Assembly: GCF_003201775.1 (NCBI RefSeq)
Contig: NZ_QJJZ01000012.1
Location: 1-64,000 of the forward strand
DNA: 64,000 nt
Source: Arenibacter sp. ARW7G5Y1
GTDB lineage: Bacteria > Bacteroidota > Bacteroidia > Flavobacteriales > Flavobacteriaceae
Direction of reading: 5' to 3'
Part shown: piece by piece, positions 1 to 64,000 of the stretch
Layout: every line of letters begins with the position of its first letter
How positions within the stretch are numbered: position 1 is the first letter of the stretch
The notes under the pieces: model-generated
What the model saw: only the letters and a program-made list of their open reading frames with translations
The model's database searches: none
What the model was told of the DNA's origin: nothing
Translations under genes and position numbers: made by a program

Positions 1-83
1 ATTGCGTCTGATTATTGGTCTTCCAAACGACATTGCTTTTCATACCATTAAGATAAGAAAATCAATACTTTTTTTAAAATCAT

Positions 84-121
84 AAACAAAAAAAAAGAGA
101 CTGCCTTTTTAGACAGCCTCT
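84..121 (-). terminator. Intrinsic terminator downstream of the DapA-family gene
   Basis: Read on the minus strand, arms at 112-121 and 96-105 form a 10-bp stem with two G-U pairs around a 6-nt loop, followed by a long U-run (plus-strand A-run about 84-96). It lies 56 nt after the stop of the DapA-family gene and should end that transcript. Confidence 0.8.
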
Positions 122-176
122 TTATTCATTCCTGTATTATTATGATTACCTGCGCCAGAACCATTTATTGGGCTCT

Positions 177-1076
177 TTAAGCCGACAATATTGGTCTGTT
201 TTTCATAGCGGTATCAATTATTTTCAAAACACGTTCCCTTTCCGCTCCCTGCAAGGGCAGCCTAGGGGCTCTAACATTTTCCGTTCCAATACCTGTGGCT
301 ACTTCCGCCAGCTTAATATTTTGGACCAACTGCGGGCTAATATCCAACTCCAATAGAGGCATAAACCAGCGATAGATTTCCAAGGCTTCATCAACCTTAG
401 CAGCTTTTACCAAATTATAAATGGCCACTGTTTCCGCAGGATAGGCACAAACCAAGCCTGCCACCCATCCATCGGCACCGGTCAGCAAACTTTCCAAGGC
501 TAGCGTATCTACCCCGGTCATAACCTTTAAGCGATCTCCAAAACGGTTCTTAAGCCTTATTACATTGGTAATATCCCTAGTGGATTCCTTTACCGCCTGA
601 ATATTATCGCACTTTATTAGCTCCTCGAACATATCCAGAGTTACTTCTATTTTATAATCTACGGGGTTATTGTAAATCATAATCGGTAAGGAAGTACTAT
701 TTGCAATCGCCGTAAAATAAGTTACGGTCTCAAAATCCGTGGCTTTGTATCTCATTGGAGGCAAAAGCATTAATCCATTGGCACCAATTGATTCTGCATG
801 TTTGGCCACGGCAATGGCATCTTCGGTAGTTTGCTCCGCGATATTGATAATTACCGGAATTTTTTGATCCGTAATGGATAGGGTAGTCTTGATAAGAATT
901 TCCTTTTCTTCAGGTTTTAGTGTGCTGGCCTCCCCCAAGGTTCCACCTAGGATAATCCCATTAACACCTGCTGCCATTTGAGCTTTTATATTTTTTTCAA
1001 ACATCACAAGATCTAGCTGATCATCCTCAGTGAACTTCGTTGTTACTGCTGGCATTACGCCTTCCCATTTTATCAT
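177..1076 (-). CDS. DapA/NAL-family (dihydrodipicolinate synthase superfamily) lyase or aldolase
   Basis: This is a 299-residue class I aldolase-type TIM barrel of the DHDPS/N-acetylneuraminate lyase superfamily, usual length for the family. The Schiff-base lysine is K163 in QAVKEST. The IMIYNNP motif supplies the catalytic tyrosine near residue 135, and GGTLGEAS near residue 44 corresponds to the GTTGE-type carboxylate-binding loop. There is no signal peptide, so it is cytoplasmic. It is probably not housekeeping DapA: it has its own copy of the locus-wide promoter element (1096-1157) shared with prolyl peptidases, SusC genes and GH95-2. Family members act on 2-keto-3-deoxy sugar acids, sialic acid, 4-hydroxy-2-oxoglutarate, or pyrroline-4-hydroxy-2-carboxylate (hydroxyproline catabolism). 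The nearby prolyl peptidases make the last attractive, but the sequence alone does not decide. Family assignment is firm; substrate is inference. Confidence 0.9.
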   Translation of the reverse strand: MIKWEGVMPAVTTKFTEDDQLDLVMFEKNIKAQMAAGVNGIILGGTLGEASTLKPEEKEILIKTTLSITDQKIPVIINIAEQTTEDAIAVAKHAESIGANGLMLLPPMRYKATDFETVTYFTAIANSTSLPIMIYNNPVDYKIEVTLDMFEELIKCDNIQAVKESTRDITNVIRLKNRFGDRLKVMTGVDTLALESLLTGADGWVAGLVCAYPAETVAIYNLVKAAKVDEALEIYRWFMPLLELDISPQLVQNIKLAEVATGIGTENVRAPRLPLQGAERERVLKIIDTAMKNRPILSA

Positions 1077-1095
1077 GATAAATATTGTTTTAAAA

Positions 1096-1157
1096 CAAAA
1101 ATAGATGATAACAACAAGGAAATTATCGCATAAATTAGCAAGTCATCATACTATTTT
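1096..1157 (-). promoter_or_regulatory. Composite regulon promoter, copy 1 (DapA-family gene)
   Basis: On the minus strand AAAATAGTATG (1157-1147) is followed by 6 nt and TGCTAA (1140-1135). After 31 nt comes a perfect -7 box, TATTTTTG (1103-1096, TAnnTTTG). The start codon is 20 nt further on. Six other copies with identical spacing occur in the window. Confidence 0.8.
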
Positions 1158-1343
1158 ACTTCCTAAATAATCAGGGAGGGGGGCTTATTTCACCCAGGCC
1201 ATTATAGTATATTCCCTGTGCTAAAAAATAAACAAATATCATGTTGATATTTTATAGACTACCACCTATTTTTCATAAAAGATACCGCCATAGTAGGTGC
1301 TCGGGTTTCCCTTTGCATGTTGAACAAAGTAACTAGGGGGCAT

Positions 1344-1377
1344 TAAAAGAAAAACCCCACCAAAAACGGAGGGGTTT
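1344..1377 (-). terminator. Intrinsic terminator downstream of aminopeptidase P
   Basis: On the minus strand arms 1377-1368 and 1361-1352 form a 10-bp stem with one mismatch and a 6-nt loop, followed by a T-rich run. It ends the DPP-IV/PepP transcript 64 nt after the pepP stop. Confidence 0.75.
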
Positions 1378-1441
1378 GTTCAATCTTGGTATCGTACCGG
1401 ATCCTGGATTCCCGAGACACAAATATCTCTAAATTGAACCC

Positions 1442-2842
1442 TTAGAGCCGAGTCTTGGAAATTCTAAAATCTTCTATTTCCATTGAGGTAGTAGGGAGTT
1501 TGGCCCCTAACAAACGGCTACCATTTTTGGTTATAAGGAAATCATCTTCCACACGGATTCCACCAAAGCTTTTGTATTCTTCCAATTTATCATAATTGAC
1601 AAATTCGAAGTATTTATTTTCACTCTTTCTAAGTTCTATAAGCTCTGGGATAAAGTAAATTCCTGGTTCTACGGTCAGGACCATTCCCTCTTCCAAGGCC
1701 CTCCCCAGGCGAAGGGATTTAAACCCAAAATCCTTGCTTTGCTGAATTTCATTGGTATATCCAACATATTGTTCTCCCAAATTCTCCATATCATGGACAT
1801 CCAATCCCATCATATGTCCCAATCCACACTGAAAAAACAAAGTATGGGCGCCAGCCTCCACCGCCTTGTCCGCATCTCCTTTCATTAGTCCCAGTTCCAT
1901 TAAGCCCACAACTATATCTTTACAGGCAGCAAGATGCACATTTCTAAATAACTGGTTGGGCTTAAGCATACCCACCGCAGTTTTATAGGAGCTATAGACA
2001 ATATCATAAATTTCTTTCTGCTTAACACTAAATGTCATATTAACAGGAAAAGTCCGTGTAAGGTCCCCGGCATATCCCGAAAAGTTTTCCGCACCACAGT
2101 CGCAAAGGACCATGTCTCCCTCTTTAAGTAGATTTCCCCTGTAGTGATTATGAAGAATTTGTCCATCAATAGTTACTATGGAAGGAAATGAGGTGTTATT
2201 TCCGTTGGCCATTGCAATATTCTGAACCGCCCCGAAAAGATCCGCTTCGGTCATTCCTGCTTCAGCGATCTCCATGGCCTTATACTGCATTTCTACAGTT
2301 GTATTTACCGCTTTTTCAATTTCTTCTATTTCGGCAGTAGACTTTATAGACCTCAGCTTTACCACGGCCTTTATCAAATTGGTAGAAATCTTTTTTGATA
2401 CCTCGGTAGCCGATAATTTGAACAATTCAGATAATTTCAAAACATGTTCGGGACGATAAGGCGGCAAATAATGGATCTGCCTCCCTTTGGCAATGGCATC
2501 CCCTACATAGCCCTCAAGACTATTAGCTGGATTTACAACATGGACCCCCACCTTTTGGGCCTGTTCTTCCAGAGATTCAATAGGCCCCGTAAAGACAATA
2601 TCATCAATGGATAAATTATCTCCAAAAACAATCTCCTTGTTTTCATCCAAATCCATTATAGCATTCAATCCAGGTATTTGAAGTCCAAAGAAATAAATAA
2701 AGGAACTATCCTGCCTGTATGGATAGGTATTGTGTTTAAAGTTTATGCCACTTTCGTCATTTCCTAGAAAAAGAACCAATCCATCGCCCAGCAATTCCTT
2801 TAACTTTTCCCTTCTAGTTACATATTCCTGCTTTGCAAACAT
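1442..2842 (-). CDS. Xaa-Pro aminopeptidase (aminopeptidase P, family M24B), cytoplasmic
   Basis: A 466-residue M24 peptidase with an N-terminal AMP_N domain (about 1-140) and a C-terminal pita-bread domain. All five metal ligands of the dinuclear site can be placed: the two Asp in CDCGAE and AGDLTR, His in GLGHMMGLDVHD, Glu in TVEPGIYF and Glu in IRVEDDF. It removes the N-terminal residue from peptides with proline at position 2. There is no signal peptide. It lies 85 nt downstream of the DPP-IV-like gene on the same strand with no terminator between them, so the two are probably cotranscribed from the promoter at 5251-5312. A second, secreted aminopeptidase P sits at 16353-17825, so proline-containing peptides can be processed in both compartments. 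Length fits the family (E. coli PepP is slightly shorter). Confidence 0.93.
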   Translation of the reverse strand: MFAKQEYVTRREKLKELLGDGLVLFLGNDESGINFKHNTYPYRQDSSFIYFFGLQIPGLNAIMDLDENKEIVFGDNLSIDDIVFTGPIESLEEQAQKVGVHVVNPANSLEGYVGDAIAKGRQIHYLPPYRPEHVLKLSELFKLSATEVSKKISTNLIKAVVKLRSIKSTAEIEEIEKAVNTTVEMQYKAMEIAEAGMTEADLFGAVQNIAMANGNNTSFPSIVTIDGQILHNHYRGNLLKEGDMVLCDCGAENFSGYAGDLTRTFPVNMTFSVKQKEIYDIVYSSYKTAVGMLKPNQLFRNVHLAACKDIVVGLMELGLMKGDADKAVEAGAHTLFFQCGLGHMMGLDVHDMENLGEQYVGYTNEIQQSKDFGFKSLRLGRALEEGMVLTVEPGIYFIPELIELRKSENKYFEFVNYDKLEEYKSFGGIRVEDDFLITKNGSRLLGAKLPTTSMEIEDFRISKTRL

Positions 2843-2927
2843 ATATTTGATGATTTATACCGAAAAAAAATAATTCCATTGAGGATACTGATGTTATCCA
2901 ATAATAATTAGCAATAAACGCTTTAAC

Positions 2928-5165
2928 TTATTTACCACCGGCCGGCAAGTTCTTTTTCCAAAAAACTTCCATTGTTTCCCTTAGGTGGTACGAGGTATTT
3001 TCCCGTTCGTTTATTGAATGCGCCCTCATGGGATAAGACATCATATTAAACATCTTATTGTGTTCTATCAATTTATTGACCAACATCTCAAAACTCTGAT
3101 AATGTACGTTATCGTCTGCGGTACCGTGTATGATCATTAAATTTCCTTCCAAGTGCTGCGCGAAATTAATTGGAGAGCCATCGTGGTACCCTTTGGCATT
3201 ATCCTCCAACAATCCCATATATCTCTCTTGGTAGGTAGCATCATAAAGTCTTTGGTCGGAAACGAAGGAAACGGCCAAACCTGAAGAATAGATCTCCGGA
3301 TACCTAAACATACAGTTCAGTGTCATTTGGCCACCACCACTCCAACCCCAAATACCAACTCTGGACGGGTCCAAGAAATTATAGGTATCCAATATTTTTT
3401 TAGCCGCTTTGCTCTGGTCCTCAGAAGCCAGAATCCCTATTTGCCCATAAATGGATTTGCGCCATTTATTACCTCTAGGAGTTTTAGTTCCACGATTGTC
3501 CACACTCATTACAATATACCCCTGCTGGGCCATATACTGATCCCAAAGGCTACCCCCACCCCAATTGTCCTGAACGGTGGCACCTGCAGGCTCTCCATAA
3601 ACATAGAACAACAAAGGATATTTTTTTGTAGCATCAAAATCCTTCGGCTTAATCATCCAGGCATCCAATACCTCATCACCAATGTCTACCTTTACAAACT
3701 CTTTGGGATTCAGTTCCAAAGCATCAAATTTGGCCTTTAGCTCTTTGTTATCCTCCAAAATTCTCCTTTGTTTATGATTGGGAAGACTTATCAGGGAATA
3801 TACGGGAGGGGTAACCGCATTCTGAAACACTTGGATTCCCCATTTGGCATCATTGGATATTTGATAAGAGCTCTGCCCAGCATTTGAGCTAGGGGTAATC
3901 CTTTCGGCTTCCCCTTTTCCATCTATACGGCTCCTATACAAATATCTTTGGGTGAAATTGTCAGGGGAAGCGATATAATAAACATACCCTCCCTTTGGAT
4001 CAATACAATTTATCTCCACCACATCAAACTCCCCTTTTGTAATGGGCTGGACAACACTGCCGTCCCTTGAGACCTTGTAAAGGTGCAACCACCCATCCCT
4101 TTCACTGGACCAAGTAAAGTACTTTTCATTATCCAACCAGCGTACGTCGTCATGAATATCCAAAAAGGCATCATCCTTTTCCGTTAGGATATTAACTAGG
4201 TCCATTGTCTGGATATCCCCAATATAAACCTTATTGGTATTTTGTCTACGATTTAGCTGCTGAATCATTACCTCATTGGAATTGGGAATAAAATCCATTC
4301 TTGCCAAATAGTTGTTCTTTGGATCACCTGGAACCTTGAACCATTTTGAAGTACCATTTTCCACAGATACCACCCCCACTTTTACGGTTGAAAGCTCAGT
4401 CCCTACCTTGGGATAAGGCATTGGGATAGGTTTGGAGTATATGGAATCTACATTGTTGATCATGTAAAAGGTCCCTACATCCTTAGTATCCGATTGCCAA
4501 TAGGCTATATGTTTGCCATCAGGGCTCCACCTGAAGCCATCCCTACAATTTAATTCCTCTTCATAGACCCAATCAAAAGTACCATTTACAATATTATCGC
4601 CCCCATCCTTGGTAAGCTGATCTATCTTATGGTCTTCAAGATTTTCCGAATATATATTCAATTCGCTCACATAAGCCACTTTGGAAGCGTCCGGAGAAAA
4701 TTTCGCAAACATCAAGGTCGCGGATGGTAAGGACTGTCCCAATCTTGCCAATTTATTGGTCTTAAGATCCAACACCCAATAATCGCCCCTTGTATGATAC
4801 CTCCAAACTTTACGCGTATTGGTAAAAAGAAGCAGCTTGTTGTTGTCCAGCGACCATTGGTAATCCGAAATGGTAATAGGTTTATTTTCTCCCTTGGGAA
4901 TTAATTGGGCTGCAGAGACCAAAACCGACCTTGCCCCACTTTTTGCATCATATTTAACAATATCCCTTCCTCCGATTTCTTTGTTGGACTCCAGGGTAGA
5001 ATATCCTTTGTTGTCCTTCATCCAACGAACTGGACCAAACCCCTTTTGACCGTAAACATTGTTTTTGTAAATATCATTTAACTGTAAGCTAGAACCATTC
5101 TGTGCCAGACTGGTACCGATAAAAAACAAAAAGCATAGTATGCTTCCCAAAATCCCTTTTTTCAT
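2928..5165 (-). CDS. Dipeptidyl peptidase IV-like prolyl peptidase (S9B), exported
   Basis: A 745-residue protein with a signal peptide (about 1-21, ending in SLAQ), an N-terminal beta-propeller (DPPIV_N) and a C-terminal alpha/beta hydrolase domain. The catalytic triad is visible: Ser609 in GWSGGG, Asp684 in HGTADDNVH and His716 in MRAHSI. The N-terminal Glu pair that anchors the substrate amino group in DPP-IV is present in DWVYEEE near residues 200-202. It should cleave Xaa-Pro (or Xaa-Ala) dipeptides from periplasmic peptides. It is the first gene of a two-gene unit with aminopeptidase P and carries copy 2 of the regulon promoter. Together the two enzymes would dismantle proline-rich peptides, which fits a Pro-rich or hydroxyproline-rich glycoprotein substrate (inference). 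Confidence 0.93.
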   Translation of the reverse strand: MKKGILGSILCFLFFIGTSLAQNGSSLQLNDIYKNNVYGQKGFGPVRWMKDNKGYSTLESNKEIGGRDIVKYDAKSGARSVLVSAAQLIPKGENKPITISDYQWSLDNNKLLLFTNTRKVWRYHTRGDYWVLDLKTNKLARLGQSLPSATLMFAKFSPDASKVAYVSELNIYSENLEDHKIDQLTKDGGDNIVNGTFDWVYEEELNCRDGFRWSPDGKHIAYWQSDTKDVGTFYMINNVDSIYSKPIPMPYPKVGTELSTVKVGVVSVENGTSKWFKVPGDPKNNYLARMDFIPNSNEVMIQQLNRRQNTNKVYIGDIQTMDLVNILTEKDDAFLDIHDDVRWLDNEKYFTWSSERDGWLHLYKVSRDGSVVQPITKGEFDVVEINCIDPKGGYVYYIASPDNFTQRYLYRSRIDGKGEAERITPSSNAGQSSYQISNDAKWGIQVFQNAVTPPVYSLISLPNHKQRRILEDNKELKAKFDALELNPKEFVKVDIGDEVLDAWMIKPKDFDATKKYPLLFYVYGEPAGATVQDNWGGGSLWDQYMAQQGYIVMSVDNRGTKTPRGNKWRKSIYGQIGILASEDQSKAAKKILDTYNFLDPSRVGIWGWSGGGQMTLNCMFRYPEIYSSGLAVSFVSDQRLYDATYQERYMGLLEDNAKGYHDGSPINFAQHLEGNLMIIHGTADDNVHYQSFEMLVNKLIEHNKMFNMMSYPMRAHSINERENTSYHLRETMEVFWKKNLPAGGK

Positions 5166-5250
5166 AACTTTTATTATTTCTAAATACTATTCTTCATAAG
5201 GCCAAACCAAAAGTAACACTTCCAAGAAAATCCTACATATTTCGGCACAA

Positions 5251-5312
5251 CAATATTACAAAGTCCCATGGCAGTGGATATTGCCCAAATTAGCAAATAG
5301 TGATACTATTTT
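5251..5312 (-). promoter_or_regulatory. Composite regulon promoter, copy 2 (DPP-IV/PepP unit)
   Basis: On the minus strand AAAATAGTATC (5312-5302), 6 nt, TGCTAA (5295-5290), then 31 nt to TAATATTG (5258-5251). The start codon is 86 nt downstream of the -7 box. Spacing is identical to the other six copies. Confidence 0.8.
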
Positions 5313-5390
5313 AGAAAACGATTTTAGAAAGCTACAAAACACCCTTGGTATTATAGGGATAAGCAACACGATCGGCCAAAGCGTCCACCG

Positions 5391-6263
5391 CTACCCCTGG
5401 TCATTATTTATATTGGACCGATATTCCATAGGGGACATCCCTGTGTATTTTTTAAAATGCTTATGAAAGTTTGATAAATTATTGAATCCACTGCCATATC
5501 CACAGTCCGAAATACTATAATTCTCATTATGGAGCAGTTCACAGGCACTTCCAATTCTCACCTCGGCCAAATATTGGGAGAAGGTTTTCTTGGTTTTGGA
5601 TTTAAAAAACCTACAGAAGCCCGTAGGCGACATATGGGCCAAATCGGCTATTTCGGAAAGTGTAATCAATTCCCTATAATTTTCCTTTACAAATGCACAG
5701 ATCTTTGTAATTTTAGGGTTATTGTCAACACCTATCTTAACGGGCGCTGCCTTAGGTGATAATATCATCACGTTATTATCCCTGGATGCAACATTGAGCA
5801 ACTTTAAAAACAATAAAAATTTATTTAGACCGGTGCTAGTGGTCAGCTCTTCGATATAATCCGTTAAATACCTTGCACTATCCCTATTTACCTTAATCCC
5901 ATAGTGTGAGGATTCAATTAATTTATTTATCCTATAGGCTTCAGGCACATTTCGGAGGGATTCCTTTACTTTATCTTGATCAAAAAACAGAGAAATCGCT
6001 TTGGAACCACTATTGGAATTCCCAAAGGAATCTTTGTTGGTCTTTAAAGCATGGGGCAAATTTCTGCCAAAGAAATACACATCGCCCTTTTCATATGGAA
6101 CTACCTTGTCCGAGACAAAAAGAAATCCACTTCCCTCCTGTATCATGGTAATTTGAAATTCCTTGTGAAAATGAATCTGCTGATAAAACTTGTTTACATT
6201 CCACTTTTCCACCACTGGCGTACCGCTCTCTGGCAACAGGACATTATAAGGTTGTGCGTTCAT
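5391..6263 (-). CDS. AraC-family transcriptional regulator 1
   Basis: A 290-residue regulator with an N-terminal cupin-type effector domain (about 20-110; HFHKEFQITMIQEG and GDVYFFGRNLPH are typical) and a C-terminal double helix-turn-helix of the AraC/XylS type (about 190-285; SEIADLAHMSPTGFCRFFK, then GYGSGFNNLSNFHKHFK). It lies 41 nt downstream of a second AraC gene with the same architecture; the two probably form a bicistronic operon. It sits next to the DPP-IV promoter and is an obvious candidate activator for the seven-copy element in this window. AraC proteins bind two half-sites about two helical turns apart, which suits AATAGTAT and TGCTAA. Ligand unknown; a sugar or short glycopeptide is plausible. 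Confidence 0.9.
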   Translation of the reverse strand: MNAQPYNVLLPESGTPVVEKWNVNKFYQQIHFHKEFQITMIQEGSGFLFVSDKVVPYEKGDVYFFGRNLPHALKTNKDSFGNSNSGSKAISLFFDQDKVKESLRNVPEAYRINKLIESSHYGIKVNRDSARYLTDYIEELTTSTGLNKFLLFLKLLNVASRDNNVMILSPKAAPVKIGVDNNPKITKICAFVKENYRELITLSEIADLAHMSPTGFCRFFKSKTKKTFSQYLAEVRIGSACELLHNENYSISDCGYGSGFNNLSNFHKHFKKYTGMSPMEYRSNINNDQG

Positions 6264-6304
6264 AATACTTTGGATTTTAAAAATTCTCAGTAAAAAATTC
6301 CTTT

Positions 6305-7186
6305 CTAATTAAATTTGGACGAAACCCGCAATTTAAATTCTGTAGGCGTCATACCTTTAATAGATTTAAAATGCCGGTGAAAACTTGAGATATTGGTAAA
6401 TCCGGAATTAAAACAACTCTCCGTTGTATTATGGGTCCCGGCCCTAATAAACTCACAAGCCTTGGTTATTCGCAATTCAATGAGAAATTGTATGTAGGTT
6501 TTTTGCGTCCTAGACTTAAAAAACCTGCTAAATGTAGGCGGTGTCATTTTAAAATAACCGGCAACATCTGCCAACGAAATTCTTTTTTGAAAATTGGATT
6601 CGGTATACGCAAATACCTCATTGATAATTTCAATATCCTCATCAACAAAATTAGTCTCCAAATCTTCACGGGTAGATAGATAATCACCTCGATTGCCTTT
6701 GGAAATGAAGTCCAATATATTCAACAATTCGAGGACTTTATCAAAATCGTCCATCTTCCGCAACCCGTCGATTTTGGAAATAATTTCCCGGCAATTCCCT
6801 GCACTCAACTTATAGCCCAAAGAGGCATTATCCAATAAATTTTTAATAGAGCCAGTTTCGGGGTTTTGCTGAAACAGGGATTCAAAAATATTCCTGTTAA
6901 AAAAAACGCTGACCCTTCTACCCTTTTGCCCCATGCCATTCTCATCCGTTGTATCCTCCGTTTTAAATCCATGTGGCAGATTACTACCAAACAAATACAC
7001 CTCCCCGGGTTTAATCCTATAGGTTTCCGAACCCGCCATAAGGCAACCACCACCTTCCCTTATGTAGGTAAGTTGACATTCCTCATGAAAATGGACCAAA
7101 TCGTAATTACGACCATCATCACATTCTTCAACGCGAATCGACATATTTTGCTGCATTGGCACCTTAAAAGCAATTACATTTGACAT
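6305..7186 (-). CDS. AraC-family transcriptional regulator 2
   Basis: A 293-residue paralogue of the neighbouring regulator. The N-terminal cupin half contains VHFHEECQLTYIREGGG and GEVYLFGSNLPHG. The C-terminal AraC HTH domain (about 185-290) includes LADVAGYFKMTPPTFSRFFK and CFNSGFTNISSFHRHFK. It is the promoter-proximal gene of the AraC pair and diverges from the serine ammonia-lyase gene across 220 bp. That divergent spacer has no full copy of the composite element, only a lone TGCTAA on the minus strand at 7322-7317, so the pair is probably not autoregulated through it. Two paralogous effector domains could let the cell sense two different products or form heterodimers (inference). Confidence 0.9.
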   Translation of the reverse strand: MSNVIAFKVPMQQNMSIRVEECDDGRNYDLVHFHEECQLTYIREGGGCLMAGSETYRIKPGEVYLFGSNLPHGFKTEDTTDENGMGQKGRRVSVFFNRNIFESLFQQNPETGSIKNLLDNASLGYKLSAGNCREIISKIDGLRKMDDFDKVLELLNILDFISKGNRGDYLSTREDLETNFVDEDIEIINEVFAYTESNFQKRISLADVAGYFKMTPPTFSRFFKSRTQKTYIQFLIELRITKACEFIRAGTHNTTESCFNSGFTNISSFHRHFKSIKGMTPTEFKLRVSSKFN

Positions 7187-7406
7187 AAAATCACTTTTTA
7201 ATATTAAATTAAAAAGTTAATTTACAAAAAAAGTCTTAACTTCAGCTATAATATTACATGAAAATATGTCAGTAAATTAATAGATTTGAACAATAGATAA
7301 ATAACTACGACACCATTTAGCAAATTCCAATTTTAGGATTTGCAAACTAAGAATACAAAAAAGCAAATAATTCCAATTCAGATTAAGATCTTATATAATT
7401 GAATCC

Positions 7407-8981
7407 ATGAAAACATTTCCTAGTATTTTTAATGACGTAATAGGCCCGGTAATGCGGGGGCCATCCAGTTCCCATTGTGCAGCAGCATTAAGGATAGGAC
7501 GAATTTGCAGGGATTTAATGAACAACCACATCGAGGAGGTCTATATTGAATTTGACCCTAATGGTTCTTTGGCCACGACCCACTCCGGGCAAGGCTCGGA
7601 CATGGGGCTTTTCGGGGGACTGCTGGGCTGGGAGGCCGACGATGAGCGGCTGAAGGATTATGAAATGCACATTAATAATGCCGGAATCAAAATAAAAATA
7701 GACATTCATCCTATAGGCGCCACTCACCCCAACACCTATAAAATCACCCTAAAAAACAAGACTGAGACGCATCAAGTGATTGGTCTCTCTACGGGGGGTG
7801 GAATGATTGAAATCATAGAAATAGACCAAAGTCCCGTATCGTTGATGGGCGATTTTAACCTAACCCTAATTTATAGTGATTCCGCTCCTGATCTCATGGA
7901 GTCGGTTTCAAAAATGAATCTAGGGGAGGTATCGCTTCATTCCGGTGCCCATAAATTCATCCTGGTCCAATCCAACGCATCGCAGCAGCAGCAACTCATG
8001 GAACAGGTCAATTCACTGCAAACACCAACGAAAATCCGGACTTTAGACCCTGTACTCCCAATAAAATCGAGAAAAAATCTTTCCGTACCCTTTATTACAG
8101 TAGAGCAATTATTGGAATACAACAAAGACAAAAACATGAATCTCTGGGAATTGGCTGCCGATTATGAAAGCCAAAGGGGCAACATCACCAAAGAGGAGGT
8201 AATAGAGAAAATGGGACGCATAGTGGACATCATGGAAAACTCCATCCACCTTGGTCTCAAAGGCACCCATTACAAAGACCGTATATTGGGCAGTCAATCC
8301 CTCAATTTCAAAAAAAACAAGGAAGAAAAAAAGCTGATTCCCGGTGATGTTCTAAATAACTCCATTATGTTCACCTCCTCCATGATGGAGATAAAAAGCT
8401 CTATGGGGGTTATAGTGGCCGCACCAACAGCAGGCTCTTGCGGAGCCCTTCCAGGAACAATTATAGGCACCGCCACCACCTTGGGGCTTTCCAGGGAACA
8501 AATGGTACAAGCCATGCTGGCCGCTGGATTAATTGGAGTCTTTATAACTGCCCATGCCACATTTTCGGCCGAAGTAGGTGGCTGTATGGGCGAATGCGGA
8601 TCAGCCTCAGGAATGGCGGCCGCGGGAGTCGTTGTTTTAAAGAACGGAAGCCTTTCACAGTCACTTGCCGCAGCGTCCATGGCTTTACAAAGTTCTTTAG
8701 GTCTAATATGCGACACCGTCGCGGACAGGGTTGAAGCCCCTTGTTTAAACAGGAATGTGATGGCTTCCTCTACTGCCATATCCTGTGCAAATATGGCCCT
8801 ATCCGATTACGACCAAGTAATTCCACTGGATGAAGTGATAGAAACCATGAAACGAGTGGGAGACGCCATTCCACACACCTTAAGGTGTACGGGCCTTGGC
8901 GGGCTGGCCATAACCAAGACCGCAAAAAAAATCGAAGCTGCCCTACAGGGCAACAAATCGGCCTCCTATAAATCCTGTTAA
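7407..8981 (+). CDS. sdaA: L-serine ammonia-lyase, iron-sulfur-dependent, single chain
   Basis: A 524-residue protein with the N-terminal beta domain (about 1-160; GPVMRGPSSSHCAAALRIG is the family start signature) and the C-terminal alpha domain (about 230-510). Cysteines for the [4Fe-4S] cluster can be seen in TAGSCGALPG, GGCMGECGSASG and LICDTVADRVEAPC. It deaminates L-serine to pyruvate and ammonia in the cytoplasm. Somewhat longer than E. coli SdaA. It is a single gene, divergent from the AraC pair. TAGATTTG at 7281-7288 is a possible -7 box for it. The nearby peptidases make it likely that it consumes serine from imported peptides, which would fit O-glycosylated Ser-rich substrates; this link is inference. 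No copy of the regulon element was found upstream. Confidence 0.92.
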   Translation: MKTFPSIFNDVIGPVMRGPSSSHCAAALRIGRICRDLMNNHIEEVYIEFDPNGSLATTHSGQGSDMGLFGGLLGWEADDERLKDYEMHINNAGIKIKIDIHPIGATHPNTYKITLKNKTETHQVIGLSTGGGMIEIIEIDQSPVSLMGDFNLTLIYSDSAPDLMESVSKMNLGEVSLHSGAHKFILVQSNASQQQQLMEQVNSLQTPTKIRTLDPVLPIKSRKNLSVPFITVEQLLEYNKDKNMNLWELAADYESQRGNITKEEVIEKMGRIVDIMENSIHLGLKGTHYKDRILGSQSLNFKKNKEEKKLIPGDVLNNSIMFTSSMMEIKSSMGVIVAAPTAGSCGALPGTIIGTATTLGLSREQMVQAMLAAGLIGVFITAHATFSAEVGGCMGECGSASGMAAAGVVVLKNGSLSQSLAAASMALQSSLGLICDTVADRVEAPCLNRNVMASSTAISCANMALSDYDQVIPLDEVIETMKRVGDAIPHTLRCTGLGGLAITKTAKKIEAALQGNKSASYKSC

Positions 8982-9191
8982 TCCAACACAGCTACCATCT
9001 TTGGAAGACAACGCTTGTCCCATCATTTTTTCGCTACAAAATTGCACAGGGCTTTACTTTTTATAATATTCAAAGTTTAGCCCCTATAATTTTTGTATAA
9101 AACAAATATTGGAAGACCCCTATTGCTATTACCGCAAATACAATATTCAATCCAATTTTTCTCCTCCCCACACACTTCTTAACCTTTTGTT

Positions 9192-9253
9192 AATATTGTA
9201 TATCAATATGCTAAGATACCGCCCATTTCACTGCAACTAAATATTTAATTTTA
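9192..9253 (+). promoter_or_regulatory. Composite regulon promoter, copy 3 (SusC1 operon)
   Basis: AATATTGTATA (9192-9202, two mismatches to consensus), 6 nt, TGCTAA (9209-9214), then 31 nt to TAATTTTA (9246-9253). The start codon lies about 245 nt downstream, implying a long 5' leader. Confidence 0.75.
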
Positions 9254-9258
9254 CCACA

Positions 9259-9279
9259 TTATTAATTTAGGTTTAATAA
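9259..9279 (+). repeat. Inverted repeat TTATTAA-N7-TTAATAA at the predicted SusC1 transcript start
   Basis: A perfect 7-bp dyad with 7-nt spacer, starting 44 nt after the TGCTAA box and 5 nt after the -7 box. The same dyad is found at exactly the same position at SusC2 and GH95-2. Confidence 0.7.
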
Positions 9280-9498
9280 GATTCTTATTATACAAACTGC
9301 AACATGGAGCAATTGGTTATATTTTGTTCCCACCATTGAAAGCAACAAAATCTTTCAACTTAAAGGGATAATAATTCCAGACCGCTTAACATTGGCCCAA
9401 GTATCATACTGAAAACCTATTGAACCGGAAAAATGCAATTACGCAGAACACCTAACGGACAACAACAGAACATTATCTAACATTAAACATTTTATGGT

Positions 9499-12400
9499 AT
9501 GACAAAAAAAACCAAGCTTAGGCAAGAATTACCCCGGAAGTTTAAATTTGACATGGTCATAAAGCCATCCTTAACACTTATGTTAAGTGCCATGGTGGCC
9601 TTTCCCAGCGGTAAGAATTACGCCTCGGAAACAAGAGCCCTTAATGAGGCAACAAGCCCAACGGCCACGACCTATTCCAATAAACTGTTTACCCCCCAAC
9701 AACAAATTACCGGGGTGGTTTTAGACAACAATGGACTTCCCTTACCTGGAGCCAACATATTGGAAAAAGGAACTACCAATGGCACCCAAACTGATTTTGA
9801 CGGGGAATTCTCTATTTCAGTATCCAGTCCAAACGCGGTATTGATCGTTTCCTATTTAGGATTCGTCAATAAGGAAATAAGTGTATCCGGACAATCCAAT
9901 ATTTCCGTAACCTTGGAGGAAGATGCCTCCCAATTGGAGGAAGTAGTAGTTACGGCATTGGGTATAACAAGGGAGAAAAAGGCCCTTGGATATGCAGTTC
10001 AGGAGCTTTCCGGTGACGACATTAAAAACACCTCCGAAACCAATGTGATCAATGCTTTGGCAGGAAAATCGGCGGGGGTTTTAATAAACAATTCAAATGG
10101 TAACGTAGGAGCTTCTTCCAGAATAACAATTCGGGGAAACCAGTCGCTTACCGGTAACAACCAACCGCTTTTCGTTGTAGATGGAATACCAATAGACAAC
10201 ACCATCGTATCCAGTACTCGAGGGGGTTATGACTTTACCGATATGGGTAACGGTGCGGCGGACATCAACCCGTCCGATATTGCTGAAATGACTATTCTAA
10301 AAGGTGGAAACGCAGCTGCACTTTACGGTTCCAGAGGAGCCAATGGAGTTGTACTGATTACCACCAAATCTGGAAAAGGACAAGGATTCTCAGTAGCCGT
10401 AGAGAACACAGTTACCCTCAGCAGTCCATTTTTACTTCCTGATTATCAAAATGAATACGGACAAGGTGGTGGACAACAATTTTGGTATAAAGACGGTCTG
10501 AACGGAGGTAGTAATGACGGTGTGGATGAAAGTTTTGGTCCCCGATTGGATTATACGGTCCAGGCCGAAGATATTGCGCCTGGCGGAAAATTATACTGGG
10601 CAGTAGAGGCCGGTTTTCCACAAACCCCTGGGGAAATTCTTTCCCTACCACAATTTAACTCGCCCGTAGACCCTGTGACCGGAGAGCGTACACCTACTCC
10701 TTGGGTCTCCCATCCCAATAACATAAAGAACTTTTATGAAACCGGGATTACCAGGATTACCAATGTTGCCCTTACCAACGGTGGCGATTGGGGCAATATG
10801 CGTCTTTCCATAACCAACTCGGATCAAACCGGTATGGTACCGAACACCAATCAGGTTAAGAATACCATTAACTTTTCCGGCAATACCAATTTAACGGATA
10901 AGCTTTCATTTGAAGCCAAGGCTTCCTATATCAATTCCAATGGCAATTTGAACGGGGCAGGTTATACCTTCAACAACATCGGGATGCAGACTATATGGAC
11001 GGCAAGACAAGTGGATTGGGACTATATGAAAAACAACATAGAAAACCCCGATGGAACCCAAATTAGCTGGATCAACAGATGGCATAACAACCCTTATTGG
11101 ATACAGTATAAAAACCTAAACCCACAGACCAAAAACAGACTTATTGGTTCAAGCTCCCTTAAATATCAGTTCAACGACTGGTTAAGCCTATCTACGAGAG
11201 CGGGTATAGATTATTCCAATGAACAAGTTGAGCTTATAAGGGCTTATTACGGTAACAATGACCCAGAAGGAAGATACGGTGTAAGCAATTACTTTAGACA
11301 GGAAATAAATGCAGATGTATTGCTCTCTGCCGTTAAGAACATCACAGATGACTTGTCATTGAACGCCAACTTGGGTGCCAATATCATGAACAACCAATAT
11401 AGACTACAAACTTCATCCGTAGATAGATTGGTAGTACCCAACATCTATTCCTTGTCCAATGCCAAGGAAACACCTACTACCACTTATTACCAAAGGGAAA
11501 AGGAAATTCAAAGTGCCTTCGCCTCCCTCTCTCTTGGTTATAAGAGTCAGGTATATTTGGATTTGACCGGTAGAAATGATTGGTCCTCTACTTTACCAAG
11601 TAGTAACAACTCTTACTTCTACCCCTCAGCTACTACGAGTTGGATATTCTCCGAAACCTTTAAAACAGATAGAAACATACTTAGTTTTGGAAAAGTTCGT
11701 CTAAGTATCGCGCAAGTTGGAAACGATACGGATCCGTATAGATTGGATGCCACGTATAGTGCCGCTACACCTTATGGAGAAAACCCAGCCTTTAGTCTCA
11801 GCAGCACAATGCCCCCTGCCGATCTGGTAAATGAGCTTATTACCTCCAAAGAACTTGGATTGGATCTGAAGTTCTTCAACAATAGATTGGGAATTGATGT
11901 AACTCTTTATAACTCGGTTGCAAAAAATCAAATTTTGAGCGCTCCCGTATCTCCAACCTCTGGATATAACACACAAATTATCAATGCCGGTCAGGTAGAC
12001 AACAAGGGAGTTGAAGTGATTTTGAACGGAACCCCGATACAGACCAAAGATTTCTCATGGGACGTAACTGCCAATTACGGCACAAACACAAGTGAAATTA
12101 TTGCTTTAAATGGCGACATCAAACGCTTGGAACTCTTCAAAACGGAAGGCAATCAGATCAATGTAGTAGCAGATGTTGGTGGTTCCTATGGTGATATGTG
12201 GGGGAAAGGTTTTGTATACCACGAAAATGGAAAACCTATAGTGGATGCCAGTGGCGTACCCTTGACCAGTGAAATAAAAAAATTGGGGAACCTAATGCCG
12301 GATTGGATAGGTGGACTTAATAATTCCTTCAATTATAAGAATATCAATTTAAGTGTACTTATAGATGCCAAAATAGGTGGTGATGTATATTCCAGGACCA

Positions 12401-12852
12401 ACCAAGATGGTTGGGCCACTGGAGCCTTGACAAGCACCGTGGGTCTAAACCCTAACGGAGTGGGTGTAAGAGAACCCTTGGCAGACGGAGGTGGATACCT
12501 TTTTGATGGGGTATTTGAAGACGGTACCCCTAACAACATCTATAAAGACCTGGACGGTTTTAGATGGAATTCCTTTGCTAGGGCGGAAAGATGGCTATAT
12601 GATGCTTCTTATGTGAAATTAAGACAGATTACCATATCCTATTCACTACCCAAAACATTGATCAGTAAAATTGGCCTTAAGGCTATGGATCTTTCAATTT
12701 TTGGAAGAAACCTGGCTTTACTTTACAAGAAAAATGAGAATTTTGACCCAGAGGTATCCAATAAAGATGCCAGTTTATCCTCCCAAGGATCGGAATTTGC
12801 ATCCAATCCATCGGCAAGAAATATTGGATTCAGGGCTAAAATTACTTTCTAA
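9499..12852 (+). CDS. SusC1: SusC/RagA-type TonB-dependent outer-membrane transporter
   Basis: A 1117-residue SusC homologue. After an export signal with an unusually long basic N-terminus (about 1-45) there is a CarboxypepD_reg-like domain (about 70-150; ITGVVLDNNG, YLGFVNKEISV). A plug with VVVTALGITREKKALGY follows, then a 22-strand barrel ending in IGFRAKITF with the terminal aromatic. It has no STN domain, so unlike SusC3 it is not built for anti-sigma signalling. The partner SusD1 starts 40 nt downstream. It is the first gene of a unit carrying sulfatases and peptidases and is driven by copy 3 of the regulon promoter. It should import sulfated oligosaccharides or glycopeptides; its peptidase-rich operon favours glycopeptides (inference). 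Confidence 0.93.
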   Translation: MTKKTKLRQELPRKFKFDMVIKPSLTLMLSAMVAFPSGKNYASETRALNEATSPTATTYSNKLFTPQQQITGVVLDNNGLPLPGANILEKGTTNGTQTDFDGEFSISVSSPNAVLIVSYLGFVNKEISVSGQSNISVTLEEDASQLEEVVVTALGITREKKALGYAVQELSGDDIKNTSETNVINALAGKSAGVLINNSNGNVGASSRITIRGNQSLTGNNQPLFVVDGIPIDNTIVSSTRGGYDFTDMGNGAADINPSDIAEMTILKGGNAAALYGSRGANGVVLITTKSGKGQGFSVAVENTVTLSSPFLLPDYQNEYGQGGGQQFWYKDGLNGGSNDGVDESFGPRLDYTVQAEDIAPGGKLYWAVEAGFPQTPGEILSLPQFNSPVDPVTGERTPTPWVSHPNNIKNFYETGITRITNVALTNGGDWGNMRLSITNSDQTGMVPNTNQVKNTINFSGNTNLTDKLSFEAKASYINSNGNLNGAGYTFNNIGMQTIWTARQVDWDYMKNNIENPDGTQISWINRWHNNPYWIQYKNLNPQTKNRLIGSSSLKYQFNDWLSLSTRAGIDYSNEQVELIRAYYGNNDPEGRYGVSNYFRQEINADVLLSAVKNITDDLSLNANLGANIMNNQYRLQTSSVDRLVVPNIYSLSNAKETPTTTYYQREKEIQSAFASLSLGYKSQVYLDLTGRNDWSSTLPSSNNSYFYPSATTSWIFSETFKTDRNILSFGKVRLSIAQVGNDTDPYRLDATYSAATPYGENPAFSLSSTMPPADLVNELITSKELGLDLKFFNNRLGIDVTLYNSVAKNQILSAPVSPTSGYNTQIINAGQVDNKGVEVILNGTPIQTKDFSWDVTANYGTNTSEIIALNGDIKRLELFKTEGNQINVVADVGGSYGDMWGKGFVYHENGKPIVDASGVPLTSEIKKLGNLMPDWIGGLNNSFNYKNINLSVLIDAKIGGDVYSRTNQDGWATGALTSTVGLNPNGVGVREPLADGGGYLFDGVFEDGTPNNIYKDLDGFRWNSFARAERWLYDASYVKLRQITISYSLPKTLISKIGLKAMDLSIFGRNLALLYKKNENFDPEVSNKDASLSSQGSEFASNPSARNIGFRAKITF

Positions 12853-12891
12853 AAACCAAATAATTAATTGTAATCTTAAACTTAACATGAG

Positions 12892-14343
12892 ATGAACATA
12901 AATATAAAATTATTATCAGCAATTATCCTAAGTTCCTTGACCTATAGCTGTACGGAGGACTTTGAAGAAATGAACACCAGCCCCAACGACCTCACATCGG
13001 TTCCTTATAAAACCATGATTACCGATGCGGAAATAAGTATTGCAAAAACGTACAACCCAATTCTTAATTTTGAGGTAAGTTGGGCCAGATATAATGTGCG
13101 CGATGTGTATGTACAGAACGACCGTTATGAGCAAACCGGAGCTGGAACAAATTTTAATGTTTATAGCGGACACCTAAAAAATTTACAGGTAGCCATTAAA
13201 CTGGCCGAAGAGGCCGGGGATGACAATGCCCTTGCCGTAGCTCAAATAATGAAAGCTTATGCCTTTCAAAATATGACGGATTGGTATGGTGATATTCCCT
13301 ATTCGGAAGCACTTTTGGCAGATGATAGCGATAACGCAACCATATACCCTAAATATGATTCACAGCAGAGCATATACATGGATATTATTGCACAATTAAA
13401 AGCTGCCAACGCAATGATAGATACCTCCAAGAGTATGGGTACGGCAGATGTAATCTTTAATGGCGACATGTCCATGTGGAAAAAGTTTACCAACTCCCTG
13501 TTGTTGCGCGTTTATATGCGTATGTCCTTGGTAGATCCTACAACGGCCAAAAGTGGTATTGAGGAAATTATGGCAGATCCCAGTACCTATCCTATTATTG
13601 ATTCCAACGAAAGTGCCGCCTTCAAGTATTGGCTTCCCGAGGATGCCACCTATCGTAGTCCATACTATATGGATCCAACCCAAGCTGCCAAACAAGAGAA
13701 CGTTACCTCGGCTTATATGATAGATTTCCTAAAAACAAGAAACGATTTAGGTAGGCTCGCAGTATATGCCGATCCAGCAGCCACGAGCGGAGAGTATGTA
13801 GGACTTCCCCTTGGCACGCTAGGGCAGAACACTCCTGATCTTTCCATCATGGGAGTTGCAGAATTTCGTTCTGCCGATTCACCTACGAGAATTATGAGAT
13901 ATTCAGAAGTACTTTTTATACTTGCCGAAGCGGCCCTCAATGGCTGGAATGTTGGTATGACGGCAGAGGAGGCTTATGAAGCCGCTATTACCGCCAGCTT
14001 TGAAGAGTACGGTTTGGATGTTGGGACCTATCTTTCAGAACCACTTGTAGATTTCAATGGAGGTGTTGATCAAAGGGAGTTGATCGGAGAACAAAAATGG
14101 TGCGCTCTTTACCCTGACGGTAACCAAGGTTGGGCCGAAGTACGCCGTACGGGCTTCCCTACTTATGTAGCCACAACAGAACCCGTGGAATCCTTATATC
14201 CAGGAAAAGGCACAATCGTTAGAAAACCTTACCCTCATAGTGAGGCCATATCCAATCCAGACGGATTTAATGGAGCAATTAGTGCGCAACCAGGAATTAT
14301 AGAGGAGAAATTTGGTGCCGGCGTTTGGTGGGATGTTGATTAA
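12892..14343 (+). CDS. SusD1: SusD-like outer-membrane lipoprotein (SusD-like_2 type)
   Basis: A 483-residue surface lipoprotein. The signal peptide ends in a lipobox at Cys20 (SLTYSC), followed by TEDFEEMNTSPND, typical of the SusD-like_2 subgroup. The TPR-rich helical fold is suggested by GHLKNLQVAIKLAEEAG and MKAYAFQNMTDWYGDIPYSE. The C-terminal QKWCALYPDGNQGWAEVRRTG and PYPHSEAISNPDGFN are family signatures. It acts as the lid and ligand-binding partner of SusC1. The next gene is separated by a strong terminator-like hairpin (14439-14479), which would keep downstream enzyme genes at lower expression than the importer. Confidence 0.92.
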   Translation: MNINIKLLSAIILSSLTYSCTEDFEEMNTSPNDLTSVPYKTMITDAEISIAKTYNPILNFEVSWARYNVRDVYVQNDRYEQTGAGTNFNVYSGHLKNLQVAIKLAEEAGDDNALAVAQIMKAYAFQNMTDWYGDIPYSEALLADDSDNATIYPKYDSQQSIYMDIIAQLKAANAMIDTSKSMGTADVIFNGDMSMWKKFTNSLLLRVYMRMSLVDPTTAKSGIEEIMADPSTYPIIDSNESAAFKYWLPEDATYRSPYYMDPTQAAKQENVTSAYMIDFLKTRNDLGRLAVYADPAATSGEYVGLPLGTLGQNTPDLSIMGVAEFRSADSPTRIMRYSEVLFILAEAALNGWNVGMTAEEAYEAAITASFEEYGLDVGTYLSEPLVDFNGGVDQRELIGEQKWCALYPDGNQGWAEVRRTGFPTYVATTEPVESLYPGKGTIVRKPYPHSEAISNPDGFNGAISAQPGIIEEKFGAGVWWDVD

Positions 14344-14438
14344 ACAAAAACCCGAACAGTGAATGTTATATCATTGCAATGATATAGTATCAAAATATTA
14401 TACAAGTTGAATTGAATTTTTCAAAGAATTGAGTTAGT

Positions 14439-14479
14439 AAAGAGTAGCAGCAGATTTTTTTCTCTGCTACTCTTTTTAA
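14439..14479 (+). terminator. Strong hairpin terminator/attenuator after SusD1
   Basis: A perfect 12-bp stem (14439-14450 with 14464-14475) around a 13-nt loop, followed by T-rich sequence. Stem core GAGTAGCAG and the preceding TTGAGTTAGT are shared with the hairpin at 36405-36441. It should give partial termination between SusD1 and the sulfatase. Confidence 0.8.
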
Positions 14480-14537
14480 TTTATTGGACAACCCAATTGC
14501 GGTGCTTAAAAACTATCAGCCTACAAAATCCTTAATA

Positions 14538-16130
14538 ATGAAGTTTAATAAATTTATACCTTTAATATTGACTACTGGATTGGTTATATTGTGGATCAAC
14601 AGCGTTTCCTTTAAAAAGAACGAACAAGAAAACCGAATAAAAAAGAAGCCCAACATCATCTTTCTCTTAAGTGATGATCAACGTGACAATACTTTTGGTG
14701 CCATGGGGCACCCCGTATTAAAAACACCCCATGCGGATAAATTGATAAAAAAGGGGGTCAGATTTAAGAACACCTATATTGCCGCTCCGGTCTGCAGTCC
14801 CAGTAGGGTATCTTTCTTTACCGGAATGTATGAACGGGTCCATGGAGTTGGCTTCTCCACCAAGTATCAATTGACCGAGGACCAATGGATGCAGACATAC
14901 CCCCAACTCCTTAGGTCCAATGGATATTATTCTGGGTTTGTTGGCAAATTCGGGATTGAATATTACACCTTTAAAGGTAAGGCTTCCGAAAAATTCGACT
15001 TTTGGAGCGCTCATGACGGATGGTCCGAATTTTGGCCTAAAGAACTTGAGAATTGTAAAGATTATGCCGATTCCAAAGAAGATATTATTACACCTATTAT
15101 GGGCGAAAAAATTGAGGAATTCCTGGATGGGATTCCTGAGGACAAACCCTTTAGCCTATCGGTCAGTTTTTCAGTTCCACATGGTAGCCAAATAGTTTCC
15201 ATGTACCCCAATAATGAATTGGCCGCAAAAGCTAGGATTCCGGCAAATGAATACCCCAAATTAAAAGGTAGACCTTTCTATGATACCATGTATAGGGATG
15301 TGGATATCACTATTCCCGCTGAAACAGGTACAGATCCCTATGTAAACATCCCCAAGAGAATGTTGGACCAAAGTAAAGGAAGGGCTACGGGCACCTATAT
15401 TTATGATTATAGCAGAGAATCCTGTAAGGAACATTATATACGATATTATCAGCAAATATCGGGGATGGACCAGGTAATCGGAGATTTGATGAAATCCCTG
15501 GAAAAAAAAGGGTTGAGTGAGAACACCATTATTGTTTTTGCCAGCGACCATGGACTTTTAATGGGTGAATATGGAATGTCCGGAAAAGCACTTCTGTACG
15601 ATATGGTAGAGAAAATACCATTTTTTATTTATGACCCCAGGCTCCCCAAAGACAAAAAGGGAATTACAATAGATAATCTAGTTTCCAGTCTTGATATTAC
15701 CTCAACAATTCTCGACTATGCCGGAATAGAACCTCCTGCCAACATGCAGGGAAAAAGTCTTCTGCCATTAATAGATGGCACTGAAAAAGAATGGAGAAAT
15801 GAACTTTTTCTAGAAAGCCTGTTTACAGGTAGGGACACCCCTTTTAGCGAAGGAATAAGAATGGGAGATTGGAAATATATAAGAATGTACGGACACCATC
15901 AATGGAGTTGGGAGGAACAGGATGTAGATTTTAAAAACAAAAAACCAGAATTTGAACAACTGTTCAATTTAAAGAACGACCCTCGGGAAATGCACAATTT
16001 GATAAGTGAATACGAGGGCTCGAAAATTCTAAGTGAATTAAGAACCAAAACAGCAAAATATTCGGAAGAAAAGAATCTGGAAAGGAAGAGATACGTCCAA
16101 TCCAACCCTTTAGCCATAAAGGCTAGATAG
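14538..16130 (+). CDS. Sulfatase 1 (S1 family), exported
   Basis: A formylglycine-dependent sulfatase. I start it at 14538 because the sequence from there (MKFNKFIPLILTTGLVILW) is a normal export signal/anchor; an in-frame ATG at 14484 would add 18 unlikely residues. From 14538 the protein has 530 residues. The FGly motif is Cys86-Ser-Pro-Ser-Arg (CSPSR), and the metal site begins with LLSDDQRDN near residue 48. A second metal cluster is ASDHGLLMGEYGMSGK. It hydrolyses sulfate esters on glycans in the periplasm; the sulfated position cannot be read from the sequence. No sulfatase-maturating enzyme gene is present in the window, so maturation depends on a distant gene. Confidence 0.92.
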   Translation: MKFNKFIPLILTTGLVILWINSVSFKKNEQENRIKKKPNIIFLLSDDQRDNTFGAMGHPVLKTPHADKLIKKGVRFKNTYIAAPVCSPSRVSFFTGMYERVHGVGFSTKYQLTEDQWMQTYPQLLRSNGYYSGFVGKFGIEYYTFKGKASEKFDFWSAHDGWSEFWPKELENCKDYADSKEDIITPIMGEKIEEFLDGIPEDKPFSLSVSFSVPHGSQIVSMYPNNELAAKARIPANEYPKLKGRPFYDTMYRDVDITIPAETGTDPYVNIPKRMLDQSKGRATGTYIYDYSRESCKEHYIRYYQQISGMDQVIGDLMKSLEKKGLSENTIIVFASDHGLLMGEYGMSGKALLYDMVEKIPFFIYDPRLPKDKKGITIDNLVSSLDITSTILDYAGIEPPANMQGKSLLPLIDGTEKEWRNELFLESLFTGRDTPFSEGIRMGDWKYIRMYGHHQWSWEEQDVDFKNKKPEFEQLFNLKNDPREMHNLISEYEGSKILSELRTKTAKYSEEKNLERKRYVQSNPLAIKAR

Positions 16131-16352
16131 GAACCCCTATTAATGCACTTTCTTTTTGGGCCTAATAAACCCGGTTGTTTTTTAGCCTAAAAAGAATATG
16201 AAAAAGACGGGATATCTGTATTTCAGTAAACAGTGGTCAGATACAATAAATTTTCTATTTGCCCCCCAATATACCGTCGAAAATCAATTTTAGGAAATGC
16301 ATGCATAGAATCTATGATCAAACAAACCACCATTAATAAAAAGAGATAAATT

Positions 16353-17825
16353 ATGAACGCCAGATGTAAAAAAAATAAAAAAGCATTGATTCCTTTATTA
16401 CTGCTTCTAACAATCATATCTACCCATCTTGGTTTTGCCCAAAACAAGCCCACTTTTCAAACTGATTTCTCTGCTGAGGATTTTTCCCAACGTAGAGAAA
16501 TCATTTTCAATAAAATCGGCGCAAATGCTTTGGCACTGGTTCAAGGTTCGGAAGGCACCGCCTCCTTTGGTATTTTTAGACAGTCCAATAACTTTTATTA
16601 TTTATGCGGTATTGAGTCCCCCCATTCATATTTACTACTTAATGGAAAAAACAAAACCTCTACACTTTACCTACCACATCAAAACAAGGGAAAGGACAAC
16701 AGTGAAGGAAAAACCCTTTCGGCCGAAGATGCCGATTTGATAAAGCAGCTTACGGGTGTCAATTTTGTAAAGGGCTTGGAATTTTTATCCTCTGACCTTA
16801 TTCGTAGCGGATTAATTACACCGCCTGCACCAATACTCTACGTACCTTTAAGCCCCGCTGAAAAGGGCACGGACAGTAGAGACCAATTATTGGCATTGCA
16901 GGCCCGTATTTCATCTGATCCCTGGGATGGCCGCCCCTCTCGTGAGGCTAGATTTAAAGGATTGTTAAATGAACGTTTCCCTCAATTTGTCATTAAGGAC
17001 CTCTCCCCCATTTTGGATTCTATGAGGATCATCAAAAGCCAAAAGGAGATAGAGGTAATTCGGAAATCCACCAAGATAGCAGGTCTAGGCATAATGGAAG
17101 CCATGAGATCTACAAATCCCGGTATTTATGAATATCAATTGGATGCTGCGGCAAAATATATTTTTCACGTAAATGGAGCAAGAGGTGATGGGTATGCTTC
17201 CATAATTGGTGGTGGCACCAATGCCAGTATGGGACACTATTACCGTAAGACAGATAAGTTAAACGACGGTGATCTTGTACTTATGGATTATGCCCCTGAT
17301 TACCATTATTACACTAGCGACGTTACACGCATATGGCCGGTAAATGGAAAATTCAATAAGGCACAGAGCGCACTTTATAATTTTGTAGTAGCCTATAGGG
17401 ATGCCTTATTAAAGTATATTAAACCGGGGGTTACCTCTAGTGAAGTACTAGAGCTTGCCTCTACCGATATGAAACAATACCTCGTTGGCAAAACATTTGC
17501 AAATCCTTCACATTTAAAAGCTGTAGAAAAAGCCTTGTCATCAACTGCCCATTTTCAACACCCTGTTGGCATGGCGGTACATGACGTAGGCAATGTGCGC
17601 AACATTCCCCTAAAACCTGGTATGGTTTTTACAATAGACCCCATGTTTCCCATTCCTGAGGAACAACTTTATATCCGGATTGAAGATGTTGTTGTGGTAA
17701 CCAAGGACGGGGTCGAAAATTTAAGTGACTTTGTTCCCTCAAAAATTGAAGATGTTGAAAGAACCATTAAAGAAAAAGGATTGACCGAATTTCGTCCGGC
17801 CACTCTATCCCCACCACATAAATAA
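16353..17825 (+). CDS. Secreted Xaa-Pro aminopeptidase (M24B) with an altered metal ligand
   Basis: A 490-residue aminopeptidase P homologue with a clear signal peptide (about 1-30, ...THLGFAQ), so periplasmic, in contrast to the cytoplasmic homologue at 1442-2842. AMP_N domain about 35-200, catalytic domain about 235-470. Metal ligands seen: Asp in LMDYAPDY, Asp in TSDVTRIW, His in QHPVGMAVHD, and the final Glu in IRIEDVV. The usual Glu of the TVEPG motif is replaced by Asp429 in TIDPMF, a conservative change that may alter metal preference. It sits between two sulfatases in the SusC1 unit, with the second sulfatase only 13 nt downstream, so it is cotranscribed. It should trim peptides with Pro at position 2 from glycopeptides. 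Confidence 0.9.
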   Translation: MNARCKKNKKALIPLLLLLTIISTHLGFAQNKPTFQTDFSAEDFSQRREIIFNKIGANALALVQGSEGTASFGIFRQSNNFYYLCGIESPHSYLLLNGKNKTSTLYLPHQNKGKDNSEGKTLSAEDADLIKQLTGVNFVKGLEFLSSDLIRSGLITPPAPILYVPLSPAEKGTDSRDQLLALQARISSDPWDGRPSREARFKGLLNERFPQFVIKDLSPILDSMRIIKSQKEIEVIRKSTKIAGLGIMEAMRSTNPGIYEYQLDAAAKYIFHVNGARGDGYASIIGGGTNASMGHYYRKTDKLNDGDLVLMDYAPDYHYYTSDVTRIWPVNGKFNKAQSALYNFVVAYRDALLKYIKPGVTSSEVLELASTDMKQYLVGKTFANPSHLKAVEKALSSTAHFQHPVGMAVHDVGNVRNIPLKPGMVFTIDPMFPIPEEQLYIRIEDVVVVTKDGVENLSDFVPSKIEDVERTIKEKGLTEFRPATLSPPHK

Positions 17826-17838
17826 CCTATAATGAACA

Positions 17839-19383
17839 ATGAAAATTACACGCAAAAAAATAGGAGTACGCTGTCACTATAAATTATATAGCCTTTTCAC
17901 CATATTTTTATTGATGTTGGCCTGCAACAATTCCAAGCAGTCAAAAGACACAACAAAGGAATTACCAAATATAGTATTCATCATGGCCGATGACATGGGT
18001 TACGGCGACGTTGGCCGTTACAATCCCCAGTCTGCCATACCAACCCCAAATATGGACAAACTTGCCTCGGAAGGTATAATGTTCACCGATGCCCATAGTC
18101 CTTCCTCCGTTTGCTCGCCCTCCCGTTATGGCCTTTTAACTGGGCGCTATTCCTGGAGGACAAGATTAAAAAAAGCTGTTTTACTTGGCTATGACGAAAC
18201 TCCCTTGATAGATGAAGATAGAACAACCCTTGCTTCCTTACTCAAAGAAAAGGGATATACGTCCGCCAGTATAGGAAAATGGCATGTAGGATTGAATTGG
18301 CAAACAAAAAATGGGTATGAGCTGCAGGACGACTTAAACGAGTCGGAAGATTATTCAGGTATTGTAAGGCAGAACGAAGAGAATATTGATTTTACCAAAC
18401 CAGTTTCGGGGGGACCGCTCGATTTGGGATTTGATTACTTTTTTGGCACTTTCGGATGTTCCACAAGCGACCCTCCCTATACATTTATAGAAAACAAACA
18501 CACCGTAGGCATTCCTTCCATATTAATACCAGACTCATTGGACCAACTTCCTGGAGTGGTAAAAGGATTGATGGTTCCAAATTGGTCTGAAGAAAATGTA
18601 GACTTGGAATTTACACAAAAGGCAACTGAATTTATTGATAGAACCCAAAAGACCAACAACAAAAAACCATTTTTTCTTTATCTTGCCCTATCGTCTCCCC
18701 ATATCCCCTTTTTACCCCCTGGGTTTGCCAAGGGAAAAAGCAAGGAAGGTCCAAGGGGCGATTTGGTAACCGTTGTGGATTGGAGTGTTGGCAGAATCAT
18801 GGAAACCTTGGAACAGTACAATCTTTCCAAAAATACCTTGGTTATAGTTACCAGTGATAATGGTCCTAGAAAAGGTGCCAATACCCATCTTTCGGCAGGA
18901 AATTTTAAAGGGTACAAAGGAAGCATATGGGAAGGAGGCCATCGTGTTCCCTTCATAGCCCGATGGCCGGGCCATATAAAAAAAGGAACTACCAGTAAGC
19001 AAATAATTAGCTTAACGGATATGTTCTCAACATTCTCCAAACTTACCGGAACCACAGCTGCCGGCGGGGAAGACAGCTACAATGTACTTCCTGCCTTTTT
19101 TGGTCAAGAGGTAGAGGAATCGGACAAACAAATAAGAATATTTCATTCCTATAAGGGTACTTTTGCCATTAGGATGGGAAAATGGAAATATATAGAAGGT
19201 GAGACATCGGGAGATGTCCCAGGGGATTCCGAGGACCTAACAAAAACCTTAGGGGAACTTTATGATTTATCCACGGACCCATATGAAACCAACAATCTAT
19301 GGGAGAGCAACCCCCAAAAAGTGCTGGAGTTGAGCAAACTTTTATTGGAATGCAAGGAATCAGAATCTGTCGTAAATCTTTGA
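17839..19383 (+). CDS. Sulfatase 2 (S1 family arylsulfatase-like lipoprotein)
   Basis: A 514-residue S1 sulfatase with a lipoprotein signal ending at about Cys30 (LLMLACNN). Metal-binding start MADDMGYGDVG is near residue 51. The FGly motif is Cys92 in CSPSRYGLLTGR, followed by SIGKWHVG near residue 150. The second half carries TSDNGPRKGAN and WEGGHRVPFIARWPG. It is unlike sulfatases 1, 3, 4 and 5 in its insertions, suggesting a different sulfate position. It follows aminopeptidase P by 13 nt and precedes the M1 peptidase by 80 nt with no terminator between. Confidence 0.93.
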   Translation: MKITRKKIGVRCHYKLYSLFTIFLLMLACNNSKQSKDTTKELPNIVFIMADDMGYGDVGRYNPQSAIPTPNMDKLASEGIMFTDAHSPSSVCSPSRYGLLTGRYSWRTRLKKAVLLGYDETPLIDEDRTTLASLLKEKGYTSASIGKWHVGLNWQTKNGYELQDDLNESEDYSGIVRQNEENIDFTKPVSGGPLDLGFDYFFGTFGCSTSDPPYTFIENKHTVGIPSILIPDSLDQLPGVVKGLMVPNWSEENVDLEFTQKATEFIDRTQKTNNKKPFFLYLALSSPHIPFLPPGFAKGKSKEGPRGDLVTVVDWSVGRIMETLEQYNLSKNTLVIVTSDNGPRKGANTHLSAGNFKGYKGSIWEGGHRVPFIARWPGHIKKGTTSKQIISLTDMFSTFSKLTGTTAAGGEDSYNVLPAFFGQEVEESDKQIRIFHSYKGTFAIRMGKWKYIEGETSGDVPGDSEDLTKTLGELYDLSTDPYETNNLWESNPQKVLELSKLLLECKESESVVNL

Positions 19384-19463
19384 CATATAGTCTAAATTAT
19401 TCTGATATTAAAAAAATAAGTGTAGATCATATTATTGATTTGAAAATTTAAAAAGGATATAAA

Positions 19464-21119
19464 ATGAAAAATTGGAAAAAAAATATCATAAGGACACTTG
19501 TGCTAATCGGTTGTCTGGTCGCTCCGTATACCTCCTTTGCGGATAATTATCCCAAAAACCCGAATATAGATGTGGTTCACTATACCTTTGACATCACCTT
19601 ATCCGATAAGACCGATGTAATTAAGGCAACCGCTACCCTTTTGGTTAAATTTAAAACCGAGGGCATCAAAACATTGCGCCTCGACCTGATCAATAAAAGT
19701 GAAAAATTGGCCAATAAGGGCATGTTGGTTAAACAGATCCTATCAGATGGCAAGGCCTTGGAATACAGCCATGATTTGGACGTACTCCTTATAAACCTGC
19801 CAACTATCAGCGAAAACGAAGAGCGCAGCATCACTATAGAATATGAAGGAATTCCAAATGAAGGTTTAAAGATTGCTCCGAACAAATATGGGGATCGAAC
19901 ATTTTTTAGTGATAACTGGCCCAACAAGGCCAGAAACTGGCTGCCAACTGTAGACCATCCTTACGACAAGGCTACCTGCGAATTTATTGTTACCGCCCCC
20001 ATTAAATATCAAGTGGTTTCCAACGGCTTAAAAATGGAGGAAAGCATCTTAAACGATGGACAAAAGTTGACCCATTGGAAACAATCGGTTCCCATTGCCT
20101 GTTGGCTATATGTGCTGGGTGTTGCTGAATTTGCCGTGCAATACGTAGACACTTTTAACGGAAAATCCATTCAAACCTGGGTTTACAAACAAGATAGAGT
20201 AAACGGCTTTTATGATTTTGCAACCCCTACAAAGCAAGCCCTTGAATTTTTCAGCAATTACGTTGGGCCTTTTGCCTATGAGAAACTGGCCAACATTCAA
20301 TCCAATAGTGTTGGTGGGGGTATGGAAGCCGCATCGGCCATATTATACGGGGACAAATCGGTTGATGGGAATAGAAGTATTCGGTGGAGAAATGTAGTGA
20401 TCCATGAAATAGCCCATCAATGGTTCGGCAATGCCGTTACCGAATACGATTGGGACGATGTATGGCTGAGCGAAGGGCTTACCACCTACTTCACTATGAG
20501 GTTTATTAAACATGCCTATGGAGAGGATGCCTTTGTGGAGGAATTAAAAAAATCAAGGAATACCGTTTTCAATTTATCCAAAGACAATGAGGATTACCGA
20601 ATAGTGCATGATAACCTTACGGATATGAAAAAGGTTTCTTCTGGACTTACTTATCAAAAAGGGGCATGGATTACCCATATGATCTGCAACTATGTTGGGG
20701 AAGAAGCCTTTCAACAGGGAATAAGGGATTACTATCATAGATTTTATAATGGAAATGCAACCACAATGGACCTTAGAATGGCCCTAGAAAGGGCATCGGG
20801 TAAGGATCTTACCCAATTTTTTAACCAATGGCTTTTCCAAGGGGGCAACATTAATCTTAAAGGCACATGGAGTTATAATTCTAAAAATAAGGCCGTCGAA
20901 ATTGAATTGACCCAAATACAGCCTAAAAAATTCACCTTTAATATGCCCCTGGAATTGGATATACTTTTCCAAGAAAACAACTCTATAAAAAAGGAAATAA
21001 TACAACTAAATAAGCGAAAAATAAAAATATCGATTCCCTGCGAATCAGAACCTAAGAATATAAAATTGGATCCTGAAACAAAACTATTGGCACAGTGGGA
21101 TTTTACTCGTAAGAATTGA
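19464..21119 (+). CDS. M1-family zinc metallopeptidase (aminopeptidase N-like), exported
   Basis: A 551-residue, short-form M1 peptidase with a signal peptide (about 1-26, ...YTSFAD). The zinc site is His314-Glu315-x-x-His318 with Glu337 (HEIAHQWFG, then WLSEGLTTYF). The exopeptidase motif reads GGGMEAAS where GxMEN is usual: the glutamate is kept but the asparagine is replaced by alanine. It ends shortly after the helical part, lacking the large C-terminal domain of E. coli PepN. It is the last gene of the SusC1 unit; a new regulon promoter begins about 90 nt after its stop. It should remove N-terminal residues from peptides delivered to the periplasm. Confidence 0.92.
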   Translation: MKNWKKNIIRTLVLIGCLVAPYTSFADNYPKNPNIDVVHYTFDITLSDKTDVIKATATLLVKFKTEGIKTLRLDLINKSEKLANKGMLVKQILSDGKALEYSHDLDVLLINLPTISENEERSITIEYEGIPNEGLKIAPNKYGDRTFFSDNWPNKARNWLPTVDHPYDKATCEFIVTAPIKYQVVSNGLKMEESILNDGQKLTHWKQSVPIACWLYVLGVAEFAVQYVDTFNGKSIQTWVYKQDRVNGFYDFATPTKQALEFFSNYVGPFAYEKLANIQSNSVGGGMEAASAILYGDKSVDGNRSIRWRNVVIHEIAHQWFGNAVTEYDWDDVWLSEGLTTYFTMRFIKHAYGEDAFVEELKKSRNTVFNLSKDNEDYRIVHDNLTDMKKVSSGLTYQKGAWITHMICNYVGEEAFQQGIRDYYHRFYNGNATTMDLRMALERASGKDLTQFFNQWLFQGGNINLKGTWSYNSKNKAVEIELTQIQPKKFTFNMPLELDILFQENNSIKKEIIQLNKRKIKISIPCESEPKNIKLDPETKLLAQWDFTRKN

Positions 21120-21207
21120 ATGGTGTGTTTAAAACTGGAATTTTACTGAAGCTATTACAGCTATTTCTCTTTAAATGACCATACCCCGCATCGGATCCTT
21201 TTTTATT

Positions 21208-21269
21208 GAAATAGTATAGTATTGTGCCAATAAGTTATGCTTGTTTTATATCTTATAATTATAATATTG
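21208..21269 (+). promoter_or_regulatory. Composite regulon promoter, copy 4 (M60-like peptidase)
   Basis: GAAATAGTATA (21208-21218, one mismatch), 6 nt, TGCCAA (21225-21230, one mismatch), then 31 nt to TAATATTG (21262-21269). The M60-like start codon is 94 nt downstream of the -7 box. Confidence 0.75.
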
Positions 21270-21362
21270 TACCTCTAAAACACTAAGGATTTTCTATAAC
21301 GGAAGTTATTTTAATAAACCAATTGTAAGCTTCTTAAACCATAATTTAAACAAAGCTTAGAT

Positions 21363-23984
21363 ATGCAAAACAACCTATGGCTCAAACAGTTGTTAACTTT
21401 GCACCTGTTAGCACTAACAACATCAATTTTTGCTCATGACTTGTTCTTGGAGAAGGCCCATAGCACTGCAAACACATTCGGCCCATTGGCAAACATGGTC
21501 CTTCTACCCGCAAAAACAGGGAATAGTTCCAATTCTTTGTGGACCTACAATAACAAGGTAAACCACGACACCTTTGAAGATCCCTATTTACTTGGTGCAA
21601 CCAATTTTAATGCACCAGACAATACTGGACTTTTAGTTGAATTAAAAAAAGTTAAAAGGCATCTTTTAGGTAAAACCACATTATCGGCAACCGATTTGGA
21701 AGCATTGGGCAGTGCTATTGCCAAGGAAAGTGAATTATTTACTGATAATATTAAGGTTATCAAATTAGGCTTAGAGGCAATTGCACTGTACGAATCCAAA
21801 TACGGCGGTCTATTTACTACAAATAATAGAACTAAAGGAGGTTTTGACAGAACAGCATCGGGTTACGAACTTGAGAACTTAATGTTGGTAATTATGCAAT
21901 CTGTCATTGATTACTCGTACACCGAAGCCAACCTAGTGGCATATCCCCAATTATTTAACAATAGATTATTTAAAACCTCTTCTTATTTCCCAGGATCGGT
22001 TGCACCACCAGCTGATGCCTCCAAAAGTTTCACTATTAAAATTAATGGAACCCATGTACGTAAACCAGGTACACCGGCCAACTATGAAACCGAAGATGCA
22101 AGGAGGCCAACAGGTTGCTATTTGGCACCGGGAAGTATTGCAAAAGTAACCGTTCCATCGTCATTGGTGGGTATTGGGGCAACGATTTTAGTGGGTGCAC
22201 ATACCTGGGATTTAACCAAAAAACCGACCATTAAAAGAATGGATCGCGTAACAACAAAGTATACAATAAACAGTACTACAACTACCATTGCCAATCCGCT
22301 GGGAGGCGGTGTATATATAAATATACCATATCAAAATGATTTGGGCATCCTTAATATTACCTTAGAGAATGTGGTTCGTTCCCCTTATTATGCAAGAACC
22401 GTAGCCAATAAGACAAGTTTGAGCGATTGGTTAAATGTAGAAAGGTTGCGCGCTGCTCCCTGGACGGATATTGAAACGGACAAAGTAATGATGCAGGTAC
22501 CAACTTCATGGATTTATGCTTTTGATGGCATTGAAACAACCATGAATGATTGGGATATAGCCATGGATGCCATTTCAACACTTCTTGGACGGCCACTCCT
22601 AAGATCCAAGACGGTAATCTACATGCAAGTAGACGTCATCAAAAGAGGCAAGGCAAACTTCCCTGGGTATCCACAATCAAATGTAGATTACGACCCTTAT
22701 GCTGATTACCAAGGTTATCACAGCAGCTATTTAACAGATGGTCCCAGAAATGAAAGAGGGTATTTGACCAATGTATTGTTCCACGAACAGGGACACGCAG
22801 AAAAAATCTATAAGTTTAAGGGTGAAATTGAATCTATGATCAATTTCCTTTGGGTAGCTGTTCATAACAAAAAATTTGGTGTAGAGCTGAACAAGGCTTT
22901 TGAAGAATCCTTTAACGGCTATGGAATATCACATTCCATTGAGGAGGCTGCCATAAGTTGGATGATCACTGAAAATTTCAGAACAGGGAACCCCATGAGT
23001 TCCAAAACTGGTGAATACCGCCAAGAATTCTCATACCAACCAAGGGGGCATGCAAAATATGCGGACATAGTCCGACTCTTTAACTGGGAAGCTATTGAGC
23101 ATTTCTATGCAAACACTAGTAAAATGTGGGACAGAGGAGAGATAAATTATTCGTTCCCCAACCGCGTAAACGAGATTCCAACAGATGATAGAATCTTAAG
23201 AATGTCTCAGGCAGCTGGATATGATTTACGCCCACTTATCCATTTTTGGGGAATTCACCCTGTAGATCTTAAAAACTTGGAAGCAGAAATACATAACAGT
23301 AATTTAAAAAAATCCACTGCCGTATACGATCAATTATCATTTTATAAAACCATAGTCCCTTTGGACAACACCACATTTAGGAATTTTGGATTGGAAGATT
23401 TCCCTGAAACCAAAATCCTGAACAGTTCCTTTTATGATCATGCTTCACAAAGTTATTATCCCGGCTTCCTTAAAAAATGGTGGGATGACTACGGTGAAGC
23501 TGAAGGGCTGGCAGCTGTAAATAGAATTCAAAACATTATAGCCTTGTATTTCCCGGATGGCAGGCCAGAGGTAGCCAATACCACTTGTGATGAAGTTACC
23601 CCCATTTCAGTGGAATCCAGTTCCACAACCGACCCAGAAAACACTTTGGACGACAACCCTGCTACAGCATGGACTGCCAAAGGGGATGGCGAATACCTCC
23701 TTTATGATTTAGGGGAAGTCTATGAGCTTTGTGATTTAGGGATCAACTTTAAAAATGGACAGACAAAGTTTAATTATTTTGACATAGAAATCTCTAGGGA
23801 CAATCAAACCTATCTGGCAGTTAAACAAGGTTTATCCAATACCAAAACCACAGCTGCTTTTGACACCTATTCCATTTCCAGAAAAGCACGTTTCATAAAG
23901 ATTATTGGCCGTGGAAATGAAACCGATGACTGGAATGGCATAAATGAGGTCAAGGTTTATCATAAACAAAGTAGCACCCCCTAG
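21363..23984 (+). CDS. M60-like glycoprotein-type metallopeptidase with C-terminal discoidin-like domain
   Basis: An 873-residue exported protein (signal peptide about 1-24, ...TTSIFAHD). The central region contains His474-Glu475-Gln-Gly-His478 and Glu488, matching the HExxH...E zinc motif of the M60/enhancin peptidases. NVLFHEQGHAEKIYKF and INFLW fit the M60-like domain. The last about 135 residues (735-870) look like an F5/8 type C (CBM32-like) domain: VESSSTTDPENTLDDNPATAW, then FIKIIGRGNETDDWNGINEVKVY. M60-like enzymes with CBMs are known to cut mucin-type O-glycosylated proteins. Cysteine-poor. It is preceded by copy 4 of the regulon promoter. GH95-1 follows after 327 bp and has no promoter of this type itself, so the two are probably one unit. 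The protein-glycan reading of the whole locus rests partly on this gene. Confidence 0.8.
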   Translation: MQNNLWLKQLLTLHLLALTTSIFAHDLFLEKAHSTANTFGPLANMVLLPAKTGNSSNSLWTYNNKVNHDTFEDPYLLGATNFNAPDNTGLLVELKKVKRHLLGKTTLSATDLEALGSAIAKESELFTDNIKVIKLGLEAIALYESKYGGLFTTNNRTKGGFDRTASGYELENLMLVIMQSVIDYSYTEANLVAYPQLFNNRLFKTSSYFPGSVAPPADASKSFTIKINGTHVRKPGTPANYETEDARRPTGCYLAPGSIAKVTVPSSLVGIGATILVGAHTWDLTKKPTIKRMDRVTTKYTINSTTTTIANPLGGGVYINIPYQNDLGILNITLENVVRSPYYARTVANKTSLSDWLNVERLRAAPWTDIETDKVMMQVPTSWIYAFDGIETTMNDWDIAMDAISTLLGRPLLRSKTVIYMQVDVIKRGKANFPGYPQSNVDYDPYADYQGYHSSYLTDGPRNERGYLTNVLFHEQGHAEKIYKFKGEIESMINFLWVAVHNKKFGVELNKAFEESFNGYGISHSIEEAAISWMITENFRTGNPMSSKTGEYRQEFSYQPRGHAKYADIVRLFNWEAIEHFYANTSKMWDRGEINYSFPNRVNEIPTDDRILRMSQAAGYDLRPLIHFWGIHPVDLKNLEAEIHNSNLKKSTAVYDQLSFYKTIVPLDNTTFRNFGLEDFPETKILNSSFYDHASQSYYPGFLKKWWDDYGEAEGLAAVNRIQNIIALYFPDGRPEVANTTCDEVTPISVESSSTTDPENTLDDNPATAWTAKGDGEYLLYDLGEVYELCDLGINFKNGQTKFNYFDIEISRDNQTYLAVKQGLSNTKTTAAFDTYSISRKARFIKIIGRGNETDDWNGINEVKVYHKQSSTP

Positions 23985-24311
23985 AATAGATAAAAAAATG
24001 AACCTGTATAGCCTTCATCATTTTAACGACCAAAACACCATCAAATAATTGGATAGTTGATAAGGGACTGAAAGATTCATCGTAGTAATAAAAGGTATTA
24101 AATCTCAGGGCAGGCCTGTCTGCCGACAAAGGCAGGCCCTGAACCCAATAATAGGAATCGACCCTAGGGTCGAGGTATTGAACCTAGATCCCGCCAAAAA
24201 AGGCGGGAGTAGTTCAACTTGCAATTTTAAGTACGTCTTACTGACTTCTCAAAATTGAGTTTCATAATAAAACAAAAATTTAATAGCAGCATCAATTAAC
24301 AAATACACATT
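23985..24311. other. Intergenic region between the M60-like gene and GH95-1, mostly dispersed repeat
   Basis: Half of this spacer is repeat copy R1 (24104-24264). No regulon promoter and no terminator with a U-run was found, so GH95-1 is probably read through from the M60-like promoter, unless the repeat hairpins reduce it. Confidence 0.5.
24104..24264. repeat. Palindrome-rich dispersed repeat, copy R1
   Basis: A 161-bp element nearly identical to 35435-35617. It contains a GC-rich hairpin (24104-24141), a perfect 16-bp palindrome TCGACCCTAGGGTCGA (24158-24173), a CCCGCC/GGCGGG hairpin (24190-24207) and a terminal CAATTTT...AAAATTG pair ending at TTTCA. The first palindrome is about 22 bp shorter than in R2. 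No transposase is encoded, so it is a REP/MITE-like element. Confidence 0.85.
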
Positions 24312-26774
24312 ATGGATTTAAAAAAACTATTACTTTGTACAACCTTCCTTATGGGGAATTTTTTGATTGCCCAAAATAGCACAAATCAGGACCGGCTGTC
24401 CAAAACCGACCAGGCTTCTTTTGATCCTGCCACAGTGCTTTGGTACAATCAACCCGCAACCAAGTGGGAAGAGGCCCTTCCTGTTGGAAACGGACGCCTG
24501 GGCGCAATGGTATATGGCAAATATGGAGAGGAAATAATACAATTCAATGAAGACACCTATTATACAGGAGGTCCCTACAATAGTGTGGTAAAAGGAGGTT
24601 ATAAGCACTTACCTGAGATTCAGAAACTCATATTTAACGGGGAACCCATAAAGGCACATAAGCTCTTTGGGCGCACCATGATGGGATACCCTGTGGAACA
24701 AATGAAGTACCAATCCATGGCCAATTTACATTTGTTCTTTGGCAATGATAGTGTTGAAAACTACAAAAGATCCCTAGACCTAAAAACCGGAATTGTTACG
24801 GACACCTACACCGTAAACAATGTAAACTACACCAAAGAAGTATTTGCCTCTGCCATAGACCAAACCATTGCCATCCGAATAACAGCGGACAAACCTGGTA
24901 GTATTTCATTTGACGCCGAATTGCGAGGGGTCAGAAATTCTGCCCACTCCAACTATGCCACGGACTACTTTCAAATGGACGGTATTGGAAATGGCCAATT
25001 ACGGCTTACAGGGAAATCTGCCGATTATCTTGGCATTGAAGGCAAATTAAAATATGAGGCACAGATCAAGGCCTATCCAGAAGGCGGTAGTATGGATATG
25101 GACGACACCATTCTAAGTATAAAAAATTCAGATGCCGTAACCCTCTATTTTGTAGCCGCCACTAATTTTGTGAATTACAAGGACGTAAGTGGGGACCAAC
25201 AAGCTCGGGTTGCAGAAATGCTGGCGAAATTGGATCAAAATACATTTACCAAAATTAAAGAAAGTGCCTTGACCGATTACAAGGGTTTCTTTGACAGGGT
25301 TTCCTTAACCTTGCCGACCACCCCAAGTTCTTTTTTACCGACCGATGAGCGTTTGGGCAATGCCCAAAACAACCCAGACCCACAGTTGGCCTCCCTCTGT
25401 TATAATTTTGGAAGATATCTTCTAATTTCCTCATCCAGGCCGGGTACCCAACCCGCCAATCTACAAGGTATATGGAATAATGATATGAATCCGGCATGGG
25501 ACTCCAAGTACACCACCAATATCAATATCCAAATGAATTATTGGGCCGTTGAATCTGGGAACCTATCGGAACTATCAGAGCCTTTGAGCACTATGATAAA
25601 GGAGTTAACGGATCAAGGTGCCCAAGTAGCCAAAGAGCATTATGGCGCCAGTGGCTGGGTCTTTCATCAAAACACCGATCTCTGGAGGGTTGCAGCTCCA
25701 ATGGATGGACCTACCTGGGGTACCTTTACCGTTGGGGGAGCATGGCTTACCACCCATATGTGGGAACATTACCTCTTTACCCAAGACGAGGAATATCTGA
25801 AAGAAATATACCCAATCATGAAAGGCTCGGTAGATTTCTTTATGGACTTCCTTGTTCAGTATCCCGGTAAGGACTGGTTGGTAACCAATCCGTCCAATTC
25901 TCCAGAAAATCCTCCAGAGGGAAAGGGATATAAATATTTCTATGATGAAATAACAGGAATGTACTACTTTACTACCATTGCTGCAGGATCTACCATAGAC
26001 ATGCAAGTTCTAAAGGACCTATTCAGCTATTATGGATCAGCTTCTGAAATCCTAAACAAGGACATTGACTATGCAAAAAAAGTTCTTGAAGCCAGAAAAC
26101 GTTTGGTACCCTCCCAAATAGGCAAAGATGGAACCCTTCAGGAATGGACGGAAGATTATGGTCAAATGGAGAAAAACCACAGACATGCTTCCCACTTGTA
26201 TGGCCTATATCCCGGAAAGGTAATTTCAGTGAACAAGACACCGGAATTAATTGAACCCGTGAAAAAAGTTCTGGAATTAAGGGGCGATGGCGCATCGGGC
26301 TGGTCCAGAGCTTGGAAAACCAACCTATGGGCTCGATTGGGAGACGGAGACCGAGCCAATAAAGTTTTTAAAGGCTATCTAAAGGAACAATGTTTTCCTT
26401 CATTATTTGCCATATGTGCAGGACAATTTCAAGTGGACGGTTCCTTGGGCGTAGCAGCAGGAATTACGGAAATGTTGCTACAATCCCATGAGGGGTATAT
26501 AGATTTGTTGCCCGCACTTCCCTCCGAATGGACCGATGGACATTTTGATGGCGTATGTGCCCGAGGAGGTTTTGAACTCGATTTTAGCTGGAAGAACAAA
26601 GCTCTAACATCCCTGGAGATTTTGTCAAAAGCAGGTATGCCATGTAAACTAAAAACAGATAGAAAAATAAAAGTTCTATCGGATGGCACGCCAATCAAGC
26701 TAAAAAAACTTAAGAACGGTATAGTGGAATTCAAAACCACAAAAGACAAGACCTATACAATTACCGGCCTATAG
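24312..26774 (+). CDS. GH95-1: alpha-L-fucosidase/alpha-L-galactosidase-type glycoside hydrolase
   Basis: An 820-residue GH95 enzyme with signal peptide (about 1-21, ...GNFLIAQ). It has the N-terminal beta domain (about 35-290, LPVGNGRLGAMVYG), the (alpha/alpha)6 barrel and a C-terminal beta domain. Candidate active-site residues by family alignment: Asn403 and Asn405 in NINIQMNYW, Glu532 in SNSPEN and Asp709 in QVDGSLG. The last motif is DGNFG in most members. GH95 enzymes remove terminal alpha-L-Fuc or alpha-L-Gal by inversion. GH95-2 (36505-38967) is the same length, aligns without gaps at these residues and is a clear paralogue; GH95-3 and -4 are more distant. A terminator follows at 26822. 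Confidence 0.93.
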   Translation: MDLKKLLLCTTFLMGNFLIAQNSTNQDRLSKTDQASFDPATVLWYNQPATKWEEALPVGNGRLGAMVYGKYGEEIIQFNEDTYYTGGPYNSVVKGGYKHLPEIQKLIFNGEPIKAHKLFGRTMMGYPVEQMKYQSMANLHLFFGNDSVENYKRSLDLKTGIVTDTYTVNNVNYTKEVFASAIDQTIAIRITADKPGSISFDAELRGVRNSAHSNYATDYFQMDGIGNGQLRLTGKSADYLGIEGKLKYEAQIKAYPEGGSMDMDDTILSIKNSDAVTLYFVAATNFVNYKDVSGDQQARVAEMLAKLDQNTFTKIKESALTDYKGFFDRVSLTLPTTPSSFLPTDERLGNAQNNPDPQLASLCYNFGRYLLISSSRPGTQPANLQGIWNNDMNPAWDSKYTTNINIQMNYWAVESGNLSELSEPLSTMIKELTDQGAQVAKEHYGASGWVFHQNTDLWRVAAPMDGPTWGTFTVGGAWLTTHMWEHYLFTQDEEYLKEIYPIMKGSVDFFMDFLVQYPGKDWLVTNPSNSPENPPEGKGYKYFYDEITGMYYFTTIAAGSTIDMQVLKDLFSYYGSASEILNKDIDYAKKVLEARKRLVPSQIGKDGTLQEWTEDYGQMEKNHRHASHLYGLYPGKVISVNKTPELIEPVKKVLELRGDGASGWSRAWKTNLWARLGDGDRANKVFKGYLKEQCFPSLFAICAGQFQVDGSLGVAAGITEMLLQSHEGYIDLLPALPSEWTDGHFDGVCARGGFELDFSWKNKALTSLEILSKAGMPCKLKTDRKIKVLSDGTPIKLKKLKNGIVEFKTTKDKTYTITGL

Positions 26775-26821
26775 ACTGTCTGCCCTGGTTTTGTTTGGAT
26801 AAAACTCCAAATATAAAAATT

Positions 26822-26865
26822 AATGGTCCTTTGGGAAATTATCCCTGAAGGACCATTTTCATTTT
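26822..26865 (+). terminator. Intrinsic terminator after GH95-1
   Basis: Arms 26822-26831 and 26848-26857 form a perfect 10-bp stem (AATGGTCCTT/AAGGACCATT), extended inside by GGG/CCC, followed by TTCATTTT. Confidence 0.8.
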
Positions 26866-27152
26866 AAAAGGCTACTTGGATGGGTATAGGAAAAATGAAG
26901 AAACACCATCTCTGCCACAACCCTAGTGCATCTAATAATATTGCAACAAAGCACAATGCCAAGCAATTCTAAATAACTAACCTATTTGTTCCAAATGAAA
27001 ATCGAATACATGCATATTTTAGGTGGCCAAACCATTGACAGCAACAATTGAAGTAAAACGCCCATCACTATATACGATCATAGATACTGACAATCAACCA
27101 CTTGGCTATGGAACAATTACATATTTCCTATTTTTACTTGTTTCAATTTGTC

Positions 27153-27214
27153 AAAATAGTACAGTTTAAAGCTAATATCCATACCTAATACCCAATTTAA
27201 TTTGGATAATTTGA
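27153..27214 (+). promoter_or_regulatory. Composite regulon promoter, copy 5 (cytochrome/propeller gene)
   Basis: AAAATAGTACA (27153-27163), 6 nt, AGCTAA (27170-27175), then 31 nt to TAATTTGA (27207-27214). The box is nearly identical to copy 7. The start codon is about 146 nt downstream of the -7 box. Confidence 0.75.
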
Positions 27215-27360
27215 GCGTATTACCAAACCTATCTAACAACCTACAGCACACTTGAAGAAATTACAAAAGTTTTTGATCGTCCATAAGGCTCGGAAAACTG
27301 GGATTTTCCTTAAGATATAATTGTATAAAGAAGTATAAATTAACACACATTGATTTTCAT

Positions 27361-30300
27361 ATGAAAAGTAAAATTCTATCTATTATTTCGTTGTTCATTG
27401 CGTTCAGTACCTGTCTTAACTGTTCAACCGAAAGGGAATATCAAGGCATTTGGGATTATGAAATTCATATACCACAACAGGATATACATACGGGCACTTT
27501 TAAACTTCAAAAAAACGGCGATAACTATATAGGAAGCATGGTTTCTAAGGAATTAAAGGAAACCTCTATCCATAATATAACTATTGAAGGCAGTTCCATG
27601 ACCATGGACATTGTGCTTAACAATAAAACAATTACGATAAACGGTGAATTTAAGGAGAATTTATTTTCAGGTACCGGTACATATAATGGAGAAGAAGTTA
27701 GGTTAACCGCAACAAGGTCTGTTGACCAAGAAGGTCCAATTGACCAATCCCAGATAGCTTACGTCCTAGACGATTCCGATTTAAACGACTATGAAAAGGA
27801 CCTTGATCACCAAGGAATGATCGAAGCCTTCGATGGAAAGGCCCTTAAACGCGGTAGTCTAATTTATAACTCGAACTGTATAAATTGTCACGGTGTGCCA
27901 GAAGTGGAAGGATCTATTCCCAACTCCCTTAAATTTTGGGCACAACCCTTCAAGTACGGCAACGACCCTTATTCAATGTACCAAACAATAACCAAGGGAG
28001 CTGGATTAATGCCGCCACAAATGGCTTTAACTCCTCAGGAGAAGTATGATGTTATCGCATTTATCAGGGAAAATTATGTCAAGGACCAAAACGAAACTGC
28101 TTATTTTAATGTTGATTCCGAGTATTTGTCCAGCTTGCCCAAAGGAACCTCAAAAGGTCCCGAGTCCAAACCATATCATCCCTGGTCCGATATGGATTAT
28201 GGCAATTTTTTAATCAACACCTATGAATTGGCAGATTCTGAAACCGGAATTAAACGATTTCATTCGCCCGGACCACGACCCTACGCAGACGAAAATTATT
28301 TAAAGAACAATTTTGCCTATAAAGGAATAGCGGTCCGACTGGACGACGGTCCTGGCGGAGTTTCCAAAGGAAATGCCTGGATGATATTCGACCACGACCT
28401 GATGCGCGTGGCAGGTGGCTGGTCCGGAGACGGCTTTATAGACTGGGAAGGAATTCTATTGAACGACAAACATGAAACCTACCCTAGAACCATTGGTAAA
28501 CTACATTTTGAAACCCCGGTAGGTCCGGCATGGGCAAATCCAGATACCGGATCATTTCAAGACCCCCGTTTCAAGGCCCGCGATGGTCGAAGATTTGGCC
28601 CATTGCCAAAAGCATGGTCCCATTATAAAGGAATTTACCACAGTGGTAAAAATATCATTATCTCCTACACCGTAGGAAAAGCCAACATTCTGGAACGGCT
28701 TGGTATGGAGCAATCCAGTGGGCAAATAATCTTTACTAGAACATTGAACATTGACCCCTCAGATAAAGTATTGCGAATGAGGGTGGCACCTCAAAATGTA
28801 AAAGTAAAAATTAAAGGAGAAGGAGCAACCCTTATAAATTCCAATGGCTTCGTTGTCCTTGAAGTCCATAAAGGCGCAGCTGCCAATATCAAATTGTTCA
28901 TAGCAGGAGCAGATGTAAGGGATTTGGCCAAGACAGTTCAAAATGCCCCAGGCCCTGAAAACCTGGATAAATATCTCCACGGAGGGGAGCCGCATTACAA
29001 CCAAGAAGTTGTTACTGCCATAGTCAAGGGGAAAGAAGAGGGACCAATAGCAATGGACCAACTTACACCTCCCTACGAAAACCCCTGGGACAGCCGATTA
29101 AAATTGAGTGGAATCGATTTTCTTGAGGATGCCAATATTGGAATTTTATGTACCACCGATGGCGACATATGGTCAGTAAAAGGGCTTACGGACAATACTG
29201 ATAAACTGTATTGGAAAAGAATTGCCTCTGGCCTTTTTCAACCTCTTGGCATCAAAGTAGTGGAAGACGAAATATATGTCATTTGCAGGGACCAACTTGT
29301 AAAATTGAACGATCTTAACGGGGATGGGGAAACGGATTTTTACGAGAATTTCAATAATGATCACCAGGTGACCGATCATTTTCACGAATTTGCCATGGGA
29401 TTGCAGACAGACCAAGAAGGCAACTTTTATTACGCCAAAAGTGGTCGTCATGCCAGGGAAGCCCTCGTTCCCCAACACGGCACTTTACTTAAAGTTAGTA
29501 AAGACGGTACAAAGACGGACATCATCGCCAATGGCTTTAGGGCTGCAAACGGTGTATGTATAAATCCTGACGGTAGTTTTATAGTCACCGATCAGCAGGG
29601 TTTCTGGAATCCTATGAACCGTATAAATTGGGTAGAAGGAAAAGGAAAATTTTATGGAAACATCTGGGGATACAATCCACCCAAAGACACTACAAGATTG
29701 GGGATGGAACAGCCAATGGCTTGGATAGACATGGAGTTTGACAGGTCGCCCTCAGAACTGCTATGGGTAGACAGCAAAAAATGGGGACCCTTGGATAAAG
29801 GATTGTTAAGCTTTTCATATGGATACGGTAAGATCCAACTGGTTCTCCATGAAAAGGTTATGGGACAAAGACAGGCAGGAGTAGTGGACCTTCCGGGAGT
29901 AAAGTTTCTTACCGGGGTCATGAGAGGTAGGTTCAATCCTCAGGATGGGGATTTATATGCGTGTGGAATGTCGGCCTGGGGAACTTCCCAAAATATGAAA
30001 GGGGGCGAATTCTATAGGCTTCGTTATACAGGAAAACCACTGTCGGTACCTATTGCCCTAAGTGCCGAAAAAAACGGTATGGTATTAACGTTCGCTTCCA
30101 AATTGGATGCCGAAAAAACCGAAGTCGGTTCTAATTTCGAAGTGCAAACTTGGGAACTACTTAGGAGCCATAAATACGGTTCCAAGCGATACAATATTAA
30201 AACGCTCGATATTTCGAAGGTGAGGGTAACCGAGGATGGAAGAAAAGTAAAACTCCTGTTACCCGACATTGCCCCGGTAGATATCATGAAAATTACGTAC

Positions 30301-30387
30301 AAGGTTACGGATTCCCATGGCAATGAATTAAAGGGAAAAATACAGAACACTATTCATCATCTAAATGAAGTAACAATTAAGGAGTAG
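27361..30387 (+). CDS. Large lipoprotein with c-type cytochrome motif and beta-propeller (DUF6797-like)
   Basis: A 1008-residue protein with a lipobox at about Cys21 (STCLNCS). Regions in order: a small beta-rich domain (about 25-120); a single-heme cytochrome c-like domain with Cys173-Ile-Asn-Cys176-His177 and a possible distal Met in GAGLMPPQMALTPQEKYDV; then a long DUF6797-like region (about 255-560). A C-terminal six-bladed propeller-like part follows (about 575-900), with GDIWSVKGLTD, DLNGDGETDFYENF, NGVCINPDGSFIVTDQQG and GEFYRLRYTG. Related multidomain proteins are frequent in Planctomycetes/Verrucomicrobia; no reaction is established to my knowledge. A periplasmic sugar or aldehyde oxidoreductase passing electrons to the heme is a reasonable guess. 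It is monocistronic, with its own copy of the regulon promoter, so it is functionally tied to this locus. Confidence 0.75.
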   Translation: MKSKILSIISLFIAFSTCLNCSTEREYQGIWDYEIHIPQQDIHTGTFKLQKNGDNYIGSMVSKELKETSIHNITIEGSSMTMDIVLNNKTITINGEFKENLFSGTGTYNGEEVRLTATRSVDQEGPIDQSQIAYVLDDSDLNDYEKDLDHQGMIEAFDGKALKRGSLIYNSNCINCHGVPEVEGSIPNSLKFWAQPFKYGNDPYSMYQTITKGAGLMPPQMALTPQEKYDVIAFIRENYVKDQNETAYFNVDSEYLSSLPKGTSKGPESKPYHPWSDMDYGNFLINTYELADSETGIKRFHSPGPRPYADENYLKNNFAYKGIAVRLDDGPGGVSKGNAWMIFDHDLMRVAGGWSGDGFIDWEGILLNDKHETYPRTIGKLHFETPVGPAWANPDTGSFQDPRFKARDGRRFGPLPKAWSHYKGIYHSGKNIIISYTVGKANILERLGMEQSSGQIIFTRTLNIDPSDKVLRMRVAPQNVKVKIKGEGATLINSNGFVVLEVHKGAAANIKLFIAGADVRDLAKTVQNAPGPENLDKYLHGGEPHYNQEVVTAIVKGKEEGPIAMDQLTPPYENPWDSRLKLSGIDFLEDANIGILCTTDGDIWSVKGLTDNTDKLYWKRIASGLFQPLGIKVVEDEIYVICRDQLVKLNDLNGDGETDFYENFNNDHQVTDHFHEFAMGLQTDQEGNFYYAKSGRHAREALVPQHGTLLKVSKDGTKTDIIANGFRAANGVCINPDGSFIVTDQQGFWNPMNRINWVEGKGKFYGNIWGYNPPKDTTRLGMEQPMAWIDMEFDRSPSELLWVDSKKWGPLDKGLLSFSYGYGKIQLVLHEKVMGQRQAGVVDLPGVKFLTGVMRGRFNPQDGDLYACGMSAWGTSQNMKGGEFYRLRYTGKPLSVPIALSAEKNGMVLTFASKLDAEKTEVGSNFEVQTWELLRSHKYGSKRYNIKTLDISKVRVTEDGRKVKLLLPDIAPVDIMKITYKVTDSHGNELKGKIQNTIHHLNEVTIKE

Positions 30388-30412
30388 TGCGTACTGCTCC
30401 TTAATTACCTCT
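30375..30412 (+). terminator. Hairpin overlapping the stop codon of the cytochrome/propeller gene
   Basis: A perfect 10-bp stem (30375-30384 with 30397-30406) with a 12-nt loop containing a further short pair. The downstream sequence is T-rich only in part (ATTACCTCTTTT), so termination efficiency is uncertain. Confidence 0.45.
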
Positions 30413-30660
30413 TTTGACCAAATCACTTGCGCCTCATCGACTGGCTTGCACAATACTTATTAAATATAATATCATAAGATATCACAATAACTGTACAAAT
30501 AAGTATTTTTAATAATTATAAAAGTCTTATCATAGGTATATACAAAATTTAATCAACAGAAAGTTAAAAAAACAAGATGATTTTTCATATATAATTATAA
30601 TTCAGTAAATTATAAGCATATTTAATCATTTATGTACTATCTTGATTGAACGCACAAGTT

Positions 30661-30722
30661 AAAATAGTATAGTCTTTTGCTAAATACAAACAACTTCATC
30701 CCCAACTATTTAACTAATTTTA
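30661..30722 (+). promoter_or_regulatory. Composite regulon promoter, copy 6 (SusC2/SusD2)
   Basis: AAAATAGTATA (30661-30671, exact consensus), 6 nt, TGCTAA (30678-30683, exact), then 31 nt to TAATTTTA (30715-30722). The start codon is 30 nt downstream, so the leader is short here. Confidence 0.85.
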
Positions 30723-30727
30723 TAACA

Positions 30728-30748
30728 TTATTAAGATAACTTTAATAA
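30728..30748 (+). repeat. Inverted repeat TTATTAA-N7-TTAATAA immediately upstream of SusC2
   Basis: The same 7-7-7 dyad as at 9259-9279 and 36231-36251, again 44 nt after the TGCTAA box. Here it ends 3 nt before the SusC2 ATG, so as RNA it would overlap the ribosome-binding region. Confidence 0.7.
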
Positions 30749-30751
30749 CTT

Positions 30752-33700
30752 ATGAAAAACAGATTTAAACTCAACGCGATGTCATGGTTACTGCTACTAG
30801 GGATCGTACTTTTCACTCCAGGCAACGCAAATGCCCAAGACCTGGATATTACCGGAACTGTCAGTGACGAAAACAGTAATCCGCTACCGGGCGTAACAGT
30901 ATTGATCAAGGATACCTCCACAGGTACCACAACAGATTTTGATGGTCTTTACACCATTAAAGCATCTCCAAACGACGTTTTAAGTTTTAGCTATTTAGGG
31001 TACATCACCCAAGAGATACCCGTAGGCACAAAAACAAGTATAAACTTAAGTCTGGAACCTGACACCCAGGCCTTGGACGAAGTGGTAGTGACCGCTCTTG
31101 GTATTAGCCGGGACAAGCAAACTCTAGGCTATGCCGTACAAGAATTGGGCGGCGATAAACTGACCACAACTCCTGAAGCCAATGTGATCAACTCCCTCTC
31201 CGGGAAAATTGCCGGTATACAGGTTACAAATGGAGGAAGTACCGTTGGATCATCTTCCAGGATAGTAATTCGTGGAAATTCATCATTTTCAGGAAATCAG
31301 CCGCTTTTTATTGTGGATGGCACCCCAATAGACAACTCATCACCCAACCTTGCAGGAGCAGGTGGTGTGGACTGGGGAAACACCGCGTCGGATATAGACC
31401 CCAACAACATTGAATCCGTATCAGTACTAAAAGGAGCCAACGCGTCTGCCCTATACGGGAGTCGTGCTGCAAATGGGGTAATCATAATTACAACAAAAAA
31501 AGGAGGTAAAAGCGGTAAAGCCCTAGGGGTTAACTTTAGTTCCTCCGTGGTTATGGACAAGGCCTCTTACTTCCCAAATCTTCAAAATGAATACGGTGGG
31601 GGTCGAGATGGAAGCGAATTTATCTATAACAGATACAATACGAACAACAATACTAATTTGAGCTATAACGATTATGCCAAACAATTTTCATACAATTATG
31701 TGAATGGAAATGGAGGGGGAATAAACGACTCGTACCCAACAAACTGGGGACCAAGATTGGATGCCGGCTTATTATTGGACCAATGGTCCACTGGCCCCAA
31801 CAGCCCTTGGATTTCCAGACCGAACAACATTAAGGAATGGTTCGACACCGGTGTTACCATACAAAACAATGTTTCCGTAACGGCTAACGGCGAAAAATCC
31901 TCAGGGAGAATTTCGTACACCAATGTAGACACCCAAGGTATGATAGACAACACGGGGCAAAAAGAAAACGTTCTTTCTGCCAATGTCAACCTAACCCCTT
32001 CCGATAAGTTAACGGCTTCCGTGAATTTCAACTATGTAAAAAAAGAGAGTGACAACCTTCCTGCCAATGGATATAGATGGGCTGATATATTTGCCTGGTT
32101 ACAAAGGGATTTCCCCACCCAATACGCAAAGGACCTATTTTACGAAAAAGGCAATGACGAATATATGTTCAACGCGGACAACCCTTTCTACAGTCTTAGA
32201 AACACCAATGCTTTTGACAGGGAAAGAATTTATGGCAACGTTTCAATGTCCTACAAAATAAATGACTGGCTTACAGCCAATGGCCAAGTGGGAATTGATT
32301 TTTACAATGAGATAAGAAAAAGTATAACCCAGGCAGGAACAACCCGGAATAAAAGATTGGGACTTGGCGGGCAATTCAGTGAATCCCACATCAACAAAAA
32401 GGAAACAAATACAGATGTTACCTTAAATTTCGACAAGACCTTCAACGATTTTCGCGTAGACGGATTGATCGGAGCCAACAAAAGAACCAATACATACAAT
32501 TCCATTAGCCTAAGTGCATCCGACCTTACCGTACCGGATCTGTACACCATTTCCAACGTTAAGGGCACACCTGGAACCGGAATGTATGAAAGTCAGTACG
32601 AAACAAACAGTGCCTACTTTGCAGTGAATGGATCGTATAAGAAGATTTTCTACCTAGGAATTACCGGCCGAAATGATTGGAGCTCAACCCTTCCTCAAGA
32701 GAGTTGGTCCTATTTTTACCCATCCGTTAGTGCTGGTTTTGACGTAACCGAAGCCTTGTCCCTAAAATCGGACATACTATCCTACGCCAAACTTAGAGGT
32801 GGCTGGGCCAAAGTTGGTGGCGACACCAGCCCCTATCAGTTAAATACGACGTATTCGGCAGGGACGTTTAGCGGAGTATCCGTTTTCACTCCTTCACGCA
32901 CCCTACCACCAGCAGGATTAAAACCGGAAGAAACCACTTCCTATGAAATAGGAGCCGATATACGTTTTTGGAAAAATCGTATAGCTTTAGACTTTACCTA
33001 TTATGCACAAACAACAGTTAACCAAATTCTATCCGTTACCACTTCTACCACCACAGGATACAATGGAATGCTGTTAAATGCAGGTGAAATCGAGAACAAA
33101 GGGGTAGAACTTATGTTGTCAGCAGATTTATTCCAAAACCCAAAAGGTTTCAATTGGGATGTTGTGGTTAACTGGGCCAAAAATAAGAGTATAGTAAATT
33201 CCCTGTACGGCAATTTGGAATCCTATCAGATTTCCAGCGGTTTTGGAGGCGTAAAGACACTAGGTATTCCAGGCGAAGAATGGGGTGTTCTTTGGGGCCT
33301 ACCATTTGTTAGGGATAACAATGGAAAAATCGTAGTAAATGCCAACGGTATCCCCACAACTACCAACGCGGCCGTAAAACTAGGCAACGTAACACCCGAC
33401 TGGACAGGTGGTATAACCAACACATTTGGCTACAAAGGGGTTAGCCTAAGCTTTTTGGTAGATGCACAAATTGGAGGTGACATGTTCAGTACAACAGCAT
33501 GGCATTCATACCCTACAGGCGCCTACGAAAACACAGTAAAGAACAACGTAAGGGAAACAGGATTAATTGTTGACGGAGTATTTGAAGATGGGACACCCAA
33601 CAACATCCGTGTCTCGGCTCAAGATTATTACAATGGTTCTTGGGTATGGAACAATCACGAGTATTCCATCTTGGACGCTACCTATGTAAAACTAAGGGAA

Positions 33701-33928
33701 CTGGCCATTGGATATAATTTCAATGTTTCTAAAATCAATTCCATTTCCAAATTAAACCTTTCCCTGGTTGGAAGAAACTTAGCCATTCTTTACAGGGACA
33801 AGGACACCAAAGATTACGGAATTGATCCTGAAGTAGGTTTTGGCGGCGGAGAAGCCGGTATAGGTTATGAGAATTTCCAAATACCCACCGCAAGAAGCTA
33901 CGGATTTAAATTAACAGCTAGTTTCTAA
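30752..33928 (+). CDS. SusC2: SusC/RagA-type TonB-dependent outer-membrane transporter
   Basis: A 1058-residue SusC homologue with signal peptide (about 1-28, ...GNANAQ). It has a CarboxypepD_reg-like domain (about 33-110; ITGTVSDENSNPLPGV, YLGYITQEIPV), a plug with VVVTALGISRDKQTLGYAVQ and a beta barrel ending in YGFKLTASF. It is of the same subtype as SusC1 (same plug start, no STN domain) and differs from SusC3. SusD2 follows after 17 nt. Promoter copy 6 is a perfect match to the element. With SusC1 it gives the AraC regulon two parallel importers, presumably for two size classes or decorations of the same substrate (inference). Confidence 0.93.
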   Translation: MKNRFKLNAMSWLLLLGIVLFTPGNANAQDLDITGTVSDENSNPLPGVTVLIKDTSTGTTTDFDGLYTIKASPNDVLSFSYLGYITQEIPVGTKTSINLSLEPDTQALDEVVVTALGISRDKQTLGYAVQELGGDKLTTTPEANVINSLSGKIAGIQVTNGGSTVGSSSRIVIRGNSSFSGNQPLFIVDGTPIDNSSPNLAGAGGVDWGNTASDIDPNNIESVSVLKGANASALYGSRAANGVIIITTKKGGKSGKALGVNFSSSVVMDKASYFPNLQNEYGGGRDGSEFIYNRYNTNNNTNLSYNDYAKQFSYNYVNGNGGGINDSYPTNWGPRLDAGLLLDQWSTGPNSPWISRPNNIKEWFDTGVTIQNNVSVTANGEKSSGRISYTNVDTQGMIDNTGQKENVLSANVNLTPSDKLTASVNFNYVKKESDNLPANGYRWADIFAWLQRDFPTQYAKDLFYEKGNDEYMFNADNPFYSLRNTNAFDRERIYGNVSMSYKINDWLTANGQVGIDFYNEIRKSITQAGTTRNKRLGLGGQFSESHINKKETNTDVTLNFDKTFNDFRVDGLIGANKRTNTYNSISLSASDLTVPDLYTISNVKGTPGTGMYESQYETNSAYFAVNGSYKKIFYLGITGRNDWSSTLPQESWSYFYPSVSAGFDVTEALSLKSDILSYAKLRGGWAKVGGDTSPYQLNTTYSAGTFSGVSVFTPSRTLPPAGLKPEETTSYEIGADIRFWKNRIALDFTYYAQTTVNQILSVTTSTTTGYNGMLLNAGEIENKGVELMLSADLFQNPKGFNWDVVVNWAKNKSIVNSLYGNLESYQISSGFGGVKTLGIPGEEWGVLWGLPFVRDNNGKIVVNANGIPTTTNAAVKLGNVTPDWTGGITNTFGYKGVSLSFLVDAQIGGDMFSTTAWHSYPTGAYENTVKNNVRETGLIVDGVFEDGTPNNIRVSAQDYYNGSWVWNNHEYSILDATYVKLRELAIGYNFNVSKINSISKLNLSLVGRNLAILYRDKDTKDYGIDPEVGFGGGEAGIGYENFQIPTARSYGFKLTASF

Positions 33929-33945
33929 TTTCAAAAAAAAATATC

Positions 33946-35424
33946 ATGAAAATAAACACAAAAAATTCATTTCTAGTACTGCTTCTATTTATGCTATTAC
34001 TAGGATCCTGTACAGAGGATTTTGAAACCATGAACATAAGCCCCAACAGCGCTACTACGGTTCCTGCGTCCAATGTATTGGGGAAATCATTACTAAACTC
34101 TTCGCAAATACTTTTCGGAGAAAGACTTGATGTCTATTATGCAGGGTCTTTTTCAGGTTACAATGCCGCAATTGGGGCGGGTGACTACGAATATAGAGTT
34201 GGTATCAACAACAGTCAATGGGATGCCATGTACTCTTCAATGACCTATGCCGTTGAAGCCATGAAGCTTGCAAAAGAAGAAAACAACGACAATTTATATG
34301 CCGCCGCCCTAACCCTCAAAAGTTATATGGGTCACAAAGCCACAGATTTATGGGGATCCATTCCATACTCAGAGGCCTTCTCCTTGGCGGAAAACCAAAT
34401 CATTTATCCAAAATACGACACCGAAGAAGAGGTTTACAAACAGATACTCAGTGAACTTAAAACTGCCGCAGACCTATTCGACACGAATGGAGGGGAACTT
34501 GGCGAAGGAGATTTTCTATTCAAGGGAGATGTATCAAAATGGCGTAAATTCTGTAATTCATTGAGACTGAGAGTTGCCATTAGAATGTCTTCAGCGGATG
34601 AAGCGGCGGCAAAATTAGAAATAGCCAGCGTAGTTGGAAACCCAAACAGCTACCCCATTATGCAAACCAATGATGACAATGCCTATTTATGGTGGCCAGG
34701 AGTTTTACCAGACGTAGAACCTTGGTATGCAAGGATGGGAGCCGCCGACGGCAATAAAACAGATGGCTATCGTGTAAGCAACGCCTTAGTGACCGCATTG
34801 CTCGACAACGATGATCCAAGATTGCCAGTATATGCCGACAAAAATAAATATGGAAATTACAGAGGATACGAATTTGGGCCGAACCAATTGAATGATACCC
34901 TGAACAACGGGAATAATGTTTCACATATTGGGGACAGGTTTGGCAACAACCCTGCTGGATTTTCCCCTTTTATGAATTCCTCAGAAGCATACTTTATACT
35001 TGCCGAAGCCTATGAACGAAACTTAATTACAGGTGGCTCGGCCCAATCAGCTTACGAAACAGCTGTTGCAATGTCTTTGGAAGAAAATGGAATTGAGCCT
35101 GCCGATATCGCTACTTTTATGGCGGAAACAGAAGTTGCCTGGGATAGCGGAACAACCACCAACCTTTACAAAATAAGGCTTCAAAAATGGATTTCCCTTT
35201 TTAAGCAAAGTGTTGAAGGATGGGCCGAAGTAAGAAGAACAGATGTTCCCTTGATCCTCGAGGTTTCCAAAGACTATGCAGGTTCCCACAATAGACACCC
35301 CTTTAGGCTGGCCTATCCTGATTCGGAAAAATCATTGAACACAAATTTTCCGTTCGACATAGTTGAGAAAGATATTTTCTATGGCACCCAGTTGTGGTGG
35401 GACAAGCGCCCAGGTGTTCAATAA
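33946..35424 (+). CDS. SusD2: SusD-like outer-membrane lipoprotein (SusD-like_2 type)
   Basis: A 492-residue lipoprotein with lipobox Cys23 (LLLGSC), followed by TEDFETMNISPNS as in SusD1. Helical TPR region and signatures HKATDLWGSIPYSEAF, SLFKQSVEGWAEVRRTD and YPDSEKSLNTNF. It partners SusC2. Ten nt after its stop begins dispersed repeat R2, then a strong terminator at 35662, so the SusC2/SusD2 unit appears to end here. Confidence 0.92.
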   Translation: MKINTKNSFLVLLLFMLLLGSCTEDFETMNISPNSATTVPASNVLGKSLLNSSQILFGERLDVYYAGSFSGYNAAIGAGDYEYRVGINNSQWDAMYSSMTYAVEAMKLAKEENNDNLYAAALTLKSYMGHKATDLWGSIPYSEAFSLAENQIIYPKYDTEEEVYKQILSELKTAADLFDTNGGELGEGDFLFKGDVSKWRKFCNSLRLRVAIRMSSADEAAAKLEIASVVGNPNSYPIMQTNDDNAYLWWPGVLPDVEPWYARMGAADGNKTDGYRVSNALVTALLDNDDPRLPVYADKNKYGNYRGYEFGPNQLNDTLNNGNNVSHIGDRFGNNPAGFSPFMNSSEAYFILAEAYERNLITGGSAQSAYETAVAMSLEENGIEPADIATFMAETEVAWDSGTTTNLYKIRLQKWISLFKQSVEGWAEVRRTDVPLILEVSKDYAGSHNRHPFRLAYPDSEKSLNTNFPFDIVEKDIFYGTQLWWDKRPGVQ

Positions 35425-35434
35425 AAGGCCAAAC

Positions 35435-35617
35435 CTCAGGGCAGGCCTGCCTTTGTCGGCAGACAGGCCTGTCTGCCGACAAAGGCAGGCCCGGAACCCA
35501 ATAATAGGAATCGACCCTAGGGTCGAGGTATTGAACCTAGATCCCGCCGAAAATGGCGGGATTAGTTCAACTTTCAATTTTAAGTGCGTCTTACCGACTT
35601 CTCAAAATTGAGTTTCA
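35435..35617. repeat. Palindrome-rich dispersed repeat, copy R2
   Basis: A 183-bp second copy of the element at 24104-24264. Its first block is a perfect 46-bp palindrome (two 23-nt arms, about 35445-35490), followed by TCGACCCTAGGGTCGA, a CCCGCC/GGCGGG hairpin and the TCAATTTT...AAAATTGA end. It lies 10 nt after the SusD2 stop. The length difference from R1 lies in the big palindrome. Confidence 0.88.
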
Positions 35618-35661
35618 CTAATAAACCATAAAATAAAGATAGAGTCGATGACTTGACAAGG

Positions 35662-35690
35662 GGCAGCATATTTATGCTGCCTTTTTTTTG
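35662..35690 (+). terminator. Intrinsic terminator of the SusC2/SusD2 unit
   Basis: A 9-bp perfect stem (GGCAGCATA/TATGCTGCC) with a 2-nt loop, followed by eight T. Confidence 0.85.
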
Positions 35691-36163
35691 TTCCATCCAG
35701 TGGTTCAAACGAAGCTTCCAAAACCCATATATTCAATTTGGATACACACGATCATGACCTATAAGCCCACAAATTATAAAAAAAGTCCCATCACTATAAC
35801 GCAATTGCCCCCTTCCCCTGAACCTTGAATAAAATACCCTATATAAAAAAATCCCCTTAGACACCCATACATTAAAGCCAAATTTTCAATTGATAGTACC
35901 CTATGGAATCAATAATACCGAACCCCATCATTTTAACTAACAGATCAACCACTTTACAAAGAGAATTAAACTGCTATACGAATTGACCAAAAACTCAATT
36001 TAAAATACTTATTTATATTATATTAATAAGGATCACACCAAAAAATGTCCAATTCGGAACATAAAAAAGAAATAACTACCTAAATAACTAAAATACAGCA
36101 TATTAAAAAATATCTACAAACTTATCACATTCATATTTTTCTGCAAAAACTCCAGATATTGTT

Positions 36164-36225
36164 AAAATAGTATAGATTAAAGCTAATATTAATTGCAATC
36201 AATCATTTATAAATCATTAGATTTA
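36164..36225 (+). promoter_or_regulatory. Composite regulon promoter, copy 7 (GH95-2/L-galactose operon)
   Basis: AAAATAGTATA (36164-36174, exact), 6 nt, AGCTAA (36181-36186), then 31 nt to TAGATTTA (36218-36225). The start codon at 36505 is 280 nt away, leaving a long leader. Confidence 0.8.
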
Positions 36226-36230
36226 CATCA

Positions 36231-36251
36231 TTATTAAACTTATATTAATAA
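36231..36251 (+). repeat. Inverted repeat TTATTAA-N7-TTAATAA at the predicted GH95-2 transcript start
   Basis: The third copy of the dyad, starting 44 nt after the AGCTAA box as at SusC1 and SusC2. Confidence 0.7.
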
Positions 36252-36404
36252 TGTTCAGAACATTGAGTTTCGAGTTCTGATGACTTGAAACTTTATTAGG
36301 AAATCGTTGTTTACAAAAATGATTGTTGTAATAAGGCCTGAAAAGATCATTTACATTGAAACATATAAAATATATTGTTTATTGAGTTAGTTTGAGTTAG
36401 TCAG

Positions 36405-36441
36405 GGAGTAGCAGAACATTAAAGGCTGCTACTCCTTTTTT
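36405..36441 (+). terminator. Terminator hairpin inside the GH95-2 leader
   Basis: A perfect 10-bp stem (GGAGTAGCAG 36405-36414 with 36426-36435), an 11-nt loop and six T. It lies between promoter copy 7 and the GH95-2 start, so it acts on the leader transcript: either an attenuator or the 3' end of a roughly 210-nt RNA. Stem and preceding TTGAGTTAG resemble 14430-14479. Confidence 0.8.
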
Positions 36442-36504
36442 ATGAGTATGAATGCAGAACAGAAACACTTCAAAAAAGAAAAAACCACATATAATTTGAG
36501 CCAT

Positions 36505-38967
36505 ATGAAACTAAAATCCAAACTATTCCTTTCAATCCTTTTTGTGGGGGTTCAGCTTTTTGGCCAATCTCCAGGGATTTCAACTACTAGCACCCGAATA
36601 AGCGACCAAAAAATTGATCCCGCAAATACGCTTTGGTTTGATGAGCCTGCATCCATATGGGAAGAGGCCCTTCCTGTGGGCAATGGGCGATTGGGCGCAA
36701 TGGTTTATGGAAAATATGGAGAGGAAAAAATTCAGTTCAACGAAGAGACCTATTGGACGGGAGGCCCCTATTCAACCGTAGTAAAAGGAGGTTATAAAGA
36801 GCTTCCTAAAATTCAGGAATACATTTTTGAAGGTAAACCTATAGAGGCCCACAAGCTATTTGGCCGAGCCTTAATGGGGTACCCGGTAGAGCAACAAAAG
36901 TATCAGTCCATGGCCAACCTACATCTTTTTTTCGGAAAGGATAGTGTAACCAACTACAGCAGGTCCCTTGATCTAAAAACAGGTGTCGTTACGGTTAAAT
37001 ATAAAGCCAACGGTATAAACTATGTACGGGAAATAATTGCTTCGGCCGTTGATCAAACGATTGCAGTACGTATATCCGCCGATAAAGCGGGAAGTATTTC
37101 TTTGGATGCAGAACTAAGAGGAGTTAGAAACAACTCCCATTCCAACTATGCTACAGATTATTTCCGAATGGATGGTCTGGGCAGCAACCAATTAAAACTC
37201 ACTGGAAAATCTGCCGATTATCTGGGTGTTGATGGTAAATTAAAATACGAGGCAAGAATCAAAGCCCTTCCAGAAGGAGGTAGTATGACACTGAAAGGCA
37301 GTAGACTAAAGATTGAAAATGCCAATGCGGTTACCCTTTATTTTGTTGCAGCCACAAACTTTAACAATTACAAGGATGTTAGTGGCGATGAGCATGCCCG
37401 AGTAGAGGAAATGATGGCCCATTTGGAAGGAAGTTCCTTTACAGAGGTAAAACAAAGTGCTGTTGAGGACCACAAAAAGTATTATGACAGGGTTACACTT
37501 ACACTGCCAACTACCCACAATTCGTACTTGACAACGGACGAACGTATGTCCAAAATTCAAACAGAGCCAGATCCACAACTGGCTACCCTTTGCTATAATT
37601 TTGGAAGATACCTTCTAATAGCTTCCTCAAGACCTGGAACCCAGCCCGCCAACCTTCAAGGAATCTGGAACAATGACATGAACCCGGCCTGGGATTCAAA
37701 GTACACAACCAACATAAATACAGAAATGAATTATTGGCCCGTTGAAACGGCCAACCTATCCGAATTGTCGGAGCCTTTGATTACCATGGTAAGGGAACTT
37801 ACCGATCAGGGAGCGGAAGTTGCCAAGGAACATTACGGTGCTGGGGGATGGGTATTTCATCAGAACACCGATATATGGAGAGTCGCAGCCCCAATGGACG
37901 GTCCAACCTGGGGAACTTATACCGTTGGGGGCGCATGGCTTACCACCCATCTATGGGAACATTATCTGTTTACCCAGGATAAGGAATATCTGAAAGAAGT
38001 ATACCCGATCATTAAAGGTTCAGTCGATTTTTTTATGGACTTCCTGGTTGAATACCCAGAAAAGGATTGGTTGGTTACCAATCCCTCCAATTCCCCTGAA
38101 AATCCACCTAAGGGCAAAGGTTACGAATACTTTTATGATGAAGTAACAGGAATGTATTATTTCACTACCATTGTAGCCGGTGCCACTATGGATATGCAAA
38201 TATTAAAGGATCTATTCGCCTATTATGGAGAAGCCACCGAAATATTGGATATAGACCGTGAATATGCCAAGGCGGTTCTTGCCTACAGAGATCGCTTTCC
38301 TCCCTCACAGGTAGGAAGGGATGGCATGCTTCAAGAGTGGACGGAAGACTATGAACAAATGGAAGACAAACACCGTCACTTCTCACACTTATACGGACTC
38401 TATCCCGGTAATGTTATTTCCCCCAACCGTACCCCCGAATTCATAGAACCTGTCAAAAAAGTGCTGGAACAACGTGGTGATGGCGGCACAGGGTTCTCCA
38501 GAGGATGGAAAATGGCACTTTGGGCCCGTTTAAACGATGGAGATAGAGCCAACTCTATCTTTAAAGGATATTTAAAGGAGCAATGCTACGCCTCCCTTTT
38601 TGCCAAATGTGGAAAGCCCCTGCAGGTCGATGGCTCCTTAGGAGTTACCGCCGGTATTACCGAAATGCTCATCCAATCCCATGAAGGATATATAGAATTA
38701 TTGCCAGCATTACCTACTGAATGGTCGGAGGGCGAATTCAAGGGAGTTTGCGCCAGAGGCGGATTTGAGCTCGACTTTAGCTGGAAAAACAAGGAGCTTA
38801 TCACCACCGAAGTACTTTCAAAGACAGGTGAAAAGTTTAGATTAAAAACCAATAATAAGATAAGGGTATTCCTTGATGGAAAGCAGATTAGAATTAAAAA
38901 ACGTCCGAACCAAATTATTGAATTCAACACCGTAAAGGGTAAAACTTACACCATCACAGAAATATGA
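36505..38967 (+). CDS. GH95-2: alpha-L-fucosidase/alpha-L-galactosidase-type glycoside hydrolase
   Basis: I start this at 36505, where MKLKSKLFLSILFVGVQLFG gives a signal peptide. The earlier in-frame ATG at 36442 lies directly on the terminator hairpin. From 36505 it has 820 residues, exactly the length of GH95-1. The proposed catalytic residues have the same numbers as in GH95-1: Asn403/Asn405 (NINTEMNYW), Glu532 (SNSPEN) and Asp709 (QVDGSLG). The two differ at many positions but belong to one subclade. It heads an operon with an IdnD-like dehydrogenase (4-nt ATGA overlap), an L-galactose-dehydrogenase-like AKR and an SSS symporter, which favours alpha-L-galactosidase activity over fucosidase (inference). 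Confidence 0.92.
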   Translation: MKLKSKLFLSILFVGVQLFGQSPGISTTSTRISDQKIDPANTLWFDEPASIWEEALPVGNGRLGAMVYGKYGEEKIQFNEETYWTGGPYSTVVKGGYKELPKIQEYIFEGKPIEAHKLFGRALMGYPVEQQKYQSMANLHLFFGKDSVTNYSRSLDLKTGVVTVKYKANGINYVREIIASAVDQTIAVRISADKAGSISLDAELRGVRNNSHSNYATDYFRMDGLGSNQLKLTGKSADYLGVDGKLKYEARIKALPEGGSMTLKGSRLKIENANAVTLYFVAATNFNNYKDVSGDEHARVEEMMAHLEGSSFTEVKQSAVEDHKKYYDRVTLTLPTTHNSYLTTDERMSKIQTEPDPQLATLCYNFGRYLLIASSRPGTQPANLQGIWNNDMNPAWDSKYTTNINTEMNYWPVETANLSELSEPLITMVRELTDQGAEVAKEHYGAGGWVFHQNTDIWRVAAPMDGPTWGTYTVGGAWLTTHLWEHYLFTQDKEYLKEVYPIIKGSVDFFMDFLVEYPEKDWLVTNPSNSPENPPKGKGYEYFYDEVTGMYYFTTIVAGATMDMQILKDLFAYYGEATEILDIDREYAKAVLAYRDRFPPSQVGRDGMLQEWTEDYEQMEDKHRHFSHLYGLYPGNVISPNRTPEFIEPVKKVLEQRGDGGTGFSRGWKMALWARLNDGDRANSIFKGYLKEQCYASLFAKCGKPLQVDGSLGVTAGITEMLIQSHEGYIELLPALPTEWSEGEFKGVCARGGFELDFSWKNKELITTEVLSKTGEKFRLKTNNKIRVFLDGKQIRIKKRPNQIIEFNTVKGKTYTITEI

Positions 38968-40001
38968 AATCATATTTATTGTACGGAAAAACCGATATAC
39001 GGTATAGTGACATCCCCTACCCTGAAGATACCGCCGAAAATGAAGTTATCGTAAAGGTAAGGTCTGTCGGTATTTGTGGTTCGGACATCCATTATTATAA
39101 AGATGGCAAAATTGGGGATTTTATCCCTAAAGCACCATTTGCCCTAGGACATGAACTTTCAGGGGAAATTGAAAAAGAATCTTCCTTATATCCCAAATTA
39201 AAAAAAGGGACCAGGGTAAGTATCAACCCCTCCAGGCCTTGCAAAACCTGCATACATTGTAAAGCTGGAAAACAAAACCTTTGTCCTTCCATGAAGTACT
39301 TGGGATCGGCTAGCGTATTTCCCCATCTCAATGGCGGATTTTCAGAATACATTAAGATACCTGCCGAAAACTGTGTGCCCTTAAAGGATTTTATAAGCTA
39401 TGAAATGGCCGCCCTATTGGAGCCACTCTCAGTAGTCCTACATGCCTTAACAATAGCAGGCGACTTAAAGGGGAAATCTGTACTTGTCACTGGTGCAGGT
39501 ACCATAGGACAACTATGCCATATGGCCGCCAACCTATATACTTCACAGCCTGTAGTTATAACGGACATAAGAACAGCGGCATTGGAAAAAGCGACCGAGA
39601 TTGGGGTCACCGCAGCCTTAAATCCGTTGAAACCTGGTTTTCAGGAGGAACTATTTTCTTTGGCCCCCAACGGATTCGACATTTTACTGGAAGCCTCTGG
39701 CGCCAGTACTATTTTGACCAATACCGTAAAATTTATGAAAAAGGGCGGAAAAATAGTTCAATTGGGAATGCACCATGACAATGCGGAATTTCCATTTTCA
39801 GCTTTCATGAAAAACGAACTTACGTTTCAGCCGTCATTTCGTTTTAACCAAGAATATACCTTGGCGCTGAAACTTTTGGAAGAACAAAAAATAGACCTGA
39901 CAAAAATAATTACAAACCGATTTCCTTTTGACGAAATACCAGAAGCCATGAAAAAAGCTTCCGATTCCAATGAAGATATAAAAATCGTAGTACAAAATTA
40001 A
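38964..40001 (+). CDS. Zinc-dependent MDR dehydrogenase, L-idonate/L-galactonate 5-dehydrogenase type
   Basis: A 345-residue medium-chain dehydrogenase. Catalytic zinc ligands: Cys38 in GICGSD and His63 in GHELSG. The structural zinc loop is PCKTCIHCKAGKQNLC. The NAD(P)-binding Rossmann motif is TGAGTIGQL (about 171-179). Several stretches recall E. coli IdnD: GICGSDIHYYKDGKIGDF, SINPSRPCKTC, GSASVFPHLNGGF, VQLGMHHDNAEFPF and SFRFNQE. IdnD and its relative LgoD oxidise C5 of L-idonate or L-galactonate; with L-galactonate the product is D-tagaturonate. Its start overlaps the GH95-2 stop by 4 nt, and the AKR starts 6 nt after its stop, so translation is coupled. Best reading: L-galactonate to D-tagaturonate (inference). 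Alternative substrates include L-idonate or other aldonates. Confidence 0.88.
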   Translation: MKSYLLYGKTDIRYSDIPYPEDTAENEVIVKVRSVGICGSDIHYYKDGKIGDFIPKAPFALGHELSGEIEKESSLYPKLKKGTRVSINPSRPCKTCIHCKAGKQNLCPSMKYLGSASVFPHLNGGFSEYIKIPAENCVPLKDFISYEMAALLEPLSVVLHALTIAGDLKGKSVLVTGAGTIGQLCHMAANLYTSQPVVITDIRTAALEKATEIGVTAALNPLKPGFQEELFSLAPNGFDILLEASGASTILTNTVKFMKKGGKIVQLGMHHDNAEFPFSAFMKNELTFQPSFRFNQEYTLALKLLEEQKIDLTKIITNRFPFDEIPEAMKKASDSNEDIKIVVQN

Positions 40002-40007
40002 CAAAGT

Positions 40008-40970
40008 ATGAAGTATAATACTTTAGGTGACACCAATATAAAATTAAGCGAATTGGGCTTTGGTGCTTCAGCAATAGGCGGTATGTTCAATGGGGTGGAA
40101 AAAAATGAAGCCATAAAAACCGTGCACGCTGCTTTTGACAGGGGCATAAACTACTTCGACACTTCCCCAGCATATGGCAGAAATACCTCAACATATGGTC
40201 CAGTTACCTCGGAAACAATATTGGGCCAAGCATTAAAAGATATAAAGCGTTCGGAAATAATCCTTTCGAGCAAGGCCGGAAAAATTTCTTCTTTGCCTCC
40301 TGAGTTAAATTTTAGTTACCAAGCAATATTAAAATCGGTAGAGGGCAGCCTAAATAGGCTACAGACCGATTATATAGACCTACTTTTTTTACACGACATA
40401 GAATACAACAAAGGAAGGCATTTGGAAACGGCTTTAGACGAAGGCCTTTCAGCCTTGAGGGATCTAAAAAAGGCGGGGAAAATTAGGGCTGTTGGAATCT
40501 CCTGCTATTCTATGGATGTGCTCAATAAAGTTATTCCCAATGTTGATCTGGATACCGTATTGGTGCACAATCACTATACACTTATCAATGATGAACTCCT
40601 AGGTTTAATGCCTAAAATCAAGGCCAAGGGAATGGGTCTGGTAAGTGCTTCCCCATTCGCCAGTGGATTGCTCACCCACCAAGGACCTCCTGATTGGTAT
40701 CCCGTGGACAAAAAAGATTTGTGTGTAATAAACAAAACCCTTAATTTTTGCTTAGAAAACAATATCCCAATTGAAAAACTCGCCCTTCAATACGCCTTAA
40801 GTAACCCGGAAATTCCGACTACCTTATTTAGTTGTACGGAAAGAAGTATCTTAAACAAAAATATTGATTGGATCGAGGAACCTGTAGCACAAGATATAAT
40901 TGAAGACATACGAAAATATCTAGAGCCCATAAGGAACAAAGATTTCGATTTTGGAGCATATAACGACTAA
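40008..40970 (+). CDS. Aldo-keto reductase resembling L-galactose 1-dehydrogenase
   Basis: A 320-residue AKR. Family motifs: LGFGASAIGGMF, RGINYFDTSPAYG (catalytic Asp and Tyr), SSKAGK (Lys) and LLFLHDIE (His). Over its length it resembles plant L-galactose dehydrogenase, notably VSASPFASGLLTHQGPPDW, KLALQYALSNPEIP and YLEPIRN. Bacterial L-fucose/D-threo-aldose 1-dehydrogenases belong to the same subgroup. The expected reaction is NAD(P)-linked oxidation of L-galactose (or L-fucose) at C1 to the 1,4-lactone. It lies between the IdnD-like dehydrogenase (6 nt) and the SSS symporter (6 nt). There is no lactonase gene beside it; the lactone may open spontaneously. With the upstream dehydrogenase it would turn L-galactose into D-tagaturonate, an entry to hexuronate metabolism. 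Confidence 0.88.
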   Translation: MKYNTLGDTNIKLSELGFGASAIGGMFNGVEKNEAIKTVHAAFDRGINYFDTSPAYGRNTSTYGPVTSETILGQALKDIKRSEIILSSKAGKISSLPPELNFSYQAILKSVEGSLNRLQTDYIDLLFLHDIEYNKGRHLETALDEGLSALRDLKKAGKIRAVGISCYSMDVLNKVIPNVDLDTVLVHNHYTLINDELLGLMPKIKAKGMGLVSASPFASGLLTHQGPPDWYPVDKKDLCVINKTLNFCLENNIPIEKLALQYALSNPEIPTTLFSCTERSILNKNIDWIEEPVAQDIIEDIRKYLEPIRNKDFDFGAYND

Positions 40971-40976
40971 ACCAAT

Positions 40977-42590
40977 ATGAGTACAATTGATCTAATTATA
41001 ATCTTATTATACCTTGTTGGAATCCTAGTTCTTGGTATAATGTCCACCGGAAAGACAAAAATGACGTCCGACAATTATTTCCTTGCAGGACGCAGTTTAA
41101 ATTGGGTTATAATTGGCGCCGCCCTTTTTGCCAGTAATATCTCCACCATACATTTGGTCGGCTTGGCGGCTTCTGGCTTTGAGGACGGATTGGTCTGGGG
41201 AAATTTTGAATGGATGGCCTCCGTTGTCCTAATATTTCTAGGGCTTATTTTTGCCCCTTTTTATTTTAAAAGCCAAATATCGACGCTTCCTGAATTTTTG
41301 GAAAAAAGATATAGCTCTCCTTCAAGATCTTTTTTGGCCTTTATGGCCATATTGGGGGCGCTATTTGTACATATAGGCATGAGCCTTTACGCAGGTGCAA
41401 TTGTATTTAAGTCGTTTTTTGGAATAGATGTATTTGTTTCCATTTTAATAATATCGGTCATAACCGCCACCTATACCATACTTGGAGGATTAAAGGCCGT
41501 GGTAATCACTGAAACCGTTCAAACGGTTGTATTGATTATTGGTGCTGTAATATTGACCATATTTGCAATTAATGCACTGCCGGACATTGGCGTAAACACC
41601 TTAGCCGAATTTAAAGATAAAATAAGGCCCGATCAATTGAGTATGCTAAGATCTGGGGAGAATGCCGGTAATTCCGGACTTTCATGGTACGCCATTTTCC
41701 TGGGGTATCCAATTTTGGGACTATGGTACTGGTGTTCGGACCAGACCATTGTGCAACGTGTTTTGGCTGCAAAAAGCGAGGACGACGCCCAAAAAGGGCC
41801 TATTTTTGCAGGATTTTTAAAAATACTTCCCGTATTCATTATGGTTTTGCCAGGAGTTATTGGTTACGTTTTATTTAAAGATAAAATTACCACCAGTAAT
41901 GAAACCCTGCCGGTACTGATCAACGAACTATTGCCCATCGGGATAAAAGGAATTTTTGCGGCCGCATTGCTCTCTGCCCTCATGAGCACTATAGCTGCTG
42001 CACTTAATAGCTGTTCCACTTTGGTGGCCATCGACATAGCCAAAAGGCTTAAACCATCCCTGTCCGATAAAAAACAAGTGCAAATAGGAAAATATGTCGC
42101 AGTGGTCGTCATGATTTTAGCCATGGCCTGGTCTACCCAAGGCGGCAAATTTAACAGTATATTTGAGGCCATCAATAAGATAGCCGCAGCATTGGCTCCT
42201 CCAATCGCTACTGTATTTCTATTTGGAGTATTCAGTAAAAGGGGCACCAAGGAAGCTTCCCTGGTCACCTTGATCTTTGGTTTTATTCTTGGTATTAGTG
42301 CCTTTGCCGCAGATTTTATCCCGGCACTATATGGAAAACCAAGTATAATTACGGATACTTGGGGAATACCCTTTATGATGCAGGCATGGTGGCTCTTCTG
42401 TATTTGTTCCGTAGTATATTTTATAATTAGCTATTTAACACCTAGACCAAGTGCGGACCAGCTTCAGTATACCTGGGACAACCCATGGCAATTTCTTACC
42501 GATAAGGAATTTAAAGGTGTTAAGGATGTCCGACTTTATGCCGGCGCATTACTTTTAACCCTAATCATCCTTTATACCATTTTTCAATAA
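40977..42590 (+). CDS. SSS-family sodium:sugar symporter
   Basis: A 537-residue inner-membrane protein of the sodium:solute symporter family (vSGLT-like), with about 14 predicted hydrophobic segments. Signatures: NYFLAGRSLNWVIIGAALF at about residue 33, STIHLVGLAASG, QISTLPEFLEKRY, WYWCSDQTIVQRVLAAK, and the NSCSTLVAIDIAKRL region. It would bring the sugar released by GH95 enzymes into the cytoplasm, where the two preceding dehydrogenases act. It lies 6 nt after the AKR gene. Likely substrate L-galactose and/or L-fucose, based on operon partners only. Confidence 0.92.
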   Translation: MSTIDLIIILLYLVGILVLGIMSTGKTKMTSDNYFLAGRSLNWVIIGAALFASNISTIHLVGLAASGFEDGLVWGNFEWMASVVLIFLGLIFAPFYFKSQISTLPEFLEKRYSSPSRSFLAFMAILGALFVHIGMSLYAGAIVFKSFFGIDVFVSILIISVITATYTILGGLKAVVITETVQTVVLIIGAVILTIFAINALPDIGVNTLAEFKDKIRPDQLSMLRSGENAGNSGLSWYAIFLGYPILGLWYWCSDQTIVQRVLAAKSEDDAQKGPIFAGFLKILPVFIMVLPGVIGYVLFKDKITTSNETLPVLINELLPIGIKGIFAAALLSALMSTIAAALNSCSTLVAIDIAKRLKPSLSDKKQVQIGKYVAVVVMILAMAWSTQGGKFNSIFEAINKIAAALAPPIATVFLFGVFSKRGTKEASLVTLIFGFILGISAFAADFIPALYGKPSIITDTWGIPFMMQAWWLFCICSVVYFIISYLTPRPSADQLQYTWDNPWQFLTDKEFKGVKDVRLYAGALLLTLIILYTIFQ

Positions 42591-42661
42591 TCACTTTTAG
42601 CATTTACAATTACCAAAAAAATAGCTCTAAAAAAATTGATATTCCAAAAATAGTCCCCATT

Positions 42662-44197
42662 ATGAGAAAATCAAGTATACGGATTTTACAAATTTTCACC
42701 TTTACATTTACATTGTTTGTTCTTTTTTCTTCCTGTAAAGAGAAGACGCCTCAACAAGAAGAAGAGAAAAAACCCAATATCATCATTTACCTAACGGACG
42801 ATCTAGGGTATGGGGATTTGGGTTGCTACGGAAGCCCCATTATTAAAACACCTTTTATAGATAAATTTGCTTCGCAAGGGGTATTGTTGACGGACTGCCA
42901 TTCGGCAGGAACCGTATGTTCCCCCTCAAGGGCAGGTCTATTAACAGGGAGAAATCCATATAGAAGTGGGTTTTATTATATTCAGGGAGCCTATGGAGCC
43001 TATTTAAAGAAAGATGAAGTTACCATTGCCGAGCTTTTAAAATCCGGTGGCTACGAAACGGCTTTTATGGGAAAATGGCACCTATCCAGATTGGAAAAAA
43101 GTAAAAAACACGATGAGCCCGGTCCTGGTGACCAAGGCTTTGATTATTGGTTTGCCTCTACCCACAATGCCTTTGGGGGACCTAAAAATTTTGATAAATT
43201 CATAAGGAATGGAGAAGCTGTTGGAGAAGTGGACGGTTGGTACTGCGATGTACTTACCCAAGAAGCGACCAACTGGCTTACAAATATCAGGGACAAATCC
43301 AAACCTTTTCTACTTATTGTTTCCACCCACGAACCCCACACTCCCATTGCACCTCCAGAAAAATATAGCGAGATGTACAACAATGCCAAAGTGGATAGCT
43401 TGGAGAAATCTATTCGTTACGGAGGTGTAGCAAGGCCTGAATATGATATTACCCAAAATAAAAAAGAGTATTATGGTACCGTGACACAGCTGGATGAGGC
43501 TTTCGGTAATTTGATGAAAACGGTTGATAAGGAAAATCTGGCCGACAATACCATGGTCATTTTTACAAGTGATAACGGCCCCGAACACCCCGTAAACCTG
43601 GAAGAGTCCAAAGGAGAATGGGAAGACCCCATAAGGGATATGTCTTTTGGAACTCCTGGCATATATAAAGGTATGAAAAGATACCCGTATGAAGGTGGGC
43701 ACAGGGTTCCGGGAATAGTACGTTTTCCAGGCAAAATACCAGCAGGAACCACTAGCAATGAATTTGTCGTAGGAACAGATTTTATTACTACCGCTACCAA
43801 ACTTGCCAACGTAGATACTCCCAGTGATATAACCATGGACGCCATTGATGCCTTTCCTGCATTCCTAGGCAAAAAAACGGAGCGGGACAAACCTTATCTA
43901 TTTCTTTTCCCAACCCATGAGGACACCTATTTTAGAATGCCGCATATGGCCATGCGCTATAACGACTATTCCTTGTTGGGTTGGTTCCCTGAAAACAGAG
44001 ACGGGAATAACCTCATTGCATGGATGAAGTCGTCCGTTCCCGAAAAATTTGCACTATACGATCTATCAACCGATCCAGAACAAAAAAATAATCTGGCCGA
44101 ATCACAGCCGGAAATAATTGACCAACTAAAACCCTTGTTGTTGGAACAATGGAAAGACATTAGGGATGAAGGACCGGACTGGGGAAAATCCAAGTAA
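42662..44197 (+). CDS. Sulfatase 3 (S1 family lipoprotein)
   Basis: A 511-residue sulfatase with a lipoprotein signal (LFVLFSSC, about Cys25). Metal site YLTDDLGYGDLG near residue 44. The FGly motif is Cys86 in CSPSRAGLLTGR, then FMGKWHLSR. Second metal cluster TSDNGPEHPVN. C-terminal signature PYEGGHRVPGIVRFPGKIP. Sulfatase 4, directly downstream, is a close paralogue with the same motifs in the same order, so this is a tandem duplication. Both follow the SSS symporter in the GH95-2 operon. The sulfate position attacked cannot be deduced. Confidence 0.93.
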   Translation: MRKSSIRILQIFTFTFTLFVLFSSCKEKTPQQEEEKKPNIIIYLTDDLGYGDLGCYGSPIIKTPFIDKFASQGVLLTDCHSAGTVCSPSRAGLLTGRNPYRSGFYYIQGAYGAYLKKDEVTIAELLKSGGYETAFMGKWHLSRLEKSKKHDEPGPGDQGFDYWFASTHNAFGGPKNFDKFIRNGEAVGEVDGWYCDVLTQEATNWLTNIRDKSKPFLLIVSTHEPHTPIAPPEKYSEMYNNAKVDSLEKSIRYGGVARPEYDITQNKKEYYGTVTQLDEAFGNLMKTVDKENLADNTMVIFTSDNGPEHPVNLEESKGEWEDPIRDMSFGTPGIYKGMKRYPYEGGHRVPGIVRFPGKIPAGTTSNEFVVGTDFITTATKLANVDTPSDITMDAIDAFPAFLGKKTERDKPYLFLFPTHEDTYFRMPHMAMRYNDYSLLGWFPENRDGNNLIAWMKSSVPEKFALYDLSTDPEQKNNLAESQPEIIDQLKPLLLEQWKDIRDEGPDWGKSK

Positions 44198-44237
44198 TTT
44201 GTACAAAATCACCTTTATGCAGAACCCTTTCAAATTA

Positions 44238-45767
44238 ATGATGAAAAGAATAAGATTAATTAGCTGCATATTTCTTTGTGCGACTGCATTGATGGGTTGC
44301 AAAACTAAAAATGACAATACTTCCGACAAGAAAGTCTCAAAACCCAATATCATCATTTATTTAACCGATGACATGGGTTATGGGGACTTGGGCTGCTATG
44401 GCAATCCCATTACGAACACCCCCGCAATAGACAAGTTTGCCTCGGAAGGGGTTTTACTAACCGATTGCCATTCTGCCGGAACTGTGTGTTCTCCATCACG
44501 AGCAGGCCTTTTAACAGGTAGGCACCCCTACAGAAGTGGAATCTATTATTTGCAAGGCTATAAGGGAGCACATTTAAGGGATAGTGAAACCACCATTGCC
44601 GAAATGCTAAAATCCGGGGGCTATGAAACAGCCTTTATGGGGAAATGGCATTTATCAAGATTGGAAAGATCGGAAAAGGTAAAAGAACCCGATCCCGGCG
44701 ACCAAGGTTTTGACTATTGGTTTGCCTCTACCCATAACGCCTATGAGGGCCCTAAAAATTTCACCAAATTCATTCGAAACGGCCAAGCGGTAGGAGAGGT
44801 TGATGGTTGGTATTGTGATGTACTTACGGAAGAGGCCACAGACTGGCTGACCAACAAAAGGGATAAGAACAAACCTTTCCTTCTTATTGTTTCCACACAC
44901 GAGCCCCATGCTCCGTTGTCGCCACCTGAAAAATACAGCAATGCATACAACAACAAGGCAGTTGATTCTTTGGAGCACAGTATTAAATACGGGGGTGTTG
45001 ATAGACCTGAGTACGATATTAGCCAGAACAAAAAAGAATATTACGGTACCATATCACAATTGGACAATGCCTTTGCCAATTTAATGAAAACCGTAGATCA
45101 GGAAAACTTAAAGGATAACACAATGGTTATTTTTACCAGTGACAACGGTCCGGAACATCCAGTAAACTTGGAAGAATCCAAGGGGGAATGGGAGGCGCCC
45201 ACTAGGGATTATTGTTTTGGAACGCCCGGTAATTTTAGGGGTATGAAGAGATACCCTTATGAAGGGGGCCATAGGGTTCCCGGTATTGTGCGTTATCCCG
45301 GCAAAATTCCTGCAGGAACTACCAGTAACGAATTGGTGGTGGCTACTGATTTTTTGACCACTATATCCGAACTGGCTCAAGTAAATGTGCCCAGTGGTGT
45401 AAATTTGGATGGCACAAATGCATTTCCTGCCTTTTTAGGTCAAAAAACAGAAAGAAATAAACCCTATTTATGGATATTTCCCACCCATGAGGACACCTAT
45501 TTTAGAATGCCCCATATGGCCTTGCGCTATAACCATTATACCCTGCTGGGTTGGTTACCTGAAAAATCGGAAAACGAAACTTTAATGGAATGGATGAAAA
45601 CCTCCGTACCCGCAAAATTTGAACTTTACGATTTATCGAACGATGCGGAACAAACAAACGACCTGGCTTCTTCTAAACCGAAAATGGTAGACATACTAAA
45701 GCCCTTAATGCTGGAACAATGGATTGAAATTAGGGATGAAGGGCCTATCTGGGAGAATATGAATTAG
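44238..45767 (+). CDS. Sulfatase 4 (S1 family lipoprotein), tandem paralogue of sulfatase 3
   Basis: The start at 44238 is chosen because MMKRIRLISCIFLCATALMG followed by Cys is a typical lipoprotein signal. The in-frame ATG at 44166 would overlap sulfatase 3 and add 24 residues before the signal. From 44238 the protein has 509 residues. FGly motif Cys84 in CSPSRAGLLTGR, metal site YLTDDMGYGDLG, second cluster TSDNGPEHPVN. It matches sulfatase 3 over nearly its whole length; differences are scattered, and some may alter the substrate pocket (for example WGNPI-type loop changes and DYCFGTPGNFRG versus DMSFGTPGIYKG). The stop of sulfatase 3 is 40 nt upstream. Confidence 0.92.
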   Translation: MMKRIRLISCIFLCATALMGCKTKNDNTSDKKVSKPNIIIYLTDDMGYGDLGCYGNPITNTPAIDKFASEGVLLTDCHSAGTVCSPSRAGLLTGRHPYRSGIYYLQGYKGAHLRDSETTIAEMLKSGGYETAFMGKWHLSRLERSEKVKEPDPGDQGFDYWFASTHNAYEGPKNFTKFIRNGQAVGEVDGWYCDVLTEEATDWLTNKRDKNKPFLLIVSTHEPHAPLSPPEKYSNAYNNKAVDSLEHSIKYGGVDRPEYDISQNKKEYYGTISQLDNAFANLMKTVDQENLKDNTMVIFTSDNGPEHPVNLEESKGEWEAPTRDYCFGTPGNFRGMKRYPYEGGHRVPGIVRYPGKIPAGTTSNELVVATDFLTTISELAQVNVPSGVNLDGTNAFPAFLGQKTERNKPYLWIFPTHEDTYFRMPHMALRYNHYTLLGWLPEKSENETLMEWMKTSVPAKFELYDLSNDAEQTNDLASSKPKMVDILKPLMLEQWIEIRDEGPIWENMN

Positions 45768-45886
45768 AACACCTGGACACTGTTTTAAAATATTTCACGT
45801 CTACAATTGTCCTTTTTATACAACTTACAAAAGAAATAAAATTCCGGGTCTGATGCCACTACCCTATAGAGCTAAAATTCAAAAAT

Positions 45887-47395
45887 ATGCAACGTCGAAA
45901 TTTTATAAAATTGTCAGGAGCTGGAGTCACGGCCCTTTCGTTTAAGCCTTCCTGGGAATTTATGGAGGCCAATCCCTCAATGTACAGTTTTCCTCAAATG
46001 GTAGGGGAAGTTACCCAAACCTCTGCCATTTTACAGACCAGATTAACAGCTACCAACAAGATGCCCGAGAATGGATTTGATACCCCAGAGGCGCTTTTGG
46101 CCTTCGACATTCCGGGAGCAGAGGGAACGGCCAAATTTGAAATAGCAGATAATCCCAAGTTTAAAAATTCAGAAGTATCACCCTGGTTGCAGGCCACTTC
46201 GGATCGGGATTTTATAATCAAGTTTCGGGTAAAAGGGCTTAATGCCGATACCCATTATTATGTTCGTGTACATTATGGTCCCACTACCTCCCTTACCAAG
46301 AAAGGTCCAGTAAGCGAATTTAGCACCCTCCAATCCCTTGATTCGGAAAAGCCTACTTCGTTTGTAGTGACCTCATGTCTAAATTTGGGCAAATTTTTCT
46401 TGGGAGGAGGAATACTTAGGGCCGGTAGTAAAAGTAGGGCCGCTGAAGGTGAAGATCGAAAACTGGGATATCCTGCCTTGGAGGCCATGGAAAATCTAAA
46501 ACCATCTTTCTGGGTGCAGACAGGTGATACGGTTTATTACGATTACCCAAATAAAGGAATTGCAAAAACAGTTCCAGAATTGCGGGCCAAGTGGCACCGA
46601 CAGATGGGCATGCCGCGTATGGAGCGTTTTTTACGCCATGTGCCCGTTTATTTAATGAAGGATGACCATGAATACAGATACAATGATAGCGACAATGTAG
46701 AGAATGGCAAGCAGCCTTCCCCACAGACTGCCAGGGCCACCTTTTTGGAACAAGCGCCAATTGCTGTCCCTGAAGATGAAAAGCCAGTTACTTACCGTAC
46801 CAGGCAAATAAACAAACATCTCCAGATCTGGATGCCCGAAGGGAGGGATTACCGAGATGCTAATGACAAACCCGATGGGCCCCACAAATCTATCTGGGGC
46901 AAGGAACAATTAGAGTGGATAAAACAGTCGCTCTTGGCGAGCGAAGCCACCTTTAAACTCTTTATTGTCGCCTCTCCCCTCGTTGGGCCCGATGATGCTT
47001 CCAAACACGACAACCACGTGAGCTATGGCGGTTTTCAACACGAACGCGATGCCTTTTTCCATTGGCTCAAAAAAAATAATCTAGATAGGAATTTTTATAT
47101 AATAACCGGGGATCGTCATTGGCAGTACCACTCCATCCATCCAGCAGGTTTTGAAGAATTTGGTACAGGTTCTATAAATGGGCAGAATTCGAGACCAGGA
47201 AGAAAACCCGGTGACCCCAATTCAACAGACCCCTTAGGGCTAATAAAACAGCCCTATATTCAGGAAGAGCCTACAGGCGGCTTTATTGTAGTGAAGGTAT
47301 CCCCTCCTGAAAACGGAAAAATGGCACAGATGACGTTAGAGACCATTGACGAGGAAGGAAATACCCTGAACCTAGAGGTAAAAGAAGCAAAATAA
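45887..47395 (+). CDS. PhoD-like metallophosphoesterase (alkaline phosphatase D family), Tat-type export
   Basis: A 502-residue protein that begins with a twin-arginine signal (MQRRNFIKLSGAG). An N-terminal fibronectin/PhoD_N-like domain (about 35-145) precedes the metallophosphatase core. Metal-ligand motifs: VTSCLNLG, WVQTGDTVYYDY, LMKDDHEYRYND and ITGDRHWQYHS. The family hydrolyses phosphomono- or diesters in the periplasm. Being last in a sulfatase-rich operon, it may remove phosphate esters from the glycan or act on another ester; that is inference. Operon end is marked by the terminator at 47394-47430. Confidence 0.9.
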   Translation: MQRRNFIKLSGAGVTALSFKPSWEFMEANPSMYSFPQMVGEVTQTSAILQTRLTATNKMPENGFDTPEALLAFDIPGAEGTAKFEIADNPKFKNSEVSPWLQATSDRDFIIKFRVKGLNADTHYYVRVHYGPTTSLTKKGPVSEFSTLQSLDSEKPTSFVVTSCLNLGKFFLGGGILRAGSKSRAAEGEDRKLGYPALEAMENLKPSFWVQTGDTVYYDYPNKGIAKTVPELRAKWHRQMGMPRMERFLRHVPVYLMKDDHEYRYNDSDNVENGKQPSPQTARATFLEQAPIAVPEDEKPVTYRTRQINKHLQIWMPEGRDYRDANDKPDGPHKSIWGKEQLEWIKQSLLASEATFKLFIVASPLVGPDDASKHDNHVSYGGFQHERDAFFHWLKKNNLDRNFYIITGDRHWQYHSIHPAGFEEFGTGSINGQNSRPGRKPGDPNSTDPLGLIKQPYIQEEPTGGFIVVKVSPPENGKMAQMTLETIDEEGNTLNLEVKEAK

Positions 47396-47430
47396 AAAAA
47401 GGGACTGTCCGTAATGACAGTCCCTTTTTT
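47394..47430. terminator. Bidirectional terminator between convergent operons
   Basis: Perfect 9-bp stem GGGACTGTC/GACAGTCCC (47401-47409 with 47416-47424), A-run on the left and T-run on the right. It serves the plus-strand GH95-2 operon and the minus-strand GH95-3 operon. Confidence 0.88.
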
Positions 47431-47485
47431 GTTTAAACACCTTATAAGAAAGCCCTTTCCTAGGCTTTTAAAAACACATACCCCT

Positions 47486-49936
47486 CTAATTACTTATTGT
47501 TTCGAGGGTCAATTCCTTTTTCTCTCCCGCTTTCAAGGTTACCTTCATCAACTTATCTCCGGATTTTATACTACAGGAACCTCCATTCCTTGAATACAAC
47601 CAGGCAGAAATCAATTTACCATTGCTCCAGTCCATATCTACCTCAAAATTCCCTCGAGCTTTTAAGCCAGAGACCTTGCCATTGGACCAATCTTCTGGTA
47701 TAGCTGGTAGTAGGTGAATAACAAAATCACCATTTTCATCTTTCGTATGGCTCTGTAGCAGCATTTCGGCAATTCCTGCAGTAGCTCCCAAATTACCATC
47801 TATTTGAAAAGGTCCTATGGTATTCATCAAACTGGACTTTTTCCCCTTGGAAAGTAAGGTTGCCACACTCTTATGTGCCTTTTCCCCTTCCAACAATCTT
47901 GCATGCATCAACAACCCATGGGCATAGGCCCAGCCCATTCCTCCTTGTCCGTTCTGCTCTCGCCATTCCAAACTCTTACGGGCCGCTTCATAAAGTTCCG
48001 GAGTTTCATTTGTAATCAGTGTAAAAGGATGCAGCCCCAACAAATGGGACAGATGTCTGTGTCCAGGTTCCTTTTCTTCCAAGGGCTGGCGCCATTCCAT
48101 AAGCCTACCGTTATTGGGATCGACAGGTAGAGCGGGCAAGGCCGCTTCCGCTTTAAGAATACGGTCGCCTTGTTCCGTCCCTATCCCCAAAATTGAACCC
48201 GCCTCCAAAGTCGCTTTAAAAACGGCTTTGATAATGGACAAGTGATAGGTTGATGTAGAAGTAATTCGCATCATTTGGCCTGTAGCCAAGTCCCTATATT
48301 GATTTTCCGGGGAAGAGGATGGCATAAAATGCAGTACCCCTTGGGAGTCGGCTACCAATACATCCAGTATAAATTCACTGGCTCCAGATAACAAGGGATA
48401 AAGCTTTTCCTTTAGAAAGACCTTATCCTGACTAAACTCATAATGATCCCACAAATTCATGGTCATCCATGCGCCGGGAAGGGCGTCCAAAACCCCATTG
48501 TTAAACTGGGATGCAAAGGTAGATGCCGAAGGGGTTACCCTCCCAAACGGATTTGAGGCATGATGTGAGAACCATCCATCGGAACCGTACATTTCTTTTG
48601 CCAATGGCTTACTGGTTTTGGCAATCAGCGCAAACCAATTAACCAAGGGATCCAATGTCTCCGGAATATTGGTAACATCCGCTGGCCAATAATTCATCTG
48701 CAAATTCACGTTTAAATGGTAATCTGCCTCCCAGGGTGCCCACATTCTATCGCTCCATATTCCTTGTAGGTTTGCTGGAAGAATGGCATCTGCACGTGAA
48801 CTACCTAATAAGAGATATCTTCCAAACTGAAACAATTGTGCCTCTAGGCCTGGATCCTGCCCTTCTTCCTTGTACAACAATAATCGCTGGTCTGTAGGAA
48901 GGGAATCTTTTGGAGAATTGCCAAAATCGAGTGCCACCCGTTCAAACAAATTCCTGTGGTCTTCCACATGTTTTTGTCTGGATTGCAACCATGGGGCAGC
49001 TATCAGCTTATTTAGATTTTCATTGGCCAATACAGCTGGATCTATAGTGCTGTCAAAATTCAACTTGGCCAAGTTATAGTCGGTAGCCGCCGTTAACTTA
49101 ATTATAAGCTCGTCCGCATCTTTCACTTCCAACCTATCTTCCACTGCTGTAATGCTCCCTCCCTTGACTTCACCTTTCACTCGTGCTGCAAAACGCATAT
49201 GTTCCCCTCCAGCTCCTGATCCTCCAGCATTTTCATCCCTTGCCTTAGGCGCTTCAACATCCACGATCTGACCATCCATATGTAGCAATCCGTTGGGCAG
49301 CGCCTTGATGATGGCATCTTTGGCACGTTCCAATCCAATACTACAGTTTATTTTTCCCCTGCCCTTGGAAGCTATCCGGATGTACAAAGCATTATCCACC
49401 GCGGAAATAAAGGATTCACTCAATATTTCGGAGCCCGAGGTACTATAGGTTACCCTGTGTACTCCCTGTGACATATCCAATTCCCGCCTATAATTTTGTA
49501 TAGAATCCCGTTTGTCAAAAGATATCAATAAATCGGCCAAGGGTTCATAAGACCTAAAGGAGGTAGGCGCTGCGCCCATATTTTCCAATCCAAAGTTATT
49601 GGCCTCCAAAATCTTCCCTTCCAAAATTAAATTCTGGATTTTTTTCAACTTGTTGTGGTAATCTTGGGCATATGGATTGCTGGGGCTACCTGCCCACAAT
49701 GTTTTTTCGTTCAACTGAAAACGTTCCACATCGGTACCACCAAAACACATGGCCCCCAACTTGCCATTGCCCAAAGGAAAAGCATCTGTCCACTTTTTGG
49801 CCGGTGATTGATACCACAAAACCATTTTATTGTTTTGAATCTCTTTTTCCTGCACTTTGCATCCCACCAAATTAAAAAGTAAAAATATAGCGATCAGCAT
49901 TCCAAATTCTTGGCCTTTCATTTTAATATATATCAT
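47486..49936 (-). CDS. GH95-3: alpha-L-fucosidase-family glycoside hydrolase (lipoprotein)
   Basis: An 816-residue GH95 enzyme with a lipobox (LLFNLVGC, about Cys26). A second in-frame ATG at residue 6 gives a more usual signal and may be the real start. Proposed catalytic residues: Asn409/Asn411 in NVNLQMNYW, Glu544 in SSSPEN and Asp713 in QIDGNLG. It has an insert with ENAGGSGAGGEH near residue 230 not seen in GH95-1/-2. Its ATG overlaps the stop of GH95-4 by 4 nt (ATGA), so it is the last, translationally coupled gene of the minus-strand PUL. Terminal alpha-L-fucose or alpha-L-galactose removal is expected. Confidence 0.92.
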   Translation of the reverse strand: MIYIKMKGQEFGMLIAIFLLFNLVGCKVQEKEIQNNKMVLWYQSPAKKWTDAFPLGNGKLGAMCFGGTDVERFQLNEKTLWAGSPSNPYAQDYHNKLKKIQNLILEGKILEANNFGLENMGAAPTSFRSYEPLADLLISFDKRDSIQNYRRELDMSQGVHRVTYSTSGSEILSESFISAVDNALYIRIASKGRGKINCSIGLERAKDAIIKALPNGLLHMDGQIVDVEAPKARDENAGGSGAGGEHMRFAARVKGEVKGGSITAVEDRLEVKDADELIIKLTAATDYNLAKLNFDSTIDPAVLANENLNKLIAAPWLQSRQKHVEDHRNLFERVALDFGNSPKDSLPTDQRLLLYKEEGQDPGLEAQLFQFGRYLLLGSSRADAILPANLQGIWSDRMWAPWEADYHLNVNLQMNYWPADVTNIPETLDPLVNWFALIAKTSKPLAKEMYGSDGWFSHHASNPFGRVTPSASTFASQFNNGVLDALPGAWMTMNLWDHYEFSQDKVFLKEKLYPLLSGASEFILDVLVADSQGVLHFMPSSSPENQYRDLATGQMMRITSTSTYHLSIIKAVFKATLEAGSILGIGTEQGDRILKAEAALPALPVDPNNGRLMEWRQPLEEKEPGHRHLSHLLGLHPFTLITNETPELYEAARKSLEWREQNGQGGMGWAYAHGLLMHARLLEGEKAHKSVATLLSKGKKSSLMNTIGPFQIDGNLGATAGIAEMLLQSHTKDENGDFVIHLLPAIPEDWSNGKVSGLKARGNFEVDMDWSNGKLISAWLYSRNGGSCSIKSGDKLMKVTLKAGEKKELTLETISN

Positions 49937-52380
49937 TTAAACTCTGTTATTGCTTGTTTGTTCCCAGCGGACACTTCTACACCCATTATAGAATCCCCTA
50001 TTTGCAATTTACACGCTTTGTCTTCTTTGGATAGGATAGACACGGACTCCAAGGCGCCATTGTTCCATACTATATCCACTTCAAAACCTCCCCTCGCCTT
50101 TAATCCGGAAACACTACCTGTTGGCCATTCCGATGGCAATGCTGGCAATAGGTTAATAATTGTAGTACCACTTGCATCCGTTTCATGGCTCTGCATCAAC
50201 ATCTCAGCTATACCTGCCGTCCCCCCAAAATTACCATCAATTTGAAATGGTGGGTGGTAATCGAACAGATTCTTGGCCGTAGATTTAGCCAAGAGGGCCT
50301 TAATATTTTCATAGGCCTTTTCAGAATTGCCCAATCGCGCATAAAAATTGATGATCCAGGCCCTACTCCATCCGGTATGTCCGCCACCATTGGAAAGACG
50401 GTGTTCTATACTCCTGTTTATAGCATCTATATAATATGGGGTCTTGTTCTCCGTAAACTGATTTCCTGGATAAAGTCCGTACAAATGACTCAAATGCCGA
50501 TGTCCTTTGTCTACCTCCCCGAACTCTTGCGACCATTCCATTAAACGACCGTCCGATCCTATCTTTGGCAGGGAAAGTTGTGCAAGCGCCTCTTTTACCC
50601 TTTCCACAAATTCACCCTCTATTTTAAGTATTTCTGCCGCTTCCAGGACATTGGTGAAATTATCCCAAATAATTTCCTGATCCATAGCATTGCCCATGTC
50701 CAAATTAGCGAATACCTCTGGATCTTTTGGGGTATAGAATTTATTCTCCGGAGAGGTGGAAGGACCTGACACCAGCATACCGGAACGCGGGTCTTTTGTT
50801 AACCAATCCAATAAGAATTTAGCGGATTCCCTCATAATAGGGTATGCCCGCTCTTTTAGGAATTCAGTGTCGCCATTAAACTTGTAGTGTTCCATAAAGT
50901 GGCGTGTACACCAGGCTCCGCCCATTGGCCACATTCCGTATTGCACCTTTCCGATGGGCGAGGTCCAATGCCATACATCTGTGGTATGATGTACCACAAT
51001 GCCATCACTGTTATATACTTCCTCGGCCGTTTTCTTTCCTGCTGGCACCAACCTTTCTATAAAATCGAAGAATGGCTCATGACACTCCGAAAGATTTGCC
51101 ACCTCTGCAGGCCAATAATTCATCTGCATATTTATATTGGTATGATAGTCACTATTCCACGGTGCGGCCAAATGATCGTTCCAAATGCCCTGCAAATTTG
51201 CAGGCAAACTTCCTGGCCTGGAGGAGGAAATCAACAGATAACGCCCGTATTGAAAATACAAGGCCATTAAACCAGGGTCATCCGCTCCATTGGCAACCGC
51301 CTCCAATCGCTCATTGGTAGGCCTTTCCCCTCCCCTAATTCCACCGAGGTCCAAGGCAACCCTATTGAAATAATTTTGATAATCGGCAATATGATCTTCC
51401 TTCAATTTTTTGAGGGACTTTTTTGCTGCCTTCTTCAATTTAGTGGCACACACTGTACTTAAATTTTGGGTCAAGGGTGAGAAAGGATCCCCTGCATTAT
51501 AATCCGTAGCTGCCGAAATAAAAAGTACGACCGAATTGGCATTGTTGATGGAAATAGTACCATTCTCGGATTTTATATCGCCCCCTTTGGGCAAAACCAT
51601 AACTTGGGTTTCATATTTCACACCCAAGTGCTTGCCCTTCTGACTGGCTTGTCCCCACATTTTTAATCTATTGTTACCTATATTGGCTACTTCAAAATCT
51701 GCCTTGCGCTTCATTTCCAGTTCCAGAGAGATGGAATTGCGCTTGTCCGCAGTCAACACCACAACTATGGCATCATCAATGGCACTACTAAAATATTCCC
51801 TGCTGTAGTTTACACCCTCTGCCGTAAAACTTGTTTTTGCAAGGGCATCATTAATATCGAGTTCCCTCCTATAATTTGAAGGAGCACCTTGCAATTTAAA
51901 ATTAAGCAGCAAATCGCCCAATGGCTGATAGCTTCTAGGGGCTATTCGTGGCCCCATAACGTCGTCCTGTACCAATTTATTGGCTTCTGCATAATCGCCC
52001 TGAAAAATTAACGCCCTGGCCTTTTCTATGCTCTTATATGCCCCTACCCTATTTTCCGGTATTGGGGGACCGGCCCAAACCGACTCCTCATTAAGTTGTA
52101 GTTTTTCCTGCTCAACGCCCCCAAAAACCATGGCTCCAATTTTACCATTACCAATAGGAAGTGCTTCCATCCAATCGGAAGCAGGCTCCAGATACCATAA
52201 TTTATTATGGTTTTCGGAGCTACCTGCAATTCCATAATGTGATGTCTGGGCCATTGCATTGTACTGGAAAAAGAAAATAAAACAAAAACCCAAGGCAATT
52301 ACCTGGATAATACTGGTACTGCCCGTCTTTGCACCTGAAATGTATTTCCTACTACTTTGAAACTGAAAAACTTCTTTCAT
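49933..52380 (-). CDS. GH95-4: alpha-L-fucosidase-family glycoside hydrolase
   Basis: An 815-residue GH95 enzyme with an export signal preceded by a long N-terminus (hydrophobic core about residues 25-42, ending YNAMAQ). Proposed catalytic residues: Asn415/Asn417 in NINMQMNYW, Glu545 in STSPEN and Asp715 in QIDGNFG, the canonical form of the last motif. It resembles GH95-3 more than GH95-1/-2. It starts 26 nt after GH2 and overlaps GH95-3 by 4 nt. The canonical motifs make it a good candidate for a true alpha-L-fucosidase, but this is not proven by sequence. Confidence 0.93.
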   Translation of the reverse strand: MKEVFQFQSSRKYISGAKTGSTSIIQVIALGFCFIFFFQYNAMAQTSHYGIAGSSENHNKLWYLEPASDWMEALPIGNGKIGAMVFGGVEQEKLQLNEESVWAGPPIPENRVGAYKSIEKARALIFQGDYAEANKLVQDDVMGPRIAPRSYQPLGDLLLNFKLQGAPSNYRRELDINDALAKTSFTAEGVNYSREYFSSAIDDAIVVVLTADKRNSISLELEMKRKADFEVANIGNNRLKMWGQASQKGKHLGVKYETQVMVLPKGGDIKSENGTISINNANSVVLFISAATDYNAGDPFSPLTQNLSTVCATKLKKAAKKSLKKLKEDHIADYQNYFNRVALDLGGIRGGERPTNERLEAVANGADDPGLMALYFQYGRYLLISSSRPGSLPANLQGIWNDHLAAPWNSDYHTNINMQMNYWPAEVANLSECHEPFFDFIERLVPAGKKTAEEVYNSDGIVVHHTTDVWHWTSPIGKVQYGMWPMGGAWCTRHFMEHYKFNGDTEFLKERAYPIMRESAKFLLDWLTKDPRSGMLVSGPSTSPENKFYTPKDPEVFANLDMGNAMDQEIIWDNFTNVLEAAEILKIEGEFVERVKEALAQLSLPKIGSDGRLMEWSQEFGEVDKGHRHLSHLYGLYPGNQFTENKTPYYIDAINRSIEHRLSNGGGHTGWSRAWIINFYARLGNSEKAYENIKALLAKSTAKNLFDYHPPFQIDGNFGGTAGIAEMLMQSHETDASGTTIINLLPALPSEWPTGSVSGLKARGGFEVDIVWNNGALESVSILSKEDKACKLQIGDSIMGVEVSAGNKQAITEFK

Positions 52381-52406
52381 CCAACCTTTTTTTTGTAAAA
52401 CACCTA

Positions 52407-54896
52407 TTAAATTGATTTAGCTACTACTTTGGCACCTTCCAAGCCTTCTGCTTCGGCCGTTATGGTAATGGGTCCACTCTTTTTTGTGGCCTTTACAATG
52501 ATGATACATTTTCCGTTAAAGGCCTTTCTTGTATTGCCCACAAAACTTTCCTCACTTTTTGGGTCACCGTTATCCACGGCTAAAATGGTTGCCTCGCCTT
52601 CTACTGTGAATTTTATGTTGTTGGAAGCATCCGGAACAAAATTGTTGTTGGCGTCCAAAATATTAACCTCTACATGAACCACATCCTGTCCGTTGGCATC
52701 AATGACTTGGGTATCTGCCAATAATTCAATTTTAGCAGGGGCGTCAGCGGTAGTAATTACTTTCTCGCTAACCATCTTGCCTTCCTTATATCCTTTTGCA
52801 ATCAAGGTACCTGGCTCATAGGGAACTTTCCACATTAAATCCATTAGATCTCCCATTTCCTTTTTGCCAAGCGACTTGCCATTAAGAATCAGTTCAACAC
52901 TATCGCAATTGGAGTAGGCCACCACAGGAATTTCCACACCTTCCTTACCCTTCCAATTCCAATGCGGAAGAATGTGGACCATGGGCTCCTCGGTCCATTG
53001 ACTTTGATAGAAATAATAGGTATCCTTGGGAAAGCCACACATATCTATTATACCAAAATTCCAAAGTTTTGCCGGCCATCCAAACATGGACTCCCCTAAA
53101 TAATCGAAACCTGTCCATCTAAATTCCCCTGCCATATATGGAAAATCCCTTGTTCGCCTCCAGGAATCCCTGGCAGAAATACGCACCATGGAATTATCAT
53201 AGGATGAACTGTAATACTTACTGATCTCACCAAATACTTCCTCCTCCGTTAGGTCTGGAACTTCCATGATACCTCCCAACGGATTTTTTCCACGGACCCA
53301 TGATTTACTTTGGTAAACACCACGGGTCTGGAAAGTATGTGGTACCTCGGTAGCTACAAATTTTCTTTCAGGGTAAGTTTCACGATCTTGTTCATACATA
53401 AAAGCAGAGCCTCCCCCCCCATTGTAACCAGTAACATCCAAAAGGCTGGCAAATCCACTTTCATTGGCCAAATGCATATGGGTTATACCGCAGGTGATGG
53501 GCCGGGTATCGTCTTCACGCCTTACCACATCCATAAGAACTTTCAAACGTTCCGTTCCTTCTTCAAAGCAGGCATCGGGTATTTCGTTACCCACACTCCA
53601 AAGGACTATGGACGGATGGTTACGATCTCTTCTAATTAATTCCGTAAGGTCCTTTTCCGCCCATTCCTCAAAGTATAGGTGGTAACCGTATTTTGCCTTA
53701 CCTTCTTTCTTTTTATTTCCAAATGGCCAGGATTCGATCCATTCATCAAAGGCCTCGTCCATCACCATAAAGCCCATTTTATCACACAAATTCAACAACA
53801 CTTCACTAGGCGGGTTATGCGCTGTACGGATGGCGTTGCACCCCATTTCCTTTAATATTTTAAGTCTTCTTTCCAGTACCTTATCGTTCATTGCGGCACC
53901 CAAGGCTCCCAAATCACTATGGTTGTTAACCCCTTTCAATTTAATATTTTTACCGTTTAGGAAAAAACCATTATCTGCTGTAAACTTAATACTGCGAATC
54001 CCCATATTGGTAGACACCTCATCCACTACTTCATCATTTAATCTAACCTCTGTTCTTAGCGTATATAGATACGGATTCTCCGGGGACCATAAATTGGGCT
54101 TGCTCACCGTTAAGTTCTGACGGATTTTCTGCTCTTGATTCCCTGGGATGTTGGCTTGGGATTGGTGCTCGGCTACCAATTTATTATCGGCGTCATATAC
54201 TTTGTTGACCAAAGTAAATTCCTTGGTATCTTCCAATCCATTCAATACCTGCGTATTTACCTCTACCGAGGCATTGTCCTCGGTTATGGAAGAGGTTGTT
54301 ACATATACCCCATATCTATCAATATGAAGCTTATTGGTTTTTACCAACCACACATGTCTATAAATACCGGAACCTGTAAACCACCTTGCGCTGGGTTCCT
54401 TGGAATTATCCACCCTTACGGACAATACATTTTCTCCCCCAAAATTAAGATAGGGCGTTAGATCATAATTAAAACTAATGTAACCAAAAGGTCGCTTGCC
54501 CAAATAATTGCCATTGATCCAAACCTCACTGTTCATATATACACCACCAAACTCAATAGTTACTTTGGATTCTTTATCAGATTGGTCCAAGGTGAATTTT
54601 TTTCTATACCATCCAATACCTCCAGGAGCATATGCACCTACATTCCCTGCAGGGTTCTCCTTTAAAAAAGGTCCGGCTATGCTCCAATCATGGGGCACAT
54701 CTACGGATTCCCATTTACTATCGTTAAAAGATAACTGTGACGCTTCTGGAAAATCGCCCTTTGTAAATTTCCAATCAAAATCGAATTTGATTTTTTGCCT
54801 ATTTACATCTTCGGACGAATTCGTGGTATTACATCCAATAAATACTATTGCGGAAATAATTAAATAAATCCTTAAAAAAGTACTGGTTTTTGTCAT
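52407..54896 (-). CDS. GH2 family glycoside hydrolase (beta-galactosidase-like, lipoprotein)
   Basis: An 829-residue GH2 enzyme with a lipobox (IVFIGC, about Cys22). Domains: sugar-binding jelly roll (about 45-190), Ig-like domain (195-300), TIM barrel (305-600), DUF4982-like (about 620-690) and a C-terminal Ig/Big-type domain. Acid/base Glu438 in WSVGNEIPD; nucleophile Glu517 in VATEVPHTF, 79 residues later as expected for GH2. Substrate probably a beta-galactoside or related beta-linkage; beta-glucuronidase or beta-mannosidase cannot be excluded. It lies between SusD3 and GH95-4. A terminator (54963-55003) separates it from SusD3. Confidence 0.9.
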   Translation of the reverse strand: MTKTSTFLRIYLIISAIVFIGCNTTNSSEDVNRQKIKFDFDWKFTKGDFPEASQLSFNDSKWESVDVPHDWSIAGPFLKENPAGNVGAYAPGGIGWYRKKFTLDQSDKESKVTIEFGGVYMNSEVWINGNYLGKRPFGYISFNYDLTPYLNFGGENVLSVRVDNSKEPSARWFTGSGIYRHVWLVKTNKLHIDRYGVYVTTSSITEDNASVEVNTQVLNGLEDTKEFTLVNKVYDADNKLVAEHQSQANIPGNQEQKIRQNLTVSKPNLWSPENPYLYTLRTEVRLNDEVVDEVSTNMGIRSIKFTADNGFFLNGKNIKLKGVNNHSDLGALGAAMNDKVLERRLKILKEMGCNAIRTAHNPPSEVLLNLCDKMGFMVMDEAFDEWIESWPFGNKKKEGKAKYGYHLYFEEWAEKDLTELIRRDRNHPSIVLWSVGNEIPDACFEEGTERLKVLMDVVRREDDTRPITCGITHMHLANESGFASLLDVTGYNGGGGSAFMYEQDRETYPERKFVATEVPHTFQTRGVYQSKSWVRGKNPLGGIMEVPDLTEEEVFGEISKYYSSSYDNSMVRISARDSWRRTRDFPYMAGEFRWTGFDYLGESMFGWPAKLWNFGIIDMCGFPKDTYYFYQSQWTEEPMVHILPHWNWKGKEGVEIPVVAYSNCDSVELILNGKSLGKKEMGDLMDLMWKVPYEPGTLIAKGYKEGKMVSEKVITTADAPAKIELLADTQVIDANGQDVVHVEVNILDANNNFVPDASNNIKFTVEGEATILAVDNGDPKSEESFVGNTRKAFNGKCIIIVKATKKSGPITITAEAEGLEGAKVVAKSI

Positions 54897-54962
54897 GATA
54901 TATTCCTGATTAACTTAGCGAAAAAATGTCTACTTATTGTTGATTGTGTTTTTTCATTCAAA

Positions 54963-55003
54963 ATAAAAAAGTAAAGGGCAGAACAATAGTAGTCCTGCCC
55001 TTT
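54963..55003 (-). terminator. Terminator between SusD3 and GH2
   Basis: On the minus strand, AAAGGGCAG (55003-54995 with 54981-54973) forms a 9-bp perfect stem around a 13-nt loop, followed by a T-rich run. It probably reduces transcription from SusC3/SusD3 into the enzyme genes. Confidence 0.8.
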
Positions 55004-55035
55004 AGTACAATTTCCATAATTAAATACCTTCCAAA

Positions 55036-56715
55036 TTAATTGGCATATCCCGGATTTTGCTCCAATACCGCCTCGGTATTTCTTTCTATTTCCTGCTGGG
55101 GTATAGGCCATAGGTTATGATAGTCCTGGATTACAAAACCTGTATCATAAGTACCATTGTAATATGGGTTGTGATCGGTAACACGATCAACTAGCTTTCC
55201 AAGACGCTTAAGGGTCAACAACCTGTATTCTTCAAAATGAAGTTCCCTTGCCCTTTCATCCAAGATAAAATCAATGTCAATATCGCTTGCAGAAACCAAG
55301 GGTGACTGCGCTCTTTTTCTCAACTCATTGATGTCATCTGCTGCCAGTCCGGTCTGACCTTTCCCTAAATAGGCTTCAGCCCTTAACAGATATGTCTCTG
55401 CCAAACGCATTTGATAATGATCCCTAAAGGTCTGGGATGCATTTCTTGTTACTTCACCAGTCTCAAAATCAACGAACAATTCTTCAGGAAAATCATTTAT
55501 AGGTGTAGTTTTTGCAAAAATAGCTGTCCATTGCCTTCTATAGGTGTCTATACTTTTAATGGCATCACTTTCAACCATTTTTTGACCATAATAGACGGAT
55601 TCAGGATTATCCACTACCAAATCACGGATAATATTATACTCCGAGTTTCTCATATCGCCCGGTACACTTTCCCACACATCGTTCAGCATAAAATCCGAAG
55701 GTGCAAACCAGCCAATACCACGTCCACCATTTTGGTTGGTTGGCCCTATGAACAAATTCTTATCATCAGCCTTCCCTTGTAATAAATAATACTGAGGTCC
55801 CAAGTATTGGGTAATTATACTACCTCTACCTCCACCAGTAACATTGTATTCGTATTGGGCTATCCACAAACCTTCTGTATTTCCGGAACTGCGATTTTGG
55901 TTTTCCCTTCTAAAAAGATCCCCATAAACATCGCCAGGCTCATCCATATGCGAACCAAAACGCTCTGTCATCAAGGCATAGCTAGGATTGTTGATTACAC
56001 TGGATGCACTGGCAATAGCCTTGTCATAATCCTTAACAATAATGTAGAGTTCTGCCAAAAGATGGTTTGCTACGGCATTGGTAATTCTAGCTTCGTTACC
56101 TAATTCTGAAACGTCCGGTAAATTTGCAACAGCAAATTTCAAATCTTCAATGCATTGGGCAAAAACTTCAGCCTGGGAAGCTCTAACATAATCCCTTCTA
56201 GGAGCTGTTACTTCTTCCAATGACAAAGGTACTCCTCCATAAAGAATACCGAGATATCTATAGGTAAAAGCTCTAAAAAACAAGGCTTCCGCTTTTAGGG
56301 CATTTCTTTTTTCCTCTGAAGAAAATTCAGTATCCTCACCATCTATTCTGCCGATTATGGTATTTGCCTGAGCTATTATCTCGTAAGACCTCTGCCAAGG
56401 GGTTCTTACCCTTACATATTCAGGTGTTAACCTATCTTCGTATGAATTTAGTTCACTATTAGGGCCAATTGCATTATAGGCAATATCTGTAGTATACTGG
56501 AAAATAAAGTGGGAAGTGGCACCCCCCCATACTGTGTATAAATCAGTTAAATTATACAGACTTGCAACGGCCTGGTTAAACTGACTTTCTGTTCTAAAGG
56601 AATTATCAGCACTGTAAAAATCGTAGGCCTCCTCTTTTAACCATTCTTCTTCATTACAGGAAGAAAAACCTAAAAAAAGAACCGACAATAAAATTATATA
56701 TTTATTAGTTTTCAT
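55036..56715 (-). CDS. SusD3: RagB/SusD family outer-membrane lipoprotein
   Basis: A 559-residue classical RagB/SusD protein, a different subgroup from SusD1/SusD2. Lipobox Cys20 (FLGFSSC), then NEEEWLKEEAYDFYSADNSF. SusD-like_3 N-terminal region with AEALFFRAFTYRYLGILYGG, and the C-terminal RagB signature LDERARELHFEEYRLLTLKR and GYAN end. It pairs with SusC3, whose stop is 11 nt upstream of its start on the minus strand's direction of travel. It binds glycan at the cell surface. Confidence 0.93.
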   Translation of the reverse strand: MKTNKYIILLSVLFLGFSSCNEEEWLKEEAYDFYSADNSFRTESQFNQAVASLYNLTDLYTVWGGATSHFIFQYTTDIAYNAIGPNSELNSYEDRLTPEYVRVRTPWQRSYEIIAQANTIIGRIDGEDTEFSSEEKRNALKAEALFFRAFTYRYLGILYGGVPLSLEEVTAPRRDYVRASQAEVFAQCIEDLKFAVANLPDVSELGNEARITNAVANHLLAELYIIVKDYDKAIASASSVINNPSYALMTERFGSHMDEPGDVYGDLFRRENQNRSSGNTEGLWIAQYEYNVTGGGRGSIITQYLGPQYYLLQGKADDKNLFIGPTNQNGGRGIGWFAPSDFMLNDVWESVPGDMRNSEYNIIRDLVVDNPESVYYGQKMVESDAIKSIDTYRRQWTAIFAKTTPINDFPEELFVDFETGEVTRNASQTFRDHYQMRLAETYLLRAEAYLGKGQTGLAADDINELRKRAQSPLVSASDIDIDFILDERARELHFEEYRLLTLKRLGKLVDRVTDHNPYYNGTYDTGFVIQDYHNLWPIPQQEIERNTEAVLEQNPGYAN

Positions 56716-56726
56716 AATCTTCTTTT

Positions 56727-59700
56727 TTAAAATTCAACATTAAGACCTACTGTGTAATTAGCCAACAAAGGAGTCCCTTGAGTATAGCCTTGGCCCGTTT
56801 CAGGATCCCATCCTCTCCATCTTGTAAAAGTGGCAAGGTTCTTACCGCTTACAAATAACTTTAAATTACTAAACCCTGTCTTTTTCAAGATATCTTTATC
56901 AAAGGTATAGGACAAACTCACATCCTGGATTCGTACAAAATTACGTTGCAAGTAACGGTTGGGCTCATAAGTACCCGGACCTTCCAGCCCTCTGAATCTA
57001 GCATCAGGGTTATCCGGTGTCCAATAATCCCAGCCTCCTTTAAACACATTTTGAGAAATATAGCGTTCGTTTTGTGTATTGGTTGCCCCAAAAATCAAAG
57101 CATCCGTACCGTAGTAATAATCCTTGCCACCCTGAATACTATTAATAAAAGTATATAGGCTAAATTGCTTGTAGGTAAATGTATTGGCTATACCAAATCG
57201 GTAATCGGGATCTGTGTATCCCAATATCTTTTTATCGAAAGTAGCAGAATAATCCCCACTCTCGTCCAAGTCGGCAATCTTATAGGTGCCAGGGAAAAAT
57301 CCGTTTGGAATAACATCGGCTTCCTCATCTGCCTCTTGCCACATACCAATAATTTCATAATCGAAAACTACACCGGTAGGCTCTCCGATAAACAATCTAT
57401 TGGCCACCAAATCATCTTCAACTCCATCCCCATCATTATCCGCTCCTAAAATAGAAACTATTTCGTTTCTGTTCCTTGAAAAACTAAATGATGTTTCCCA
57501 TTTAAAGTCAGGACTCTTTACAATCTGTCCGGTCAATGAAACTTCCAAACCGTGATTGGCAACTTCTCCAATATTCGTATTGATGGTAGTAAAACCCGTA
57601 GTATATGGAATTTGGATGGCATATAGGATATCCTTGGTAGAATTGTCATAATATTCAACATTACCCCTGATCCTTGAATTTAAAAAAGCAAAATCAACAC
57701 CCACATTTAATCCCGTGGTAGTTTCCCATCCTAAATCGTTATTGGCCAATGACTCTATATTTTGGGTCTGCGTTGGGGTTAATCCGTCACCAAATACATA
57801 ACCATAATTCCCGGCAACCGTAGATGTTACAGTAGCTTGGGTATCATACCTCCCCACAGCCCTTCTTCCTGTTGAACCATAGGAACCCCTAAACTTTAAA
57901 TAGTTTAACCAGTTATCGGTACTATCCATAAAGTTTTCCTCGGAAACAACCCAACCAGCAGCAATGGACGGAAAAACACCAATTTTTTCGTTTGTCCCAA
58001 AACCGGAGAAACCATCCCTTCTAATCGTACCTGTTAATAGGTATTTATTGTCATAACCATACTGCAAACGTCCCATAGTGTACAAACTCTGCTCTCCTTC
58101 TTTCCCTGTATTGATAACATTTAAGGTTGGATCTCCAGATTCCAAAGCATTATAGCCCAAAATATCATTGGTGAAATTCTGTGCATTTGCATTTGTAAAA
58201 GATGTTGTAATTTCTTCTACACCATATACAAAGGTTGCATTAATGTTATGGATATTGTTAAAAGTCTTGGAGTAGGTCAAAATATTATCAAGGGTCCAAT
58301 TGTAATTAATTGAAGAGTTTTTATACCCAAAACCTGTGAAATTTGCCCCGTTGGGATCAAAACTATCATGGTTGGTAGTTCTATAGTTTTGGGAGAAATT
58401 AACCCTATAATTCAATCCATCGATAGGTAACTTCACATCCGCATGAATATTGGCGAACAAGTTCAATCTTTTGTCATTATCCTGTGTTTCCAAATCCAAA
58501 AGTGGATTGGTCCAAGTATTTTGCAATATTTGTCTTGGGGAACCGTCTGCCTCGTACAAAGGTGTCCATGGCATTACCAACAAGGATAGATCGGACCTTG
58601 GCGAGGCACCGGAGTAATCACTAGTGGTTACAAAAGCCTCGGTACCCACACTTAACCAATCATTAATTTTGGCGTCCAAGTTCATACGATAGTTAATTTT
58701 CTTATAGGTATCGTTTATAACAAACCCTTTAACATCGGTAAAACCCCCCGAGAAAAAATAACCAAAATCCTCAGATCTACCCCTTACACTAATATTATGA
58801 TTGTTTATATAACCATCTCCTGTTATAATATCCCACATACCATTGTTAAAATCATTGGCATACCCATCTCTCATTTCCTGGGTATTCAATAATGATTGTA
58901 CATCTTGTCCTGGATAGGCATCAACCAAAAAATCTTTTAATTCATCAGACTCCATAGGCTCCAGAGCATTTCCGGTAGGAGTTTGTACCGTATAACTTGC
59001 TGTGTAGTTTATAGTAGGCTTACCAATAACCTTCCCTTTTTTAGTAGTAATCAACATCACTCCATTGGCTGCCTGGGATCCGTAAATGGCCGCAGAGCTG
59101 GCATCTTTTAAGATGTCTACCGATTCTATATCCGACTTGTTCAAATCCACTAAATTGCCACGATAGATTATTCCGTCAACCACAATTAATGGCTGATTTG
59201 CCGCAGCACCGCTGGAAAGCGAATTCTGCCCCCTAATGGAGATAGTAGGATCCTCACCGGCCGCGTCAACGGCACCCACATTTAATCCAGCAACCGTACC
59301 CTGTAAGGCCTGTAATACAGAAACATTGGGTATTTCAGATAATCTTTCAATATCGGCACTTACCACAGCTCCTGTTAAATCGCTCTTTTTGGATACGCCA
59401 TAACCAACTACCACAAATTCTTCAAGACCCAAGGCATCCGGCTCCATATTGACATTTATAGTAATACTTCCACCAACAGTGACTTCTTGGGTTTTCATTC
59501 CTAAATACGAAAACACCAAAGTATCATCTGAGGAGGCAGCAATAGTATATTTTCCATCAAAATCGGTAACAGTACCTTTAGAAGTTCCTTTGACCATAAC
59601 GGAAACTCCAGGTAATGGACCATCAAATTCATCTACAACAACACCAACAACAGTGTTCTGTAAAGCTTTCTTTACACCCGCCATGCTCTTTGGTGAAATT

Positions 59701-60053
59701 ATTATCTGCCTGTCCAAAAGGGAAAAAACAACTTCATCATTCTCAAAAATCGCATCGAGGATTTTGGAAATTTTCCATTTGTTTACGTCAATACTTACTT
59801 TTCTCTCAACATTAACCAAGTTATTATTGTACACGAAGTAAAACTCACTGTTTTCTTCTATTTCCGTCAGCACCTGTTTTATAGAAGTATTCGCTACACT
59901 AAGTGAAAGCTTTGTATCCTGTGAATAAGAAGAAACAGGAACAGCCGCGAATGACGACAAACAAATAATTAGAACAAATAATTTCATAATTAGGAACATT
60001 TTGGAAGGCGGAAACACCTTAAAGGCTTTCCCTACCATTAACTTTTTTTTCAT
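56727..60053 (-). CDS. SusC3: TonB-dependent transporter with STN signalling domain
   Basis: An 1108-residue SusC homologue with a signal peptide (about 20-45, ...PVSSYSQD). An STN (secretin/TonB short N-terminal) domain follows (about 48-120; LSLSVANTSIKQVLTEIEE, FYFVYNNN). Then come a CarboxypepD_reg-like domain (about 135-210), a plug (FVVVGYGVSKKSDLTGAV) and the barrel ending in YTVGLNVEF. The STN domain, absent from SusC1 and SusC2, is the part that contacts FecR-type anti-sigma factors. FecR and an ECF sigma lie directly upstream, giving a complete trans-envelope signalling set. Induction of this PUL is therefore likely by substrate transport rather than by the AraC regulators. Confidence 0.94.
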   Translation of the reverse strand: MKKKLMVGKAFKVFPPSKMFLIMKLFVLIICLSSFAAVPVSSYSQDTKLSLSVANTSIKQVLTEIEENSEFYFVYNNNLVNVERKVSIDVNKWKISKILDAIFENDEVVFSLLDRQIIISPKSMAGVKKALQNTVVGVVVDEFDGPLPGVSVMVKGTSKGTVTDFDGKYTIAASSDDTLVFSYLGMKTQEVTVGGSITINVNMEPDALGLEEFVVVGYGVSKKSDLTGAVVSADIERLSEIPNVSVLQALQGTVAGLNVGAVDAAGEDPTISIRGQNSLSSGAAANQPLIVVDGIIYRGNLVDLNKSDIESVDILKDASSAAIYGSQAANGVMLITTKKGKVIGKPTINYTASYTVQTPTGNALEPMESDELKDFLVDAYPGQDVQSLLNTQEMRDGYANDFNNGMWDIITGDGYINNHNISVRGRSEDFGYFFSGGFTDVKGFVINDTYKKINYRMNLDAKINDWLSVGTEAFVTTSDYSGASPRSDLSLLVMPWTPLYEADGSPRQILQNTWTNPLLDLETQDNDKRLNLFANIHADVKLPIDGLNYRVNFSQNYRTTNHDSFDPNGANFTGFGYKNSSINYNWTLDNILTYSKTFNNIHNINATFVYGVEEITTSFTNANAQNFTNDILGYNALESGDPTLNVINTGKEGEQSLYTMGRLQYGYDNKYLLTGTIRRDGFSGFGTNEKIGVFPSIAAGWVVSEENFMDSTDNWLNYLKFRGSYGSTGRRAVGRYDTQATVTSTVAGNYGYVFGDGLTPTQTQNIESLANNDLGWETTTGLNVGVDFAFLNSRIRGNVEYYDNSTKDILYAIQIPYTTGFTTINTNIGEVANHGLEVSLTGQIVKSPDFKWETSFSFSRNRNEIVSILGADNDGDGVEDDLVANRLFIGEPTGVVFDYEIIGMWQEADEEADVIPNGFFPGTYKIADLDESGDYSATFDKKILGYTDPDYRFGIANTFTYKQFSLYTFINSIQGGKDYYYGTDALIFGATNTQNERYISQNVFKGGWDYWTPDNPDARFRGLEGPGTYEPNRYLQRNFVRIQDVSLSYTFDKDILKKTGFSNLKLFVSGKNLATFTRWRGWDPETGQGYTQGTPLLANYTVGLNVEF

Positions 60054-60060
60054 AATTTTG
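60053..60060 (+). promoter_or_regulatory. Candidate plus-strand -7 box for an antisense sRNA
   Basis: TAATTTTG matches TAnnTTTG exactly on the plus strand, directly at the SusC3 start codon but pointing away from it. TTTC at 60027-60030 could be a weak -33 element. It would start an RNA near 60067. Confidence 0.5.
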
Positions 60061-60066
60061 GATTGG

Positions 60067-60156
60067 TATTAAATTGATACTGTTTTACTACCTGAATTCT
60101 CAGTTCAGGGAAATTTTAGACAGGGAAGTGCGTCAACACTTTCCTGTTTTTTTTTT
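60067..60156 (+). ncRNA. Candidate cis-antisense sRNA (DonS-like) opposite the SusC3 leader
   Basis: The region between SusC3 and FecR carries, on the plus strand, a -7 box (60053-60060), a small hairpin (CCTGAA 60091-60096 with TTCAGG 60104-60109) and a terminator. The terminator has a 10-bp stem (60121-60130 with 60137-60146, one G-U) followed by ten T. No plus-strand protein gene precedes it, so the terminator should belong to a short RNA of about 90 nt antisense to the SusC3 5' leader. DonS-type antisense sRNAs at this place in Bacteroides PULs repress the susC homologue. The position and structure fit; expression is unproven. Confidence 0.55.
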
Positions 60157-60218
60157 GATTCATCTAATCATAGGCATAAAAGTTTAAGTTGTTTTTGTTA
60201 GAGTTTTTGTGAATGCTA

Positions 60219-61274
60219 TTATTTTTTGATCGACAATACTACCAGCCTCCTACTGAAACTATTGTCGTTCATTTTTTTGGATGTAACAATTTTATACTCC
60301 ATAGGCGAAGACAGACTCAACAGTTTAAGGACCTGCTCCAAGGTTTCATCATTAAAAGTTGCCGTGAACCTATAATTTTCAAGGGCCTTATCACTTATTT
60401 CAATATCCACATTGTACCATTTTTCCAGTCTATTAACAACCTTCTCTATTGGATCCCCATAAAAAACTATTTGCCCATCTTTCCACGCGGTGTACTTGCT
60501 CATCTTGGAATCGCTTACGCGGGATAGTCTTTTCTCGCTGATATTACACTCTACCACATCATTGGGATCCAGGACCATATACTCTTTTCTATTTCCTTTT
60601 TCACCTTGCACCAAACTTACTTTCCCTTCCACCAAGGCAACTTCCATGGAGTCATATTCGTCATATGCGGAAACATTAAAAGAAGTTCCGTACACTTTAA
60701 CATCCAATCCTGGGGTATTTACGATAAATGGCTTTGACTCATTTTTGGCTACATCAAAATAGCCCTCGCCATTTAACTCTACAACCCTTTCTTCCGCCTT
60801 ATCAAAATCAATCGGGAACCGAAGTGTACTTCCTGAATTAAGCCAAACCGTACTACCATCCGCAAGAAGCAATTTGGTCCTGGTACCATAGGATGCCCTA
60901 ACCTCTTGGTACACTGTTTCAGGTGTACCGTTAATTAGATCGTTTGCCCCTAGAAGGTAATTGAACAGGAATCCAAGACCCATGGTGAGGATCACCACTG
61001 CTGCTACCCGAAGCTTACCTAAAACGGATCTTCTTTTAAATCTAAAATCCGGTATCCGCTTTTTCGTTTTTAGGAGGGACGCTTCCACATCTATCGTATT
61101 GGACACTATCAATTCCCCCGATCTTTTCCACAATTTTTCGTAAATCTCAAATTTCCTTTTATTCTCTTGGGAAAGGGAAAGCCATTCGTCCAATAAAACC
61201 TGTTCCTTGGAATCCAGCTTACCTTTAAAGGATTTGGCTATGATACGTTCAATTTTATTTTGTCTTTTTTCCAA
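60219..61274 (-). CDS. FecR-type anti-sigma factor
   Basis: A 351-residue FecR homologue: cytoplasmic N-terminal sigma-binding part (1-80), one membrane segment (about 88-108, AAVVILTMGLGFLFNYLL), a FecR domain (about 118-215; GTRTKLLLADGSTVWLNSGS, LNGEGYFDVAKNESKPFIV) and a C-terminal DUF4974 domain (about 270-345) that contacts the STN domain of the transporter. It lies between the ECF sigma and SusC3 on the same strand and should hold the sigma factor inactive until SusC3 is engaged. The spacer to SusC3 is 165 bp and contains the candidate antisense sRNA. Confidence 0.93.
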   Translation of the reverse strand: MEKRQNKIERIIAKSFKGKLDSKEQVLLDEWLSLSQENKRKFEIYEKLWKRSGELIVSNTIDVEASLLKTKKRIPDFRFKRRSVLGKLRVAAVVILTMGLGFLFNYLLGANDLINGTPETVYQEVRASYGTRTKLLLADGSTVWLNSGSTLRFPIDFDKAEERVVELNGEGYFDVAKNESKPFIVNTPGLDVKVYGTSFNVSAYDEYDSMEVALVEGKVSLVQGEKGNRKEYMVLDPNDVVECNISEKRLSRVSDSKMSKYTAWKDGQIVFYGDPIEKVVNRLEKWYNVDIEISDKALENYRFTATFNDETLEQVLKLLSLSSPMEYKIVTSKKMNDNSFSRRLVVLSIKK

Positions 61275-61705
61275 TTGCTATAAAAATGCGGTTCAATTGG
61301 ATGACGAGCCTTAACGCATCCTACCCTACGTTTATGTAAAAAAAAAGTTAAATTAATGTTTGCAAACAAGGCCATACATCAAAAAAAGCATGATACCTAT
61401 GTCATTTTTTCCCAAGAAACACAATGCTTACAGCTAAAATTCCAAAAAGATTTTGTGATCGAAATTAAAAGTGAAATATTTAAAGAAATTTTTAAAATAA
61501 TTTCAAATTGCCACTGTTCAAACTCTGCTTTTAAGTATAAGCTTAAAAAATAACCCTAGGAAGAAACAAGGGTAAGATTCCCATAAGAATGGGAGATGGT
61601 GCTACAGAAAGAAGAAAATAAGCCCTCCTCGTTATTTACTAGCAAATATATCGATGCACTATCAATACTTTTACATAACCTTTTGGCCCAATAAGTCGAT
61701 TTGGT
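61275..61705. other. Intergenic region between ECF sigma and FecR
   Basis: A 431-bp AT-rich spacer. On the minus strand a weak hairpin (ACCCT/AGGGT) followed by TTATTTTTT lies at about 61543-61572 and may end the sigma transcript; a small hairpin TCCCAT/ATGGGA sits near 61580-61597. The FecR gene therefore probably has its own promoter here, perhaps sigma-dependent. The short plus-strand ORF 61356-61553 is not convincing. Confidence 0.5.
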
Positions 61706-62296
61706 CTACCATTTGGAAAACCAAAACATAAGGGCCAGTATAAGCGTAACAAAATAAGGCTGCAAATCTTTACGCAGCAACTTTAGGGCCCGGCTGAGAA
61801 GGGCTTCCACAGCTTTACTTGAAATGTTCATTTTAACCCCAATTTCCTTATAAGTAAGATTCTCGAACCTACTGTACTCAAATGCCATTTTACTCTTTTT
61901 GGGCAGGGTGGAGATTGCATTGATAAGAATCTCCTCGAATTCACGGGACAACAAAGAATTCTCTGCATTGATCACGAACTCCTCCAATTCCAATTTTTCA
62001 TGGAGCTTTTCAATGGACTTAAGTTGTCTAATATGATCTATACATCTGTTCCTTACCATTTGCGACAGATATGCCGGTAAGTTTTCAATACTATCCGCTC
62101 TATCACGGTTGGCCCATAGTTTTATGAAGCAATCCTGAACAAGACTTTGAGCCTTATCAAGATCATAAACATAATTGGTGGCATAGGCACAAAGCCCTTT
62201 GTAGTACCTTCGAAAAATACAATCAAAAGCCTCCTCTTTGTTATTTTTTAATTCAGATATTAAGAATTCGTCGGGGGTGTGTTCCTTAAATCTCAT
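61706..62296 (-). CDS. ECF-type RNA polymerase sigma factor
   Basis: A 196-residue sigma-70 family protein of the Bacteroidetes PUL-type ECF group. Region 2 covers about 20-90 (FDCIFRRYYKGLCAYATNYV, AQSLVQDCFIKLWANRD). Region 4 covers about 130-185 (LPKKSKMAFEYSRFENLTYK, EIGVKMNISSKAVEALLSRA). The C-terminus adds a hydrophobic tail (VTLILALMFWFSKW), unusual for a soluble sigma factor but common in this subgroup. With FecR and SusC3 it forms a transport-responsive switch for the minus-strand PUL. The sulfatase gene upstream ends 88 nt before its start. Confidence 0.93.
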   Translation of the reverse strand: MRFKEHTPDEFLISELKNNKEEAFDCIFRRYYKGLCAYATNYVYDLDKAQSLVQDCFIKLWANRDRADSIENLPAYLSQMVRNRCIDHIRQLKSIEKLHEKLELEEFVINAENSLLSREFEEILINAISTLPKKSKMAFEYSRFENLTYKEIGVKMNISSKAVEALLSRALKLLRKDLQPYFVTLILALMFWFSKW

Positions 62297-62384
62297 TACA
62301 AAAAATTATTTCTTTATCCCATATACATTTAACTCAAAACCTATGGCAATTACATTGGATTACCTATCAACGTTACCGCCACGA

Positions 62385-63968
62385 TCAAGACCTTATATAA
62401 GGTAAAATACTACTTCTAACTTTGAACCAACCATTGTTCAAATCACCGTCACATTCCTCTATCAATATTTTTTTCAACTTTTCAGCTTTCTCCTCATTAC
62501 CCTCATAAAGATTTTTTTCCTCCCTATAATCATCTGGCAGATAGTATAATTGAAAAATATCATCAGCGGCAAAATACCGCAGTTTCCAACCTTCTTTGGA
62601 TACAATGGCCGGGCCCAAAAATGAAGAATACACCACATAATCATGTTCTTGTCCTTTTTCTCCCAATAACTCTGGTAGGTAGGAAACCCCGTCCTTGCTC
62701 TCAGGCATGTCAAAATCCACCAAATCTGCCATTGTAGCCATAAAGTCATAGTTGGACACCAAGGCTTCCGATGTTGTTCCTGGCTTTATCTTACCCGGCC
62801 ATCTGGCTATTAAGGGTACTCTAACCCCACCTTCCCAATTACTTCTTTTAATTCCCGCCATACCATCATTACCATCAAACACATCTCCCGCCAACTCACT
62901 GTAATACTTGGTATTTACATCGTCAAAAAACTCCCCGGTTTTCATGTTCCTTACCGGTTTTAATATTCTGCCTTCCTTGGAGTAATATATTTCATGACCA
63001 TTATCAGAAGTGAAGACCACCATGGTATTATCATCTATCCCAAGTGTCTTTAACTCATCCATAATGATACCCACATGTTCATCCAACATTTTTACCATAG
63101 AGGCATACTCCTTTTCAATTTGCGTAAGCCTATCATCATTGACAAAGTCTTCATGCACCTTGGGAATTGCTACGGGACCGTGCGGCAATTGGGTTGGGTG
63201 GTAAAGGAAAAAAGGCTTATCCTTATTGCCCCTTATAAAAGTTAATATTTTTTCTAGAAATAGGTCTTGGGAATAGGTTGCCTTTCCTTCCATATTCCAT
63301 CGCTCTTCATAGGCTTTTTCCGTTTCCCGCTCCGTGGTCTTGCCACAGTTTGCCAAAGTGTTGCCTTCAATATTGATCAGATTTCCATTCTCAAACAAGA
63401 AAGGCGGATAAAACCCATGACAACGCACATGGTCCAAATATCCGTAATAGTAATCCCAACCATGCCTCTTCATCTGCTTGTCCGTGGTTGAAAAACCATA
63501 TTCCAGTTTCCCAACTTCTCCTGTAACATATCCGGAGGACTTAAACACTTCTGCCAAAAACACTTCACTTTCCGGAATTTCCCCCAACTGATCGTTCAGC
63601 TTTTGTTCTATTTCAGCTTGATCCATCGTACCCCTGGAAATATTGAGGTACATACCCCCTGCCGTTATTTTCCACTTATCCTTTTGGGCATCGTGATAGC
63701 CCGTAATTAAACTGGCCCTTGCCGGGGCGCAGAACATGGCGCCATAGGCACTTTCAAAACGCATGCCCTCACTGGCCAAACCATCTATATTAGGTGTCTT
63801 GATAATGCGCTGCCCCTCCACCGAAAGTAATCCCCTTCCCAGATCATCGGCATATATAAGGATAACATTAGGTTTGGCACTTACAACGCCCTTTTCTTTT
63901 TTCGCTTCCGAACAACCCGCAATGATCAACATTGCAGTAAATAAATAAATGGAGTTTTTTAAATCCAT
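62385..63968 (-). CDS. Sulfatase 5 (S1 family lipoprotein)
   Basis: A 527-residue sulfatase with a lipobox (MLIIAGCS, about Cys19). Metal site IYADDLGRGLLS near residue 39. The FGly motif is Cys80 in CAPARASLITGY, differing from the CSPSR of the other four but still C-x-P-x-R. Second cluster TSDNGHEIYYSKEGR. C-terminal WEGGVRVPLIARWPGKIKPG. It belongs to a different S1 subgroup from sulfatases 1-4. It is upstream of, and on the same strand as, the ECF sigma gene; whether it is transcribed with it is unclear. Its start codon is complete, 32 bp from the window edge. Confidence 0.93.
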   Translation of the reverse strand: MDLKNSIYLFTAMLIIAGCSEAKKEKGVVSAKPNVILIYADDLGRGLLSVEGQRIIKTPNIDGLASEGMRFESAYGAMFCAPARASLITGYHDAQKDKWKITAGGMYLNISRGTMDQAEIEQKLNDQLGEIPESEVFLAEVFKSSGYVTGEVGKLEYGFSTTDKQMKRHGWDYYYGYLDHVRCHGFYPPFLFENGNLINIEGNTLANCGKTTERETEKAYEERWNMEGKATYSQDLFLEKILTFIRGNKDKPFFLYHPTQLPHGPVAIPKVHEDFVNDDRLTQIEKEYASMVKMLDEHVGIIMDELKTLGIDDNTMVVFTSDNGHEIYYSKEGRILKPVRNMKTGEFFDDVNTKYYSELAGDVFDGNDGMAGIKRSNWEGGVRVPLIARWPGKIKPGTTSEALVSNYDFMATMADLVDFDMPESKDGVSYLPELLGEKGQEHDYVVYSSFLGPAIVSKEGWKLRYFAADDIFQLYYLPDDYREEKNLYEGNEEKAEKLKKILIEECDGDLNNGWFKVRSSILPYIRS

Positions 63969-64000
63969 ATGTTTTTTTATAAGATCGATTAATCATTCAT

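Follow-up and report, generated by a model that had tools for sequence, protein, structure and literature searches.

A conserved promoter element of fixed spacing, compatible with an AraC-type activator, at a predicted Arenibacter glycoprotein utilisation locus

Results and discussion

Seven composite promoters at one locus

The window, by which we mean the whole 64,000-nucleotide stretch of Arenibacter sp. ARW7G5Y1 DNA analysed here, contains genes for an M60-like peptidase (PF17291/PF13402), SusC/SusD and GH95, the combination by which a glycoprotein utilisation locus is recognised. A preliminary description had proposed seven 62-nt elements, each made of a 23-nt upstream box, 31 nt and a −7 box, and all seven were present with the coordinates and strands given there, lying between large open reading frames and each facing a start codon 20–246 nt away (7/7). 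The features are listed below with their conservation in six relatives (G011, G013, G014, G015, G016 and, from another genus, G067).

1096–1157, minus strand: composite promoter of the DapA-family gene (177–1076); orthologous site in G013, G014 and G016.
5251–5312, minus strand: composite promoter of the DPP-IV gene (2928–5165); kept in 6/6 relatives, including G067.
5391–6263, minus strand: AraC1, AraC DNA-binding domain (HTH_18, 7.3e-21) with a cupin-like N-terminus near the Pfam cutoff.
6305–7186, minus strand: AraC2, AraC DNA-binding domain (HTH_18, 2.2e-16) with a cupin N-terminus (Cupin_2 above cutoff).
7228–7287, plus strand: weak composite-like match in the araC2/sdaA gap, 3 mismatches.
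9192–9253, plus strand: composite promoter of susC1 (9499–12852); kept in G013–G016; full repeat with GTTAA from 9189.
9258–9279, no strand assigned: inverted repeat ATTATTAA-N6-TTTAATAA, starting 4 nt past the susC1 −7 box.
21208–21269, plus strand: composite promoter of the M60-like peptidase gene (21363–23984); kept in G013, G014, G016 and both G015 m60 copies.
27153–27214, plus strand: composite promoter of the cytochrome/DUF6797 gene (27361–30387); kept in G014–G016, not found at the G011 orthologue.
30661–30722, plus strand: composite promoter of susC2 (30752–33928); kept in G011 (weak), G014, G015 and G067; full repeat with GTTAA from 30658.
30727–30748, no strand assigned: inverted repeat ATTATTAA-N6-TTTAATAA, starting 4 nt past the susC2 −7 box.
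36164–36225, plus strand: composite promoter of gh95b (36442–38967); kept in G013–G016; full repeat with GTTAA from 36161.
36230–36251, no strand assigned: inverted repeat ATTATTAA-N6-ATTAATAA, starting 4 nt past the gh95b −7 box.

The promoter at 5251–5312 likely also serves pepP1 (1442–2842), and no element was found in the gaps of 141–328 nt preceding sulf1, pepP2 and gh95a. Leave-one-out matrices of the 23-nt box placed each site among the top seven of 127,956 window positions (rank 4 or 7), and under the full matrix the seven sites scored 23.2–30.0 bits, with the next window position at 11.0, about 12 bits lower. The composite pattern at up to three mismatches gave 8 window matches against 0.08 expected from shuffled sequence; the eighth is the weak match between araC2 and sdaA, in an intergenic region conserved in the genus. 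Summed over the seven sites, agreement with TANNTTT reached 32/35 letters at offset 31, against a mean of 13.5 (s.d. 4.1) over offsets 5–79.

The wording of the boxes needed correction. The fixed spacing and GCTAA stood, but the T of TGCTAA and the 11th base (A) were not conserved, so that the core becomes AAAATAGTAT-N8-GCTAA; likewise, all seven −7 boxes lay within two mismatches of TAnnTTTG (the 27153 element being two letters off), but only that of 1096(−) was perfect. The Bacteroidota housekeeping promoter, in the parts of the source available, is described as a −7 TAnnTTTG and a −33 TTTG, the latter not found in Flavobacterium johnsoniae (PMC7366714). No common position of a −33 TTTG was found in the seven spacers.

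Conservation in relatives

Core matches above 12 bits numbered 37 in the six relatives, of which the 29 lying before copies of the target genes were counted, without using the −7 box for selection, and 8 were dropped. The element thus preceded 29 of 32 target-gene copies, the three copies without a site above 12 bits being the G011 DUF6797 gene and the GH95 genes of G011 and G067, where no gh95b-type site was found. Two of the dropped matches were the m60 element read backwards (antisense, G014 and G016), with TACTATT at offset 31 (4/5 letters), and the other six were without such a box at that offset.

Across seven genomes, a gapless alignment had TA at offset 31 in 36/36 sites, the −7 box lying exactly 31 nt past the upstream box and GCTAA starting 36 nt before the −7 box in every one. 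Ungapped identity over 27 orthologous pairs within the genus was 0.89 for AAAATAGTAT, 0.99 for GCTAA and 0.94 for the −7 box, compared with 0.36 at −40 to −21 and 0.40 at 61–90 nt past the element, flank values that indels lower in an ungapped comparison; the 31-nt spacer is fairly conserved as well within the genus (0.67–0.78). In G067, dpp4 and susC2 kept boxes and spacing with a different spacer sequence. Run against 18 Arenibacter genomes, a profile of all 36 sites gave 34 matches at E < 1e-3, each in one of the six genomes that have AraC1, and recovered 33 of its 34 Arenibacter training sites at that threshold, the G011 susC2 site standing at 0.057. Site ranking, orthologous conservation and invariant spacing together strongly support the earlier claim of a shared, position-fixed promoter element that would suit an AraC-type activator.

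AraC1 and AraC2 as candidate regulators

As described before, two AraC genes lie within 5391–7186: the C-terminal double-HTH domain PF12833 scored 74.7 bits in AraC1 (290 aa) and 60.3 bits in AraC2 (293 aa), above the gathering cutoff of 33.6. Both proteins have cupin-like N-termini and are without the periplasmic sensor–histidine kinase–receiver fusion of a hybrid two-component system (HTCS). The two genes are adjacent at the locus in the window and in all six related loci (7/7 genomes). The presumed recognition-helix stretches of AraC1 are invariant in seven orthologues and resemble those of AraC2, and G067 AraC1 is without the cupin His motif. Six of the 18 Arenibacter genomes have an AraC1 orthologue, and these are the six that gave element matches below E 1e-3; the distribution of dpp4 is identical (6/18), making this co-occurrence inseparable from the presence of the whole locus. 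From genomic association, AraC1 (5391–6263), perhaps together with AraC2, is likely the regulator of the elements, and AraC2 is a possible partner or sensor. The closest PDB relative of the AraC1 DNA-binding domain, an HTCS protein (12aw), also speaks for this reading.

Alternatively, an HTCS with an AraC-type DNA-binding domain, encoded elsewhere, could bind the elements while AraC1 and AraC2 have other targets. The available account of HTCS motifs in Bacteroides describes direct repeats averaging 21 bp apart in multi-operon regulons, and proposes that the paralogues BT4178/BT4182 share one motif (Ravcheev et al. 2013, PMC3878776), a period of 21 bp that recurs below. In the same genome, open frames of 1,344–1,413 aa match the DNA-binding part of AraC1. 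Against this, the 32 large ORFs of the window yielded no HTCS, araC1 and araC2 accompany the elements at seven loci from two genera, and genomes without the pair had no strong element match, so that we regard an external HTCS as unlikely.

Proposed half-sites in the upstream box

The upstream box had been described as spanning two helical turns in 23 bp; its suitability for AraC stands, but it is better, though not conclusively, read as tandem half-sites with a 21-bp period. This direct repeat of GYTAA boxes, the second half-site beginning GCTAA, is moderately supported by profile comparison. Between columns −2 to 10 and 19 to 31, the best offset was 21, rank 1 of 143 and of 127 offsets, with a direct-shift score of 0.553 against 0.443 and 0.522 for the next offsets, a small margin. 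The distal half-site has an exact GYTAA in 15/36 sites, and susC1, susC2 and gh95b account for 13 of these. The pattern GYTAA-N16-GYTAA-N31-TANNTTTR had 34 exact matches in 18 genomes versus 5 in the reversed control, and a free-spacer pattern had no overall excess (84 rows versus 80 in the control), its spacing distribution alone being informative.

Two further promoters combine this 21/31 geometry with different 3′ boxes: that of the genus's hydroxyproline operon, where the 21-bp repeat is plain, and that of another AraC gene (C20). These promoters bear on a second reading, in which a symmetric dimer from another regulator family would bind the box as an imperfect inverted repeat (TAG...CTA). 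A cruder first test on the combined boxes favoured it, the reverse-complement pairing (−4.4) beating every direct shift (best −8.9) and offsets 50, 47 and 5 matching better than 21. By contrast, the 13-column comparison put the best inverted pairing at 0.478, below the direct 21-bp shift, and 21-bp repeats are seen again at the promoters of the hydroxyproline operon and of the C20 AraC gene, although inverted matches of 8–11/13 letters occur there too. We consider a symmetric dimer less likely still than an external HTCS. With the tandem arrangement, the proximal half-site adjoins the −33 region, and the box is best read as a predicted class II AraC activator site.

An inverted repeat behind three promoters

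The exact inverted repeat occurs at only three places in the genome, behind the −7 boxes of susC1, susC2 and gh95b, the same three promoters that have a complete GTTAA half-site. At one mismatch, the genome had 25 rows on both strands versus 9 in the control, so only the exact repeat is specific. Its arms hardly vary among orthologous sites; the repeat may be an operator or a 5′ mRNA hairpin exerting a second control, and with so little variation both readings stand.

This extra sequence in common would also fit elements that are remnants of promoter duplication alongside duplicated genes, with no common regulator, as would the separate element before each G015 m60 copy. However, the copies precede unrelated genes, within-genus conservation is higher in the boxes than in the flanks, and G067 retained the boxes and spacing around a different spacer, leaving duplication very improbable. 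An ECF sigma-factor promoter, served for example by the sigma/FecR (anti-sigma) pair at 60219–62296, 24 kb from the last window element, is scarcely credible and was rejected on position, as the pair lies at the next PUL, in which no element exceeds 11 bits, and moreover the −7 boxes are near TAnnTTTG and a 31-nt gap is unfit for a −35/−10 pair.

A putative, mostly locus-bound regulon

The preliminary description predicted a regulon elsewhere in the genome and suggested a scan with both spacings fixed. The 23-mer at up to two mismatches had 8 off-window matches versus 4 in the reversed control, 6 of the 8 inside ORFs and none with a fitting −7 box at offset 31, and a genome-wide regulon was rejected. 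Two of the matches are intergenic, C4:217625 and C9:40236, the second lying upstream of a fatty-acid desaturase gene; outside the locus, these two also gave the strongest profile matches of the genome, partial in both cases (E 0.0046 and 0.0126). At up to three mismatches, the composite showed a modest excess, with 14 off-window matches versus 5 in the reversed control. Of these 14, closer analysis covered C12:99864 and the C20 promoter region. The former, C12:99864-99923, is a distal member 36 kb past the window and before an M64 peptidase operon; it is conserved in four congeners and weak under the 36-site profile (0.0096 in G016 and 0.80 in G014, among the matches listed). The regulon is mostly locus-bound.

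Around 12 other AraC paralogues, the motif was not found in multiple copies; single core matches reached up to 18.7 bits, and at L059 a weak match with a −7-like box lies beside an AraC gene. In A. aquaticus, a copy of the element precedes a hydroxyproline operon. As a sugar aldolase, the DapA-like protein was rejected, all NCBIfam matches, dapA included, being below cutoffs; the hydroxyproline reading therefore depends on the operon in A. aquaticus. A sulfated glycoprotein rich in proline/hydroxyproline may be the substrate.

Proposed mechanism

The element, its fixed distance, its conservation and the inverted repeat can be read directly from the DNA. We consider it probable that an AraC-type activator, likely AraC1, binds 21-bp tandem half-sites and drives the fixed-spacing promoters of a glycoprotein programme. 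Each element would be an activator-dependent promoter, at which a cupin-type regulator, AraC1 with or under AraC2, would occupy a distal half-site resembling GTTAAAATAGTAT and a proximal one starting with GCTAA, making up for the −33 contact that the sigma factor lacks here (class II activation). RNA polymerase would then start from the TAnnTTTG-type −7 box exactly 31 nt past GCTAA. One putative inducer would thereby call up outer-membrane importers, peptidases acting on glycoproteins and on X-Pro bonds, GH95 glycosidases and the DapA-family enzyme, with the inverted repeat at the expected start point of susC1, susC2 and gh95b possibly adding its second control.

We advance more tentatively, as a proposal that may or may not hold, that several cupin-type AraC regulators of Arenibacter work through a single rigid promoter grammar, in which the GYTAA boxes, their 21-bp period and the exact 31 nt before the −7 box stay constant while the 3′ box (AGTAT, YCTC or GACAC types) can be exchanged. 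If so, each regulator would have its own regulon, and genes would be recruited by swapping one box; within the glycoprotein regulon, the inverted repeat at the start point would gate two importers and one GH95 gene a second time. The elements described here offer a testable promoter code of fixed geometry for candidate stand-alone AraC regulators in marine Bacteroidota. Genomes can be searched with it to assign regulons, and it ties an unstudied peptidase/sulfatase/GH95 locus to hydroxyproline catabolism, which suggests that Arenibacter feeds on hydroxyproline-rich glycoproteins.

Comparison with known systems

At araBAD, Escherichia coli AraC binds tandem half-sites 21 bp apart that abut the promoter, with a TAGC box and, about one turn from it, a second box. 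On the tandem reading, the elements here would share the 21-bp half-sites at the promoter, and TAGC is GCTA on the other strand; unlike here, the araBAD promoter is a sigma-70 promoter, and the half-sites here are oppositely oriented, with no looping operator identified. Among the literature matches listed, titles and abstract openings showed none on this motif or the 31-nt rule. The published PUL regulons among those matches were mostly gut HTCS and SusR systems.

The Bacteroides HTCS regulons, as far as the available account goes, have direct repeats averaging 21 bp apart, the arrangement proposed here, and combine several operons with distant genes (PMC3878776), whereas the candidate regulator here is a stand-alone 290-aa AraC protein rather than a membrane hybrid sensor, the 31-nt distance to the −7 box is fixed, a feature that the available text does not mention, and an inverted repeat is added. 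Joint control of peptidases, importers and glycosidases, previously called unusual, appears coherent beside the mucin-induced B. thetaiotaomicron PUL BT4240-50, reported in the portions available to unite an M60-like glycoprotein peptidase, SusCD and glycosidases in one locus; that PUL differs in its predicted ECF sigma/anti-sigma control and its mucin O-glycan substrates, and those portions mention no hydroxyproline genes (PMC11992087). Closer in habitat is CgrA (ZGAL_3159), an AraC-family positive regulator of the Zobellia galactanivorans carrageenan regulon, also from a marine flavobacterium with a sulfatase-rich catabolic cluster, CgrA's lying within a dispersed regulon; its substrate, unlike that proposed here, is a polysaccharide, and the excerpted report gives no CgrA binding site (PMC5698469). 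Taken as predicted regulatory sites, the Arenibacter elements are well supported as a further example of the familiar AraC-type switch, with a rigid layout.

Seven elements and the locus they occupy

The seven 62-nt elements, each composed of a 23-nt upstream box, 31 nt and a −7 box, lie exactly where the preliminary description placed them, and its observation was borne out by matrix ranks, composite excess and the position of the −7 match. With leave-one-out matrices for the 23-nt box, none of the elements ranked below seventh among the 127,956 window positions, and with the full matrix the seven scored 23.2–30.0 bits, the next place in the window reaching 11.0. The composite (box, 31 nt, TANNTTT; ≤3 mismatches) gave 8 window matches versus 0.08 from shuffles, and the TANNTTT match summed over the seven sites peaked at offset 31 with 32/35, against a background over offsets 5–79 with a mean of 13.5 and an sd of 4.1. 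Each of the seven sits between genes and is directed toward a start codon at a distance of 20–246 nt. The core of the box is AAAATAGTAT-N8-GCTAA as described, except for two variable positions, the T of TGCTAA and the last A formerly assigned to the first block. The window opens a 200-kb contig of a 5.73-Mb genome and carries the following features.

Regulators: two AraC proteins with cupin-like N-termini, AraC1 (5391–6263, −) and AraC2 (6305–7186, −)
Peptidases: DPP-IV, two aminopeptidase-P-like proteins, an M1-like and an M60-like protein
Uptake and sugar genes: two SusC/SusD pairs, sulfatases, two GH95 enzymes, a symporter
Other enzymes: DapA-family protein, serine dehydratase, zinc dehydrogenase, aldo-keto reductase, cytochrome/DUF6797 protein
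47486–62296: neighbouring PUL with two further GH95 genes, a GH2, SusC/SusD, FecR and an ECF sigma factor

The 23-nt matrix scan of the window found no element in the neighbouring PUL with its ECF sigma/FecR pair, which points to separate control from the element genes. The intergenic region between araC2 and sdaA (7187–7406), which includes TAGATTTG, is strongly conserved across the genus and contains a weak composite-like match.

The element is conserved with its locus

Among 149 genomes searched at E 1e-60, AraC1 orthologues of 85–95% identity turned up in 5 of 17 congeners and, outside the genus, a single one of 53% identity in an uncultured Flavobacteriaceae genome (G067). Orthologous loci were present in these six genomes, namely Arenibacter sp. 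P308M17 (G011), A. troitsensis (G013), A. palladensis (G014), A. aquaticus (G015), A. algicola (G016) and G067. Scanned with the 23-nt matrix alone at a threshold of 12 bits, the six regions yielded 37 matches, 29 of them before copies of the target genes. Three of the 32 target-gene copies lacked a site above 12 bits: the G011 DUF6797 gene and two GH95 genes, one in G011 and one in G067, both of ambiguous orthology (gh95a or gh95b). A. aquaticus contains two m60 copies, each preceded by the element.

Together with the window's seven, the relatives' sites formed a set of 36 that MAFFT aligned with zero gaps and with TA at offset 31 in every site. Ungapped comparison of 27 orthologous pairs from the genus gave an identity of 0.89 for AAAATAGTAT, 0.83 for N8, 0.99 for GCTAA, 0.67–0.78 for the 31-nt spacer and 0.94 for the −7 box; upstream it was 0.62 at −20 to −1 and 0.36 at −40 to −21, and in successive 30-nt blocks downstream 0.66, 0.49 and 0.40. 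Within the genus the spacer is thus merely less conserved than the boxes, not free. In G067 (dpp4 and susC2), boxes and spacing are kept and the spacer is clearly different.

The 36-site profile, run against 18 Arenibacter genomes, gave 34 matches at E <1e-3 (33 training sites and one new), all confined to the six AraC1-bearing genomes. The best match in the 12 other Arenibacter genomes had an E of 0.0069, comparable to partial off-locus matches in AraC1-bearing genomes (0.0046 in the genome studied here, G000, and 0.0058 in A. troitsensis). This distribution ties the element to the locus; alone it does not single out the regulator, since dpp4 occurs in the identical 6 of 18 genomes.

Distal members and a possible link to hydroxyproline

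The predicted regulon elsewhere in the genome came down to a few distal members of what is otherwise mainly a property of this locus, with 8 off-window matches of the 23-mer versus 4 in the control and 14 of the composite versus 5. One composite match (contig C12, 99864–99923) has counterparts in A. troitsensis, A. palladensis, A. aquaticus and A. algicola, that of A. algicola being perfect (AAAATAGTATTGTAATCGGCTAA, 31 nt, TATTTTTG). In G000 it precedes a gene for an M64-domain protein, downstream of which lie genes for a sulfatase, a SASA esterase and SusC, and the relatives' ORFs after the counterparts have similar beginnings. The protein of ~1,015 aa encoded at 12666–15713 of locus L052 combines an IgA-peptidase M64 domain with a SprB repeat and heads the sulfatase/SASA/SusC operon 36 kb past the window.

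The one new profile match lies in A. aquaticus, ahead of a gene 71% identical to the window's DapA-family gene.

L109:2017–6990: A. aquaticus operon under the element, with DapA-like, aldehyde dehydrogenase, 4-hydroxyproline epimerase and FAD oxidoreductase genes

The epimerase scored 591 bits (cutoff 376), and an AraC gene is divergent from the operon; weaker element matches lie upstream of two further SusC genes in A. aquaticus. A DapA-family enzyme has a role in the hydroxyproline pathway. This operon suggests that the window's DapA-family gene may serve hydroxyproline catabolism, and this reading, taken with the X-Pro peptidases, suggests a Pro/Hyp-rich glycoprotein as substrate. Downstream of dapA in A. 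troitsensis, A. palladensis and A. algicola, other genes of the pathway were not found.

A probable 21-bp direct repeat shared with other promoters

When profile columns −2 to 10 were compared with columns 19 to 31, the best offset was 21 (rank 1 of 143 and of 127 in the two directions), with a score of 0.553 that exceeded the next scores, 0.443 and 0.522, by a small margin; the best inverted pairing reached 0.478 in the same test. In a cruder two-box test GCTAA alone was best at −21, whereas with the boxes combined offsets 50, 47 and 5 beat 21 and an inverted pairing beat every direct one. The distal half-site is an exact GYTAA in 15 of 36 sites (susC1 5/5, gh95b 5/5, susC2 3/5, others 2/21). 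From the self-match at 21 and these exact distal halves we propose, with moderate confidence, that the upstream box consists of two tandem copies repeating every 21 bp, the repeat being intact at susC1, susC2 and gh95b and degenerate at the other promoters.

Stronger support for the direct repeat than this self-match of the box comes from further promoters at which the 21-bp repeat recurs. Two promoters of G000 carry the same geometry.

G000:C3:262805–262869 (L130:10805–10866), −: hydroxyproline operon promoter, 21-bp/31-nt geometry with a different 3' box
G000:C20:59905–59969 (L067:9405–9469), +: promoter of an AraC gene, same 21/31 geometry

Of 18 Arenibacter genomes, 17 carry a 4-hydroxyproline epimerase gene resembling the one in A. 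aquaticus, and five other hydroxyproline operon promoters were compared (G000, G004, G005, G013, G014). Four of them have GTTAATATTNTCTC, then 21 bp on GCTAATAT, with TAAWTTTG 31 nt after GCTAA, including G005, where AraC1 is absent; the G004 repeat has diverged further, but its spacing can be read as the same. Across the 18 genomes, GYTAA-N16-GYTAA-N31-TANNTTTR had 34 exact matches versus 5 for the reversed pattern. Sorted by sequence likeness, 11 belong to this locus, 2 precede SusC genes, 8 are of the hydroxyproline-operon type, 11 are of the type preceding the C20 AraC gene and 2 are others. With the spacer freed (20–45 nt, GTTAA first), 33 of 84 rows had 31 nt and any other length at most 7; as the control total of 80 was about equal, the peak at 31 nt is informative and the total is not.

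The C20 AraC product has an HTH_18 domain (77.3 bits) and a cupin match slightly below cutoff. Its promoter has matching sequence in ten congeners, with context checked in five, and in 6/6 of the matches whose gene context was read (6/11) the first AraC start codon lies 10–25 nt past the −7 box. Since the gene's own promoter carries the geometry, autoregulation is suggested. The 21/31 geometry is thus common to three target sets whose 3' boxes differ (locus, hydroxyproline type and AraC type), one set being the AraC gene's own promoter.

Two further sequences were noted. AAATAGTAT-N8-GATAA/GGTAA with TAAATTG in the −7 position occurs in four congeners, one without AraC1 (G013:C5:494238, G014:C21:41037, G016:C14:9312, G006:C45:16548), and is perhaps another AraC target. 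A near-identical 75-nt stretch (GTTAACCGCCCATAAAGAGG...) of several Arenibacter genomes (G007:C17:12377, G001:C55:7080, G012:C17:657, G010:C63:16748) is probably part of a mobile element.

An inverted repeat at three promoters

RTTATTAA-N6-WTTAATAA occurs exactly only three times in the 5.73-Mb genome, starting 4 nt past the −7 box at susC1 (9258), susC2 (30727) and gh95b (36230), the promoters with a complete GTTAA half-site. Exact ATTATTAA-N6-WTTAATAA was found at 15 distinct places in 18 genomes, 10 at susC1, susC2 or gh95b promoters, 3 at ~133–135 nt upstream of the M64 element and 2 elsewhere. The repeat is AT-only and placed at the expected start point. We somewhat favor an operator over the alternative, a weak 5' hairpin.

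Candidate regulator and relation to known switches

SPTGFCRFFK and NNLSNFH, the presumed recognition helices of AraC1, do not vary among seven orthologues, while the corresponding AraC2 stretches differ between G000 and G067. As both genomes share one DNA motif, AraC1 appears the better candidate regulator. The G067 AraC1 orthologue (L048:17255–18112) has lost the cupin His motif with its presumed recognition helices unchanged, whereas AraC2 keeps the motif, suggesting a division of roles in which AraC2 may sense and AraC1 bind DNA.

No TTTG stands at a common place across the seven spacers. The published consensus (PMC7366714) includes TTTG around −33; the same source reports that Flavobacterium johnsoniae lacked a recognisable −33 motif, so its absence here counts for less. 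GCTAA starts 36 nt upstream of the −7 box, and the proximal half-site would thus extend to the −33 region, as expected of a class II activator.

The AraC-type activator first proposed was right in kind, its anatomy now refined to a probable 21-bp direct repeat. Among solved structures, the closest relative of the AraC1 DNA-binding domain comes from an HTCS protein (12aw). According to Ravcheev et al. 2013 (PMC3878776), the HTCS sites predicted in Bacteroides form direct repeats on average 21 bp apart, interpreted as bound by dimers of AraC-type domains. What most merits testing is the rigid geometry that the target sets share, together with the added inverted repeat, and the seven-element group would be a further case of an already known AraC-type switch.
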